Below are positions 1 to 64,000 of a stretch of DNA of 64,000 nt, in pieces. Numbering within the stretch: position 1 is the first letter of the stretch; each line of letters opens with the position of its first letter. The stretch comes from Haliclystus octoradiatus. Taxonomy: Eukaryota; Cnidaria; Staurozoa; Stauromedusae; Haliclystidae. Made by a program: the position numbers and the translations under genes. The stretch spans positions 188,501-252,500 of the forward strand of contig OU744452.1 in NCBI GenBank assembly GCA_916610825.1, in the 5' to 3' direction. Below the pieces are notes generated by a model. The model did not search any database, was not told the DNA's origin, and was given only the letters and a program-made list of their open reading frames with translations.

Positions 1-2455
1 GACAAAATATGACAGTATCATCTGCAAACAATGTAATATCAGTGTGTTTGAGACAGTTAGGAATGTCATTGATGTATAATAAGAATAATAATGGTCCTAA
101 TATTGAACCTTGTGGAACACCAACTGTAATAGGTGATGTAGATGATGAGCACTGACCAACTTTTGTAACTTGAGAGCGATGAGTCAAATACGATTTGAAC
201 CATTGGAGACAATGATTTGATAGTCCAAGTCCTTGAAGCTTACGATATAGAATAGTATGATCGACTGTATCAAATGCTTTAGCCAAGTCTAGAAAAATTG
301 CACCTGTAACTTTACCATTTTCCATGTTATTTAACACATTGTCTGTAAATTTGGATAACGCTATTGTAGTTGATAAATTTGGTCTAAAGCCAAATTGTTT
401 GGGAGTAATTAGATTATTCGATTTTAGGAAATTGTACAATTGATCGTGGACAGTTCTTTCAAGAATTTTACTAATTGCTGGCAGTACTGATATCGGTCTA
501 TAATTTGTAGAATCCATTTTGTTTCCAGATTTGAACAGCGCAACGACTTTGGCACATTTCCATAAAGAAGGGAACTCTGCTTCAGAAATAGATAAATTAA
601 TTAATTTTGTAATAATAGGAGCAATAATAATCGATGAATCTTTCAATAGCCTTGTACTGATTTTATCGAGACCAACTGCTTTGTGGGTTTTAAGTTTGTT
701 CAATTGCTTTCGAATATAGCTTTCTTCGACATATTCTATTGAAAATGCCGGCAACGGAGAATTTAAATTAATTGCAACTGGTAATTCATTGGATTTAAAT
801 TTAACAGCAAGCTTCTGACCAATTGTTGTAAAGAAATTGTTCAAGCAATTAGCGATATCTTGTGGTTTTGATAAAAGAATACCATCTTGAAGTAAGCTGG
901 TGGGTCCAGAACCATTACCAGTCGATTTTTGTGGGAAAATATTTTTCAATGATTTCCACATATCAACACAATTACCTTTTGAATTTTCAATCAAATTTGT
1001 GAAATAAGCAGACTTTGCTGATTTGACCTTATTTTTTACTAGATTTTTAAGTTTCTTAAAAGTTTGCCAATGATAACTGGAATTCGAATGAACAGCTTTT
1101 CTATGGTGGTAGTCACGGGTCTCAATAAGATTCGATAATTCCAAGGTCATCCAAGGACACGGATTTCCTTTAATTCGCTTGCGTTTAATAGGTGCGTGAA
1201 TATCTGCAACAGTGGAAAACAGTTCGTTCCATAGTGATACTGCGTCATCAACATTATTAGCCCCATCAATACGATTCCATTGGATGTTACTTAAATCTTC
1301 TATGAACATATCTTTGTTATATTTCTTAAATGACCGATATTCTATTGTTTTAGGTGTAGATTTTGGAATACCAGATTTTATTACGTAGAATACAAGTGAA
1401 TGATCACTAATCCCCATATGAATTACGTCAGATTGTACAACGCGATTAGTATTATTTACATAAATCAAATCAATTGATGTACGAGAAGATTCTGTAATTC
1501 TGGTAGCACACTTTATAAGTTGAGAGAGGCCAAATGCCATAGCAAAATGTTCCATTTTTCGGTAAGAACTCGATGTAGTATTTAGATAATCTATATTAAA
1601 ATCGCCAAGGAGACAGATGTCAGACCGATCAGGATTTGGTATTTTGCTTATGCAATTTTTCATATCGATAATAAAGGCATCAACTTTGTGTTCATCAGGT
1701 CTGTAAACGGTACAAATATAAAATGGTTTACAAAAATTTCTCTTGATCTCAATCCATAGACATTCAGAGTTATCAGATGGAAAATCATCTTTGATAACAA
1801 AAGGGATAGATTCCCGTATATAAACTAAAGTTCCTCCCCCACAAGATTTTGAAGAATTCGTAACTGTTCTGTCTTTTCTAGCAATGTAGTAGCCATCGAT
1901 AATCACCTCACTATCTAGTATATTTGGGTTGAGCCAAGTTTCAGAAATGGTTAAAACATCAAAACTAAATCTATCTAACAATTCTTTAATACTGTGGACT
2001 TTGTTTAGTAAATGATTAATATTTATGTGTGCTATTCTTAATCCTCTTTTGATTGTTATCGAAGGTTGAGAGAAGTGTGTACCTTTATTACAGTTCACGT
2101 TTTGGTTACTGCATCCCCGTTTACATGTATTGCAGTGACTAGTTGTGGGTCCAGGGTTGGATTCAATATCACCCGCTAGTAATAACAGATAGCATGCCAA
2201 AAGTGATACTTTTCCAAGATAAATTGATAATTTGTAATTGATAATTTGTCTCTTGATTACTCTTAGTGATCGTAGTCTTCGAGATGATTTTGAATTACAA
2301 GTTAAGGCTGAACTAATATGCGAATTGTTAGCAATGCAAAATGAAGCAACTTTTAAATGACAGTTTCCATTTTCTTTGAAGTTTAATAAAATAATTAAGA
2401 AATGTAGTAAAACCAAATATTGAAAATGTCTCGATAATATATTTCGAATTCCCAT
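1..2455 (-). CDS. APE-type LINE ORF: endonuclease plus reverse transcriptase, partial at window edge
   Basis: The minus-strand frame is open from the ATG at 2455 to base 1, about 818 codons; I checked every line for stops and found none. It continues outside the window. An N-terminal hydrophobic stretch ends in a 2A-like motif near residues 95-103. An apurinic-type endonuclease domain follows, with SETWLN near 173, LLGDFNID near 285 and SDHSL near 350. The reverse transcriptase shows KQFGFRPNLST, LDLAKAFDTVDH, GVPQGSILGPLLF and the catalytic FADDT near residue 812. These motifs fit the CR1/L2/Jockey group of non-LTR retrotransposons, which nick genomic DNA and copy their RNA at the nick. The frame looks intact, so this is probably a young copy, but the 3' end is not visible. 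The start is the first ATG of the open frame. Confidence 0.93.
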   Translation of the reverse strand, partial: MGIRNILSRHFQYLVLLHFLIILLNFKENGNCHLKVASFCIANNSHISSALTCNSKSSRRLRSLRVIKRQIINYKLSIYLGKVSLLACYLLLLAGDIESNPGPTTSHCNTCKRGCSNQNVNCNKGTHFSQPSITIKRGLRIAHININHLLNKVHSIKELLDRFSFDVLTISETWLNPNILDSEVIIDGYYIARKDRTVTNSSKSCGGGTLVYIRESIPFVIKDDFPSDNSECLWIEIKRNFCKPFYICTVYRPDEHKVDAFIIDMKNCISKIPNPDRSDICLLGDFNIDYLNTTSSSYRKMEHFAMAFGLSQLIKCATRITESSRTSIDLIYVNNTNRVVQSDVIHMGISDHSLVFYVIKSGIPKSTPKTIEYRSFKKYNKDMFIEDLSNIQWNRIDGANNVDDAVSLWNELFSTVADIHAPIKRKRIKGNPCPWMTLELSNLIETRDYHHRKAVHSNSSYHWQTFKKLKNLVKNKVKSAKSAYFTNLIENSKGNCVDMWKSLKNIFPQKSTGNGSGPTSLLQDGILLSKPQDIANCLNNFFTTIGQKLAVKFKSNELPVAINLNSPLPAFSIEYVEESYIRKQLNKLKTHKAVGLDKISTRLLKDSSIIIAPIITKLINLSISEAEFPSLWKCAKVVALFKSGNKMDSTNYRPISVLPAISKILERTVHDQLYNFLKSNNLITPKQFGFRPNLSTTIALSKFTDNVLNNMENGKVTGAIFLDLAKAFDTVDHTILYRKLQGLGLSNHCLQWFKSYLTHRSQVTKVGQCSSSTSPITVGVPQGSILGPLLFLLYINDIPNCLKHTDITLFADDTVIFC
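2147..2173 (-). other. 2A-like ribosome-skipping motif in the LINE ORF
   Basis: The codons read GDIESNPGP, matching the consensus D-(V/I)-E-x-N-P-G-P of 2A peptides. The residues just before it are YLLLLA, a hydrophobic run. In 2A peptides the ribosome fails to form the final Gly-Pro bond and then resumes, giving two products. Here that would split off about 102 N-terminal residues from the endonuclease/RT protein. 2A-like motifs at LINE N-termini are known from other invertebrates. Activity here is inferred from the motif only. Confidence 0.8.
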
Positions 2456-4110
2456 ATTAAAAATTGATATTCGAAAATTAGAATTAAATCATAGAATTGT
2501 GAAACGTTCTATTACTTGATAATCGAGCGAATCTGCATTGGATTTCTGAACTACGATACCACAAAGAAATTGAAATATATAATAAAATCTTGAAATATAC
2601 TATAAAATCTTTAAAAAATAGAACTGTTCATACCCAAATATAATAGTAAATCCAATAAATCAACAATAGTTAAGCTTCTATAAACAAACCATTCCATATA
2701 TACGAAAATTGACTATATGCGTGTCCTGCCAGTGATCAAGATCCGTAGAATATGGAAAATCCAAAAGCTTTCATGTAAAATTATTAATAAAGTAAATAAA
2801 GTAAACGTTGACGGAAAATATCAAAATAACCAGATAGAAAACAAATCTAAATCAAATTGCAATAACTTGGAATTTAATTAGATTATATAAAACAATAATA
2901 ATAGCAAACAATAGGGAAGTTTGCAGGAGCTCAAACAAACGCGTCTGAACGTAAAGCCGCATTCGATCCATACATACATTATGATGCATACATTATTGCG
3001 CTTGCCTCGCAAAATATGTTATCCTACATATTCCCCTTATAATTTTGATGAGCAATGAAGTAAAGGCAATCGTGAAAGCTTACATGTTGCAGCACGCTAC
3101 TCTGTGTTGCTGACTTGAATATTGGAGTTACTTAACTACGACAAACGCCATTACTGAATGCGATTAAGTTGACGATAGACGCAAAAGAAATATTACGTGG
3201 AAACATAACCGCGCTCGTACTATTGAAAAAAGTAGACTGGATACTAAATAGAGCTGACGCGAGTTGAATTTTCCGTTTACCGAATTTTAGGTCACGCTTT
3301 ATTTTAATGGCTGCCAATACGGTGGGTGTAAAACATAGACATGGTTTTAATAGACTGCTTATATAGACTGCTGACGGCGTTCGAAAACGGGCTTAAAACG
3401 TAGCACCTATGGGGATCCATAATGGCTGACACATGCTCCCAAAGTGGCGGGGAAAGCAGTGTTTTGACCCGATATTGTTGTTAGAAAATAAAAGAATAGA
3501 TGAGCCGGATTATTTCGAGCTACTTTTAAAGCCATTAAATATGATTGAAATTAACAATTTTGTTGTGTATCACTCAATTTCGAATCAAATCTGCTCAATT
3601 ATTTTATCAAATTTTCACTGAAATATTCCAATTTTGTAAGTAGATATATCGCCGCTTTTGTAACAATAAGACATCAAAATTTCAGAGTTTGCTCAGATTT
3701 AACATTTATTAATCATCCAAGCTGTATTTACATGACAAGGTGCATGTTTACTGCTGGTTACAGCAAAACACAGGACGCAGAATGAGTGTAGAAAAGTTGA
3801 TATTGAAACAATAACAAACAAATTGCAATAATGCTTCGAAAAATATTCAAATTTAATTCACCAAATATCCAAATATTTTACACCCCATAGTGATAATAGT
3901 TATAAAGTCTAAGATTGATGAAGATAGCCACAAATTAAGCTTCATAACCAGCAGTACCATCGCAAAACAAGCGTAGCGGATACCAATTAATATCAAAATA
4001 TGCAAATTTTTATTATAATCAATGTTTCCGTAGCATTAAAACCATATTAAAAATGTTCAAAAGCAAGGGAAATAGAAATATGCAGCGATTTAAATCAATC
4101 CAAACATTTT
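2456..4110. other. Non-coding stretch, partly LINE 5' leader
   Basis: I see no convincing gene. The part next to 2455 should include the LINE 5' untranslated region, whose left limit I cannot set. The rest is AT-rich, with only short open frames (for example 3433-3621 plus) that lack recognisable motifs. Confidence 0.4.
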
Positions 4111-4611
4111 GTGCTAACTTCAAATACCAAATTGTATTGGAATTTAGACTGTTGCGGTCAGTTTACAACATACAACTGCAACTTTTGGGCGCATGTGTCT
4201 ACCATTTTGGCTGCCCATGAGTGCCACGCGTCACGTGACCTCATCAGCGGTCTATATCTATTATCTCTATGGTTACGCGTTACGAAAAATCCATGCGCGG
4301 TGTCGCACCACCAGGATTTACGACCCCGTTCCGGCATTGTTCACATAGCACAATTAATTAATTTAATTCCGCACGATCAAGCAAACCGAAACATTGAAAA
4401 TCTATTTTGTGATTACAACTATGCAATCGCCAAGCGAGCAGAACTGAGTGGCAATAGGTGGTCGGGTTCAGATCACAATGATGATTTCTTTCAAGATGAT
4501 TTCAAATTTAATGACACTTTCTCTATTGCATTCTTAATGCAAGCCTCTGTCTGCGCCAGGAACGTAGATAATCTGAAGCACTGCAACATAAGCTCATCAA
4601 CTTCAAAATGA
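4111..4611 (+). CDS. Hypothetical ORF, 166 codons, unrecognised
   Basis: This is an open frame in otherwise stop-rich DNA just beyond the 3' end of the Roco-caspase gene and convergent with it. The product has scattered Cys and His residues (CCGQFTTYNCNF, AHECHASRD) and an acidic patch (SDHNDDFFQDDF). I recognise no domain, signal peptide or membrane helix. The base composition (CACGCGTCACGTGAC near 4227) is richer in GC than its surroundings, so it could be a decayed element. It may not be a gene. Confidence 0.2.
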   Translation: MLTSNTKLYWNLDCCGQFTTYNCNFWAHVSTILAAHECHASRDLISGLYLLSLWLRVTKNPCAVSHHQDLRPRSGIVHIAQLINLIPHDQANRNIENLFCDYNYAIAKRAELSGNRWSGSDHNDDFFQDDFKFNDTFSIAFLMQASVCARNVDNLKHCNISSSTSK

Positions 4612-5036
4612 ACGTCATCGAAGCAAATCATAATCAAACGAAACAACAAAAAATCATCACGTCATTAGTGTTGCACATTTAAAAGTATAACGAAAAGTTA
4701 AAAAAAAAAACATCATTATTATTATTTTTTGAAAATATATGAGCATATTATGGTAAAAAATAGATTTCTAAATTCATATATAACTATATACATTACATTT
4801 CTAAACATTTGTTACATCTATGTACAATGAGAATATAATAGAGACACTGATGAATAGGTTACTAAACAATCGTTTGTTATTATATAATACTTTCTCAGAA
4901 TTATATATTGGGAATAATTTGTAATAATTTATACTGAAAATCAGGTAAGTGAGTGGGCACCCTTTGCTTTTCAAAGAATAAATTTCATTCATATGTAAAG
5001 ACTATTATTTCAACATCAATATTTCAATTGATGTAA

Positions 5037-5293
5037 TCAGGTATGTTTACTGCCTGCAAGGTACCATGTGCGTCTCAAAGAGCTAATCATTTGATAGTTA
5101 ACATATGCATCCACTTCTACATATGTATTTTGTTTTGTTTTAATTGTTGCTTTGTCTTCACGTTGTGAGACATTATCATTCATAAGTAGGAATATCTTTG
5201 ATACTGGCCGCTTTGCTGCATATTCATTAAGAAAGTTACACACGTCAAATATAAACCAAGTGCCAGTATATTTACCTCTCCATGACTTTTTAC
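5037..5293 (-). CDS. Exon 11: caspase p10 (small subunit) and stop
   Basis: The acceptor is TTCTTTATAG|GT at phase 1, and the stop is TGA at 5037. Joined to exon 10 it gives TPG followed by KKSWRG, then GTWFIFDVCNFLNEYA. This holds the substrate-binding Arg (SWR) and the Trp of GSWFI-type motifs. QMISSLRRTWYL matches the StLrkxlyF ending of caspases. The p10 domain is therefore complete, and the enzyme looks catalytically competent. Confidence 0.88.
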
Positions 5294-8200
5294 CTATAAA
5301 GAAGAATATTAGGATAAAGTTTCTGGATATAAATATATCCCTGCATCAAGGATACTTTTACTTATTTTAAGAACCTTTTTTTGCTATCAAGCTTGAACCA
5401 AATAAGCCTACGGTTACCCTCTGCAAAAAGCAGTTCCCGAACATGAAATAGTAAAAAATTTAAGGAACTGGTTCATGAACTGGAAGAACGTTGAATATGT
5501 CTTCACTAGTCCATGAACTATCGAGCGCAATCCTGCAATTTCATTGGTTGGTACATGTGTTTAGAAATCCTAGGATAAACACTTTCAAAACTTCCCAACA
5601 AAATTTGCCGATAATGTTTCTGAAGAAGAAGAGGAAGCTACAAAGTATTATTAAAGAAATAATATCCACAAATGCTGTCTCTATTTAAGAAAGAGTAACA
5701 TTGTAAAGTTTCATTTGATACAAGGACACAAGTAAGTAAAAATATTGAATTGAAATTGAGTTTTAAATGGTTATCACACTCTTGCGCAAATGTTTGTATT
5801 CATATTGGTTACACTCGAAGAAGATGAAGACACGGGTGAAATGTTGAAAGCACTTGTTGTAGGTAATGACAAAGCACAGTCAGTGTGATGCAGTGAATAC
5901 TCCAGCATTCACAGACGCACCGATTAGGCTAAAGTAACCATCCTCTTGGCCAAGAAATAACGTAACACATCCACTTTCATTATCAAATCTTCGCTTTCCT
6001 TTAGGGATGAGGCCAAAGTTGATGGATGAACTTTCACACCACTGACATCCTTTGTTTCCCACACACTGTCTGGTTTTAAAACGTTCAGTGATGCAGCTCT
6101 GTGAAGAAGCGGATGGGAAAGCTGACTGCCGTTAAGAGCCAAAAGCGCCACTAACACCAAAGATATGTGGATTCTTATTTTGAACTGATGTTGTGGAAAT
6201 CGCAAAGCCATATTTCAAATAAGCAGCATAGACATATAAACTGTGTCCGTCTTACTACGTAACGGGTAATTAGATCCCAGTCCTGATATTGATATTGATG
6301 TATTCTTCCAATGTTCTTATGATACTTTTTACTTAACATAGTGTTATCATTATCATCTCCTACATTGAGAACATGTAATAAATGTTTCTCCAGGGACCCA
6401 GGAACAGTATATAGCAAAAGTGACAACCCATGTTAATAAATGTAATACATCATCGGTTCTAATTAAACTTTCCCAGTATAATTGCTAACAGCCTGATATC
6501 CGTGGTAACATGGCCGCAATATATATTTAAGGAATACGGGTGTGATATTGGTATTACTCACAGCCAGACTGCATAATTAACGCAGACAGAAAAGATATGT
6601 TCATCACATCCATGATCATTTTACAAACGTTATCAAAGGAATTAGAGAAACACACAATAGCAGTCATGTTATTACTGTGCTCTAGAGTTGATTGGTTACA
6701 TGCTGACACACATTATAACAACCAGAGACGACTCTGCACATTTCATTGTTACCAAGATTTTAGTGAATTATCAACAAAATGATAATGTAGATAATCCATT
6801 TTTGAAGCTGAATTCAACCCCATTGAGCTACCCAATGCAAGTGGATTGGTTACATGTTAATGTAGAAGCCGAGTATCAATGTCGCTCTGCTGACCTCTAC
6901 TGTAAGGTCAACCTTACCTTATGAAAAAAATCGATGAGTTCATGAACATTTCATTGAACTGGTTTACAAACTTGTTAATGAATGTGAAATTGCCTGAACA
7001 CTTCATGAACTGGTTCACGAATTGGATCATGAATGTTAAATTGCCTAAAAGTTCATGAACACTTCATGAACTGGTCCATGAATGTGAAATTGCCTGATAG
7101 TTCTTAAACAGCTCATAAACTGGTTTTGAAATATGAATTCACCTGAACGTCCATGAAAAATTCATGAACTGGTTTACAAGTGGTTCGAGAGCTGGTTATG
7201 AATGTGAAATTGGCTGAAAGTTCATCAACACTTTATGAACTGGTTTACGAACTGGTTAATGAATGTTAAATTGCCTGAACACTTCATGAACTGTTCATGA
7301 ACTGGTTCAAGAGCTGGATCATGAATGTGAAATTGCCTGAAAGTTCACGAACTGTCATGAACTTTTGGGCAATGTCACGTTCATGGACTCATAATTTGAC
7401 CATAATTTTGTAAAATGATAATACTTGAAATAGTAGCACCACTTTATGAGTTAGTCATAGCGGCATCATCAACAGCAGGAGGGCATAATATAATCAGATT
7501 TTCCTTGTCACAGAATCGACTTTTACGTCCACTATACTAAACTGATACTGATCGCCTAGTCATTCAAGTCCAACAAAGCAACATAGGTTCACAGAAAAGG
7601 AAAATATTAAATGTACACATCACTTGTGTTGATATTTTGTATACTCACAATGCCGGTTAAAACCTTCATGTATTAAAAAAAATTTCTCTGAAAGTCTAAT
7701 CATAATTGTTTATAAATATTATGAAGATGTTATGACATACCTGGTGTTGCAGCGACCCACACCAACCAGTCAGTGTCGTCATTCACAGAGAATTTTGTAG
7801 ATTTGCCATCTGAATGAACATTCATTTGTGATACCATATCACTATCTTCTTCAGATGGACCATCACTTGTTAGATGCTTGGTGCAGGTTGGGCCTTGGCA
7901 TGCTTGAATAATGAACCACTTTGGCTTTCCTAACAATGATCGGCAACTACAGATCATTTTCCTTATGCCATGACTCTCAACTGTTCTTCCATCTACACCA
8001 TAAACACTACCTTCTTTGCCATGAGAGAGAATACACATGACAAAACAATTGTACTCAGTGTGATCCTGTGATCCTAGCTCTGCTGCCAAATCAATGATAT
8101 CACGGGCTTTCAGATTGCGATGTATAGATACATGAAATTCTAGCTTTTTAAATGTCTCTTTTAGTCTCTCCACGTCTACGTCACTGCCTTTCCGGTCATC

Positions 8201-11200
8201 CAGTTCCTTTCCTTTGTTAAATTCAACATTGTTTATAATAACACATAGGCCACGTGGAACACTTTCCATTGGGTAAACTAAAAAAGAATAAAAATATTAA
8301 TATATTATTTTGAAGGGCTGCAAATCCATCTACATTTTGTAGAAATTTGTAACTACAAACTTGATATTGAAGCAACTGATTGTTGATCAAATTACATGGA
8401 TTGGATAATGGTGGATCTTCATCATTGATCTTGCAAACTAAAGAAAACTTGAATCTTGCAATAAGAATAACAACTTTCAAGCAATCGTCGGACAATTGGC
8501 TTCTACAGCTGTAGAGGATTTTCAGTTGAATTTAATAGCCGCAACAAAACAGTTATGTAGGGCAAACAATTCATCCACTGGTGATGAGTTCAACTATCCT
8601 TAAATATACTCATTTTCTCTATAAGTACATTGGGTGGGGGGTTATTATATCTTCATTGTCGTATCTACGCATGCGCTATGATTGATGACATTTGATCTTT
8701 AATATTTTGTTTAATTGACACGTGTGCGTCAGTTGGTGAAAAGGGCTCGGTATGACCAGAGCAATATTAGACGCAGAAAACACACAATATGTACAAATTT
8801 ATCTAATTGTTTTTTAAAGTCATTAGAACTATCATTATCAATTGTAGTTTTTACTCATATACTTAACCATCACCTCATTTTTCTTATCATTTCTATTATT
8901 GATATTATCTATTAACATTAACCTTAGAAGTAAGTTAGAAGCATTGTTGTTTGGCATAACAAATTGGTTCTATTGTCTGTGTCTATTCATCCGTTTAAGC
9001 CGTCCTTATGTATCTGTCAAATCTCCAACTCAGTGTTACGTGACAAAATCAAAACTTGACAATTAGCCACGTACAAAATCATCCCTTAGTTAAAAATAGC
9101 TCCGCTACGCTCGGAATTATGGTGAATAAGATAATAATCAAAATAAACCAATTGAAATCAAATTCAATAGAATATCAAATCAATCAAATCATCATTCAAA
9201 GAAAAATCAAATCCAATCAAATTCAAAAAAGTAAATCAATCCAATTGAATGATATAAAAATCAGATCAAATAAAAAAATCAACTTCAATCAAATAAAATG
9301 AAATAAATTATAATAATATCCAAATAATATAATAATATAAAGAAAAATATATCCAAATAACAAATCAAAGAAGAAAAAAAAATGAGGGCAGACCGATGGG
9401 ATTGAACCCCAGACCCCGCACGCCTGATGCAGACGCTCCACCACTAGACCATACCAAGATAGAATAGAAGACGTGATTTTCACTACTTATAATACAGGTG
9501 TGAGTTGTAAATGACGTGCGACTTTGTCTCTTCTTGAGCTGATGTCGCAGCGGAATTAAAACATTTTAATAAACCAAATAAAATCATGACGACTGGCTTA
9601 GCAGTTTGATGTAATAAATAACTTCAGAAAACAATACAAACAATAAATATATAATGATGAATTGTCGGTTTAAAAGTTCTCATGGTCAAAACACAACAAC
9701 AATTATCTTCGAAGTTTCACCTCAAATAGTGATGTTACAGAACGATTAAAACCTTTTCATTAACCATTTCAAATGACGAGAAGAAGAAAACAATCATGTG
9801 TTCTACCAATGAAGAGATAATCACGATGTAAACTAATCCAGGAGTATTAGAAGACATTCCATTTAATAATGCAATTGTTATCTTGCTAAGCTGCGAGTCG
9901 GACATCATGACGGGCAATGGAAAAAAATTTATGTCAAAACAATTTGGCTAAAAATTTGGAATAATCACACAGCTTGCCCATTGTATTTTTAACAATAAAA
10001 TGGTGTTTCTTGCGCAATCGTTTTTTGTTCAACCTTTGTTAGCACGCAAAGCAGTATGTTGAACGTTATTTCAAAAGAACAATAGATTTAGTCAAAAATG
10101 AAATGAAAACGTTTCCACCATGACAGGATAGACTCAAGGTCACTTACGTAACCATGAGTCAAAAATAAACTTATCCCCTTACATATAACTTAAATATAAC
10201 GGTATACGCTGACAATGGTCATACGCTGATTCGCCCTTGGGGATCATTCAATGAAAAAATATTTGCAATGTACTTTGCTGCTATTGGAAATCTTTATAGG
10301 GAGACTTTTGGTGGAATCAGTATTGTTTTATAGACGAAATAGCCTAGGAAACAGAGGGGATCAAACAAGAGTGGGAGTTAGTCGCATTCAAAAAACAATG
10401 CGTTCCAACTGCATAATTGTGGTTCAAATATACTAGACAAGGACATCTGAATTGAATGATGCGACTAAAATTTCCCATATTGACATCAGTATTTCAGAAT
10501 CCATTGTTGCAAAATTTCCACTGGGCAAAATCAAAGTGAAATGATTTCAATGATGCATAGATACTGAAAGAAATATATCCTGAGGTACCGCGTTAAATAG
10601 GGTGTAGAAATTGCATTTGTAAATCTCTTTAGTACAACAGAATAAGATATATATGCATGTGTTAGTTGAATTTCAAGATTTTAGATGGAACAGATTAGAT
10701 GATATTTGTATGATATAATATTTTATAAAATATTGCTTCATAATTCTGAAATTTGCAATTTGATAGGTTGGAAATGTTTTGTAAAAACATTGTTACTCTA
10801 TATCTAAAAACCTTATTCGATCAGCATAGTCAACATAATCTAGATTGCCAAAATAGCAGACTTTTTAGTGAAGGACTTCAGGACACTTTCAATTAGGATA
10901 ATATCTTTGGCCAGATGTGGATTCTAAACTGGACTTGAAGATTTCAATATGGGTCGGCATAAGTGTTAAATGCAGATTAATAAATACAGATTTTTCAAAG
11001 TGAAACATTTTAAAATTAAGTAAGAAGGGGAGTATGCTTTAGAAGTTAACAATGAACAATGTTTAAATGATTTGAGTTCCAAAGTAAGAATGATCCCAAG
11101 ATCTTTGATTTGAGAAACTTCTTCGAGGTCATTATTAGCTAAAGAGTATACATTGTTTTGCAATTGAAGATTACAAACAGACAATACCCTTATTGACAAT

Positions 11201-14200
11201 ACTATTTTGCCATGCGTATTTAAATTGTACATTGACCTAAAGTCATTATCTGAATACATGGCAAGCGTAACGTGAAAAAAATTAATGTATTAAGGAGATC
11301 CAATCGGGCCCAATTTCTTCTCTTCAATCCTGATCAAACACCAGAAGTTGAAGATAATTGTCTCCATCATGATTTGTGTGGACATGAATAAGTTGGCAAG
11401 AATTAAAAGAACTCTCTTATTTCTACTCTTAGAAATGCAAACATCACAATATTCCTTCGACATTTCTTCCCTCTTTTGCCGACAAGGAAGATTTTCAGAC
11501 TGACCAAGTCGCCAGGGGGTTCACGCCCCCAATACCCCCATACTAGGGACGGCCCTACTGTGAATATGTAGGTAATCAGGATGAAACAAGTAACAGTTGG
11601 TTTCATAAAGAATAAAGATATATAGTACAGTCATTTGAAGCCAATATAAGCCTTAAGCTTTATCAATTTTAGGGTCAAAATTTTATGCTTAACAACATAT
11701 CCAAAATGTTTCAAAATCCGAGCCATCTATTTACAAAGTCACATAATGATGTCTTTTCGAGGAGCAAGCTATTGGTTCCTTAGTTCAATTTTATTTGACA
11801 TTTTTAATGGATACTTTTTCTGCAGGCCTTTCATCAAATCGTACTAGCCAATTTCTGTCAAAAATAATTGCGACCATGAACATCCCTAGGCATTTGCCTG
11901 GAAATTTTCATTGTGCATAATGTATATATCTAGTTGTATTTTCTAAATAAGATAAATAAAGTATTTACATGATCTACTGCTAGTGGAATGTTAAAACATA
12001 ATGAATAACAATTTTTACTGACAATGTATATGTTTTTCTCGTTTTTCTATGTCGATTTGTGTATCTTCGTACATTGCCTCGTTTTGGTAATTTGATACAT
12101 AGTGAGAGTGAAGAAATTTTAAGAATATTATATGATTCAAATGATGCAGGGCTATTACGTCTGATGGTATTCCCTCAAATTAAATCACATGATTGCAAGG
12201 AGACTTTACAGCCTCGCTTTTATGTTTCAACTGGGAATGCCATTAATCAAATTGCGAAATTAAGGCGTTTTGCGACATTACGACATTTTAATTAATAAAA
12301 AATATAAGTCAAAAATCGGACTGTCTAGTTAGAGTTATTTCTCATCGTAATTATAGATAAGAGTGGACAACGAATAATCCAATATCGGCCGCTGCCTCCC
12401 AGAGAGATATCACATGAACATCATATGCAAAACAAAAATGTACATAAACAGAGCTCTCAACCTTGTTCGACAAAAATGAGGGAGATTTATGGGGAGGCAG
12501 CCCAAAGACGTGGCTTCTTCAAGGGGGGTTTGTAGGCATGCTTCCTCAGAAAATCATTATCGATTTCAAAATTGTTGACTCACATTCTTCAATTGGCATA
12601 TCTTTTTCATCTTCATGATTTCTGTCTGCAATTGATTCAATTTGGTCTAAGCATAAAAGAAATTGAATCACATTAACAACATTAACATTATAGAATATTG
12701 CGTCATGATCCTGCAATTCGATTGCTTGGTTTGATTATTTGTAACCATCATACAACTTTATCACATATAATAAAAATATAGTTTGTTATGATTTTGTCTT
12801 TCTCTGTGTTCGTTTCTTGCAATCAGTTCAGATCTCACACCTTTGTTTTACAATATTAATTATTTATAACCATTGTACAACATTATTGTGTATAGCTTTT
12901 ATGAATTCATCTGCGTTGTCTCTGGCATCATATCCATCACAAATAGCCCTGGTGTGTGTGTGTGTAGATGTTCATGTCTTCAAGCATAGCTTTTTAAAAT
13001 TTGAATTTGATATCTTAAAGTATTCGTATTTTCCCGGGAATCGTTTTCCACTTAATTGTTGCTTTGATTCTTCCTTAATTTAATAGAACGAAGGAAAAAA
13101 CATTTTTTCCGTAGAGTTTTATTGTTTTCCTAATATATTTTGAAAGTGCGGGGGGTATTCTCATAACTATTAGCAAAAGAAGGATGAATGAAAGTGATCT
13201 GTTTGTTTGCTTTTATGAATGGAACTAAAGACAAAATATGTAGCCTACTGTCTATAACGAAGCATTTTTGTGATAGGATAAAGCTACAATTGATATTGAG
13301 GATATTTTCAAACCGGAAGAATATTACGATGCAATTGTTGAAATTGTAAAGTTCTAATTGAAATATTTTGTTCACATTTAAAATGTTTGTATTTCATCAT
13401 GACTTCACAACAAATGCTGACACTAAAGAATGTGTTGTGGTTTGTTTGTTGTCATATATATATTGTAACTTCCGTTTATCACATCGCTCTCTACATGTAA
13501 ATAATCAATTGCAAAATGTAATCTCTCTCTTTTCTTTTAACCGTTGTAGGGTCAACATCCTAATACATCACACATAATAACTATGTAGTTTTATCTATGT
13601 CTGAACCCTACAAGTTGTGAACCCAACATGTATTTATTTATCTATATTTTATAAAGCCTTCTGATTTGCTATAGTTATTCATTTATTATCAATTGGTTTT
13701 GCGAGAATATTCCACCTATTAATCGCTGATATTTCAACAACTAATTCGCTTCTTAGCATCAACTTTCCTTTTTCGTGGTAGAACTTGAGCAGCCCGTTAC
13801 ATTTCATAACTATTTCTAAAGTGTTAAGTCAGTCAACGATGATATTTACAAACAAACTATATACTGAAACAATCATAACAATATGCGTTATAGATATTAA
13901 TTAATTATACTTCCATGTTCTGGCTAATTGGAATCTTCTTGGCAAGTAATTACAAATTCTATGTTAAATTGTATCATTTAATATATCGAAAGCAGACATA
14001 ATTCTCCTTCTCCTTTATAATTTGATTCGTTTAAACATACAAATAATGCCTTATCAAAACATGCAACAGATATTACGCACAATCAACAAGATAATTTTCA
14101 AACGCAATTCAAAGCAAACAACATTTCAAGAATAACGTCGTTTAACTACACAATAAATAATTCAATATAATATCGAATGCTGATTAACAACTACTGGACT

Positions 14201-17200
14201 GTCGTATCTATTGAGACATATATAAATTTAACTCATATTTAGTTTTAATGTTTTTGATAATTCAATTGATGTTTTTGTTAACTGTGACTCCGTCTTTGTA
14301 GGGGGAGCCTATGCAGTGGTTTGTTTGTTGTCATATATATTTTGTAACTTCTGTTTATCATATTCTTCTCTACATGTAAATAATCAACTATAATATGTAA
14401 ACTCTCTCTTTCTTTGTAACCGTTGTAGGGTCAACACCCTAATACATCATTATAATAACAACTGCGATAATAACTATGTAGTAATATAAATGTCCGAACC
14501 CTACAAGTTGTGAACCCGACGTGTATTTATTTAGCTATATTTTATAAAGCCTTCTGAACTTGGTGGAGATTTGCTATATATTTACAAACAAACTATATAC
14601 TGAAACAATAATAACAATATGCGTTATAGATATTAATTAATTATACTCCCATGTTCTGGCTAATTGGAATCTTCTTGGCAAGTAATTACAAATCCTATGT
14701 TAAACTGTATCATTTAATATATCGAAAGCAGACATAATTCTCCTTCTCCTTTATAATTTGATTCGTTTAAACATACAAATAATGCCTTATCAAAACATGC
14801 AACAGATATTACGCACAATCAACAAGATAATTTTTTAAAAGCAATTCAAAGCAAAGAATATTATCAACAATAACGTCGTTTACACAATAAATAATTCAAT
14901 ATAATATCGAATGCTGATTAACAACTACTGGACTGTCATATCTATCAAGACATACATTTAACTCACTAGATTTCGAGTTGCATGCAAATGCATGCTTATA
15001 TTGAGTTGTGAATCATCTGACTTAACTGGTTCAAATAAATGCATGAAAAAATCTATGTAGAAAAGATGATTGAAGCCGAAATTTAATTCAGAAATTATTC
15101 TATTTTATTTTTTGCTGTTCAAAGAAGCAAAAAGTTGAGAAGTGAAAAGTGGAAGTTAAATAGCCATACACCCCCCCCCCCAAAAAAAAAAAATCAAAGA
15201 AACATTTCTAACCCGAGTGTCATAAAGCTGCAAGGTAACAATTTTTGGGGGTTTGTCTAAATTTTATCATGTTCCACCTAACAACACGGTCACATCCCGA
15301 AAAAATTTGATTGATCATTTTTTTATCTATAACGTGGTTATTCAACATTTGACTCAAGTGACTTCTGAAAAAGTATAGAACGAGAAACTATTTATCATCT
15401 TTACATCTTATTTCATTAATTACTGTCAATGCGCATTATTATTATTAATATTTTAATTTATTTGTTGTCACTGATGAAGTGGAAGTTGGTATTGCAATTG
15501 CTTCTATATTTTAATTAACTTTCATTGCAGTACTGTACAATTTAACACTGGCTGTAATAATCAGGAAACATTTTTATTTTATATCTCCGTAATTTAATTT
15601 CCATAATGTTTGTTTACAAATTTCATAACCTTCTATTCAAGTCATTTTCAGATAATAATTTATGATAAATCAATAAAAAATTTCCAACTGAAGATAAGAT
15701 GATGACACATCTTATTTGTTTCACTTTCATATAAATATACATGTTGTTTTGTTTGTTTACGTTTGAATTTCATTCTGATAATTACTACGATGAAAATACA
15801 AAAATTATCTGTCACATCGCAACAAAGGATTGTGCTGTTTTGTATTTGCGAGACAATAGAAATTCATTCAAGTGCGAAACTGCTTAGTTAGCGCTTCAGT
15901 CTGAGAAAGCATTGTTGTTGAAAAGGAAACAGTTTTCATTGTTTTTTATCAACTTCGATGTATTTATTTAAGAAATGAAGTCGGCCATATACGCCTCTGG
16001 TTAATAACGAACCCATTGATATGTGTTTCAAGTCAATTGCATCAAAAATGGCACCGTGAATCCTCGCCTTACATACGGACATACAAATGGAAATAGCGTA
16101 AATTTAAAAGTAGATATTTAGTTTTAATGATTTTGATAATTCAATTCATGTTTTTGTTTACTGTGACTCCGTCTTTTGTAGGGGGAGCCTATGCAGTGGT
16201 TTGTTTGTTGTCATATATATTTTGTAACTTCCGTTTATCATATTCTTCTCTACATGTAAACAATCAACTGTAATATGTAATCTCTCTCTTTCTTTGTAAC
16301 CGTTGTAGGGTCACACGCTAATACATCACACACAATAACTATGTTTATAGACATGTCTGAACCCTACAAATGTTTTAGCATTTGTTGTGAAATATGAAAT
16401 CTCTTCTTAGAATCTACAATTTTCTGAATGTTTGCGACACATTCAAAATAGCGCTAATAAATCGCTCCCTGAATATATGGTAATACAGTCTTTCAAATAA
16501 TAAATTATATAACAGATACTTTTTATGTGAAGGCCTGAAACTGGTTACTTGTCAACCAATTAAATGCCAAAAGCAATTGGATATCATAATACTAACAAAA
16601 CAGTGGTTATGTAAATGTGTTACCTTTTGGTGGAAATATTAGAGTAGATGAGATCATTTTGTGTTCTTTCTTACACCACACTTCATTATCAGTCATCTTC
16701 TCATGATTTTGGAGATCAAACATAGATGGGATCTCATCCGGTTTTAGATTCAAGATACAACTTGGACATAGAGATCGACATTTGATAGAACCAAGGCCAG
16801 GTAACCTTTCCAAAAACAATCTTGTTATCTAAAAAGAAATTTAAATAGTGACATGATCTGTTCATTTTCTTCCCCTTCTGAGTTCATAAACTGCTGAACT
16901 ATTAAAGAATCTCACAAGTTGTTCATGAACGGTTTATGAAATTGGGTCTATCTTTTTATCAATAATCAATCTTAGAGGGTACAGTATCTTTTAATCCAAC
17001 AACTGTTGTGCACTTTTATCATAAACTCCAGTTTTGCGATTTTCAGAATTGCAGTATTTCAAAAATGTTTCCTTTGCATTATGTTCTATATTTTGTTGTT
17101 CTTCATATAGATACGCGCAAGAGTAAAATCCAGACAAAAGAGAGGAAAACCTATGAAAACCTCATCAAAACAACAGTTTTACAAGAGACATGTGTTCTCT

Positions 17201-20200
17201 CCCCTGCGAAACAATTTCATGAATCAGTTCATGAACCTAAAAAAATATATTAGAATATTAGAATATATTTAGGAAACAATGTTAGAAAGATTTACACAAT
17301 GGCCATATTCATCTTCAACTTGTGTGCACTACTAGATATTACCAGTAGTTCAATGCACAATTCGAGTTGGGTATATGCATAATTGTCTAGTTGGCCTAAT
17401 GAACAAATATTCGAACATAAATTGAAAAACAGTGGACATTCAAACCTTGAAAATTGACACCAGAGCACTCCATAAGATCTTGATATTATTCTTGAGACAT
17501 CTTCCTTTGAAGGAGATCGTTCTATACCGACCAATTCCACGAATAGAGCACATAATTTTATATTTTGCATGAAAACCTAATAAAGCATTATCCCAAGCAA
17601 TACAATCAGGAAATAAGTGATAAATGTAAGCCATAAAGTTCTCAAATAGCCCAGGAGGGAATGGTGCTGCACTTGAATCGAATTGACAAACAATTTGTTC
17701 CTATAAGAAACAGATATAACGTCAGAATATTCATATAATTGAAAAAATTATGGATTGTATCTGTTGAGCAGGCCTTCGATATTATGGATGAACATTGTCA
17801 TATAAATACCATATGAGGAAAAATTAGAGTTATATTATACAAGAACTGTTTTTGGCGTTACAATCTAACATTTTTTGTCAATTATTAACTTTAGCGAATT
17901 TCGGACTCAACAAATCAAGGAAAGATCTTGGAATTGAAATAATAGAACTTGATTAAATTAAGTAAAATACTGTCAAAGAATAAAAAAAAAATCATCTGCA
18001 ATTGCCTACTGTCAATAATGTGAATATTTTCCTACGTGCAGATGTTTTCGCTCATTACATCTTCCTAACATTATTTAAACTCCAATTGCTTTTAATTAGA
18101 ATTTATATGGAATTTTAAGAGCAAGTTACGTATTTTATTCAGAACAACAAATAACAGCATGTATGCAAAATATGATAACATAATAATTATGATAATATAT
18201 TTTACTTGCATACTAGCTGTTTTCGTAATCCCTTAACCTTTTAGATTTGAAAATATCATTATAATTTGACAATGTTCCCGTTATTTGAAGTATTAAAATA
18301 TTATGCAACATACTGTATCATCTTCCATGTGAGCAGGCCAATACTTCACATCTTCTACATATGTCAAAGATTTAAGAAACCAAGGTACCAGTAATATTGA
18401 TGTTGAACTATTTGATGACTGTTCATGCTGATTTAGTTTAATAAACAGTTTGAAATGACACAGGATATCAACAAGACAATTGAAGATGTCTTCATTCTTT
18501 GAGATATGATCAATGTTGAACCAAATGCACCTAGATTGAGAAATAAATATACTGAAGGGGATTGTGATTAGAAATATGGCAGAAAATATATAGCAATGCC
18601 CCAAGTGCTGATGTTACCTTATTACGTTTTATAAGTACACGGAATGTGTGAACACAGGATGAAGCAAACAAAAAGGCTGCAATATTTACGGTCAATCTAA
18701 CAAGAATATAATTTCAAACAATTGAAGCCATGAGATGATATAATAGAAATTAATGAATCTACATCCAGGATAATCTTTCAAGAATCGACCAAATAAAGTC
18801 TTTAGAGTCATAGCAGTACGGTATATTAGAAATAGCAAGGGTTTGTATGGGAAGGATTTACTGCTTGCGCATTGCGTGACCGTGCTTGGTTAATGATATA
18901 AATTATAATGTATTGAATTGTAAGGACCAACCTAAAAGATATGTAAAAATATTATTTGGTTGGCCGTTTTATTCTTGTGTTGTATTCTTCTTTGCATCAA
19001 AACAAAATGTAACCATCTTTTTATTTTTAGGCCTTACGTCAATGTCATAACTGCTATTGTTTGTGAGGGATTCCCCCTCTGATCTCCTCAATCAAACTCT
19101 GCCAACATTGAACCCTACAACGCGGGTAATTTGTTGCTAGTGTAATATAAAAGACTTCTTGTTCAAACGGCTTTACAAGATCATCAGTATATCACAGCAT
19201 GTAATATGAAAGGCGAGTATGTGCCAAAAACGAAGCACCATTTCAACCTACAGTTTTGGAAGAAAATAATTATTTTTTATAACCAAACAATTCACACTTT
19301 TATCATTATTTCATTTCCATGTGACCATTTAACATTTTCTTTTCAGTTTCCATCATTAATAATTCATAGCCTGAACTTGGAAAGGCAAATTACCTTAGTC
19401 TCCTAACAAACAAACTTTTTGTTTACCAGAAGAGCAAAATTATTGTAACATCATAACCACATAAATTGTGTTTGTATTTATATACATATACCAAAGATTG
19501 AAATACATATCATGTGTGTATTCTTTTGGAAATTAATCCAACTTTTTATTTTTCAATACAGTATTCCAATAAAAATGTATTCTAATTAAAACCAGTATTC
19601 CAATTTATTTTTTCTAGTTTCTTGTTTTAGCCAAAGTTATTGTGGTGCTGAGCTCAGACACCAGAGATGAATTCATAAATCATTTCACTGTCAGAGCCCT
19701 CCTAATTCATACATTTTGTGTTTTCGTCATGCTTCTATGGATTTGCAAAATCTTGGGAGAACAAAAGAATCAAAAACCATGAAGCTCACATGCAGCATTT
19801 TATTAAAATGATAAGAAGGCTTTGACCTTGAATAACGAAATATAAATGTGATTTTTGAAGGGTTCACAATATAATTTAATTAACACAAGAAATAGGTAAT
19901 TGTTTTGCATATTTTTATGAACACTTTTATATGGTTTTCCAGTTGCACGGAGAAACCTGCTGTTCTGGTTCTGTGACGCTTGGCCAACCAATTGCTAACA
20001 ATTGCGGCGCTCCAGTGAGGGCCTACTAAAACTGAAGGTTAAAAACTGTGCCTTAAATCAAAAATATGGTTTTCCCAATCACAGCACACCTTGGGATCAC
20101 ATGAGTTTACAGCCAGGTGTTGGTTGGTCAGCATATAGAAGAACAATACCAGGATATGTGAACAAAAATAAAAATGTCGAAGCATTCTAAAACCATTGAG

Positions 20201-23200
20201 ATTACAGGATTATTTTGTATGAATTGAAGTAACAAAATTAGAAATTGTAGATTGCATTATCTTGAAGAACTGCAATAAAATGAAGGCATTTTTTGGTCGT
20301 AGAATACAAAAGAAGAGGAGAAAACAACATGTTTTGATGTAGCGACCGCCATCAAAGGGGGATTGTAAGCGCTTCTTGAAACTTGATTTAAATAATCAAA
20401 ATCAATGAAATACTTAAAATTAAAGATCAATTCTCCAAAATGGAACATTGCTCTTATTCAAAATTCCATCACTCTGTCAATATAGAGTTAAACATTGACA
20501 ATATGACAGAATAAACGATGGAAATATAGGCAATGCTTTAAGCAAGTTTGTTTTACATTTTTAGTGTATTAATTACCAACCAACGCCGGATAAAACTTTA
20601 CGTGATACCAAGGTGTGCTGTGATTGGGCACACCATATTTTTGATTTATCATCGCACAGTTTTCAACTTGAAGTTTAATTGAGTTCTCATTGGAGAGCCT
20701 TGCAAAAATGAGGGCAGCAATGGAATGAGGCTATCCAATAGCTTGACTGATCTATAAGTCCCTCTTTGATATACCGCAATTTGACAAGCGGTAAGCGGGA
20801 CTTATTCCCTTCGTACAGCGTTGTGCAGGATTCTGCACAACGGCATTCTGTTTGATCGTATTGTTCTGACAAATTCTCACGCATTTGATGTACGCGGAAA
20901 GACGGGGTTCAACATTACGTAAATTAATGAAAGATGCAACATGCAAGCCAAAATAAAATGAATTAAATCTATATGGAAACTTATGGTTATTAAATCAAGT
21001 CGATTAACTGATTGCTGTGAAAAATTACAAACTTATTTCAACATCATCAATTCATCATTCAAAATACAGATGGCGAAATTATCTGTAAATGTTTTTACCC
21101 TTCAGGATTGTTTAAGATTGTATCATTGTGAATGCTTTGGGTTACCATCGAAAATTGAGCAGTTCCATATCGTGTACAAGAGCAAGGGGAATATTTATTC
21201 AGAATATAGCAACATTCAAGTGTAGTGTTTATCATTTCCACAATATTTCAATCTGCATTTCGATCTCCAACGAGCGCTCAAAAAGTTTGCAGTAAACAGC
21301 AGCGTTCGCTAAATCAATGACTCGCCAGAATCAGTAAGTTAGAATAATAAAATCAGTTTTCCAGTTTAATTAGCTCCAGTACCCTGAATATATATACAAC
21401 AAGTGACTCAAGCCACTATTTCTGTCAAATATTTTAGCATCTTTTAAAATTTCAGGCTTATATATTTTACGATCCGTTCGCTGTTGACTGTTGACACCCT
21501 GGAATACTCAAATAAAACTACGTCATCGACGCGATTCTGTTGGCGGTTTCTTTGTTTTCTAAAACAATAGAATTGCCAAAGGACACAAGTCTCACTTACC
21601 AACATATCAAAATCGTCAAAGTAAAAGTGAGACTTATGCAAGTCAATCCAATAGCCTCCATTCCAACAAAAGAAAAATTGTAAGATAATAAGAAAAGGAT
21701 AATTAGAAATGTCGGACATTTAACTGAGCAAGTTTGACTCAAAATTTGAATAATAAATACCTTAGGAGCTGCGTATCAAGTCTTGCGTAATTCATTAAAT
21801 CTTCTGAAAGCTGCTTAAAATCATCAAGGAATACTTTGTAAGCAACATATTTGTGATCATACAACAATCTGTCCTTGACCGTGTGTGTGAATAAAGCCTT
21901 CAGGATATTGATAAACCATTTTGGATTCAAAAACACATATTTATCAAGGCCTTTTGATTTGGTGAAGTATAATGAAGAACCAACCGCATCCAAATGGAGA
22001 AGTGCTGTTTTCGTCATCTCCTCCGTCATTTCAAATTCGCTAAGGGCTAATTTGATAAACTCCTCAGATGTAATAACAGGTGTCGTATTTCCTTTTTTGA
22101 TACAGAATTCTTCTAATTGTTCATATACTTTTGGTATTTCTCTACCAACTAACGGCATGATCTCTTTATTAGTCATAACATTGATTATCTCTTCTTTTAG
22201 CTCATCCATTCCAGTTAAGACACCTTTAGTTGAAACAGGGAGTACTCTCATAGAATCCAATTCCGAATCAGAATAGCGATGTGCCTTTAAAAATGAAATA
22301 GCAAAATAAATGAAAAAGGAGATATACAAATCACATTGAACTCTATTATTCTGATTGAATGATTTCTAATATAAGAACATGCATACAAATTTATCAATTT
22401 TTTTATTAGAACACTTTTTCAAACTCTGAGATGAGATTTTTATATGGCTTCAAAGGTATTCAAACACTTTCAGAAAACATTTTAAAATTTAATTAGAATT
22501 GCTGACAATGAATGATTTATATTGTATCTGCTTGGAACAGCTTGAGAAACTAAATAATCATTAAACATCTAGTAGATTAAAATATTTGTGTATAGTATAT
22601 TGTAATACCTTTCCTTTGAAGTGAAGAACAGCGCTAATATTCATTCTTTTGTTTTGTGAGATGTATTGAATGCCAACGCCAGATGAACAATCATCATCTC
22701 CAACTTCAACTGATTCATTGCAATCTTTTTCAATACCTTGAACGTTAACCTTTTGATCATACCAAACAGATGTCATTATATGAAAGCATTTCTTACATGC
22801 ATCATCAATGTTTTCTTCATCAAACTTATCCAAATGAGTAGGTACGATAATAATTGGTGAATACGGTGCATGGACCTGTATCAAATTAATCCATGTTCCA
22901 ACAGTTTTTTCATAACACTCCAGTGTTTCTTCGTAATCGTACAAATTAACGACAAGGAGAAATAAGCAGCCTTAAATGCAACGAAATAACTGAAAATATG
23001 TCCATGTGTTTTGTAAAAATCTAAATATTAAACTAAATTTACTAAGATGTAGCAATTAGGCATTTACTTATGTGCAACGTGGCAATGTCATACGTAAAAT
23101 GTGGACATGTCATACATGTAAACGTGGCATAAACACAATAGAATAAACAAAAATAAATAACATAAACTCAAGAGACAAGAGACCTAACCCAAGAGACAAG

Positions 23201-26200
23201 TGTACAAGTAACGTTTGAAACATTGTGTTAGTCATTATAAAGTATTTTAGGAATAAATAAGAAAATAGTGATAATTAGTGTTTTGAATGACAATCGTAAT
23301 CAATTTCGTACATTTGCAAGTAAAAGGAAAAACACCATCTGATAGGGGAGAGCGGGGTGAAATGGAACGGGGGTGAATCGGAATACACAACTTCTAAAGA
23401 CTCAAAAATTACAAAATTGCAGCAGAACGTTGTTCTTATATAGTTTAAACATTGTGTAAAGTTTCATTTCGATACATAAAGTAAATAAAATATTATAAGC
23501 CTTTGAAAATTTGTACGCGCAATGCAAGTCATTCGCTTTTCACATCGCGTTTCATTTTATTTTCATTTCTTCACGGATCAGGTGTTATTGCATACCATTG
23601 TGTAGAGAATTTCCGTGTTATGACGTAGGCAGTTGTTATTTTCGTCTTTTCCAACAAACTTTCTAGTAAATAGTGTTTATGTTGCAAGATTCACGATGGG
23701 GTTGAATGGAACACGGCGGGAAACATTTCAATCACAGTCTGGCTTCACACTGCTTTGCTTTGTTGTTGCTCCGCCTTTGATTTCACACCAAGAAGAAATC
23801 ATTCAAATTAATCCATTAAATTGGTTCAATTGCCTCTTTTCATTAGTAAATAGCCTTGTATTATTTCTAGGAACCATTGATCTTTTTGTTGTTTTATTTT
23901 CAACGTAAAATTAATGAGTTTGTATTGTCTTGTTTTGATTTATTATTTCCCTCGTGAATCAGTGTGAATTATAATGTAAACAAAACATTTGGATGAGCGG
24001 TTTCTTTGAATTTGACACCTTCGGAAGGAAAGCGACTTTTTCGAAGGACTGCATGAAATTAAATGCTGTTTTATACATATTGTATTGGTTAAATCTAATT
24101 AAAACCCATTTAAATGATTATCCTTACTCATATTCTCTCAATTATAACTGAAATTTGAAAAATTATACTGGTACGGGAAAATGTTATCGTGTTTTACGGA
24201 GACGCATTTTTTCGAATGGAAAATAATAATCTTATAAATTTATATTTGGAAGTAAGTTTCTTTATCTATCTAATTTATTATTGTTGATATCAATTTTTAA
24301 AGGCTCAATAACTATGATACTCAATTTATTTGAACAAATTCGATGAAATAATGGTAAATTTGTGATCATTCCGTTTCACCCCACATTTTCGCAAAATCGC
24401 GGTTTTGAAAAAATGTCATTCTTCCTTTAAACATTGTTTCAACTTTGATTTGACAATATTCAGGTATTTTGCATTATAAACTTCAGACAATTTCCTACAA
24501 ATCGATACCAAAATTGTTAGTTTTGCGTAAGCCGTTTTGGAGCAATAATTTTTTTAAGAAAATTTGTTCCAATTCACCCCGCTCTCCCCTATATATTATA
24601 ACTTTAATCATCAGTTATTTTCAACATAACTAATTAGTTGAGCTGTTCGCCTGGAACAGTCCAATATAAGAAATTACACGCAGCACAGAGATTATCCCTT
24701 CAGATGTTTCTCTAAAAATGTACTGTAGCCAATAGGATATAAAACACATCTTTTTTAAAAAGAGATTCCAAAACGTAATGTTCTTTCAAATATCAAAGTT
24801 TGAAAGTTTGAATTCAGGGATCAAAAAGAGCTTTGAGTAACATAAAGAATTCCTGCAAGTTCATTATAATGAGTGTGTCAAATATCTGACTGAAGACACA
24901 CTCATTCTTCTCTACAACTGTAAACCATTGCATAAAAAGCAATCAAAATGTTGGATCAAATTAATTCTAATTTTGGATACCACCTGCTGAATTAGGAACA
25001 TTTATAGAGTACTGTTAGGTTTTCTGAAATAAATTATTGAAATCGAGTTTAGCTCAGATATTTCTGAGGATCACAGTTCATGAACGTTAATTGTATGTAT
25101 GTAAGTATGTATTTCAACCATATATCAATTTAGAAAATATGTGCATGGTTGTAGTCATCCGTAAGCAGACATGCTTGTTTATTTGGATGTCATACTGTAA
25201 GTTTTTAATTGAGTGAACATCTGTTATCTAGTAATTATTGTTATAAATGTAATTGGTACTATATTAAAATAAGATAAAGACGACATGAAACTTGAATAAG
25301 CTGAGTGACACGAATGGGTGAAAGTGAAGTAGAAATTGGGAATGATTACTGTAGAGTTCAGAAGAGTAAACAACAAGGGTATATAATAGCAATTACAATT
25401 ACAATATTTATAAATATTGATTATGACTAGGAAACATATGAAATTGATGGTTTGTGAAAATGAAATATGAAATACAGGACTGATGATTAAAATGGTTAAT
25501 TTGAACAGGTATAGTAGCAAGCCAACAAACATTTGGGATTGCAGCTCTCAATGATAAGTTGCTTAAATAATTTCAAGAATAATTTTCTTGAAAGGTTAAT
25601 GCTGCATAAACTCAGATAGGAACAGCCATTCCAGAGAGAGGAGAACTTGTATGTCAGTAGACGTTGTAAATAATCTTTTCTAGCAAAGGCATGTTTGATA
25701 AATAAACATGGGTAAAAAAGTCATAACTCGTGATAAATTGAGATCTTTCAGTTTCAAAATTCTATGGGTTTTGATTAGTGGTTTGGTGCGTGCATTAAAT
25801 TTTGATCCACAAAGTATTCAAATGCATCGTTTATGGAGCTCATTGATATTATTTACATGAGTGCTGTTTCCCCATATTGCCAAACCATAATCTAGATGAG
25901 GTTTTAATATGCCTGAATAAATCTGCAATTTGTGATTCATCGAAAGAGTATTGTTTAAGCAAACTGGCACATTCGGGCAATTGATTGAATAAACTAATTT
26001 TATGAGGATTAAACCTGTCACTCTGAAGTCTTTCTAACATTTTCATGAGCAACTCACAAAATTTCATTAAAGGATGGTGGAAAATAGAACTTTTAATGTT
26101 CATGAACTCAAATGATGCGTTACGGGACTACTGACAAAACATGAAGGATACAAATCAAGACCTGTTATAATAAATGACTGACAGGTCAATTTTGTTGAAG

Positions 26201-29200
26201 CAAATAATGAGAACATGAATTGCTATCATCTTGTGTTTTGTGAAGCTAATGCAGGATTTCAATAGTTACTATAAATGTTATTTTTATATTGACGACTCTA
26301 TTAATTAATACTAAATTCATTTACTTCAATTCCGGTCAACGGCGTATCGATGTACGCAAAAGATGTTTTATCTCTGTTATGCAGGAAAACAATTACTTTT
26401 GTTTTTATTTTGTAAATGTTTACATAAGACAATCCAATTTGAGATGATAGATTAATCATAATTTATTGAGAAGCCTTTTGCAGATTGAGATTTCTTTCCG
26501 TAGTCGTAAATTTGTGAATTCTTTGCTCCATATCGTGGCCTCGTCAGACAATGCATGAATGACTTTAGTTCCACCTGAAATGCTGACTTTGTTTGTTTAA
26601 TTGTAAGAAAGTACTCATCATTCAAAATTGTCGAGGAAGTTCAATACTTGGATTTTTAGGTCTAAGAAAGTAAACATTTGCATTTGCCAACTTTTCTCAG
26701 TTTTAGTTTTGTTGAGTATCTTCTTGCTTCATTCCCCAGCTGAAGCAGATTGTTGCTTCATTTGATATATGTGAGCAAGATAATTTTGATGGGAGTGTTG
26801 TTAGTTACCAGACGCTTCAATTATATTTAACTGCTAAAGATTGAATTTCTATGCCTATTTGCTGCCTGAATAATAATTATCCAGAAATTCTAAAAGTAAT
26901 GTCTAATTATATTTTAATGCCTAACCTTCTGTAAAAAATAGCTGATGAGTAATGATATATCTCCTTTGTCCTGCACAATCCACAATCAGTGCCTCCAGAG
27001 GTTCAACATCATTGATTTTGGGTCTAATCTTCCATTTGCATAAATCGATACCTTCTGTTCTATTTTCACGATCAATGTCTTCACCTTTGCAGTCAACTAA
27101 TGCTTTGCAGAGACTAGTCTTGCCTGAAATATAAAGATTGAGTCATTGGCATTGCAGAAACAAACAGTGATTCTCTTGACGAAAATATAATACAATTTTA
27201 TATAACTTTTTGACACCTACTCCACCCATCTTCAATAATTTTGTACTCAAAACGATGATAAAAGTTTGGGATAATGAAGCCAAAGAAGCTTTTTCAAGCG
27301 TTTAATTAAATAAAATTTAGTTTGATTATTTATGTAGACGGCAAACTTAAAATGATATCATGATCCCTTCAAAATTTTTGACAATTCAAATTTGAGTTTC
27401 ACTATCTTAATTCTTATTATAGTATCTTAGGCAATGGCTAAACGGCGTATTTCGAGCGAAAATAACGCAGAACATAAAGTAATCAGTTCTAAGTACATTA
27501 ACATTTTGATTTTATTTAAATAAAACTTCTTTAAAGTTATTTAACTGAAAATTCTTCTCAATATTATCTTAAGGCTACGTAAATCATTTCAATTTTCGAT
27601 TGTTATTTCTTGAACAGTGGATGCTTATTGCTTCTGTATGCTGATTATTATCTTGAATGGCTAGTAACAATCAAAGAAAAAAGCAATCGATTTTCTTCTA
27701 AGAATTTGTTCATAATTTTCGAATGAAACTTACTATGTTATATCACAGTATATGAGTTATTACCACACTCAAAATTAATCATTTCGTCAGATTGATGGCC
27801 CTATATTTAATTTTGTGAATTTTAAATCGCTCAAGATAAAAGATAACTTATTCCTGTTTAAAAAAGATTAAAATTTTATAACTTGGAGTAGACTGAGCAC
27901 AACAGAACTAAAACGGCAGGTTTCTCCGGGCAAATAGAAATTCACATAAAATGTTCATAAAGAATACAATAAATACTTTCCCGTTTCTTGTTTTGGTTAA
28001 ATTTTATTGAGCTCACCAGAGATGAATTTATAATTCGTTTCACGGTCAGAGCCTTCTCAATTCATACATTTTGTGTTTTCGCCATGCTTCTATGGATTCT
28101 CAAAATCTTTGGAGAACAAAAGAATCAAAGACCATGAAGCTCACATGCAGCATTTTCTCAAAATGATAAGAAGGCTTTGACCTAGAATCATGAAATATAA
28201 ATTGGATTTTTGAAGGGCTTTATTAAAACAAGAAATAGGTAATTGTTTAGCATATTTTTATGAGCAAGTTTATGTAATTTGCAAGTTGCCCGGAGAAACC
28301 TGCCGTTTTGGTTCCGTGGCGCACGGTCTAGAGGGGAAACAGCGGAAGTCATAGGTGAAACTGCAAATTTTAGAGTGAAAATGCTGCAAATGACAACTTA
28401 AGAACAATATTCTGACACCAGCTTGAATGAATCTATTGGGAATTCAATTGAATTTGCATAAATATTGATTATTTGGTCTACGTTGCTGATCGCTTTGATA
28501 GGAGAAGCAGCTGGAATCCAGATTGAAACTGCAAATTTGAGAGAGAAAATGCTGCAAACGACAATTTGAGAAAGATTTTTCTGACTCAAGCTTGAATAAA
28601 TCTCTTGGGAATACAATTGAATTTGCATAAATATTTAATCAAAGCTGTGGGTGATAAATACGATAAAGTTGTGTTACATTCTGAAGATCTTATTGCTCGT
28701 ATAAAATCATATTTTCATTTCTGAATACATTTTGGATAACTGTTTCTAGTTTAGTTGGCTCTGATCGCTTCTTTGCATGAAAGAGCTAACTTAAACTTCA
28801 ATGTATAAAGTGTCTGTGCTGAAGCTGTCAAATATTTCCACTCAACATGTATTTACATACTATTGAAATTCCTTACAGTAGTGGCAAATGAAAATTGCTA
28901 TAGAACTAGTTCTTTCGAGACAAAACAATTAATTATAAATGTTTTATGAATGTTTAATTTTAGGATGCGTGCAATGTATTTTAATACTCATTACATTGTA
29001 TTATATAATATTAAATGTTGGGCCCATAATGATAGGTACTTTTTTCCTTGCCTTTTTCATATTAAAAATCGCCAACAAAAATGGGATGAAACACGTATCT
29101 GATGTGATACAGAGGGTCCAACAAAAGTGGGGATCCTAGATCCTGGAAAGTTAGAGCAAATTCAAAAGAGAATGGATAATTTATAATTTTTAAAAGAAAA

Positions 29201-32200
29201 TGTTTTAGGATTCTGTAAGCTCAATCTTCTGTCAGACACTGGTGATACAGTAGTATTAAAAATCTTATGGAATCAGTGTGAAATAATGTCACTAAGGCTC
29301 CTTGGAAATGATTCAATGAACAACAAATACAAATGAGCAGGGATCAAAGTACAACAAATTGTTCATTCTCTATTATCAATCATTTATTTCATCATTCAAT
29401 GGTATTCAAGGTTGATATAAATTTTTATTTCATATATCATTGGAAATCAGAAACATGGACTTAAAAATGCAATAATCAAATCTCAAAACATTCACATTTT
29501 GATTGTATTTAAATAAAAATTCACAGTTACTTAAATGCAAACTCTTCTCGACATTATCGCAAAGCTAAGTTCGTAATTTTTATTTCCAATGAGTATTTCT
29601 TGAACAGAGGATCTTTATTGCTTCTGTATGTTGATTATTATCTTGAACATGGCTTGTAATACTCACAGAAAAGCGAACGATTTCCTTCCACGAATTTGTT
29701 TATAATTTTTAAATAAACTTAGGATATCATATTGTCTCATGACGAAAACAAATATCTTTGTCTCATGCCATTGGGAACAATAGTTTGTTTATGTAAAACG
29801 CACTAATCAGAAAATTTAATTTATATCCGCCTGTTTAGCGCGCTTCAAGTTTTCAAACATCTCGAAGGTGTATTTAAAGGCGTAAATACTGCATTAAATA
29901 CGCCTGCATTATTTTCGCTCATAATACGCCGTATAGCCATAGCCTAACAAATAATAAAAGTGGATTGAAGGTGTGAAAGTTCATTTGATGCTTCTTGGAA
30001 AGTGCTGAACTAATATTATAGCCACAATTTCAGAATTATTTATGCAATGAAATGTTGACTAGGTTTCAATAAAGTTAGCTATCATACAACAATGTCTATT
30101 GAATTACTGTGGAAATCAATTAATCTGGTGTGGTTCACAAATATATTTTATGTTTCTAGAATTGGTGCGTAAAGCATTATATAGGTGGTAGAATAAATCA
30201 ATAATTTCAATTGTAAAAATAATCCAAACAACGAAGCTACTTTAAGTTAAGAAAATTAAACAGTTTCAAGTTATAAGCTAATGATCTCTGAATAGGATTC
30301 TGATCTGATGTAATACGGATTATAAAAAATTTAAATACTGATCTATAGAGATATAATACAGTCAGAAGTAGTAGTTAATCATATTAAAATATTATTAATC
30401 AAACTTATCAAATTAAATACAACATTTGGAAAATTTGAATCAAACAACACTAAATTCCAAAAGATACCATGAAAATTAAATGAGCTGCTAACAATAAAGT
30501 AAGGAGAGTTACCTTACAATAAGATTGTCATTTTGAAAGCACACAACAACACCTAGCTATTTAATTGTTGTAAACAATAATTCTGAAAAGAAGCTAATTT
30601 TCAGCACTCCATTGTGCATAAGATAGATTACAATTAAGAAGTAAGAAGCCTGTAATTAATAATCAAACTACCGTATTTTCCGGTGTATAAGTCGATTTTC
30701 TAGCCTCAAATTTTCAAGCTAAAATCAAGGGGTCGACTTATACACCGAGTCTACAAATTAGGACCCAAAATCAAAGACAAAAACGACAACAATACAATTA
30801 AATCCTATATATAACGGACAACCTATATTGTTCATATTGTCCGTATTGTTTTGAAAGTAATAAAACTATTTTTCAGACAAGCGATTTCAAAACAATTGTA
30901 TGAATGAATGATAAATGTAATTCAAAGCTGATGTGATCAAATTACGTTGAATTCTTTGTTTGCTCAAGTGTAAAAGGTCAACACATAAAGCGAGCAAGAC
31001 TTGACAACTCGACAAACACGGAGAGAATATCTTGGACTACAATACTAAATCTTGAATTATATTTCCAATTAATTTACTTGGAAGCTGATCTGACCGATAT
31101 ATCAAGGCTAAATCATCCATGAATATAGTACTAGTTTTGATATTGGTTTCACAAAATACATTTTACCGCTTGTTTGTTGATCTTGAGACAAAGGAAAAAG
31201 ATCGAAAAGCCGTAAAGTTCCAAAATGATTATACAAACATTATTGAAAATAAACAAAATTAAAACGATTCAGAACATGATGACTATGATTTAAATTCGGC
31301 TTATACAGAGAATATACCTTAAAACCTAGAAAATGGAGCCCAAAAACAGGTGTCGACTTACACACCGGAAAATACGTAGCTTATAAAACGAAATTAATCT
31401 TCACAAATTACTAAACTAATCTATCAGACATCACAACAAGAGATAAATTAAAAGCAAACAATTTACCTGCCATCGATTCCCCAATCAAAATACATTTCGA
31501 TCTGTTGCTATGGAATCCATTAAATTTATTTAACGCTTCAAAGTAACCAACAATTGAATCTAATCCTTTTTTACATATTTCGTAGGGTGGTTTTTGCAAA
31601 GGATTTCCATTAATATCTAATTCAATTAACGATTTCAATTCTGTTATGCTTTCTGGTAAAAAAGTTAATGAATTATTAGCACAATCTAATTCCTCTAACT
31701 CAATAAGATTTCCAATGTCATCTGGTAACGATAACAGCCCGTTGTAACTAATATATAATACATTTAACGCTTTCAAATTTGATATTGAATTAGGTAATGT
31801 TTTGATGCTGTTACGTAATAGATAAAGTTCCTCCAATTTCATATCATTATTTGTAATTTCTGGAAACGACGTCAATTTATTGTTATTAATATATAATTCA
31901 GTTAACGAGTTCATATTTGATATTGAATTAGGTAATGTTTTGATGCTGTTAAATGATAGATAAAGTTTCTCCAATTTCATATCACTATTTGTAATTTCTG
32001 GAAACGACGTCAATTTATTGTTATAAATATATAATACATTTAACGCTTTTAATTTTGATATTGAATTAGGTAATGTTTCGATGCTGTTGTATGATAGATT
32101 AAGTATCTTCAATTTCATATCATTATTTGTAATTTCAGGAAACGACGTCAATTTGTTCCTGCTCAAATCTAAATGTATCAACTGAATCAAATTGTTTAAT

Positions 32201-32748
32201 ATATCATCTGGGAATTCTTTGATTGAGTTACAACTTAGATCAAGACTTTGTAAGTTTGTTAGATTGATAATCTCATTTGGGAGTGTGTTAAGTCCACAGT
32301 TAATAAAACCTAAATGTTCCAGTGATTCCAAATTAAAAATAACACTTTTCATATTCTCAATGACAAGTTCCGTATTTGATATATCCGACTCAATCGAATA
32401 TATCGAACAAAGCCGAGCAGCAAAATTCTTGTTCAACTTTTGCGTTTGCGACAAGTATTCATTTCTTTTAAATTGTATCGCTTTAACATTTCTTATAACA
32501 TCATTAAAATTCCTTGAGATTTCATCCCCAACTTTGATGTTAGATAAGACAATTATAACAGGATAAATATAGTAACCATCTTCTTTGCCAAGAAATAACG
32601 TAACACATCCACTTTCATTATCAAAACTTCGCTTTCCTTTATCGAGAAGCAAGTTCCACAAATGAATAAATGCCGTATCACATCCAATTTCATTGTCAAA
32701 TCTTCGGCTTCCTCTATGGGTAAGTAACTTCCGAATATGATTTAACAT
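5037..32748 (-). CDS. Roco-caspase fusion gene: LRR - Roc GTPase - COR - caspase, 11 exons
   Basis: I assembled this gene by hand from GT-AG splice sites on the minus strand. Exons: 32748-31467, 27123-26926, 22970-22609, 22284-21761, 18530-18314, 17700-17446, 16828-16624, 12646-12584, 8437-8396, 8277-7741, 5293-5037. The coding length is 3942 nt (about 1313 aa), and every junction keeps frame. Predicted order: unknown N-terminus (1-110), LRRs (about 110-405), Roc (about 415-610), COR (about 615-1010), linker (about 1014-1048), caspase p20 and p10 (about 1048-1313). The Roc part has the P-loop GESMAGKTS, the switch Thr (RTEGID), DCAGQ and THLD. The caspase part has the four expected active-site residues. 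By family knowledge, Roco proteins are GTP-regulated dimeric sensors and caspases are Asp-specific proteases, so a fusion suggests ligand-triggered protease activation. The join between exon 7 and the caspase half is inferred; exon 7 could instead end at a stop at 16607. Confidence 0.7.
5294..5925. other. Last intron, left part
   Basis: This is intron DNA of the Roco-caspase gene. It holds isolated TTCATGAAC-type motifs (about 5400-5520) and no coding exon that I can support. Confidence 0.4.
5926..6062 (-). pseudogene. Stray copy of a Roco exon-1 segment
   Basis: The minus strand encodes GKRRFDNESGCVTLFLGQEDGY, almost the same as residues in the N-terminus of exon 1 (about 32575-32640). The DNA is also near-identical over about 75 bases. 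It lies in the last intron in the same orientation as the gene. No flanking splice sites or longer homology are evident, so I read it as a duplicated fragment rather than an exon. Confidence 0.6.
6925..7390. repeat. Minisatellite rich in the palindrome TTCATGAA
   Basis: About seven degenerate units of roughly 60-70 bp share the pattern TTCATGAACTGGTT(C/T)A then GAATGTGAAATTGCCTGAA. TTCATGAA is its own reverse complement, so the array can fold on itself. Related motifs occur near 5450, 16900, 17215, 25080 and 26100, and densely at 37.6-37.96 kb. It lies in the last intron. Confidence 0.8.
7741..8277 (-). CDS. Exon 10: caspase p20 (large subunit)
   Basis: The acceptor is TTCTTTTTTAG|TT and the donor ACCAG|GTATGT, phase 1 at both ends. 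It reads YPMESVPRGLCVIINNVEF, the classic caspase opening. The substrate-pocket Arg lies in DRKGSDVDV, the catalytic His in LSHGKEG (near 8022) and the catalytic Cys in QACQG (near 7899). QACQG differs by one residue from the common QACRG. An inter-subunit stretch follows with several Asp residues (SEEDSD, VHSDGK, NDDTD) that could be processing sites. The exon ends in WVAATPG, the start of the p10 fold. Confidence 0.93.
8396..8437 (-). CDS. Exon 9: short linker exon before the caspase
   Basis: The exon has 42 nt, with acceptor TTTTCTTTAG|TT and donor CCAT|GTAATT; phase 1 at both ends. It encodes about 14 residues (CKINDEDPPLSNP). It joins in frame to the FYPMES start of the caspase fold. Like exon 8 it could be skipped without a frameshift. 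Confidence 0.5.
9120..9302. repeat. Low-complexity AATCAAAT-type repeat
   Basis: The region is a degenerate run of AATC/CAAAT words with almost no G. It creates a meaningless Lys/Asn/Ile-rich open frame. It lies in intron 8 next to a tRNA-like sequence. Confidence 0.7.
9384..9455 (-). repeat. tRNA-like sequence (SINE relic or tRNA pseudogene)
   Basis: On the minus strand there is an A-box-like TGGTCTAGTGGTGGAGC and a clear B box, GGTTCAATCCC. A 5-bp anticodon-like stem encloses the loop TGCATCA (CAT, Met-like). The acceptor arms do not pair well, and a T-run follows. It is therefore more likely a tRNA-derived SINE head or pseudogene than a working tRNA. Confidence 0.6.
9484..10960. other. 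Intron 8 DNA without recognised features
   Basis: This is AT-rich intronic DNA. Short open frames (for example 10251-10436 plus) show no recognisable motifs, and I see no repeat copies elsewhere in the window. Confidence 0.35.
10940..11262 (-). mobile_element. LINE reverse-transcriptase fragment
   Basis: A minus-strand frame contains EVSQIKDLGIILTLELKS followed by FKHCSLLTSKA. This matches the conserved 'vKDLGvxldxxLxfxxHixxixxkA' segment just beyond the RT core in Jockey/CR1-type LINEs. It is short, 5'-truncated and inside intron 8. Confidence 0.7.
11500..11565. repeat. G/C-rich dispersed repeat end
   Basis: The words CCCCCATACTAGGGACGGCCC and nearby GGGGGTTCACGCCC are shared, in inverted orientation, with 33712-33770. 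A looser match lies near 62620. It is probably the terminus of a dispersed element whose body I cannot trace. Confidence 0.4.
11628..12300. repeat. Repeat copy related to the arms of the 35.8-39.1 kb foldback element
   Basis: The start (AGTACAGTCATTTGAAGCC) and the body (TTCTGTCAAAAATAATTGCG, CTAGTGGAATGTTAAAA, TCTATGTCGATTTG) match both arms at 36433-37022 and 38380-38945, in the right-arm orientation. An internal part is missing. It is a solo or deleted relative of that element, inserted in intron 8. Confidence 0.7.
12584..12646 (-). CDS. Exon 8: short acidic linker exon
   Basis: The exon has 63 nt, with acceptor TTATGCTTAG|AC and donor GAAT|GTGAGT (a near-ideal donor); phase 1 at both ends. 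It encodes about 21 residues, strongly acidic (NHEDEKDMPIEE). Its symmetric phase means it can be skipped without losing frame. It has no family match; I accept it because of its splice sites and phase. Confidence 0.55.
13436..14230 (+). repeat. Local segmental repeat, copy A
   Basis: The segment starts with GTGGTTTGTTTGTTGTCATA and recurs at 14235-14965 and, in part, at 16110-16375. It contains GTAGGGTCAACATCCTAATA and later AACCCTACAAGTTGTGAACC, a short inverted pair around AGGGT/ACCCT. It lies in intron 7 and has no coding content. Confidence 0.8.
14235..14965 (+). repeat. Local segmental repeat, copy B
   Basis: This copy matches copy A over most of its length, including ACAAACAAACTATATACTGA and GCCTTATCAAAACATGCAAC, with small indels. 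It also carries the upstream part (TGACTCCGTCTTTGTAGGGG) that it shares with copy C. The tandem layout suggests unequal exchange. Confidence 0.8.
14966..16109. other. Intron 7 DNA between repeat copies
   Basis: This is AT-rich sequence with a C-run/A-run homopolymer junction at about 15169-15195. No gene or matching repeat was seen. Confidence 0.4.
16110..16375 (+). repeat. Local segmental repeat, copy C (partial)
   Basis: The copy begins TTTAGTTTTAATGATTTTGA and carries the GTGACTCCGTCTTTTGTAGG block, then the same TTTGTTTGTTGTCATATATA block as copies A and B. It ends soon after CCCTACAAATG. Confidence 0.8.
16624..16828 (-). CDS. Exon 7: Cys-rich tail after COR
   Basis: The acceptor is TTCTTTTTAG|ATAACA and the donor AAAAG|GTAACA. 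It starts at phase 0 and ends at phase 1. The product has a likely zinc-binding pattern, CRSLCPSCILN then EVWCKKEHKM, as seen after COR in animal Roco proteins. If the donor is not used, the frame ends six codons later at 16607, which would make a conventional Roco protein. Both forms could exist. Confidence 0.75.
17446..17700 (-). CDS. Exon 6: distal COR domain
   Basis: The acceptor is TTCTTATAG|GAACAA and the donor TTCAAG|GTTTGA, phase 0 at both ends, 85 whole codons. The motif FPPGLFENFMAYIYH matches the FPxGLFxR segment that closes COR domains of MFHAS1-like Roco proteins. A stop codon follows directly in the intron, which supports the donor. Confidence 0.85.
18314..18530 (-). CDS. Exon 5: middle of COR domain
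   Basis: The acceptor is TCTCAATCTAG|G and the donor ATACA|GTATGT. It starts at phase 2 and ends at phase 0, which fits exon 4 exactly. Residues include IFNCLVDILCHFKLFIKLN and ILLVPWFLKSL. This is the usual COR pattern of a helix followed by xLVPxxL. A downstream frame near 21.5 kb was tried as the next exon and failed on phase, while this one fits. Confidence 0.85.
18700..19600. other. Intron 4 DNA without recognised features
   Basis: This is AT-rich intronic sequence. The open frame at 19206-19406 (plus) has no recognisable motif and no codon signal I trust. Confidence 0.35.
19610..19985. repeat. Truncated copy of the 27.9 kb TIR element
   Basis: Long blocks (TTCATACATTTTGTGTTTTCG, CATGAAGCTCACATGCAGCA, AGAAGGCTTTGACCT) match 27980-28320. 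The right terminus ends GGAGAAACCTGCTGTTCTGG, matching the right TIR there. The left terminus is missing. Confidence 0.75.
20028..20680. repeat. Inverted-repeat element
   Basis: The left arm at 20028-20112 contains CCCAATCACAGCACACCTTGG. It is the reverse complement of the right arm at 20580-20680 (CCAAGGTGTGCTGTGATTGGG), with TCAAAAATATGG in both. The spacer of about 470 bp has no gene. It is likely a non-autonomous foldback or MITE in intron 4. Confidence 0.75.
21761..22284 (-). CDS. Exon 4: end of Roc and start of COR domain
   Basis: The acceptor is TTTTTAAAG|GCACATCGC and the donor CTCCTAAG|GTATTT; it starts at phase 0 and ends at phase 2. Recognisable Roco features are the end of the Roc domain (VLPVSTKGVLTGMDELKEEI) and the COR core (LLHLDAVGSSLYF, VFLNPKWFINILKALFTH). 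COR is the dimerisation module that couples GTP state to output in Roco proteins. The segment IPKVYEQLEEF is also typical of COR starts. Confidence 0.9.
22609..22970 (-). CDS. Exon 3: Roc GTPase, G4 region
   Basis: The acceptor is TGCATTTAAG|GC and the donor AAAG|GTATTA. The exon starts at phase 1 and ends at phase 0. It continues the Roc fold with LFLLVVNLYDYEE, then SPIIIVPTHLDK, which holds the T-x-x-D nucleotide-specificity motif. An acidic insert (VEVGDDDCSSG) follows the G4 region. The exon ends in AVLHFKGK. Confidence 0.88.
23345..24589. mobile_element. TIR element with TA target duplication (Tc1/mariner-like, non-autonomous)
   Basis: The left end GGGGAGAGCGGGGTGAAATGG and the right end CACCCCGCTCTCCCC form terminal inverted repeats of about 25 bp with a few mismatches. 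A TA dinucleotide flanks each side (23343-23344 and 24590-24591), as in Tc1/mariner insertions. The 1.2 kb interior has only a short, motif-free open frame (23633-23908), so I see no transposase. It is inserted in intron 2. Confidence 0.75.
25560..26105 (-). mobile_element. LINE 3' fragment (after RT core)
   Basis: The minus strand reads IYSGILKPHLDYGLAIWGN, then INELHKRCIRILCG. This matches the 'lyxxlixPhldYgxxvWg...lqkrxiRxi' segment near the end of LINE ORF2 proteins. There are frame breaks on both sides. It is a 5'-truncated relic in intron 2. Confidence 0.75.
26926..27123 (-). CDS. Exon 2: Roc GTPase, motifs G1 (end) to G3
   Basis: The acceptor is ATATTTCAG|GC and the donor is GAAG|GTTAGG, phase 1 at both ends. 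Across the splice the P-loop completes as G-K-T-S. The exon then reads RTEGID (switch I Thr) and LIVDCAGQRRY (the DxxGQ of switch II). It contains no stop. It has 65 whole codons and was too short to show as a standalone gene. It matches the Roc (Ras of complex proteins) domain, which binds GTP. Confidence 0.88.
27425..27740. repeat. Dispersed repeat, copy 1 (left terminus present)
   Basis: The copy starts GGCAATGGCTAAACGGCGTA then GAGCGAAAATAACGC. The body (TGCTTATTGCTTCTGTATGC, GATTATTATCTTGAA) is shared with 29490-29730. The terminus occurs inverted at 29905-29945. Confidence 0.65.
27901..28314. mobile_element. Small TIR element (MITE), full-length copy
   Basis: The left end AAAACGGCAGGTTTCTCCGGG and the right end CCCGGAGAAACCTGCCGTTTT are inverted repeats. 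The interior (about 350 bp) matches 19610-19985. There is no open frame of note. Superfamily not assigned; the duplication is unclear (GCAC on both sides is a weak candidate). Confidence 0.7.
28360..28640. repeat. Two-copy tandem repeat of about 165-170 bp
   Basis: The blocks GAAACTGCAAATTTxAGAG, AAAATGCTGCAAA and TCAATTGAATTTGCATAAAT occur twice in the same order and orientation, about 170 bp apart. No coding content was recognised. Confidence 0.7.
29490..29945. repeat. Dispersed repeat, copy 2 (right terminus present)
   Basis: The body matches 27500-27740. The right end (TTTTCGCTCATAATACGCCG then TATGGCC-like) is the inverted form of the left end of copy 1. Together they define an element with TIRs of about 35 bp. 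Confidence 0.6.
30671..31376. mobile_element. TIR element with TA duplication (Tc1/mariner-like MITE)
   Basis: The left end CCGTATTTTCCGGTGTATAAG and the right end CTTACACACCGGAAAATACG are inverted repeats. TA flanks both sides (30669-30670 and 31377-31378). The 0.7 kb interior is non-coding. It lies in intron 1, about 90 bp from the end of exon 1. Confidence 0.75.
31467..32748 (-). CDS. Exon 1: N-terminus, leucine-rich repeats and P-loop
   Basis: The ATG at 32748 follows an in-frame TAA a few codons upstream, which supports it as the start. The first about 75 residues hold two copies of a short motif of the type RRFDNExGC, whose role is unknown. About eleven leucine-rich repeats follow, of the LPxxIxxLxxLxxLxLxxN type. 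They include three 46-residue units with nearly identical sequence (SFPEITN-S/N-DMKL). The exon ends in KCILIGESMAG, the first half of the P-loop. The donor is GCAG|GTAAAT, phase 1. LRRs usually bind ligands or partners, so this would be the sensing end. Confidence 0.9.
31795..32160 (-). repeat. 138-bp tandem repeat inside the LRR coding exon
   Basis: The word GGAAACGACGTCAATTT begins at about 31863, 32001 and 32139, a period of exactly 138 bp (46 codons, two LRRs). The units are nearly identical. Repeat number could change by unequal exchange without breaking the frame. Confidence 0.85.
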
Positions 32749-33019
32749 GGTATCAGTAATTTAGGCACAATTAAGAAAATTAATTATAACAACGTAAGCT
32801 ACGATGCGGCGATTCTACCAACATATCTCCAAATGTAAGATGGGGAAATAACCGCCTTGATTTTCATTTTCTCTAAACATGGGCGTGAACACGTGATTGA
32901 CAGAAGTTGGTAGAATCAAATCGAGGCAAAAGGCCAGACCGCTGACCGGAAAGAGCCAGATAATTCCAAATGGCCAGTATTGCGTAACTATGCTTGAATA
33001 ATGCTTAAATAATTCATTT

Positions 33020-33640
33020 CAAAATTCTTGTTCAACTGTTGCAAGTCTATTACCGACAAGTATCTTTTTCTTTTGAATTGTATCGCTTTTACTTTTCTTT
33101 TAACATCATTAATATTCCCTTAAAATTTCATCCCCAACTTTGATGTTAGATGACGTAGCACATCCACTTTCATTGTCAAATCTTCGCCCTCCTTTAAGGG
33201 TGAGTAACTTCCAAGCTAGGGAGGGGGTAACTCCTGTTCTTCAGACACGGGGGGGTGGTGCCACTTTGGAAAAAGGTGAAGCACCCAAAAAGTTAAAAAA
33301 AATTCTGATGCAACCCAAAAAATTCCAAAATTTGAAAAATACTACTCAAAAAGTTCCAGCATATTGATTGATTTCAAGTAAATACACAAAAATGATGCAA
33401 AATGTTTCCAAAAATTCTTGATAAAGTCAAAAATAGGGTACCTCATACCCAAAAAGTTTTTCTCAGCTGAATTATGAACCCAAAAAAGTGGCACGTCCCC
33501 GTATAGCCGTCATATGGGAGTTACCCCTACGGGCTTCCAAGTATGATAAAATGACTGTACTATCAGTAATTTAGGCAGAATTGCGAACAAATTACTTGAG
33601 CATAAAATAACGTAAGTTACGATGGAGAAATGAAAAGTAT
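33020..33640 (-). pseudogene. Degenerate copy of Roco exon 1, interrupted by a MITE
   Basis: The segments 33024-33145, 33150-33215 and 33534-33630 match 32430-32550, 32640-32717 and 32717-32810 of exon 1 and its upstream flank, in the same order and orientation. Stops and indels break the frame. Part of the exon (about 32560-32670) is missing, and the MITE at 33216-33533 splits the copy. It is best explained as a tandem duplication of the 5' end of the gene. Confidence 0.75.
33216..33533. mobile_element. hAT-type MITE with 8-bp target duplication
   Basis: The element is flanked by a perfect direct repeat, CTTCCAAG (33208-33215 and 33534-33541). The ends CTAGGGAGGGGGTAACTCC and GGAGTTACCCCTACGGG are imperfect inverted repeats. 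Eight-base duplications and short TIRs fit the hAT superfamily. No transposase is present. Confidence 0.75.
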
Positions 33641-33892
33641 TGATTTGATTTCCATCCAGCAAAAATTTGCGTAGATAGCAGCATGCCTTGCGAGCAAACA
33701 TCTCAGGCATAAGGGGCCATCCCTAGTATAGGGGTTGTGGGGATGTGAACCTTTCCCCTGAGAATCAAATCTTCATTCGGTAAAAATCATGGTAAAAACA
33801 GGAAGGCGATTCCCAATATCTCCCTTACATTATTTATGTATAACAGATACCAGGTGCCACGAGTAAAGCAAATTAATTATATATATTATTCT

Positions 33893-34039
33893 TGTAGGAT
33901 AATCGTTAGACGATGACTCAAGATAATCACACAGTGGAGTTATCAACAGAATGAATATATTAGAATCACTACACTTATATATATGAAATGGAAATGAGAC
34001 CACTTGAGAAAGAGGCTAGACTATATATTGATTATCACA
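33893..34039 (-). repeat. Probable 3' LTR of gypsy2
   Basis: Read on the minus strand, a purine tract (CCAAGGGGAGATG) is followed by TGTGATAATC at 34039. The LTR would end GATTATCCTACA at 33893. The ends are partly inverted (TG...CA), length 147 bp. No second copy was seen to confirm it. Confidence 0.5.
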
Positions 34040-34179
34040 CATCTCCCCTTGGAGTCTATTGATAATAGTATATTATCAAACTAATACTAAACTGGTAGCT
34101 AATTGAAACGAAGTATAAATCAGCAAATACGTCACTAGTAGATTTTCTCAAGACGCAATAATATACTATGATAAACGTA

Positions 34180-34730
34180 CTAAATTTCTGATGCGTAATA
34201 TTGCTTGTGGCTATAATGTGATTTGGTACTATTATTATAAATGATAATATAATTAGCTCTCTTCGATAAGTCTTTGAGGTTTGCGGCGGATTCTAGTACT
34301 ACGACGCGGAGTTGTAAGTTCCGGAGTTGAAGTCGGAGAGGAAGATTCTGAAGTCGTAGTAGTCGTACTTGCATCCGAATATGTCGACGGAGAAATTGTT
34401 GTAGGAAACCGGCGACGGATAAGACGGCGATTGCGACGAAGTAAACGTTCACTAGTAACTTGATAAAATAATCTCGATTAGATAATACCTCAACAATAAT
34501 ACCGTATTTAGTCCATTCCTTGGTGATTGGGTGTTGTACTGCAACATGGTTGCCCACTTCAAGAGATGGTCATGGATGTGCAGAGGCATTGTAACGGCGT
34601 TCTAATTTTTCATGAGCGACAGCAGCTTGTCATTCAGCATCATGCTGCGATTTTCGCCATATCGGATCGAGAGTTCGACGATGTGAGGGTAAAGTATCTT
34701 GTACAGGACGGCCAAATACAATTTGAGGAG
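34180..34730 (-). pseudogene. gypsy2 integrase C-terminal domain
   Basis: The minus strand reads FGRPVQDTLPSHRRTLDP, LERRYNASAHP, then EVGNHVAVQHPITKEW and RDYFIKLL. This is the SH3-like tail of Gypsy integrases (GxxVxxQxpxtxxWxxxGxV). In-frame stops occur (for example before QAAVAHEK), so it is decayed. The domain belongs with the integrase core at 61.8-62.2 kb. Confidence 0.75.
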
Positions 34731-35336
34731 AGCCAGCCGTTATCTCAAAGCCGTTATCTCAAATGCCGTTATCTCGAATCGGCCCGATAATCTGGCCGAT
34801 TCTATACAAAGATGCTGCTCTATCTAGAAAAGCCTCGCTTTGAAGGAAAGCTTTTGATTGGTTCGATTTTTCACAAGACTATTTTGATTGGTTGGCGAAC
34901 ATTTAACGGAAGTGATCTTACCGAGAATGGCGCGTAATGAAACGAGAATAAATAATCTAGATAGAGAGATTCCGACTTTGAAACGGTAATTGAAAGATTT
35001 TACATATTTGAATGGCTTTGAGATAACGGCTTTAGCATATTCTAGATCAATGGCCGATTTGAGATAACGGTTTTAGTCATTTTAGAATCAATGACCGATT
35101 TGAGATAGCGGCTTTAGTCATTCTAGAAGCAGTGGCCGATTTGAGATAACGGCTTTGGGGTCGCTTTGGGGTCATTTTACAGACGCTTTTGCTACGAAGA
35201 ATTTTTTGAGATAACGGCTTCAGTCATTTTAGAAACGATGACCGATTTGAGATAACGGCTTTAGTCATTTTAGAAACGATGACCGATTTGAGATAACGGC
35301 TTTAGTCATTCTAGAAACGATGTCATTCTTGCGAGC
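34731..35336. repeat. Foldback element with 41-bp tandem units (GAGATAACGGCTTT)
   Basis: The left side has inverted units, GCCGTTATCTCAAA three times. The right side has about seven direct units of 41 bp, GATTTGAGATAACGGCTTTAG then TCATTTTAGAAACGATGACC. The middle (34800-34990) is unique. It sits exactly where gypsy2 meets gypsy1, in the place of the missing gypsy1 5' end. Confidence 0.75.
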
Positions 35337-35773
35337 GGACGTCATGACTGGTTACCGATTGATTATTTGTTTTCAAAGTTGAATGGTGCAAAAGTGTTTA
35401 CAACTCGGTTATGTTGTTAGTGGGGATGGAATACATACAGACCCTGCTAAAGTAGAATCAATTAGTCAAGCGAAAGTACCACAAACAACTGGTGAGTTAC
35501 GATCTTTTCTCGTTATAGTAAACTATTACGGTAGATTTTGTCCAGATTTATCAACAATTGCTGCACCATTAAATGCTTTGACATGTAACGATGCCGTGTG
35601 GCAGTGGACAGATGTTTGTCAGGCATCATTTGATAAGATCAAGTATTTGCTTACTAATGCTCCTATTCTTGCACATTATAGCAATGATAAAACGTTAATT
35701 CTACAGTGCGATGCATCACCTGTAGATGTTGGCTGTGTGCTAGCACACAGAAATGATGATGGCTCTGAATCAC
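35337..35773 (+). pseudogene. gypsy1 RT remnant and start of RNase H
   Basis: It starts with the RT entry segment (PIDYLFSKLNGAKVFTT), then jumps to LGYVVSGDGIHTDPAKVESI with a shift of frame. The RT palm with its catalytic YxDD box is therefore deleted. The rest reads the connection (ELRSFLVIVNYYGRFCPDLS) and RNase H start (LQCDASPVDVGCVL). The element ends at the 9-bp target duplication 35765-35773; the open frame after that belongs to the inserted element. Confidence 0.85.
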
Positions 35774-36432
35774 TAGCCTGCGTCCAGACTAAAACGTTTC
35801 TGAAGGAAAGTGTAGAGTCTGCGTAGCCGACAAAACAAAGCCGTTTTGCTGACACTGCACTAGACTTGCAAAAGCAGTGACTCAATCCTATTGGTTAGCT
35901 TTGCTCACGTGATTTTAATTCAATGCAAGCCAATCAGATTGTGGGTATCAGTCATGTGATCAACATAAATTGGGCCACATTTAGGAAGACATTCGGATTT
36001 TGAAGGCAATCTCATTTGATGAACATATACAACGTATTTTTGAGTGAGTTAAATTTGTGTGAGTTAAATCCAGTAACAGTTATAGTTCAGGGAAGAAAAA
36101 TTCAAAGAAACTATTGACAGCTAATGTTTTATTTTCACATGAATTCTGTATAAATCCTTTTCGAACGTACGGAGCACTTCGAAGATTTGGTGAGCGAGTT
36201 GGAATGTCACTTTAGAAGTCAACAAAAAATTTACAAATATAGGAGTTATAACATTGGTATTTTATAACATCGGGACACAAATGATCAATTCTTCCTTCGG
36301 TTAGACAATCTACTATACAAACAACACAAATTTCTACTCAATTTTTCTCTCGAATGAGTGTCATAAACTTTTTTCAATGATTTATTCCCAAGCTTGAGTG
36401 TTTTTTAATGTTTAACATGTAAACATGATTTT

Positions 36433-37400
36433 TAGTACAGTCATTTTAAGCCAATATAAGCCTTAACCTCACACAAATTGCAACAGAAGCATTTTTTACC
36501 AATTCTAGGGTCAAATTTTATGCTTAACAACATATCCAAAATGTTCCGAAATCGAAGTAGGCAAAATGCCTTAATTTCGCAATTTGATTTATGGCAATTC
36601 CAGTAGAAACATGAAAGCGAGGCTGTCCAGTTACAGTGCAATCATGTGATTTAATTTGAAGGAATACAATCAGAAATTATAACCCTGCATCATTTAGCTC
36701 ATAAAATGTGCTTAAAATGTATTTACTGTCACTATGTATAAATTATCAAAACGAGGCTATGTATGAAGATTAAACAAATCGACATAGGAAAACTAGAAAA
36801 AGATATATACAGTAAGTGAAAAATGTTATTCATTATATTTTAACATTCTACTAGCAGTATAGATCATGTAAATACTTAATTTATCTTATTTAGAAAATAC
36901 AACCAGGTAATATACATTGTTCACAACGAACAAATTCAGGCAAATGCCTAGGAATGTTCATGGTCGCAATTATTTTTGACAGAAATTGACTATTACGATT
37001 TGATGATAGGCCTGCAGAAAAATAGCACAATAAGATATGCAATAGAAACGTCAAATTAAATTAAACTAAAGAACTAATACCTTCATTAATCATCGACAGG
37101 AAATCAATGCAACTTCGTATATAGACTACAGTTACCCACTCGTTTATGTTACTAATTTAACCATGGAATGAAAATTGAACACAGGAACTTCATCTAAAGG
37201 TTATGCCCAAAATGTTAACTATATACTATACACATATACAATCGGACCTGTTATAACAGCCGTCTCTATATAGCGACCACCTGTCTGAAGTGGTCACTCT
37301 TGCAATGTTCTGAAATAGTATTTTCTATTGAATCGAAGATTGATGAGCTTGGCTGCAGTTTTAGTGAGTTACTCTTTTTCTAGTTCTTGGTTCGTCTGAG
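36433..37400. repeat. Left arm of the foldback element (inner part)
   Basis: It begins AGTACAGTCATTTTAAGCC and is the inverted counterpart of 37965-38945. Shared blocks are GTTATAACAGCC / GGCTGTTATAGC, TTATGCCCAAAATGTTAACT, and GTCGATTTG. About 500 bp (35880-36430) outside it has no partner in the right arm. Confidence 0.75.
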
Positions 37401-37559
37401 CAGATAAAGGAAACTTGTATAAAGCAAATAATTTGTGCCACTTTTGAAATTTTCAAATTTCCCCGACCATTAGTTCTCCATTCATTTTAATCAATAATGG
37501 TTAACATATTTTCGAAACTTCGAATACAAGTGAGTAAAACTGTAGGGTTCACAATATGT

Positions 37560-37964
37560 GTTTGGCAGCTATTCATAATATCCCTGCGAAAAACAGTTCA
37601 GGAGTTAATGAACAGTCCATGAACAGTTCATGAACGTTAAATGGCCCAAAGTTTTCATGGATTGTTTATGAACTGTCCGTGAAGGTTCATGAGCTGTTTT
37701 TGAATAGTTCATGAATTGTTCTAAACTTTTGAACTCCTGAACATTTTGCAAGGGATGTATCGAATCTGTTGTATAAAAATCTTCCGTGGAAAAATAGTTC
37801 ATAAATGTTAAATGGCAAAGTTTCATGAACAATTTATAAGCAGTTCATGAACTGCTGAATTAATTTATAAATTGTATAGTTTATAATAAATGAAAACTCG
37901 GGAGCATTCAATAACAATGTTCATGAACTGTTCATGGACTATTCATACGAGTTCATTGACTATG
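37560..37964. repeat. TTCATGAAC-rich loop of the foldback element
   Basis: Dense GTTCATGAAC / GTTCATGAACTG words resemble the minisatellite at 6925-7390 in intron 10. It forms the spacer between the long inverted arms. Confidence 0.75.
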
Positions 37965-39089
37965 GACCATTTTCTCCATACGAGCTTCCTTTGTCTGCTC
38001 AGAGAAACCAAGGACTGAAAAAGAGGAAATCACCAAAATTACAGCCAAGCTCATCAATCTTTGATTTAATAGAAAATACTATTTCAAGAAATTGCAAGAG
38101 TGACCACTTCAGGCAGGTGGTCGCTATATAGAGATGGCTGTTATAGCAGGTTTGATTGTACGTGTGTATAGGATATAGTCAACATTTTGGGCATAACCTT
38201 AGGGTGAAGTTCCATCTTCAATTTTCATTCCATGGCTAAATTAGTAACATAAACGACTGGATATCTGTAGTCTATATACAAAGTTAAGTGATTTCCTGTC
38301 AAGAAGTAAAAGGTATTAGTTATTTAGTTTAATTTAATTTAACATTTCTATTGGATATCATTTTCTGCTGTTTTTCTTCAGCCTATCATCAAATCGTAAT
38401 GGTCAATTTCTGTCAAAAATAATTGCGACTATGATATCCCCATGCATTTGCCTAAAATTGTTCATTGTGAACAATGTATATTACCTAATTGTATTTTCTA
38501 AATAAGATAAATAAAGTATTTACATGATCTATACTGCTAGTGGAATGTTAAAATATAATTAGTAACATTTTTCACTTACTGTGTATATGTTTTTCTAATT
38601 TTTCTATGTCGATTTGTTTAATCTTCATATATAGCCTCGTTTTGATAACTTGATACATGGTGACAGTAAAGAAATTTTGAGCACATTATATGTGCTAAAT
38701 GATGCAAGGCTAATATTCCTGATATTTTCCTCTCAAATTAAATCACATGATTACACTAAAAAAGGACAGCCTCGCTTTCATGTTTCTACTGGGAATGCCA
38801 TAAATCAAATTGCAAAATTAAGGCATTTTGCCTACTCCGATTTCGGAACATTTTGGATATGTTGTTAAGCATAAAATTTGACCCTAGAATTGATGAAAAA
38901 TGCTTCTGTTGCAATTTGTGTGAGGTCATTTTTTATAATGACTGTACTATTTCACTCACACAACTGAGACCGGAAATTAAAATTTTATAAGGTGACATCA
39001 GTGTAGTACAGTGTCAGCAAAACAGCTTTGTTCGGTCGGCCACACAGACTTTACACTTTCCTTCAGAAACGGTTTAGTCTGGACGCAGG
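37965..39089. repeat. Right arm of the foldback element
   Basis: It is the inverted counterpart of the left arm, for example TATCATCAAATCGTAATGGTC against 36990-37010. The outer 90 bases match the left terminus at about 90%. It ends at the 6-bp Polinton target duplication (CGCAGG). Confidence 0.8.
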
Positions 39090-39353
39090 AGTAGTATAAA
39101 ACAGGGGCTCGCACGATCAAAGGAATATGGGTACAGGAAACACGTAGACATCACGTGATCTTCATTCTAAAAATAGGCATCATACGACGAAAGAATGTGG
39201 GTACAGGAAGTAGATGAATATCATGTGATTCTAGTCTAAAAATAGGCATCATACGACGAAGGAATGTGGGTACAGGAAGTAGATGAATATCATGTGATTC
39301 TAGTCTAAAAATAGGCATCATACGACGAAGGAATGTGGGTACAGGAAGTACAA
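39090..39353. repeat. Polinton left TIR with 69-bp tandem units
   Basis: It contains about four tandem units of 69-70 bp; GGCATCATACGACGA begins at 39176, 39245 and 39314. Two units are identical and the outermost is diverged. It matches 53009-53272 base for base in inverse, then diverges after GTACAA. Confidence 0.95.
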
Positions 39354-39488
39354 GAATATCATATGATTTTCGAAAACAGTATTATTGAAAAAAAATTGAT
39401 TTCGTGCTTTTATACCTTTTTTTTTTGGGGAAATTAAAAAAGAAATATGTGATCTGACGTTATCCATTGCATAATGCATCAGTTTTAC

Positions 39489-39857
39489 ATGAAAAAAAAA
39501 GACATATTGATGACGGCTACGCGTTGTTTCAACAACACGGCACTTATTGAAGGTTGTTTACCTTTGCTCAGCTTTACCTTTACTGTGTAGCCGCATAGTA
39601 GATGTGTATTTCCGAAACATTATCTCGTAACATATGTGATTGCACAATTACATATTCCATAATCTACTAAACCATGAAAAAAAAAGACACATTGATGACG
39701 TCTACGCGTTGTTTCAGCAACACGGCACTTATTGAAGGCTATTTACCTTTGTTCAGCTTTACCTTTACCATGAAGCCGCATAGTAGATGTGTATTTCCAA
39801 AACTCTATCTCCTAACATATGTGATTGCACAGTTACATATTTCATAATCTACTAAAC
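39489..39857. repeat. Two tandem copies of about 184 bp near the left TIR
   Basis: Both copies start ATGAAAAAAAAAGACA and share GGCACTTATTGAAGG, CCGCATAGTAGATGTGTATT and CATATGTGATTGCACA. They differ at scattered bases. It is the non-coding end of the Polinton, possibly involved in replication or expression. Confidence 0.8.
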
Positions 39858-39945
39858 ATAAATAAACAAGACAAAGTTCATTTCAATTTCGACCGTCAAA
39901 TGATGACCTTATTTGCCTAACCTTTGACCCCTTTAATCTCAAAAT

Positions 39946-40124
39946 GCTATAAAAGTGGATTGAATCCGGTTTTTTACATCATGAAGTAGAATGAGAAACA
40001 ATCAACTCAACGACAAGCTCTGTTTGTTTGATTTATTCTCCAACTGGGAAAGTACATCTATTACAACACTGGAACTATCAACTAATATAAATTGAAAGCA
40101 AGTACAACTGGAAAGAAATACAAG
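39946..40124 (+). promoter_or_regulatory. Plus-strand TATA box and possible 5' exon with strong donor
   Basis: GCTATAAAAGTGGATTGA closely resembles the DNA polymerase promoter at 46815 (GCTATAAAAGTTGACTGA). About 150 bp downstream is a strong splice donor, CAAG|GTAAGA (donor at 40124). No coding exon follows on this strand until the polymerase. A transcript from here would be antisense to the capsid genes or would splice far downstream. Confidence 0.4.
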
Positions 40125-40208
40125 GTAAGATCTCAAACAAAAATATTTTAAATGCTAGTAATATGTGATTAAAAGACATGACCATTCTAGATTGTCATGA
40201 TTGTGTTA

Positions 40209-40715
40209 TCATTGCATGAGAAGGCTCCGAACAGTTTGTGTCAATATAAAACCAGCATCCTCTTCTATTGACCTCTGGTAGCCTGGAAACGTAGCGTTGA
40301 CAAAATCTCTCACAATCTGGTCGTTAAGTAATCTATCCGTTGGATGGAAATAGTCTCGTAGAATATCATGCAATTCTTTATGACGACATAACAAGAATCC
40401 AAAGAACAATGCATACTCTGCACATACAGCTGAGAAGTTATCTTGCAACTGCCAATTATCAATATAACTCAAATAGTTTCCCATCGTCTTTAGCTTGTGT
40501 TCCACATTGTAAATTTGAGGGGATTTCCCATAAGAGTCCACAAACACCACATGACCACACCCATCTAAATAGCAAAGCAGCCAATGTTCTCCGCTCATCC
40601 AACTAGGTTCCGAATTGAATACAAAAACAGCTTTCTGATGTTTTCTAACGGGCGTCCAGTCCAGAGCCATAAACTGGTCATGAGCAAACACCCCTGCCGT
40701 GTCTAAATGATTCAT
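40209..40715 (-). CDS. PRO: Polinton cysteine protease (adenain-like)
   Basis: The protein of 168 aa has the C5-type catalytic His in GEHWLLCYLD, an acidic residue in VVFVDSYG and the nucleophile in AVCAEYALFFGF. By family knowledge it matures capsid precursors. Conserved-looking residues upstream of the first ATG (RELTEILSRDGY) are in the same open frame, which begins right after the capsid stop with no ATG. The true start may therefore be non-ATG or reached by splicing or recoding. Downstream gene of the minus-strand block. Confidence 0.85.
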   Translation of the reverse strand: MNHLDTAGVFAHDQFMALDWTPVRKHQKAVFVFNSEPSWMSGEHWLLCYLDGCGHVVFVDSYGKSPQIYNVEHKLKTMGNYLSYIDNWQLQDNFSAVCAEYALFFGFLLCRHKELHDILRDYFHPTDRLLNDQIVRDFVNATFPGYQRSIEEDAGFILTQTVRSLLMQ

Positions 40716-40770
40716 GTAACCATCACGGGATAGAATTTCTGTGAGCTCTCGAGTATTGATGACGGTTTGT

Positions 40771-42078
40771 TCAATAGTCTGTCAATACGTTGCGATTTTT
40801 ATCAATACTAATGCAATTGTCAAAATCGGCATAGAGTAGGATGGATACGGAATTTGGGAGGGGTCCGGCAAATTCCAAATTGACAGATAGATCTCCGGTG
40901 ACCTTTGGCTCTTGAAACCCGCTCTCGTTAGCAGACGGACTAATATGAAAGCCAAAAATACTGTACCCGTCATTAAAGTCCTCCCGTTGTATATTGAGAG
41001 GCTCGTCTAGGAATATTCTAGAAGAGGTTGTAAATAGACTCATGTAGCCATCTAGGTAATCTTGGGTCTTGAAATTGAATTTCATAGGTCTTCCCGGTGT
41101 GCTTTTTCCATTCACGTAAACACCCATACTGGTGAGATCGTAATGCTTGAAATTGAAAGGGTTCTGTTTGTAGTCTCCGGAAAAGGCAGTGTTATCCACC
41201 ATGGCTAGAAAGACTCTCGTGGGGAGTGCCCCAACAATGGCATGTTGCCAAGAGACACTCGTAACATTAGCAGCAATACTATGACTTTTTACCACAACAC
41301 GATTGAGAGGATACTTGGCATTCTGACTAGACAGACGTTTTTGAACAGAAAGGAACTGGTGTGGAGTCAGGATTTGTTTTCTAGCGCAGAACGTCACTTC
41401 TAACAGTTTGACTTTGTAATTTGCATCATTGTCATCACTCATTAGGACAAAGGCGTCCTTCTGCCTGTGCAGTACTATTTTCAGGGGTACGCCGTTAAGC
41501 AACAGACGAGGCTGATGGAGTAAATCACTATTGAGACGACCACGGAGCTCAAGCACCTGACCTTTTGATGTGTAACTCGCCCTCTCTTTGAGTCCTTCGT
41601 TTTGACCATTCGGGTCACTGACGTCCATGAATTTCGGGGTGTCCTTTCTCCATAGCCCCATGGATAGTTGAGACTCACACGTGTCTTTGCTGTAACTTAG
41701 CAAGCTCTCAAACATGCTTCTGTAGGCATGGGTTCTGGTCGCACTTGAGACAGTACGACCGCCTAGATTAACATCCACTTGAGACCATAGACTGGCAATG
41801 GGATTATTTACTAATCCGACGTGATGTGTGTCTTCGACAGGCGATCCATCACCTTTGACTATCCTCAATCGCACTTTCAAATAGCTATAGGCAAGATCGA
41901 TGAACTGATCTGAAGAATTATTTATCTGAAATTCGATGGGACCCCCGTCAGCAATACTATTCAAAGGGAAATGTTCTTCCATTTGACCACTTTGAATCAC
42001 AGCTTGAACATAAGCCGGCTCAAATAATTCTACTTCGGACAGCAAGCACTCTGCTCCGATAGTGGCGTCTTTCTCCAT
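40771..42078 (-). CDS. MCP: Polinton major capsid protein (double jelly-roll)
   Basis: The protein is about 435 aa from the ATG at 42078. I reject an earlier TTG because the intervening codons are an (ATC)n microsatellite. Features include FPLNSIADGGPIEFQINNS, the region TRTHAYRSMFESLL, and VSWQHAIVGALPTRVFLAMV. This is the Polinton capsid protein widely seen as F54H12.2-like in animal genomes. It would assemble hexon-like capsomers. The gene overlaps or abuts the core-like ORF upstream, and its stop lies just before the protease frame. Confidence 0.85.
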   Translation of the reverse strand: MEKDATIGAECLLSEVELFEPAYVQAVIQSGQMEEHFPLNSIADGGPIEFQINNSSDQFIDLAYSYLKVRLRIVKGDGSPVEDTHHVGLVNNPIASLWSQVDVNLGGRTVSSATRTHAYRSMFESLLSYSKDTCESQLSMGLWRKDTPKFMDVSDPNGQNEGLKERASYTSKGQVLELRGRLNSDLLHQPRLLLNGVPLKIVLHRQKDAFVLMSDDNDANYKVKLLEVTFCARKQILTPHQFLSVQKRLSSQNAKYPLNRVVVKSHSIAANVTSVSWQHAIVGALPTRVFLAMVDNTAFSGDYKQNPFNFKHYDLTSMGVYVNGKSTPGRPMKFNFKTQDYLDGYMSLFTTSSRIFLDEPLNIQREDFNDGYSIFGFHISPSANESGFQEPKVTGDLSVNLEFAGPLPNSVSILLYADFDNCISIDKNRNVLTDY

Positions 42079-42104
42079 GATGATGATGATGATGATGATG
42101 GTAT

Positions 42105-42530
42105 TCAAGAGAATATATCCGTGGACCCGCTGGACTTTGCTCCTTTCTTTTTCTTTCGAGATACAGACTTTTTCGATGATGTTGTTCGTCCTTTCAGTGT
42201 GCCTGCTCGATACGAACTGCGGTTGTTCGTCTTGCTCTTGAGTTTTATACGTTTTATCGGTGGTTGTGAGAAGACATCGGTCACCATATCACCCAACGTC
42301 TCTTGACCACGTCTTTTCAGTGAAGTGCTCAGGTCCATACCACTTCCCACATCACCGAGCACGTCTACTCCAGTTCTAAGTGCTCTCTTTCCTGCTGACA
42401 AGAGTCCACGTTTAACCATAGGGGCCACGGATCGGATGAGGGACTTGAACATACCACCTAGACCAGAGCCACCTCGTTGCCTTCGCGGATGCATCATCCT
42501 ACGACTAGGATCCATGTACCAGTTGTACAT
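42105..42530 (-). CDS. Basic core-like Polinton protein (adenovirus pX/pVI-like in character)
   Basis: The protein has 141 codons and is rich in Arg, Lys and Gly. It starts MYNWYMDPSRRMMHPRRQRG, followed by a Gly-rich amphipathic stretch (LGGMFKSLIRSVAP) and a basic tail (SRKKKKGAKSSGS). Such proteins in Polintons and adenoviruses bind DNA or membranes inside the capsid. Gly-Gly pairs could be cleavage sites for the element's protease (inference). It lies directly upstream of the capsid gene. Confidence 0.65.
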   Translation of the reverse strand: MYNWYMDPSRRMMHPRRQRGGSGLGGMFKSLIRSVAPMVKRGLLSAGKRALRTGVDVLGDVGSGMDLSTSLKRRGQETLGDMVTDVFSQPPIKRIKLKSKTNNRSSYRAGTLKGRTTSSKKSVSRKKKKGAKSSGSTDIFS

Positions 42531-42611
42531 TGTTAATATTTTTAAATAAAAATCGATTTCTTCTGTTATTGACCTTTCTTTCTCCTACAGACAATGCCTG
42601 TCTCGGTTCGG

Positions 42612-43385
42612 CTACTCATAGAAACGGACAGGACTTCTTTTGAAGAGCAGGGTCACTAAGCTCTCCCCTCGCTGGAATGACACGAGATCGCCAGTGTCTG
42701 TTGTTATATACACACCAATCGTGTGTATCTCTGTCTGACTCAAAGGTGAAAATTGTGGGTTGGTAAATTTCAGGCTTACAGATTCACCGTGTGCCCCTCG
42801 AATGGGTACCACTTTAAGGAGAGGGGCAGAGACGTTTCCAACGTGTTGGTTTTTAATGATGTCTGTATAAACATAAAGTGAATTAAAGCCGTCCTCCATT
42901 GACGTCATAAACGGTGAGTCTTGTACCCAGTTACCACCATCCAACAGTGCTTTGCGCGGAAATCCGAGTAAGTAGCTGATATCCGAATTCTCAAAATCCA
43001 GCTTGCAGCCGGATGGTATGACAACGGTGGTGTGACCCGAGGATTTATTGTAGTTTATTTTCACTGTCGGCATCGTAGTTGTTCCCAGACCTGCTTCTTT
43101 CAGAGCTTGAATAACGTCTCCGGTTGATCCGTAATAACCCGGAGCAAGGGTCAGCGGATACGTTGTGCTTCCATCCGTTATCTGAATCCTGTTAAATCCC
43201 TTTCTGACGTTGTACCAAGTACGAGGATATCGTATTTCGGATAGCGCCACTTCCCAATGCCCCTTTAACGTCAAAGGCTTGGACAACTTGATTTGAAAAC
43301 TCGATGCTTTATTATCTGGATGCAAATCAAGGTTGCAGTTGCTAGCAAGCGTGACATAAAACTCTGTGATCTTGTCAACATTCAT
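42612..43385 (-). CDS. mCP: Polinton minor capsid (penton-like, single jelly-roll) protein
   Basis: The protein is 257 aa. FYVTLASNCNLDLHPDNKAS and GHWEVALSEIRYPRTWYNV are typical of the Polinton minor capsid protein, which forms capsid vertices. The ATG at 43385 overlaps the integrase stop by four bases (ATGA). No frame break was seen. Confidence 0.8.
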   Translation of the reverse strand: MNVDKITEFYVTLASNCNLDLHPDNKASSFQIKLSKPLTLKGHWEVALSEIRYPRTWYNVRKGFNRIQITDGSTTYPLTLAPGYYGSTGDVIQALKEAGLGTTTMPTVKINYNKSSGHTTVVIPSGCKLDFENSDISYLLGFPRKALLDGGNWVQDSPFMTSMEDGFNSLYVYTDIIKNQHVGNVSAPLLKVVPIRGAHGESVSLKFTNPQFSPLSQTEIHTIGVYITTDTGDLVSFQRGESLVTLLFKRSPVRFYE

Positions 43386-44485
43386 GTTCCTTCGATGTCA
43401 GATGCTAGAACCCAGGAGTCAAATTCAGGTCCGTAGCCTAGCCAGCGGACAAAATATTGAGTCTGATTATCTTTGGTCTTTCTCTTTCTGATGATCCTCT
43501 CGATCCTGTATACCTGAGGGTCTTTCACCAACTGCAGCTCTTCTTGGTAAAATGTTCCAATTATGGGTTCACCGTTGAAATCTTCAAGCTTGTACACCGG
43601 CAATCTACCATCGACAATATGTTTTATCTTGAATAGTTCTTCTGTCCAACCAGACAAATAGCTCTTGCGGAACAATGTTCTCTTGTGACTGATCCGCACG
43701 GTGTCACCAATGCCAAGCCGTTTGCTTCGACTTGAAGGTCTCTCTTCCAATCTCTTGCGCTCGTAGATGTTGATCCAGGCCTCTATCTCGTTGTCCGGGG
43801 TGACATCGATGGGTCTCATCTTGATTGAACGATGATAAGCTTTGTTATATCTTGCCGTTAGGGATTGCAAAACCGGAAGATACCGACGTGTATTGTTTTT
43901 TGTGAAATAGGCAAACAGTAAGTTCTTGAAGGTCCTGTTGACTCTCTCTACGACCGAAGCCTTCTTTTCACTTTTTGTCGAGAACAGTTTGATGCCGTTA
44001 GACCTCAAAAGCTGTAGGAAAGTTCGATTATAAAATTCTGTTCCCTCGTCACTCTGAATTCTCTTGGGTTGACGGCCCGATCTTAATATCTTGACAAATG
44101 CCTTTGTGAGTTCTGCTCCGGTTTTGGTTTTCAAGGGCTGCACCCACAGGAACTTAGACAGTACGTCAATGCACATTAGCAAATATCTTGTGCCGTTGTT
44201 GACCCTGGACAATTTGCTCAGGTCTACTAGGTCCACGACCCATTGTTCGTCCATGCTATAGACGACGACAGGGCGAGTTTTGAAGTTCTTCCTAGAAGGG
44301 TGATGTAAAGAGTATGTCCGCTGGGTCTTCAGCCATTCGGTCACCTGCTCCCTAGTCAATAGAGGAAGTACTTTCTTAGCCTCACGAAACAGACTTTCTC
44401 TTCCAGAATAAGCAGCTGGACTGTCCAGGTCATAGTATAGACTTTCCAACTGAGTGGAGGTGGTCTTATCGATTGTAGAACTCAT
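43382..44485 (-). CDS. INT: Polinton retroviral-type integrase with chromodomain
   Basis: The protein is 367 aa. The rve core shows the three acidic residues: Asp in WVVDLVDL, Asp in IQSDEGTEF and Glu in VVERVNR, with about 34 residues between the last two. The C-terminus is a chromodomain (YFVRWLGYGPEFDSWV), common in Polinton integrases and thought to guide insertion to chromatin marks. It inserts the element and makes the 6-bp duplication. It overlaps its neighbours on both sides. Confidence 0.92.
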   Translation of the reverse strand: MSSTIDKTTSTQLESLYYDLDSPAAYSGRESLFREAKKVLPLLTREQVTEWLKTQRTYSLHHPSRKNFKTRPVVVYSMDEQWVVDLVDLSKLSRVNNGTRYLLMCIDVLSKFLWVQPLKTKTGAELTKAFVKILRSGRQPKRIQSDEGTEFYNRTFLQLLRSNGIKLFSTKSEKKASVVERVNRTFKNLLFAYFTKNNTRRYLPVLQSLTARYNKAYHRSIKMRPIDVTPDNEIEAWINIYERKRLEERPSSRSKRLGIGDTVRISHKRTLFRKSYLSGWTEELFKIKHIVDGRLPVYKLEDFNGEPIIGTFYQEELQLVKDPQVYRIERIIRKRKTKDNQTQYFVRWLGYGPEFDSWVLASDIEGT

Positions 44486-44654
44486 CTGCCGCGTCTGGAT
44501 GTGGACAGTCTATCTCGTCGAAGCCGTCCGGTTGATCTTCCGACTCTTCCAAACCATCCGTCTCGGACGTATGAAGATTGATTTCAGATGAACAGCAGAT
44601 AAAGATACACTTTAGTTTCTCGAGTAGTTCTCTTGCATTAAATTGAAATGACAT
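44466..44654 (-). CDS. Small acidic Polinton ORF, unknown
   Basis: The ATG at 44654 gives 62 aa with the tail ESEDQPDGFDEIDCPHPD. It overlaps the integrase start by 20 bases. A TTG start would add nine residues. I recognise no domain. Its place in a tight gene series is the main support. Confidence 0.45.
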   Translation of the reverse strand: MSFQFNARELLEKLKCIFICCSSEINLHTSETDGLEESEDQPDGFDEIDCPHPDAADEFYNR

Positions 44655-44726
44655 CTTATCATTACAACATCCCACTCTCAAATGACAATGCTAAATATCT
44701 ACATGTAAGTTATATCTGATTCAATT

Positions 44727-45590
44727 CTATCGCCTGGAGGCCGTAGAAGACAGCCACGGTAACTTTTTTGCCGCCTTGAAAGGGATTCTCGACTTGGGAG
44801 AGAACGCCCCTCTCACACGCTTTCTCGCCGTTTTCAGAGGTGCAACGTTCTCGACGCTTCCATCACTTTCAACGTCTTCAAATGTCACGTCACTGCCATG
44901 ATTATCATCATCATCATCACTGGTCTTTCGTGACTTGGTGCCTTGCTTGTAGGATCGTACACTCTGCAATCGTTTTTTATTCTTGATCCAATCCATGGGC
45001 ACGTTGATCTGAGCTAAAGTCTTGGAAAATAAGGCTTTGTGAAATTCAGGTATATGGTCATCATCCCCCTTTCTAGTGCGCAATATATTCAGTACCAAGT
45101 CGGTGACATTTGAACCGGGAATGACCCGACCCTTGTAGATGAGCTCTCCACGATCGTTCCACCCCGCGATTCCCTTGTTGTTCTTGATGGCCTTCAGTAG
45201 TTTTTCTCCTTGTGGACGTAGAGATTTGGGGAGTGAATCCACTGTGACGACTTCAATATAATTTCCTCCCTCACTTTTACCCTCTTTGTCCTCCCTAGAG
45301 CTGGGGGATGCCTCTTCTCTGACACCGCTTATATTGAGCTTTACAGGTACAGGTTTCGGTGTTGTAACTGCTTTTCGCCAATGCTGAAACTCGTTGAGAT
45401 CCTCTACGTATTGCTGAACCTTTTGATCTTCTGGTACGTCTTCACGTCGTAGGTTTGCCTCGATGTCCGTGTGCGCTGTCATCATGGCATGTTTCTCCGG
45501 ATTCAGTATTGCTTTGCTGTCCGTCTTTGATATCAAAGAATCGTACATCTCGGGTGAGATCACTACGTGTCTTCTAAAGTGGGTGGACAT
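44727..45590 (-). CDS. Uncharacterised Polinton protein (287 aa)
   Basis: The start is the ATG at 45590, two bases after the stop of the gene upstream. The conserved-looking core is GWNDRGELIYKGRVIPGSN, VTDLVLNILRTRKG and LAQINVPMDWIKNKKR, flanked by low-complexity acidic and basic tails (SDDDDDN, RKRVRGAF). I know this core as a recurrent uncharacterised Polinton protein. Role unknown; a structural or DNA-binding role would fit its basic end. Confidence 0.65.
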   Translation of the reverse strand: MSTHFRRHVVISPEMYDSLISKTDSKAILNPEKHAMMTAHTDIEANLRREDVPEDQKVQQYVEDLNEFQHWRKAVTTPKPVPVKLNISGVREEASPSSREDKEGKSEGGNYIEVVTVDSLPKSLRPQGEKLLKAIKNNKGIAGWNDRGELIYKGRVIPGSNVTDLVLNILRTRKGDDDHIPEFHKALFSKTLAQINVPMDWIKNKKRLQSVRSYKQGTKSRKTSDDDDDNHGSDVTFEDVESDGSVENVAPLKTARKRVRGAFSPKSRIPFKAAKKLPWLSSTASRR

Positions 45591-45592
45591 CA

Positions 45593-45910
45593 CTACAGAA
45601 GAGCATTGGCTAAAAGCTTTATCAGTGCACCTATAGGTCCACCTCCTTTCTGGTTAACCAATAAATTGCGTTTAGTTTTCACCGATTGCTTGGGCTTGAC
45701 AAGTTTTCTCAGCAAGTTTCGATGTTTAAACAGCTTTTTCTTTTGGTCGGGCTTGATGGGGATTCGACCTTTCAACACGTTGAGAACTATATCGCAAATG
45801 GAATGGATGAGCTCTGGGCTGGCGACCTTGAGGAATTGTTGCTGATCTTTGTGTTTGCACGTCGTCAGCGCCTTCAGTATAGGTAGGTTCTTCTTCACTC
45901 TATGCGTCAT
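45593..45910 (-). CDS. Small basic Polinton protein (105 aa)
   Basis: MTHRVKKNLPILKALTTCKH begins a Lys-rich protein ending GGGPIGALIKLLANALL, a hydrophobic tail after a Gly run. Two bases separate its stop from the next ATG. It is similar in style to small proteins repeatedly found between ATPase and capsid genes in Polintons. Function unknown; the GGG could be a protease site. Confidence 0.6.
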   Translation of the reverse strand: MTHRVKKNLPILKALTTCKHKDQQQFLKVASPELIHSICDIVLNVLKGRIPIKPDQKKKLFKHRNLLRKLVKPKQSVKTKRNLLVNQKGGGPIGALIKLLANALL

Positions 45911-46003
45911 GTCCGCGTGGAGGCGCTGTTGTGCATGTCACCGTGGTATGTTAGCAACTGACAGAGAGACATTTATCTGCACGAGATATGTAGGTACAAG
46001 GCA

Positions 46004-46639
46004 TCACGTTCGCTCCTGATAGTTGTGATGTGGGAACTCGTCTGGCAGTATTCTGGCCCGAATGCGAAACTTTTCCGGCGTGGTCGATTTAAAGTCGAGA
46101 AATAGATAAGAATGCGGTTCTCTGACAGCGTCTTGATAGGCCTGTTGTAGGAATGTGATGTTGTGAGGGCTGATTTGTTTGGCTAGATGGGTAAACTGCG
46201 AGGCATCTCTCGGGTTCTTAAAGATGATCATGTAGTCCGAGTTTCGTGATATCAATCGCTGGTCTTTGTGAAACAGATCTTGTGTTAGCATGGCCACACT
46301 CATATTGTCGTGACGACCCTTGAAAAACAACTCGGCGATTCTTCCATCCTTGCACTTGTCCATCATGTCGTCTAGCACAACCAGAGTGTTCGTTTTGAGG
46401 TCGAGCATGGATGTCAAATCGTTGGGAAGACCTTCGATGTACTTGACTGCCATCTTTAGCTTCATCAATTCATCGTAGAGCTTGGGTTGATGTTTGGTGT
46501 AGCACCAGATAACTTGGTTGATATCGGGGGTGATCATCACGTCTCCGTATTTCAGCAGCCTTTTCATAAACTCTGTCTTCCCCGAGCCCCGCGTCCCCGA
46601 GACTAACATGCTGAACGGATGATGCAATCTCACGTCCAT
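46004..46639 (-). CDS. ATP: Polinton DNA-packaging ATPase (FtsK/HerA, A32-like)
   Basis: The protein is 211 aa. Walker A is GTRGSGKTEF and Walker B is NTLVVLDDMMD; AMLTQDLFHKD follows as a sensor region. This family pumps genome DNA into capsids. A TATA-like TTGTATAAAC lies upstream on the minus strand near 46690. First gene of the minus-strand block, divergent from the polymerase. Confidence 0.88.
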   Translation of the reverse strand: MDVRLHHPFSMLVSGTRGSGKTEFMKRLLKYGDVMITPDINQVIWCYTKHQPKLYDELMKLKMAVKYIEGLPNDLTSMLDLKTNTLVVLDDMMDKCKDGRIAELFFKGRHDNMSVAMLTQDLFHKDQRLISRNSDYMIIFKNPRDASQFTHLAKQISPHNITFLQQAYQDAVREPHSYLFLDFKSTTPEKFRIRARILPDEFPHHNYQERT

Positions 46640-46814
46640 GGTTCACTGCAATGGCCAGAATCTGACTCGTTTTCACTACCCCGCTTTTGTTTATACAAAT
46701 CTGACAAAGAGAAAGGCTTGCCTGGGCTTGTCTGTATTGTCAGTTGTCACGTGTCAGTCTTGACCATATTTGTAATGTAGATTACCTTATTTGGTTACCT
46801 TATGTATACCCTCA

Positions 46815-46825
46815 GGCTATAAAAG
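46815..46825 (+). promoter_or_regulatory. TATA box of the Polinton DNA polymerase gene
   Basis: GGCTATAAAAG lies about 90 bases before the likely start codon (46907). The same word begins the promoter-like site at 39946. Confidence 0.6.
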
Positions 46826-46906
46826 TTGACTGATATTGCTCATTTTTTTTTCATTGACAGCTGCCCTCACCATCTGTCTCTTGAAGAAGCACCGGGAAAA
46901 GATAGA

Positions 46907-47425
46907 ATGCCTTACAGATGTCAATCATGTCAGAAAAGATTTACAAAGAAATCTTCGCTCAAGAGACACATCATGGAGGTACATGGAAGCAGGAATTTCA
47001 AGTGTCCAACCTGCTTGGTTGATTTCTCACGGAAAGAGCATCTTAAAAATCACGCTTCTATTTGCAAAAGGAATCTAGTAGGAAAGTCAACCAATTCTCA
47101 AGATAACACAGAGACCATCCCACAAAAGACTAGTGTTTCACTCCCGAGCGGGCCTGTGCCTAGCAATGACATTGTCATCGTGGGAGACTTCAAAGATAGC
47201 CTGCCACAGTCCGATGATGAGAATGATATCGTTAATCACGACTATTACATGGATCGAGTGCGTTATGAGCTTGGTGCAGATGATGCCGTCTCAGACAAGG
47301 TAAAAATATTGTACAAACATTATGTCTGTTGAAACCCTGCAAAAGAAATTTTGAGATACCATTGGTCCGCTCAATATTTTATTTCTCGTTTTGTTTTCAA
47401 CTCATTGTTATTCAGGTTGTTCCAG

Positions 47426-47470
<45 letters not shown>

Positions 47471-50400
47471 GTGATAACAATAATGATGCTGCTGCTTATG
47501 ATGACGATGATAATGATGATGTGGCTAATTTTGACCCGGAATTGGCTGCACGTGCTCTTTTCAAAAACATGACTATTGCTGATGATATTAGCACTCCTGT
47601 TGATGTTGAGCAAGTGAATACAAACCATGCTACTACGCAGTCCTCCAGCACTATGATTATTGACTTTTCTCAAGCCTTCATAAATCCAACAGCAAGTGAA
47701 GACCTAGAAATTGATATGCTTTACAAGTGTGAGGTATGTCACTTGCTTTTTCTGGACGAACAGCAGCATTTAAATCACGTGGGATGCCATGATGTTAAGC
47801 GACCACACATGTGTTCATGTTGTGGTAAGTGCTACGCCAAGAAAACTCAACTCGAATTGCATGTACGTCATTGTCGTGACATACTCGACCAGCATTTTGA
47901 TGATACCAAAGTACAGCAGGGTGGGTCCGGAGTGAACGTTGAGAGCACTGATGATGGATCTACTTACAATGCCGATCTACCACCAACGGTGAAAAAATCT
48001 TCCCTAAACAAGACAGCCATTGTGTATACGAAAGATTTTGGTCCGAACAATGTCAGTAATTCTTTGTTTCACTTCAAACAGATGGTTTCGTTATTCTCCG
48101 ACGTTATTGCCAGAGAATGCCGTGAGAGATCTGCGATCAAGTTTTTCATTTCAACATCGGTCATTTTTCACAAGTCTGATGATGTGAACGAAGTGACTGA
48201 TCCCCCAGTTGTATTCCGTTCGGAAGTTTTTCGCCTGCTCAGACTGGATAAGAAATTGGATTTCTTTCTTGATGTTTCTCATGATCAACTACTTAATAAA
48301 ATTGAGCAGTACCAACAAAATGGCTCCTCTTGGGTTTTCAGCCATTTCGAGTCTCTCGACGTTGGCATAGTGTCCTACGAACCTTTGCGTGGATCGTCGT
48401 TTGTTAGCTTACCTGATGAATTGGCGGCACGGAAAGCCACAGTCAACGTCAAGAATAATGACAACCGTTGTTTCATGTGGGCAGTTCTAGCAGCTCTATA
48501 TCCCACCAAGATAAATCAAAATCGTACAGCAAGTTACAAGAGACATGCAAGAACTTTAAATTTTGGAGATTTAACCTTTCCAATAGAATTAAAAGACATT
48601 GATAAATTCGAAGAAATGAACTTGATATCTGTGCATGTCTTTGGTTATGAAGATAGAAAGATTGTCCCACTGAGGATTTCCCACAATCAACACACTTCTC
48701 GCCATGTGAATTTGCTGATGATTTCCGATGACTACACTCCTATAGAAGACGAAGAAGTTGAAGGTGAACAACATGAACGTAGAAGATACATCGATAATTT
48801 CGACAATCAGATGGATATTGATGTGCAGAACCGACAAAGAAGTCATTACGTCACAATTGATTCCCTGAGCAGGCTCCTAAGTAAACAGCATAACAAGCGG
48901 AAATCGAAAACACATTTCTGTCAATATTGCTTGCATGGATGTTGGTCAGCGGAAGTGTTGGAAAAACATATTGATCGATGTAAAAAGCACAATGCTCAAC
49001 GCGTCCGATTACCCTTGAAAGGTGACATTAATAAAAGAGACATAGTGCAGTTCACAAAGTTGGAAGCTCAGATGCGTCTTCCATTTGTGTTTTACGCTGA
49101 TACGGAAAGTCTCCTCATCAAGACAACTGACCAGAACGTCAGCAGTGGAGGTTCAACCAAAGTCGTTTCTCAACACGTGGCATGTGGATACGGACTTATC
49201 CTTAAATCGTCTTGTGAGGAATACACGGAGCAACCAGTGGTTTATAGGGGTCCAGATCCTATGACACATTTTCTAGATACCTTAGCTGAAAAGTTGGAAA
49301 AAATCAAAAATATTGTACGTAATCCAAAGAAAATGATCCCCTTAACACCGTATCAACAGAGGACGCATGATGCTGCACAGAACTGCTACATCTGTGGTAA
49401 ATGTGGATTTTCGTTATCTAATAATAAGGACGGGAGGCACAAGGTCATGGACCATGATCATATCACCGGACATTATCGTGGTGCAGCCCATTCTAATTGC
49501 AATTTGCAATACCGGCTTGATCAGGATCGCATTAAGATCCCTGTCGTGTTTCATAATTTGAGGGGATATGATGCTCATCACATCATGGGTTCTGTGACTG
49601 AGCGTCATGGAAAAGTGATTGAGTGCATTCCCCTCGACATGGAAAAGTACATTACTTTTAAAATCGGTGGAGCCACTTTCCTGGACTCGATGCAGTTCAT
49701 GCCATCGAGTCTCAGTTCTTTGGTGGACAATTTGTCAATGGAACAGTTGAAGACGTTGCGTTGTTACCTGGAAAAAACAGACATGTCTGACGATTTTGTT
49801 AATGAGGCGATGAAGCTGATGAAGAGAAAGGGCGTGTATCCGTATGAATATATGGATAGTTGGGCACGATTCGATGAGTCTTCCCTACCACCAGCAGAAT
49901 CGTTTTACAGCTGCATTACAGAAGAAGGCGTATCTGAACAGGATTACCAGCACGCTAAGAACGTCTTTGAATCGTTTAATATGAAAAACTTGGGAGAGTA
50001 TCATGACTTTTATCTCCTGACGGATGTGGTGTTGTTGGCAGATGTGTTTGAGGCGTTCAGAGACACTTGTCTTCAGCATTACGGACTTGATCCGTGCCAC
50101 TTTTACACTTCGCCCGGTATGGCTTGGTGTGCAGCTTTGAAGATGACAGGTGTCAAGTTGGAGCTCTTGTGTGACGTAGACAAGCATCTGTTCTTCGAAG
50201 AGGGCCTCCGGGGTGGTGTGGCAGTGATTTCACATCGTTATGCCAAAGCAAATAATCCCAGATGTCCTGAGTACAATTCCAAAGATCCTACATCTCATTT
50301 GGTTTACTGGGATGCAAAGTGAGTGTCATGTGTTGGCATCGTATCTGTTTTATTGTCTGGTCTGCATGAAAATAGATGTCTAATCGAGCGCTTTTATTCT

Positions 50401-51759
50401 TCTCTTTTCAGTAATTTGTACGGCTGGGCCATGTCAGAGCCACTTCCAACTGGAAAATTTCGCTGGCTTTCTGAGTCGGAAATTTCCAGTTTGGATTTTG
50501 GCACAGTTTCTGATGACAGTGAAATCGGATACGTACTGGAATGTGATCTAGAATATCCTCCGTCTATTCATGATCAACATTCCGAGTACCCGTTGGCTCC
50601 AGAAAAGATGGTCATCACTCCCGACATGCGCTCCCCATGTCACAACTATGTACTCGATCAAGAGAATGGATCGTTCACAACTAGAACATCAAGTTCTACA
50701 AAGCTCGTTCCGAACATCCGAAACAAAGAAAAGTACATTGTACATTATAGAAACTTGAAGTTTTACCTCGATCATGGTATGATACTTGGAAAAGTTCACC
50801 AGGTAACCATGTCATCATTTATTGAGAGATTGAGCTTTACGTTGTGTACAATTACTTTCAATAACAGTCGTTTTCATTTACTTCCTATATCTTTAGGTAT
50901 TGTCATTCTCACAGTCTGCTTGGTTGAAGGTGTTTATTTCATTTAATACAAGTAAACGCGCCCAAGCAAGTAACGAGTTTGAAAAAAACTTTTTCAAGCT
51001 TGCCAACAACAGTTGTTTTGGCAAAACGTGTGAGATTTTACGAAATAGAAGGACAGTAAATCTGGTAACAAATCCACAGAGTTTAAAAAAATTGGTGTGT
51101 AAGCCGACTTTCAAATCCTTTAGAATATTTCATCAGAATTTATGTGCCGTAGAGAGGGCTCAAGCCGAACTGTATTTGAACAGACCTCTTTATGTTGGAT
51201 TTTGTATCCTTGACTTAAGTAAACTGCTTATGTACACCTTTCATTACGATTACGTGAAGAGGAGATATCCTGGGCAGAGATCTAAACTGTTGTTTACAGA
51301 CACCGATTCGCTAGCTTATACTATTGAAACGGAAGATATTTATTCAGATATGGCAGAAGACCACACCCGTTTTGATTTTAGTGGCTATCCATCTGACCAT
51401 CATTGCTATTCCACGGAGAATAAAAAGGTTATTGGAAAATTTAAAGATGAACTTGGTGGAAAGTCGGGCTTAGGGCCAAGCTTTATGCTTTCAACTTTGA
51501 GGGGAAAGAGGTGAAAAAAGCTAAAGGTGTAAAGAAGACCACTATTCAAAAGCATCTGTCTTTTGAGGACTACAAAAGATGTCTCTTCGATTCAATTATT
51601 GTTATTCGTAGTATGACCCAGATCAGGTCTAAAAATCATAAACTACAAACTGTTACCATGACAAAGAAAGCCCTCGCGTCGTCCGATGATAAGCGGTACT
51701 TGCTGGCAGACGGAGTAACGTCACTGCCATACGGACACAAAGACATTTCTATAGAATAG
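46907..51759 (+). CDS. POLB: Polinton protein-primed B-family DNA polymerase, four exons, one frameshift
   Basis: Exons: 46907-47299, 47416-50318, 50412-50802, 50897-51759. The order is two C2H2 fingers (YRCQSCQKRF, FKCPTCLVDF), an acidic run from (GAT)n, more fingers, an NNDNRCFMWAVLAALYP domain, then the polymerase. Exonuclease motifs are FYADTES, FHNLRGYDAH and YLLTDVVLLADVF, with an HNH-like insert (MDHDHITGHYRG). Polymerase motif A spans the exon 2/3 splice (WDA then NLYGWAM), motif B is KLANNSCFGKT and motif C is FTDTDS. A one-base loss near 51470 shifts the frame into a stop at about 51514, after motif C; the lost tail resumes in another frame. It replicates the element. The copy is probably impaired, unless this is an assembly error. 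Confidence 0.85.
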
Positions 51760-51937
51760 CGTAATTATATGATCTAGAATGATCTAGAATTGATTTGTAA
51801 ATACATAAAGAAACATTTCCAGATATAACTCATTAATCCCTTTGTTAGTATATTTCTCTTTTACTTGAAAAAATACAATTTATTATTACATTATATCATG
51901 ATTATTTTTTTTTTGTAAAACTATATTGGATTCCCAT

Positions 51938-52783
51938 CTATTCTATCTTTACTGTTGTTGAATCTTTCTTCTCGGGTTGTTCTTCTTCCACATTAATCTC
52001 ATCTGACTTTGCCATGCTCCTCTTGACAGCGTCAACCCACTCGGGATCACGAAGTAGATCGACTTTATGCAAGTAGAGTCGTTTGGTATTTATTGCCATA
52101 GTTTCATTCTTGCTTAGAAATGAAAACAGTTTTGCGTTGGCGAGTTCCTCGTCGACACGATTGATCAAGTCGTAGAACGTGGTGTCTATCTGGGCTTCAA
52201 AGTCAGCCATCAGACATAGATCATGATCCTTCTGGGATGGGCAGTCGTTCTGACAACCATAGCACAAATCTTTCACGACGTCTGGAAAAATCTTCAACAT
52301 CAGCTCTGCGTAGACAGTGGCCATTTCTAATCTATGTCTCGATTGCCATGATGTAAGTTCCAATTCATCCACTGTTAGATGTGTCACTGGCACTTTTTCA
52401 TCTTTGTCTTCCTGCATCTCCATCTGTATACTCGTATCACCCATCCTATCTACTTCGACTTTCTGTAATTGTTTACTGTAAGTCTGAAAAGATCTCTTGA
52501 TAGAGTTTAGTGCTCTGATAATGTCAGGGATGCTTGAAGCGTGTAATAGAATTGATCCCATTTCAGTACCATTGTTGTTACTTTGTTGCATCAAGGCATA
52601 TAATCCTTTAGTTCTATTCTGTTCATCTACATGAGCCGTTACATCCACATTTGTGTAAGAGGATTTTGTGCTTCTCCATGATTTTAGCATTTTCTTAAAT
52701 AGGCGCGTATCTTTCTTTCTTCTAAGTGTGTCTCTTGCCCTATCCTGGCTTGCATGAATCCATTCTGGAACAGCTGAAGCCAT
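51938..52783 (-). CDS. Uncharacterised Polinton protein (281 aa)
   Basis: It is convergent with the polymerase. MASAVPEWIHASQDRARDTL starts a charged, helical-looking protein with a Cys cluster (DLCYGCQNDCPSQKDHDLCL) that may bind zinc, and an acidic tail. I recognise no family. It has its own TATA-like promoter (minus, near 52850). The Cys cluster is the best handle on function. Confidence 0.6.
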   Translation of the reverse strand: MASAVPEWIHASQDRARDTLRRKKDTRLFKKMLKSWRSTKSSYTNVDVTAHVDEQNRTKGLYALMQQSNNNGTEMGSILLHASSIPDIIRALNSIKRSFQTYSKQLQKVEVDRMGDTSIQMEMQEDKDEKVPVTHLTVDELELTSWQSRHRLEMATVYAELMLKIFPDVVKDLCYGCQNDCPSQKDHDLCLMADFEAQIDTTFYDLINRVDEELANAKLFSFLSKNETMAINTKRLYLHKVDLLRDPEWVDAVKRSMAKSDEINVEEEQPEKKDSTTVKIE

Positions 52784-52845
52784 GGTCGTAGTTTGAGTCC
52801 TGTCTACTGTAACTGTGCTTGTAAAGCTATAGCTGCTGGATTGTA

Positions 52846-52856
52846 TTCTATTTATA
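52846..52856 (-). promoter_or_regulatory. TATA box upstream of the 281-aa gene
   Basis: Read on the minus strand, GAGTATAAATAGAATAC lies about 65 bases before the start codon at 52783, a normal promoter spacing. Confidence 0.55.
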
Positions 52857-53008
52857 CTCAGGATAACACCCGAATGAGGTTGAATATATGCTAGAACATG
52901 CTCAACACTACTTTATGAAGCTGTGATATGGGTATCCTGTATATATTTAGACATGACCTCATCTGTCTAATTTATTCTATTCTCAGTACAAGATCACGTA
53001 ATATATTT

Positions 53009-53272
53009 TTGTACTTCCTGTACCCACATTCCTTCGTCGTATGATGCCTATTTTTAGACTAGAATCACATGATATTCATCTACTTCCTGTACCCACATTC
53101 CTTCGTCGTATGATGCCTATTTTTAGACTAGAATCACATGATATTCATCTACTTCCTGTACCCACATTCTTTCGTCGTATGATGCCTATTTTTAGAATGA
53201 AGATCACGTGATGTCTACGTGTTTCCTGTACCCATATTCCTTTGATCGTGCGAGCCCCTGTTTTATACTACT
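53009..53272. repeat. Polinton right TIR
   Basis: It is the inverse of 39090-39353 with no difference I could see. It ends TTTTATACTACT, followed by the CGCAGG duplication, then the last three bases of the foldback element. Confidence 0.95.
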
Positions 53273-53281
53273 CGCAGGCTA

Positions 53282-54544
53282 CTGAATCACCTGTAGCCTA
53301 TGCTCATAGAAGTTTATCAAAGTCTGAGCGTAATTATGCGCAAATTGATCGGGAAGCTCTCTCTATTATATTTGGAGTTGAAAAGCTTACGAATTACTTG
53401 TTTGGTCGTGAGATCATTATATTAACTGATCATCAACCCTTGGTCCGCCTACTAGGGCCGAAAACTGATTTACCTGCATTAGCTACAGCCCGATTACAAC
53501 GGTCGGCGATTAAACTGTCTCCGTTGCAGGCCGCGATAATGGTAATGCGGATGCTCTTAGTAGATTACCAGCGTTTAATTCTATTAATAATTATGTTGTT
53601 GATAATGATGAATCTGCTGAATTCTATGTTCAACAGATCGAGAACTTACCTGTCAATGGATCTGATGTGGCAACTTGAACTAATCAGGATTTAATATTAA
53701 AAAGTGTATTTAATTTTGTAAAAAATGATTGGCCAAGTAAATGTAGCGACAAATTATTATTACCTTATTACAAGAAGCGCTTTGAGATTGCTTTACACAA
53801 TGATATTTTGCTTTGGGGACGTCGTGTTATAATACCATCTAATTTACGTGAACAAGTTATGACAGAATTACACGATAACCATCCTGGCTCTGTCCGTATG
53901 AGATTACCGGCTAAAATACATTGCTGGTAGCCTAGTATCGATTCTGATTTAGAGGACTTGGTCAGTAACTGTAATATATGTCAAGAAGCAAGACATCACC
54001 CTATACATCAACCAGTGTTACCATGGTCATGGCCAGAAGCCCCTTGGGACAGAATTCACGTGGATTATTCACCGAAGTTCGAGGGAAAGGCCTTATTAAT
54101 TTTAGTAGATGCGCATTCAAAATGGCCTGAGGTAGCTATAACAAATATGAACGATACTGGTTCAACAACAACTATAAACATCTTAAAACGATGGTTTACA
54201 CGTTATGGTTATCCAAAGGTTATTGTTTCCGACAATGGAGCAATTTGTGTCAGAGGAATTTGAGCAGTTTCTAAAAACTATTGGTGTCCGTCGGAAGCCG
54301 ATCGCTCCGTATCATCCGTCATCAAATGGAGAGGCTGAGCGTGCCGTACAAACTGTTAAGAATGGTGTTCGGAAAATTCTAAAGGTCAGAAGCATAGAGA
54401 CATGCAGGGTGCAGTGAATGATTTCTTACTAAGCTATCGATCTACACCACATGCTACTACTAAAGTTACACCAGCAGAGTTATTCTTACAAAGACCGGTT
54501 AGAACACGTTTGGATTGTTTATCGGAGGTTAAATCAAGAATGAG
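53282..54544 (+). pseudogene. gypsy1 RNase H and integrase, decayed
   Basis: It continues the RNase H domain (YAHRSLSKSERNYAQIDREA, LTDHQPLVRLLG), then after a deletion NADALSRLP. The integrase zinc-binding part follows (LHDNHPG, CNICQEARHHP) with a TAG, and then the core (PWDRIHVDYSP, SNGEAERAVQTVKNGV). A TGA near 53678, the TAG near 53930 and shifts near 53510 and 54250 show it is dead. It is interrupted at ATGAG by the BEL element. Confidence 0.85.
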
Positions 54545-55182
54545 TGTTAGCCTCGTCCTCGTGAAAACATTTTACGACTATCAATATCAACCTTTACTAT
54601 TAAAACCATGCTGTAGTTAAATTTATTATAATCGTTAGTTTAATTTATATTCATAATTTACATTCATATATTGCCAACATAGTTAAATAAATTACAACAT
54701 AAAAATATTAATGCAGTAATATTTACAATAGAACACGTTCTGTATACATGCGTGAAACCCCATCAATATTATACCTCAGGCATGTAACATTCATATAAAT
54801 ACAGTTCACTTTCAACATATATTCAATTGTTAATACAGAGTTAAGTTACAGTTCAATTCATCATGTTACGTTATGCAGTCATATATACATACTGCACCAT
54901 TTATTATGTTTAATAAAATACTCAAAATAGAAGTCATCGGTTGTCATATCTTTGGTTTCATTCATCAAAAGTAATCTTCAGGAGATTCACACAAACACAT
55001 CCAAGATAAAGAATTCATCACGAAATTGTCGGTAACAATTATTCATTAATATCATAGACACATAATTCACATAGCAATTAGAATCAAGGCATAATCATTT
55101 ATTACGTGGTATCTGAGCAATATAACCAAATCATTTTATCACATATACAGTCCTCTTCATTCCACAAAAAGCCACCGTAATA
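54545..55182 (+). repeat. BEL 5' LTR
   Basis: It starts TGTTAGCCTCGTCCTCGTG and ends CCACCGTAATA. It carries promoter and polyadenylation functions in this family; TTTAATAAAATACTC near 54910 could be the poly(A) signal. Confidence 0.93.
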
Positions 55183-55183
55183 T

Positions 55184-55201
55184 TGGTCCGTCGAACCGGA
55201 G
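55184..55201 (+). other. BEL primer-binding site
   Basis: TGGTCCGTCGAACCGGAG follows the 5' LTR by one base. It begins with TGG, complementary to a tRNA CCA end, as expected for minus-strand priming. I did not identify the tRNA. Confidence 0.6.
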
Positions 55202-55228
55202 TGACATCTTGCTCGAATTCATTTTATA

Positions 55229-58200
55229 ATGTCTGATTCTAATCCAACAAATCTTCCGATCCCTGAGGAAGATAATCAAAATAATTCAGATACTGCTAGC
55301 CAATCATCAGATTCAAGTCAAGAGACAATAGTATCGGATAGTGATAGTGACATGAAAGTAAGGTTAAGAAGATCTAGAGCAGGCAAGCTGTCTCACCTTA
55401 CAAGAACTATGACACATGCCACAGAATGTCTGCACTCAACCCCCAATTTAAGACTAATTAAATCATATCGCATCAAACTGCAAACAATTTTTGATGAAGT
55501 AAAATTATCAAATGAAGCTGTTATTAATTCAACAACAACTGAAAATGAAATTTCGAACTCTTATGAATGGTTAGCAAATGTAGAATTGCAGTTTGAGACG
55601 ATGATATGTGCTATTGAAGATTATTTAGAATCTAGCACATCGCCCACTGTTCCCTTAAATGTAGAAGAACAGTCAACAAGCACCAGCCCAAAAATAGATC
55701 AAAACTCAAGTACATCCCTCATTAAGAAGGACTCAAATAAAAATCAATCAATAGATGCCTGGATTGATAATATAACTGGCGCAACAATAAAAGAAGAATC
55801 GCGCGAAAATGTTAACGCGCAATGGAGTGACACCTTAGTTTCTTTAACTTTAAAGCTGAAAGATTTTGACGGAAACCCATTCCAGTATCAAGATTTCATA
55901 AACTCATTCAAAAATCAAGTACATGAAAGGCAGTCCCTTTCTGCAGAAACAAAAATGACTCATTTGCTAAACCATTTACAAGGTCCTGCGAAAATGGCAT
56001 GCGAAGGTTTACCACACACCGCTAACGGCTACGAAAAAGCGTTAAAACTCATTAAAGAAACATTCGGAAATAGAGTCATCATTTCGAGAGCATATATTAA
56101 TCGTGTTATTGATGGAAAAATTATTTCAAAAGACCCTAAAGAACTACAAGAGTTCTATTATCAATTGAATGCCTGCTCGTCTGCCCTAGAACAATTAAAT
56201 TACTACGGAGATATTAATTCGTCTATTTCATTGTTTGCAATTGCAAAACGTTTACCTACTCATATGCAATTTAGATGGAAACGCAAAATTGTCGATATAA
56301 GAGCAAAAGAGAAAGAGCCGGATTTAAATCAATTAATTAAGTTTATTAAAAGTGAAATGTTGGCTGCAACAGATGCGGTTTGGGGAAATTTGGGTTCTGA
56401 AAATCAAGCTAAAACATCGAGCAAAAACAATAAAACGATCACAATTAACGCCATTGAATCAAAAAAGTCATCACACAACTTCAATTGTTTCGTTTGCAAA
56501 GAAAAACATACAATTTGGAATTGCCAGTCTTTCAAAGATAAAACAATCGACGAAAAAAGAAAATCAATTGCAGATTTATCACTATGCTTTAACTGCTTTC
56601 GAAAAAATCATCGAGCAAATGAATGCCAATCAAAATTTCGATGCAAAACATGCCATGGTCTACACCACACTTTATTACACAAAGAAAACCCATCTTCATC
56701 TAATCAACAAACACAATCGCGCGAAAATACAAGCACGACAGCTGCTGTGACAAATACTACATCAAATGAAAACAATACGTTTTTACAAGTCTTAAAAATC
56801 AAAGTGCATGGTCCTAAAGGAGAAATTGAAACCTTAGCCCTCTTAGATCCGGGAAGTCAAGCCACCCTAATAGATGAAGAAATAACTACAAATCTAGGAA
56901 TAAAAGGCACACCATTAATGTTAGACATAAAAACAATAGCTGGTCAAAGTGTTACAAAAGCCAGCAAAATATCATTAAGAGTTAGCAGTGAATACAACCA
57001 ATCAAAACATGAAATTAAGGAGGTCTGGTCTGTACCAAATTTAGAGCTACCCAACTGTGCCCTTCCTACTCAAGGTATTATTTCAAGACATAGTCATTTA
57101 CAAGGATTACCTATTAACATAGCTAAAGGTCATCGAGTTAAAGTCTTAATTGGTGCAAATGCTCCAGATTTACTAATGCCCATAGAATGCCGCAAAGGAA
57201 AGCCTTCAGCCCCATATGCAGTTAGAACACCTCTCGGTTGGAGCTTGTTTGGAGGGAAGACTACCAAACAAACAGCGATAATTAATACACTATCTATCAA
57301 AAATGAAAAATATATTGATGACTGTTTGCTTAAAAAGTTTTGGACAACCGAAAGTTTCGGAACAAAATATAATTTTGAGAAACCTATCTCACCAGAAGAT
57401 CGAAAAGCAATTTCAACATTAGAAAAAACGCAATTTATAGATGGAAAGTACGAAATCGGACTACTTTGGAAAAATGACAATCCTGAGCTGCCCAATAACA
57501 AAATCATAGCTGAGGTTCGGGCTGAACAATTAAGAAAACGCTTTATTCGGGACCCTAGTTATTTCGAAATATACGCTAAGGAAATCAATAAATATTTAGC
57601 AGAAGGTCAAGCAGAGAAATTAAACGAACATCAATTAGAAAATGAAAGTAATAATAAAACATGGTACTTACCACATCAAGGAGTTAGAAATCCAAACAAA
57701 CCAGGAAAAGTACGAGTAGTATTCGATGCAGCATCTAGATATAAGGGAACATCTCTAAACGAACAATTAATTACTGGTCCAGATTTGTTAAATTCTCTAC
57801 TTGGGTGTCTCTTAAGATTTCGTCTCAAACAGATTCCAATCATGGCTGACGTCCAGCAAATGTTCCACCAAGTTAAAGTAGCCAAAGAAGATCGAGATGC
57901 TCTTAGGTTCCTGTGGTGGTCAGATGGGGATCTATCAAAACCTCCATCAGTTCATCGAATGAAAGTTCATATATTTGGAGCCACCGACTCACCGTGCTGC
58001 GCACTATATGCGTTAACAAAAGCAGCGACCGATCAAGTAGGCCAGTTTGGAAAAAACATCGAAAACATAGTACGAAATCAGTTCTACATGGATGATTTAT
58101 TAACATCCACAGACAATGCAGAGGAGGCAATCAAAATCGCTACACAAATGAGGCAATTATTCAAAAACAAAGGCTTTGTTCTAACAAAATGGCTTTCGAC

Positions 58201-60637
58201 TTCACAAGAAGTGATGAACTCAATCCCAGAATCCGATCGTAGCTTAAAAAATATCAATCTTGACTTTGAAACACCAGATATCCAAAGAGCCTTAGGGGTA
58301 AAATGGGATATTTCTAATGATGCGTTTGTTTATAAAGTAAATTTAGATTCTCTACAAAAGGCAAATACAAAACGTGGAATTCTGTCCTCCGTCAGCACAA
58401 TGTTCTGTCCAGATGGCGTCTTGGCACCAGTTCTACTCAAACCGAAACTCCTCATCCAACAACTTTGGAAGTCAAAACTCAACTGGGACGATGAACTACC
58501 TACCGAAATCGCCGAAGAATGGGCAACATGGAAAGAATCACTTCTCAATATCGAAAAATTAAAAATTCAAAGATGGCTTGAACCACCTAATCAGCAAGCA
58601 ACATGTCAACTCCATATATTCTGTGACGCCTCTGAAGTTGGTTATGGTGCAGTGGCCTACATACGGTATCAATATGAGAACATCACATCTTGTTCGTTCT
58701 TGGTAGGGAAGTCTCGCTGTGCTCCACTAAAGGAACTTTCAATGCCACGCCTTGAATTACAAGCTGCATTAATGGGTTCTAGGTTATGCAGCATGTTAAA
58801 AAATGAACTACAAATTGAAATAAAGCAGACCTTTCTATGGTCAGATTCTAAAACAACTCTTGCATACATTAAAAATAACAGCAAACGATATCATGTTTTC
58901 ATTTGCAACAGAGTTACAGAGATAAGAGAGATGACATCACCAGAACAATGGTTATATTGTCCAACAACCCTCAATCCAGCTGATGACGCTTCTCGTGGCA
59001 TAGATCCAAAAAACTTAACCAATGATCATCGCTGGATAACAGGCCCATCCTTTCTACTGAACGATCAAACTCAATGGCCTAGTCAACCTTTACTCGATAC
59101 AACAAATTTAGAATACAAACAAAAAACATTTAATAATACTATTGTTAATCCTGATGTTTGTACTTTTAATAATTTTATTTCCAAGTACTCGTCTTGGCAC
59201 AAGTTACGCAGAGTCATGGCAACTTGTCTCTCATTCAAAAGAAGATGTCTTTCTACAAGTCGCAACAATGAACCTATCTCACCCACCTTGGAAGAACTTC
59301 AACAAGCTACAACTGCAATCATCAAATTTGTCCAACATCAAGAATTCTCTGGAGAAATACATCAACTTCAGACAAAATCAACATGTCCCAACAATAGTAA
59401 CATTCTCAATCTGAAGCCGTACTTGGACATTCATGGAGTACTCCGAGTTGGTGGTAGATTAAAACATGCAAAAATTCCAGATGAAGCCAAACATCCAATC
59501 ATCATACCTAGAAGCCATCCACTATCAACATCTATCCTGAATGACGTCCACATCAAAACAGCCCATGGAGGTATAAACGCTATGATAGTAAAAACTAGAA
59601 ACAATTATTGGATTACTAGAATTAGATCATTAGCAAAAACAATTAAAAGTAAATGTATTACTTGCAAAATTCTATCTGCACGACCATCACAACAATTAAT
59701 GTCTGATTTGCCATCATCAAGAGTAACAACAGGTTACCCTTTCGAAAAAACTGGAATTGACTATTTTGGGCCATTCAATATTAAAGTAAAACGGTCCACT
59801 GAAAAACATTGGTGTTGTTTATTTACATGTATGTCAACCAGAGCTATACATTTAGAATCAACTAACTCATTATCAACTGATAGTTTTATCAATGTCCTAA
59901 GAAGATTTGTTGCCCGTAGAGGTAATCCACTTGTAATTCACAGTGACAACGGAACCAACTTTGTTGGAGCTGAACGCGAAATCAGAGAATCAATCTCACA
60001 GTGGAACCAACAACAAATCACATCGCATCTACAACAAAACAACGTCAAATGGAAATTCAACCCGCCATCATCACCGCACATGGGAGGTACATGGGAACGC
60101 CTTGTCGGAAGTGTCAAACGTGCCATGAAAACTATCATCCAACATCACACTTTGAAGACTGAAACCTTTTCAACCATCCTTACAGAAGTAGAATCGATCC
60201 TCAACCAACGACCACTGACGAAGGCATCCGACGACGTTGATGACGCAACACCGCTGACACCAAATCATTTTCTCCTTGTGCGTGCTTGTTCTTCTTTTTC
60301 CCCAGGTATCTTCGCCGATGCTGATGTCCTTCTGAGAAAGTCCTGGAGACGCGCCCAACATCTTGTCAACCTGTTCTGGTCACGCTGGCTTCAAGAATAC
60401 CTACCAACCCTCACCCAACGTACCAAATGGAAGTCCATCAACCAACAATTAAAGAAAGGCGATCTTGTCCTACTACGAGAAGACAATCTGGTGAGAGGAG
60501 AATGGCCATTGGCAATCATTGTTCAGACGTACCCTGGCGAAGATGGTCTTGTCCGATCTGTTCAACTCAAGACAAAAACAAATTCAATTATCACTCGTCC
60601 AATAGCTAAGCTATGCCTATTAGAGGCTCATCAGTGA
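55229..60637 (+). CDS. BEL/Pao Gag-Pol polyprotein, 1802 aa
   Basis: The order is a Gag domain (near 205-370, KDFDGNPFQYQDFINSF), two zinc knuckles (CFVCKEKHTIWNC near 418, CFNCFRKNHRANEC), a retropepsin-like protease with LLDPGSQATLI (near 538) and an RT with FYMDDLLTS (YMDD near 953). RNase H follows (FCDASEVGYGA near 1130), then an integrase with an HHCC-like part and the acidic triad in GIDYFGP (1508), HSDNGTN (1570) and GGTWERL (1622), and the DUF5641-like tail. All stages of copying are encoded in one frame without stops. The start lies 46 bases after the LTR. The protease has Asp-Pro-Gly where Asp-Ser/Thr-Gly is usual. Confidence 0.95.
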   Translation: MSDSNPTNLPIPEEDNQNNSDTASQSSDSSQETIVSDSDSDMKVRLRRSRAGKLSHLTRTMTHATECLHSTPNLRLIKSYRIKLQTIFDEVKLSNEAVINSTTTENEISNSYEWLANVELQFETMICAIEDYLESSTSPTVPLNVEEQSTSTSPKIDQNSSTSLIKKDSNKNQSIDAWIDNITGATIKEESRENVNAQWSDTLVSLTLKLKDFDGNPFQYQDFINSFKNQVHERQSLSAETKMTHLLNHLQGPAKMACEGLPHTANGYEKALKLIKETFGNRVIISRAYINRVIDGKIISKDPKELQEFYYQLNACSSALEQLNYYGDINSSISLFAIAKRLPTHMQFRWKRKIVDIRAKEKEPDLNQLIKFIKSEMLAATDAVWGNLGSENQAKTSSKNNKTITINAIESKKSSHNFNCFVCKEKHTIWNCQSFKDKTIDEKRKSIADLSLCFNCFRKNHRANECQSKFRCKTCHGLHHTLLHKENPSSSNQQTQSRENTSTTAAVTNTTSNENNTFLQVLKIKVHGPKGEIETLALLDPGSQATLIDEEITTNLGIKGTPLMLDIKTIAGQSVTKASKISLRVSSEYNQSKHEIKEVWSVPNLELPNCALPTQGIISRHSHLQGLPINIAKGHRVKVLIGANAPDLLMPIECRKGKPSAPYAVRTPLGWSLFGGKTTKQTAIINTLSIKNEKYIDDCLLKKFWTTESFGTKYNFEKPISPEDRKAISTLEKTQFIDGKYEIGLLWKNDNPELPNNKIIAEVRAEQLRKRFIRDPSYFEIYAKEINKYLAEGQAEKLNEHQLENESNNKTWYLPHQGVRNPNKPGKVRVVFDAASRYKGTSLNEQLITGPDLLNSLLGCLLRFRLKQIPIMADVQQMFHQVKVAKEDRDALRFLWWSDGDLSKPPSVHRMKVHIFGATDSPCCALYALTKAATDQVGQFGKNIENIVRNQFYMDDLLTSTDNAEEAIKIATQMRQLFKNKGFVLTKWLSTSQEVMNSIPESDRSLKNINLDFETPDIQRALGVKWDISNDAFVYKVNLDSLQKANTKRGILSSVSTMFCPDGVLAPVLLKPKLLIQQLWKSKLNWDDELPTEIAEEWATWKESLLNIEKLKIQRWLEPPNQQATCQLHIFCDASEVGYGAVAYIRYQYENITSCSFLVGKSRCAPLKELSMPRLELQAALMGSRLCSMLKNELQIEIKQTFLWSDSKTTLAYIKNNSKRYHVFICNRVTEIREMTSPEQWLYCPTTLNPADDASRGIDPKNLTNDHRWITGPSFLLNDQTQWPSQPLLDTTNLEYKQKTFNNTIVNPDVCTFNNFISKYSSWHKLRRVMATCLSFKRRCLSTSRNNEPISPTLEELQQATTAIIKFVQHQEFSGEIHQLQTKSTCPNNSNILNLKPYLDIHGVLRVGGRLKHAKIPDEAKHPIIIPRSHPLSTSILNDVHIKTAHGGINAMIVKTRNNYWITRIRSLAKTIKSKCITCKILSARPSQQLMSDLPSSRVTTGYPFEKTGIDYFGPFNIKVKRSTEKHWCCLFTCMSTRAIHLESTNSLSTDSFINVLRRFVARRGNPLVIHSDNGTNFVGAEREIRESISQWNQQQITSHLQQNNVKWKFNPPSSPHMGGTWERLVGSVKRAMKTIIQHHTLKTETFSTILTEVESILNQRPLTKASDDVDDATPLTPNHFLLVRACSSFSPGIFADADVLLRKSWRRAQHLVNLFWSRWLQEYLPTLTQRTKWKSINQQLKKGDLVLLREDNLVRGEWPLAIIVQTYPGEDGLVRSVQLKTKTNSIITRPIAKLCLLEAHQ

Positions 60638-60651
60638 CAACTGGCACTCGT

Positions 60652-60667
60652 CGTCACGGGGGGACTA
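60652..60667 (+). other. BEL polypurine tract
   Basis: CACGGGGGGACTA ends at the 3' LTR start. The G-rich run fits the plus-strand primer. Confidence 0.6.
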
Positions 60668-61305
60668 TGTTAGCCTCGTCCTCGTGAAAACATTTTACGA
60701 CTATCAATATCAACCTTTACTATTAAAACCATGCTGTAGTTAAATTTATTATAATCGTTAGTTTAATTTATATTCATAATTTACATTCATATATTGCCAA
60801 CATAGTTAAATAAATTACAACATAAAAATATTAATGCAGTAATATTTACAATAGAACACGTTCTGTATACATGCGTGAAACCCCATCAATATTATACCTC
60901 AGGCATGTAACATTCATATAAATACAGTTCACTTTCAACATATATTCAATTGTTAATACAGAGTTAAGTTACAGTTCAATTCATCATGTTACGTTATGCA
61001 GTCATATATACATACTGCACCATTTATTATGTTTAATAAAATACTCAAAATAGAAGTCATCGGTTGTCATATCTTTGGTTTCATTCATCAAAAGTAATCT
61101 TCAGGAGATTCACACAAACACATCCAAGATAAAGAATTCATCACGAAATTGTCGGTAACAATTATTCATTAATATCATAGACACATAATTCACATAGCAA
61201 TTAGAATCAAGGCATAATCATTTATTACGTGGTATCTGAGCAATATAACCAAATCATTTTATCACATATACAGTCCTCTTCATTCCACAAAAAGCCACCG
61301 TAATA
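60668..61305 (+). repeat. BEL 3' LTR
   Basis: It has the same length and sequence as the 5' LTR, as far as read by eye. It is followed by ATGAG, the second copy of the target site. Confidence 0.93.
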
Positions 61306-61557
61306 ATGAGTATGGGTGATATAGCTACAACTGAACAGGGCATTGAGAAAGGAGAGTCGTTGAAATTTAGAGAATATCGGAAAGATAAGCCAAAGTGGTC
61401 ATCTGGAACAATAGAAAAGTTGCTAGGAACTAGAAATTTTTTAATCAGAGATACTGATGATAAACTCCACATTAGACATAGTGATCAGATCATTAGACAG
61501 AGATCTACTCGTAATGTTAAACCGCCGGATTATCTTGGCTTTACTAATGGTAATTAG
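61306..61557 (+). pseudogene. gypsy1 integrase C-terminal domain
   Basis: It reads KDKPKWSSGTIEKLLGTRNF and LHIRHSDQIIRQRS, the SH3-like end of Gypsy integrases (KWxpGxI...RHxnqL). It ends in TAG at 61557. In phase with the piece before the BEL element once the duplication is discounted. Confidence 0.8.
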
Positions 61558-61679
61558 ATGTGTTATTATGTAGCTAGTTTTAATAGTTCTAATACCGTTT
61601 AAACAACAATTTAATATAGAGTTTAACATTTATTCACAGTTAATCATTATAAGGTTTATTGTATGTAAGAAAGGAGGAA

Positions 61680-61817
61680 TGTAGTGCCACGTGATTAGTC
61701 ACGTGTTTTATGTATATTGTTTGAGGGTTAACATAAAGTTACTTCAGTCGAGGTGTGGCTGAACTATTGATAGTGTGTTCTCTGAGTTATGTAAATCATA
61801 TAGTTGAGGACACTACA
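61680..61817 (+). repeat. gypsy1 3' LTR
   Basis: It is preceded by the purine tract AAGAAAGGAGGAA. It starts TGTAGTG and ends CACTACA, a perfect 7-bp inverted pair. At 138 bp it is short but plausible. The 5' LTR is not found in the window. Confidence 0.7.
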
Positions 61818-62575
61818 GGAACCAGGCGTATTCCTATATTGTAACAATGCTTTGGTCCATTCGTCAACATTTAAACATGATCGAGAAGAATCCCAACAAC
61901 GGCTAATAAGTTTTTTCATTAATTTAATCCCAGCATCGGCTCGGCCAATCGACTGTAGATCATATGGCGATGATGTACTTTTGGTGATGCCCCACTGAGT
62001 TAAAAGTCATTAAATGTTTTGGGCTATAAATTGTGGGCCATTATCACAGCAAAAGGTATTGGGTACTGAGCTCTGACAAAATACAGCTCTTAGCGAGTTT
62101 ATAACGGTATCTGTAGGAGCATTCTTACCAAGGTTGAATATAAATGGCCAACCAGAGTAGGCATCAATAATAACGAGGAAGTGATGGGCAGCATAAGGAA
62201 ATCCATCTCGTATCAATTGACGTAGTGCTTGATACTCACTGTCATAGTTACCATTGTGAAGGACATCACTTACACGGAGGTCTAGTGGAGAGTCGGCATG
62301 AGATATTGCAAATACGGAGTTTATAAATGCTGTAGTTTCTTGTGCACCTGATAAATCGTTCTCATTTAGTGTAGACACAGGTTCCCTTGTAAGAGCGTCT
62401 GCTGAGTGATAATTTTTTCCGGGCACCCAAGTTACTTTAAAATTGTACTGCAGCAACTTCATCCGTAATCTCTGTAACCGAGGATTGGTAATTTCATCTA
62501 ACCTGAAATTGTTCAAAGTAGGCACAAGTGGCTTATGATTCACTTGAACGTCAAATGTGGGTAAGCCCATTAAGA
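61818..62575 (-). pseudogene. gypsy2 RNase H end and integrase core
   Basis: On the minus strand it reads VNHKPLVPTLNN, LQYNFKVTWVPGKNYHSADA (RNase H end), then IIDAYSGWPFIF, FCCDNGPQFIAQN and QWGITKSTSSPYDLQSIGRA (integrase core). The part between RNase H and the core is deleted, and TAA/TGA stops break the core. It stops at YRNTPG where gypsy1 is inserted. Confidence 0.8.
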
Positions 62576-62965
62576 ATGTATGGCATTTAGTACAGGCCCG
62601 GATACAGGATTTTGAATACCCCTGTCAAATGACGTAATCAAATCGCCAAGCCCATATTAGGGGACGAAACCCCCCTACTGCAATGGCTCTGGAAGAGGAA
62701 ATAAATAGTCATTTAACAGTCCCCCGGCACCAGCAACTCCCCTCATCATTTATTTTGTTTAATAAAAAGGGAATATTTTATTGTTTCTATTTCTAAATTT
62801 GATACCGTTACATTAAATTACCAAATCAAGGCAATATTAGCCTGCGTGCAAACTGAAATCTATCTTGGCGAAAGTGTAAATATATGTTATGTACGTTGTT
62901 CAATCAAATTTAAAAGCATAGTGATAAAATATAAATTAAATAGAATATTTAGCTTGTTAAATTAA
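62576..62965. other. Spacer with a G/C-rich repeat trace
   Basis: No gene. CCCATATTAGGGGACGAAACCCCCC near 62630 loosely resembles the repeats at 11.5 and 33.7 kb (written in part only). The remainder is AT-rich. Confidence 0.35.
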
Positions 62966-63202
62966 TCATCCTTGGCCTTGGTGTAGTGGCTAGGGTGTTG
63001 GACCACGGCCCGCAGGGTCTCGGGTTCAATCCCTGTCCGAAGCACTACAGGTTGGCGTCAGGAAGGGCATCCGGCTATTAAACTCACACAAGCTTCGAAA
63101 TACTAACAAATTAACCAACCACCCCGGTGAAAAAAAGCTGTAAGCTTACCCGGTTCGTGGAAAAATGATAAATACAAAAAAAAAAAAAAAAAAAAAAAAA
63201 AT
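62966..63202 (+). mobile_element. tRNA-derived SINE with poly(A) tail
   Basis: The head has an A-box-like TGGTGTAGTGGCTAGGG and the B box GGGTTCAATCCC. A body module with GTCAGGAAGGGCATCCGGC follows, a word I know from tRNA-derived SINEs in several animals. The end is a run of about 24 A. The long clean tail suggests recent insertion. No coding capacity; it would use LINE proteins to move. Confidence 0.85.
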
Positions 63203-64000
63203 CAACAAACAGCACTGATGTTCCTTTTGATCTTTGACTACTAATCGTAGCTAATCGCCGCTGGAATCAGTTCGACGGTTCTCCACAATCCAATAAATCA
63301 AAATCAAAACAAACGTACATGAGATCATTTGAGCAGTGATCATATTCATCTCGTATTGATACAGTAGGCTCATAATCTAGGAAAGAAGCCAACATCTCTT
63401 TCTTAATTAATGATTACCCAGTTTTGAGTTTGCTAAATCTGGATATCAGTTCATAATTAGGCATCCAGAGAAAAAAAAGTGTAGCTTAGTAAACAATTCA
63501 TTGAGCTGCGATAAACTTGTAAAGCAAACCAATAATGTAAATGAATAGCGAGATACCAATTATTTTTGTTTCACAAAGTTAACAGTCGCATTGGTAATTC
63601 CATATTCTCGAGGACATATATATGGGAAAATGACAACTTGAATCGATTTTACGATTTGGCCAAAACTGCAGATAAAATAACGTTCGCCGTCTGACGTCCT
63701 TCTATGATAATCCTCCATCACGTATCAAAGCTCAGATAATAGCTTAAATGTTCGAAAATACTGTATACTAAGTGAGTAAGTGTTCAAAACAGCAGTCATG
63801 GCTCCTTACTGCACGCCAACAAAATAGCCGTGTGTCAAAACAAGTAAGTTTACCGCTCGTTGTTTTTGAATTGCTTTAACGATCATGTGCCCTTGTTCAG
63901 ATTATCTCTCTGTCAAATATGTCCAAGATTGAAGTAGTTTGTCAATTGTTTAAGAACCAATCATATTGCGTAAAGCAAGGACAGGCTTGAGTTTCTTCCA
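63203..64000. other. No recognised feature
   Basis: This is AT-rich DNA with no open frame of note and no match to other repeats in the window. Confidence 0.35.

What the first reader, a model, noticed from the sequence alone, without database searches (positions are those of the whole stretch)
5037..32748. A Roco GTPase apparently fused to a complete caspase
Eleven minus-strand exons join with matching phases at all ten junctions into an LRR-Roc-COR-linker-p20-p10 protein of about 1313 aa. Roc motifs G1-G4 and the caspase Arg, His, Cys and Arg are present. Roco proteins carry many output domains (kinase, death-type), but a caspase output is not one I know as an established class. It would be a direct LRR-sensor, GTP-switch and death-protease chain in one polypeptide.
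Basis: partly seen in the sequence, partly recalled or inferred. Interest (0 to 1): 0.88.

Follow-up and report, generated by a model that had tools for sequence, protein, structure and literature searches.

The report
Jellyfish LRR-GTPase-caspase gene family
In a stalked jellyfish, a protein that appears built to sense, switch and then cut (leucine-rich repeats, a Roco GTPase and a complete caspase in one chain) is encoded by a tandem family of genes, and a fossil cDNA copy elsewhere in the genome shows that such a fused transcript was once made.

Summary
Its eleven minus-strand exons rebuild to 1313 aa with 10 of 10 phases matching, giving LRR, Roc, COR and a caspase with its catalytic motifs. 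Contig lengths point to Haliclystus octoradiatus (Staurozoa), chromosome 7. 16 of 17 caspase p20 places on that contig have a same-strand COR-A exon within 35 kb upstream; 0 of 17 have one on the opposite strand. Six of six siblings fetched keep the order of exons 2-8, 10 and 11. On another chromosome an intronless, degenerate sibling copy joins LRR, Roc, COR, linkers and p20; 8 of 9 joins fall at exon ends, so a fused spliced transcript existed. A Roco-Death gene in the same genome has the same phase-1 intron at the COR end, with a Death exon instead of linkers and caspase: an output-domain swap. Caveats: exon 9 is uncertain, no RNA was seen for the window gene, mechanism is inferred. LRR-Roc-COR-caspase is already reported in bacteria, LRR-caspase in amphioxus; I found no animal Roco-caspase in what I searched.

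The parts
32749..32848 (-). probable 5' UTR; transcript start near 32848 (inferred)
   Evidence: similarity between the retrocopy and the window, and four sibling genes, begins at the same point, L027rc 261
31467..32748 (-). exon 1: start codon, N-terminal segment, LRR domain, first part of Roc G1 (GESMAG)
   Evidence: same start codon in retrocopy L027; repeats spaced 138 nt in the LRR part
26926..27123 (-). exon 2: Roc G1 (GKTS), switch I, G3 (DCAGQ)
   Evidence: Pfam Roc; 6 of 6 siblings
22609..22970 (-). exon 3: Roc G4 (THLD) and Roc end
21761..22284 (-). exon 4: COR-A
   Evidence: Pfam COR-A 42.5 bits on the ORF
18314..18530 (-). exon 5: COR
17446..17700 (-). exon 6: COR-B region
   Evidence: 98.8-100% in the three type A siblings, about 42% in the three type B; aligned with related Rocos
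16624..16828 (-). exon 7: end of COR (CPSC...PPK), phase-1 donor
   Evidence: donor kept in 7 of 7 genes and at the same place in the Roco-Death gene
12584..12646 (-). exon 8: 21-aa linker, phase 1-1
   Evidence: counterparts with the same acceptor and donor in 7 of 7 genes; joined in the retrocopy
8396..8437 (-). exon 9: 14-aa linker, phase 1-1, uncertain or optional
   Evidence: 3 of 7 genes; absent from the retrocopy
7741..8277 (-). exon 10: caspase p20 with Arg, His (LSHG) and Cys (QACQG)
   Evidence: Pfam C14 117.9 bits; aligned with caspase-3; motifs in 7 of 7
5037..5293 (-). exon 11: caspase p10 with SWR, then stop
   Evidence: Pfam C14 23.2 bits; 7 of 7 genes with the same acceptor phase

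Best explanation
This is a member of a tandemly expanded family of Roco-caspase genes: LRR sensor, Roc-COR GTPase switch, short linkers, and a complete caspase, in one polypeptide. Shown here: the family, the conserved splice pattern, a past spliced transcript of a sibling gene up to p20, intact catalytic motifs, pairwise dN/dS below 1 in the Roc-COR and p20 parts, and a Roco-Death gene with the same intron at the swap point. Inferred: the family arose when linker and caspase exons took the place of a Death exon at that phase-1 intron. Inferred too: it works as a direct intracellular receptor-protease. A ligand on the LRR changes the Roc-COR nucleotide and dimer state, this brings two caspase domains together, they activate by proximity as caspase-8 and caspase-9 do (recalled), cut their own p20-p10 linker (an SDG seen in the three sequences aligned is a candidate site), and trigger death or another proteolytic response. 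Confidence about 0.95 for the fused gene family, about 0.55 for the mechanism.
For: Exon rebuild and domains. Pairing of COR-A and p20: 16 of 17 p20 places on C8; 15 of 15 inside the 3 Mb cluster against a mean of 2.5 and a maximum of 9 in 5000 shifts. 6 of 6 fetched siblings keep exons 2-8 and 10 in order and exon 11. 0 stops in the exon matches listed; Arg, His, Cys and SWR motifs in 7 of 7. Retrocopy L027 joins exons 1-7, an extra exon 7b, 8 and 10; 8 of 9 joins coincide with GT/AG exon ends in at least two of three type B genes. dN/dS for Roc-COR is 0.14-0.16 between types in the five pairs where dS could be computed and 0.30-0.64 within types; for p20 it is 0.33-0.55. Roco-Death gene with the same phase-1 intron. 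4 of 16 database relatives of the Roc-COR part, among them the best three, list a Death domain and 0 of 16 a caspase.
Against: No RNA was seen for the window gene. The retrocopy belongs to a sibling of the other type, is degenerate, stops before p10, and its 3|4 join was not resolved. 19 of 36 COR-A matches have no p20 match within 35 kb downstream, so not every Roco here is shown to have a caspase. dN/dS for the LRR exon is 0.59-1.57, which could be relaxation as well as adaptation. The sign of the switch may be the reverse of what I state: the title of PMC11052575 (listing) speaks of GTP-driven monomerisation of a bacterial LRRK2 homologue. No biochemistry of GTP control over a caspase was found or done.
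Confidence: 0.82

Rival explanations
1. Two separate neighbouring genes, a Roco and a caspase, duplicated together as a pair; the joint reading frame is accidental and the retrocopy records a rare read-through.
For: Long stretch between exon 7 and exon 8 (about 4 kb in the window; about 11.5 kb in a1992); exon 10 has an early Met; an in-frame stop follows exon 7.
Against: The stop after exon 7 is not at a conserved place but the donor is; exon 8 keeps a phase-1 acceptor in 7 of 7; no conserved block that looks like an alternative first exon was seen with two query genes, and exon 7b, which lies between in five siblings, is itself phase 1-1; retrocopy; same phase-1 donor used internally in the Roco-Death gene.
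Confidence: 0.06
2. The window copy itself is a decaying or silent member although the family is real.
For: Transposon-like ORFs close by; exon 7b not found in the window copy; LRR dN/dS up to 1.57 against f1900.
Against: No stop in the 1313-codon frame and AG/GT at every border; p20 dN/dS 0.44-0.55 against the six siblings.
Confidence: 0.15
3. The protein is made, but GTP keeps the caspases apart or the caspase serves as a scaffold, rather than GTP switching the protease on.
For: PMC6337361 (figure legend seen) proposes GTP-bound monomers for LRRK2; the title of PMC11052575 (listing) speaks of GTP-driven monomerisation of a bacterial homologue.
Against: Against a mere scaffold: catalytic motifs are kept in 7 of 7 genes. 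The sign of the switch is not tested.
Confidence: 0.25

Closest known systems
Bacterial LRR-AP-GTPase(Roc)-COR proteins with C-terminal effectors including caspase (PMC8195603, passage seen)
   Same: same order of LRR, GTPase, COR, then a caspase-type effector; several paralogues per genome with different effectors
   Different: bacterial; I did not see the individual proteins; here a metazoan-type p20-p10 caspase, many introns, and a Roc-COR whose best relatives are animal
Animal LRR-Roc-COR-Death proteins (P0005; P0006, named MFHAS1 homologue of Actinia tenebrosa; P0011 of a Branchiostoma hybrid), and the Roco-Death gene at C1:25.72 Mb of the same genome
   Same: Roc-COR relatives: P0005 and P0006 align through the end of COR (P0011 was not in that alignment); the C1 gene also shares the exon borders of exons 2-7
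   Different: end in a Death domain (C1 gene), not a caspase
Amphioxus LRRs-caspase and TNFR-caspase hybrids (PMC2575513, passages seen)
   Same: sensor joined directly to a caspase, called a shortcut
   Different: no Roc-COR mentioned in the passages seen; the term GTPase does not occur in its main text
Actiniarian LRR-Roc-COR-TIR gene NG1 (PMC5094078, passages seen)
   Same: cnidarian Roco with an immune-type output domain
   Different: TIR instead of caspase
P0016, metagenomic LRR-Roc-COR-CHAT protein
   Same: Roco with a C-terminal CHAT domain (33.1 bits, cut-off 24); that CHAT belongs to the caspase clan is recalled
   Different: CHAT rather than caspase; source organism not named
Brown algal ROCO group 3 with a C-terminal peptidase domain IPR009003 (PMC11378527, passages seen)
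   Same: LRR-Roc-COR with a C-terminal protease
   Different: IPR009003 is trypsin-like (recalled), not caspase

Membership tests
Roco (Roc-COR) proteins | Roc domain directly followed by COR | tested here: met
   Roc 56.1 bits and COR-A 41.6 bits, both over the curated cut-off, in order; COR-B did not score
Roco (Roc-COR) proteins | G1, G3 and G4 motifs of the GTPase | tested here: met
   GESMAGKTS, DCAGQ and THLD read in the sequence and aligned with relatives
Roco (Roc-COR) proteins | GTP binding and hydrolysis | not testable with these tools
   no assay
Caspases (Peptidase_C14, p20-p10) | p20 followed by p10 with catalytic His and Cys | tested here: met
   150.9 bits; aligned with caspase-3 at LSHG and QAC; 7 of 7 genes
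Caspases (Peptidase_C14, p20-p10) | Arg residues of the substrate pocket (p20 R in DDRxGSD, p10 SWR) | tested here: met
   7 of 7 genes; their role in the pocket is recalled
Caspases (Peptidase_C14, p20-p10) | cleavage after Asp | not testable with these tools
   no assay
Roco-Death (LRR-Roc-COR-Death, MFHAS1-like) | C-terminal Death domain | tested here: not met
   no Death match in the 1313-aa model at E 0.1
Bacterial LRR-AP-GTPase-COR-caspase | same domain order | tested here: met
   domain order of the window gene against the published description
Bacterial LRR-AP-GTPase-COR-caspase | common descent as a fusion | not tested
   no bacterial member was compared and no tree built; the best Roc-COR relatives found are animal

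The most novel reading that the evidence does not exclude
Staurozoans have evolved a large, still diversifying class of cytosolic receptors in which each gene is a one-piece inflammasome: LRR exons vary and move between genes, two anciently split Roc-COR switches are shared out, and each receptor carries its own caspase, an animal counterpart reached independently of the bacterial LRR-Roc-COR-caspase defence proteins.
Probability: 0.5. Interest if true: 0.86.

Novelty: new variant of a known kind. Interest (0 to 1): 0.7.

Why it matters
Roco GTPases (the LRRK2 family) are thought to switch an output domain by a nucleotide-driven dimer change, but how the switch reaches its output is hard to test. 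Caspases turn on when dimerised (recalled), so a natural Roco-caspase would be a ready-made reporter of that switch. It would also show an animal receptor family that goes from sensing to protease without adaptors, parallel to bacterial proteins thought to act in defence. The genome also suggests how it arose: an output swap at one phase-1 intron.

Tried and rejected
Rejected: a two-gene reading (see rivals); chance joining of the tiny exon 8 (conserved in 7 of 7). Exon 9 stays open. Led nowhere: sigma-70 promoter scan on an animal gene; a protein search for Roco-caspases elsewhere with the caspase part and full-length size limits, which gave 1 match of 477 candidates, a Scortum barcoo protein whose domain list has PF01335 (DED) and no Roc or COR; a single-sequence Roc-COR search, 3 weak matches of 5498 candidates; the C6 caspase nearest outside C8 among the loci compared, where 7 kb upstream gave no match to exons 1-9. 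The profile search scored 7996 candidates (those sharing most words) and gave 16 matches; 0 of 16 list PF00656, 4 of 16 list Death, and 4 of 16 are named MFHAS1 or its homologue. These searches need shared 5-residue words, so absence is weak evidence. Paper searches: (51 came from a wrong first guess, tunicates; one found the genome paper). Passages only were seen of PMC8195603, PMC7159879, PMC6337361, PMC11378527, PMC3196919, PMC2246300, PMC2575513, PMC5094078, PMC3308963, PMC9334734 and PMC9975415; no supplements were open. No structure prediction was run, because the spliced protein is not letter-for-letter in the window. No tree was built. In one search I used 26 of the 35 C14 matches; the 9 dropped rows are p10 or partial pieces (two of them are the p10 exons of C8 genes).

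Full report
What was checked. The eleven exons were rebuilt from the sequence. All borders are AG/GT and 10 of 10 phases match, giving 1313 aa. On the joined protein Pfam gives LRRs, Roc, COR-A and Peptidase_C14, each over its cut-off. Against solved structures the C-terminal part aligns with caspase-3 over p20 and p10, with the His, the Cys and the SWR arginine in register.

Where it is. The window lies at C8:188501-252500 of a genome of 261,861,806 bases in 33 contigs. Contig lengths C1 = 39,977,743 and C5 = 28,991,210 equal the longest chromosome and the N50 printed for Haliclystus octoradiatus jrHalOcto1.1, which also has 33 scaffolds, and C8 (21,348,345) fits its 21.35 Mb chromosome 7 (PMC9975415, passages seen). 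The total printed there, 261,898,343, is 36,537 bases larger than the copy searched here. So this is a stalked jellyfish (Cnidaria, Staurozoa); the identity is inferred from these lengths.

A gene family. A six-frame search for Peptidase_C14 gave 35 matches and for COR-A 36. Of 26 p20-type places (9 p10 or partial rows dropped), 17 lie on C8. 16 of these 17 have a COR-A exon on the same strand within 35 kb upstream; 1 of 17 has one downstream on the same strand within 35 kb; 0 of 17 have one on the opposite strand within 35 kb. Inside the 3 Mb cluster it is 15 of 15; shifting the caspases along the cluster gave a mean of 2.5 and a maximum of 9 in 5000 trials. Of the 9 p20-type places off C8, only the retrocopy is paired (all). 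Against a simple picture, 19 of 36 COR-A matches have no p20 match downstream; both searches are lower bounds by the tool's own statement.

Siblings. Six of six have exons 2-7, an exon 8 and exon 10 in order; exon 1 was found in five of six. There are two Roc-COR types: A (window, a1992, b1412, d2058; siblings 87-100% to the window in exons 2-7) and B (c2313, e2150, f1900; about 37-64%). Exon 7's phase-1 donor and exon 8's phase-1 acceptor and donor are kept in 7 of 7. The p10 exon with the same acceptor phase is present in 7 of 7. The exon matches listed hold 0 stops (exon 1 is missing there for b1412, exon 8 for a1992, d2058 and e2150 at that cut-off), and the Arg, His, Cys and SWR motifs stand in 7 of 7; exon 1 of c2313 and d2058 and exon 3 of d2058 match only in part. 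With the window and c2313 as queries, the longest plus-strand block shared between type A and type B genes from exon 7 to exon 10 is the 180-270 bp or so around exon 8; a few others of about 50-130 bp are shared too. Linker exons vary: 7b in five siblings, two exon 8 copies in b1412, exon 9 in three of seven genes. All linker exons are phase 1-1, so they can be gained or lost without breaking the frame.

The natural cDNA. C4:10861501-10867500 holds an intronless type B copy. It runs through exons 1 to 7, then 7b, 8 and 10. Tested against the type B genes, 8 of 9 joins coincide with GT/AG exon ends in at least two of the three genes; the 3|4 join was not resolved. Its similarity to the window and four siblings starts at one point, about 100 nt before the start codon. 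It has frame changes in the LRR part and two stops in the Roc part, so it is a relic. After exon 10 it runs into a tyrosine-recombinase ORF (Pfam matches below the cut-off) of a mobile element; 29 of 43 matches listed for that ORF, this one included, are near full length at 92-100%. In the two other copies read, the bases before that point are an acceptor-like ...GGCAG|G, so exon 10 appears to have been spliced into the element. The relic shows that LRR, Roc, COR, linkers and p20 were once in one spliced RNA; it does not show the p10 join, nor the window gene itself.

Origin. One Roco gene on C1 matches exons 2 to 7 in order, with AG/GT at the borders looked at, and ends exon 7 at the same PPK with a phase-1 donor; a phase-1 Death exon follows. 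It was the only COR-A and Death pair on one strand that I noticed in the two lists (Death gave 14 matches). The best database relatives of the Roc-COR part are animal proteins, some named MFHAS1 homologue; the best three and one more of 16 list a Death domain, and 3 of 4 that I rescanned have one. The plain inference is that linker and caspase exons replaced a Death exon at this intron.

Selection. Nei-Gojobori estimates: Roc-COR between types 0.14-0.16 in the five pairs where dS could be computed (dS 2.5-3.0, close to saturation; the other seven pairs were saturated), within types 0.30-0.64; p20 0.33-0.55; LRR exon 0.59-1.57 (exon 1 of b1412 not available). By dS the window's LRR and p20 exons are closest to those of f1900, a type B gene (0.042 and 0.128), while the Roc-COR parts of the two are saturated; by dN the LRR of d2058 is marginally closer, over fewer codons. 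So LRR and caspase exons seem to have been exchanged between the two types. These are simple pairwise estimates with no test of significance.

Function. Recalled: caspases such as caspase-8 and -9 are activated when brought together. Roco proteins change between monomer and dimer with the nucleotide (PMC6337361, passages seen), and GTP may favour the monomer (title of PMC11052575, listing), so the sign of the switch is open. The most likely working is LRR sensing, Roc-COR switching, caspase dimerisation, self-cleavage, then a death or other proteolytic response. Only the domain content and its conservation are shown here; the rest is inference.

Novelty. The bacterial order LRR-Roc-COR with a caspase among the C-terminal domains is in print (PMC8195603, passage seen). 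Animal LRR-caspase hybrids (PMC2575513) and cnidarian LRR-Roc-COR-TIR (PMC5094078) are in print too. I found no report of an animal Roco-caspase in the listings or in the passages seen; these cover only open-licence PMC papers.

Noticed in passing
window 39089-53273: A Polinton/Maverick-like element: terminal inverted repeats of 271 nt, 100% complementary, with long ORFs that look like polymerase, capsid, ATPase and integrase genes (named from recall). Described only.
   Followed up: no
window 54545-60967: An LTR retroelement with an 1810-aa ORF (BEL/Pao-like by recall) between two identical 300-nt direct repeats, so probably a recent insertion.
   Followed up: no
window 2-2488 (-): An 829-aa ORF of a LINE-type reverse transcriptase at the window edge (named from recall).
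   Followed up: no
L027 (C4:10861501-10867500): A DIRS/Ngaro-like (by recall) tyrosine-recombinase element seems to have captured a spliced host Roco-caspase transcript; sequence found near other copies of the element lies on both sides of it.
   Followed up: partly
L028 453-2699 (-): A 748-aa open frame with Ig-like and caspase-like parts, resembling the paracaspase MALT1 (from recall; only its C14 match was computed).
   Followed up: no
C8:7966187-7966660 (-): The one p20 place on C8 without a COR-A match within 35 kb upstream (nearest 164 kb).
   Followed up: no
window 5930-6003, 32568-32641, 32643-32716, 33123-33196: A 74-nt segment of the N-terminal part of exon 1 recurs about 0.4 kb upstream of exon 1 and in the last intron of the gene.
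   Followed up: no
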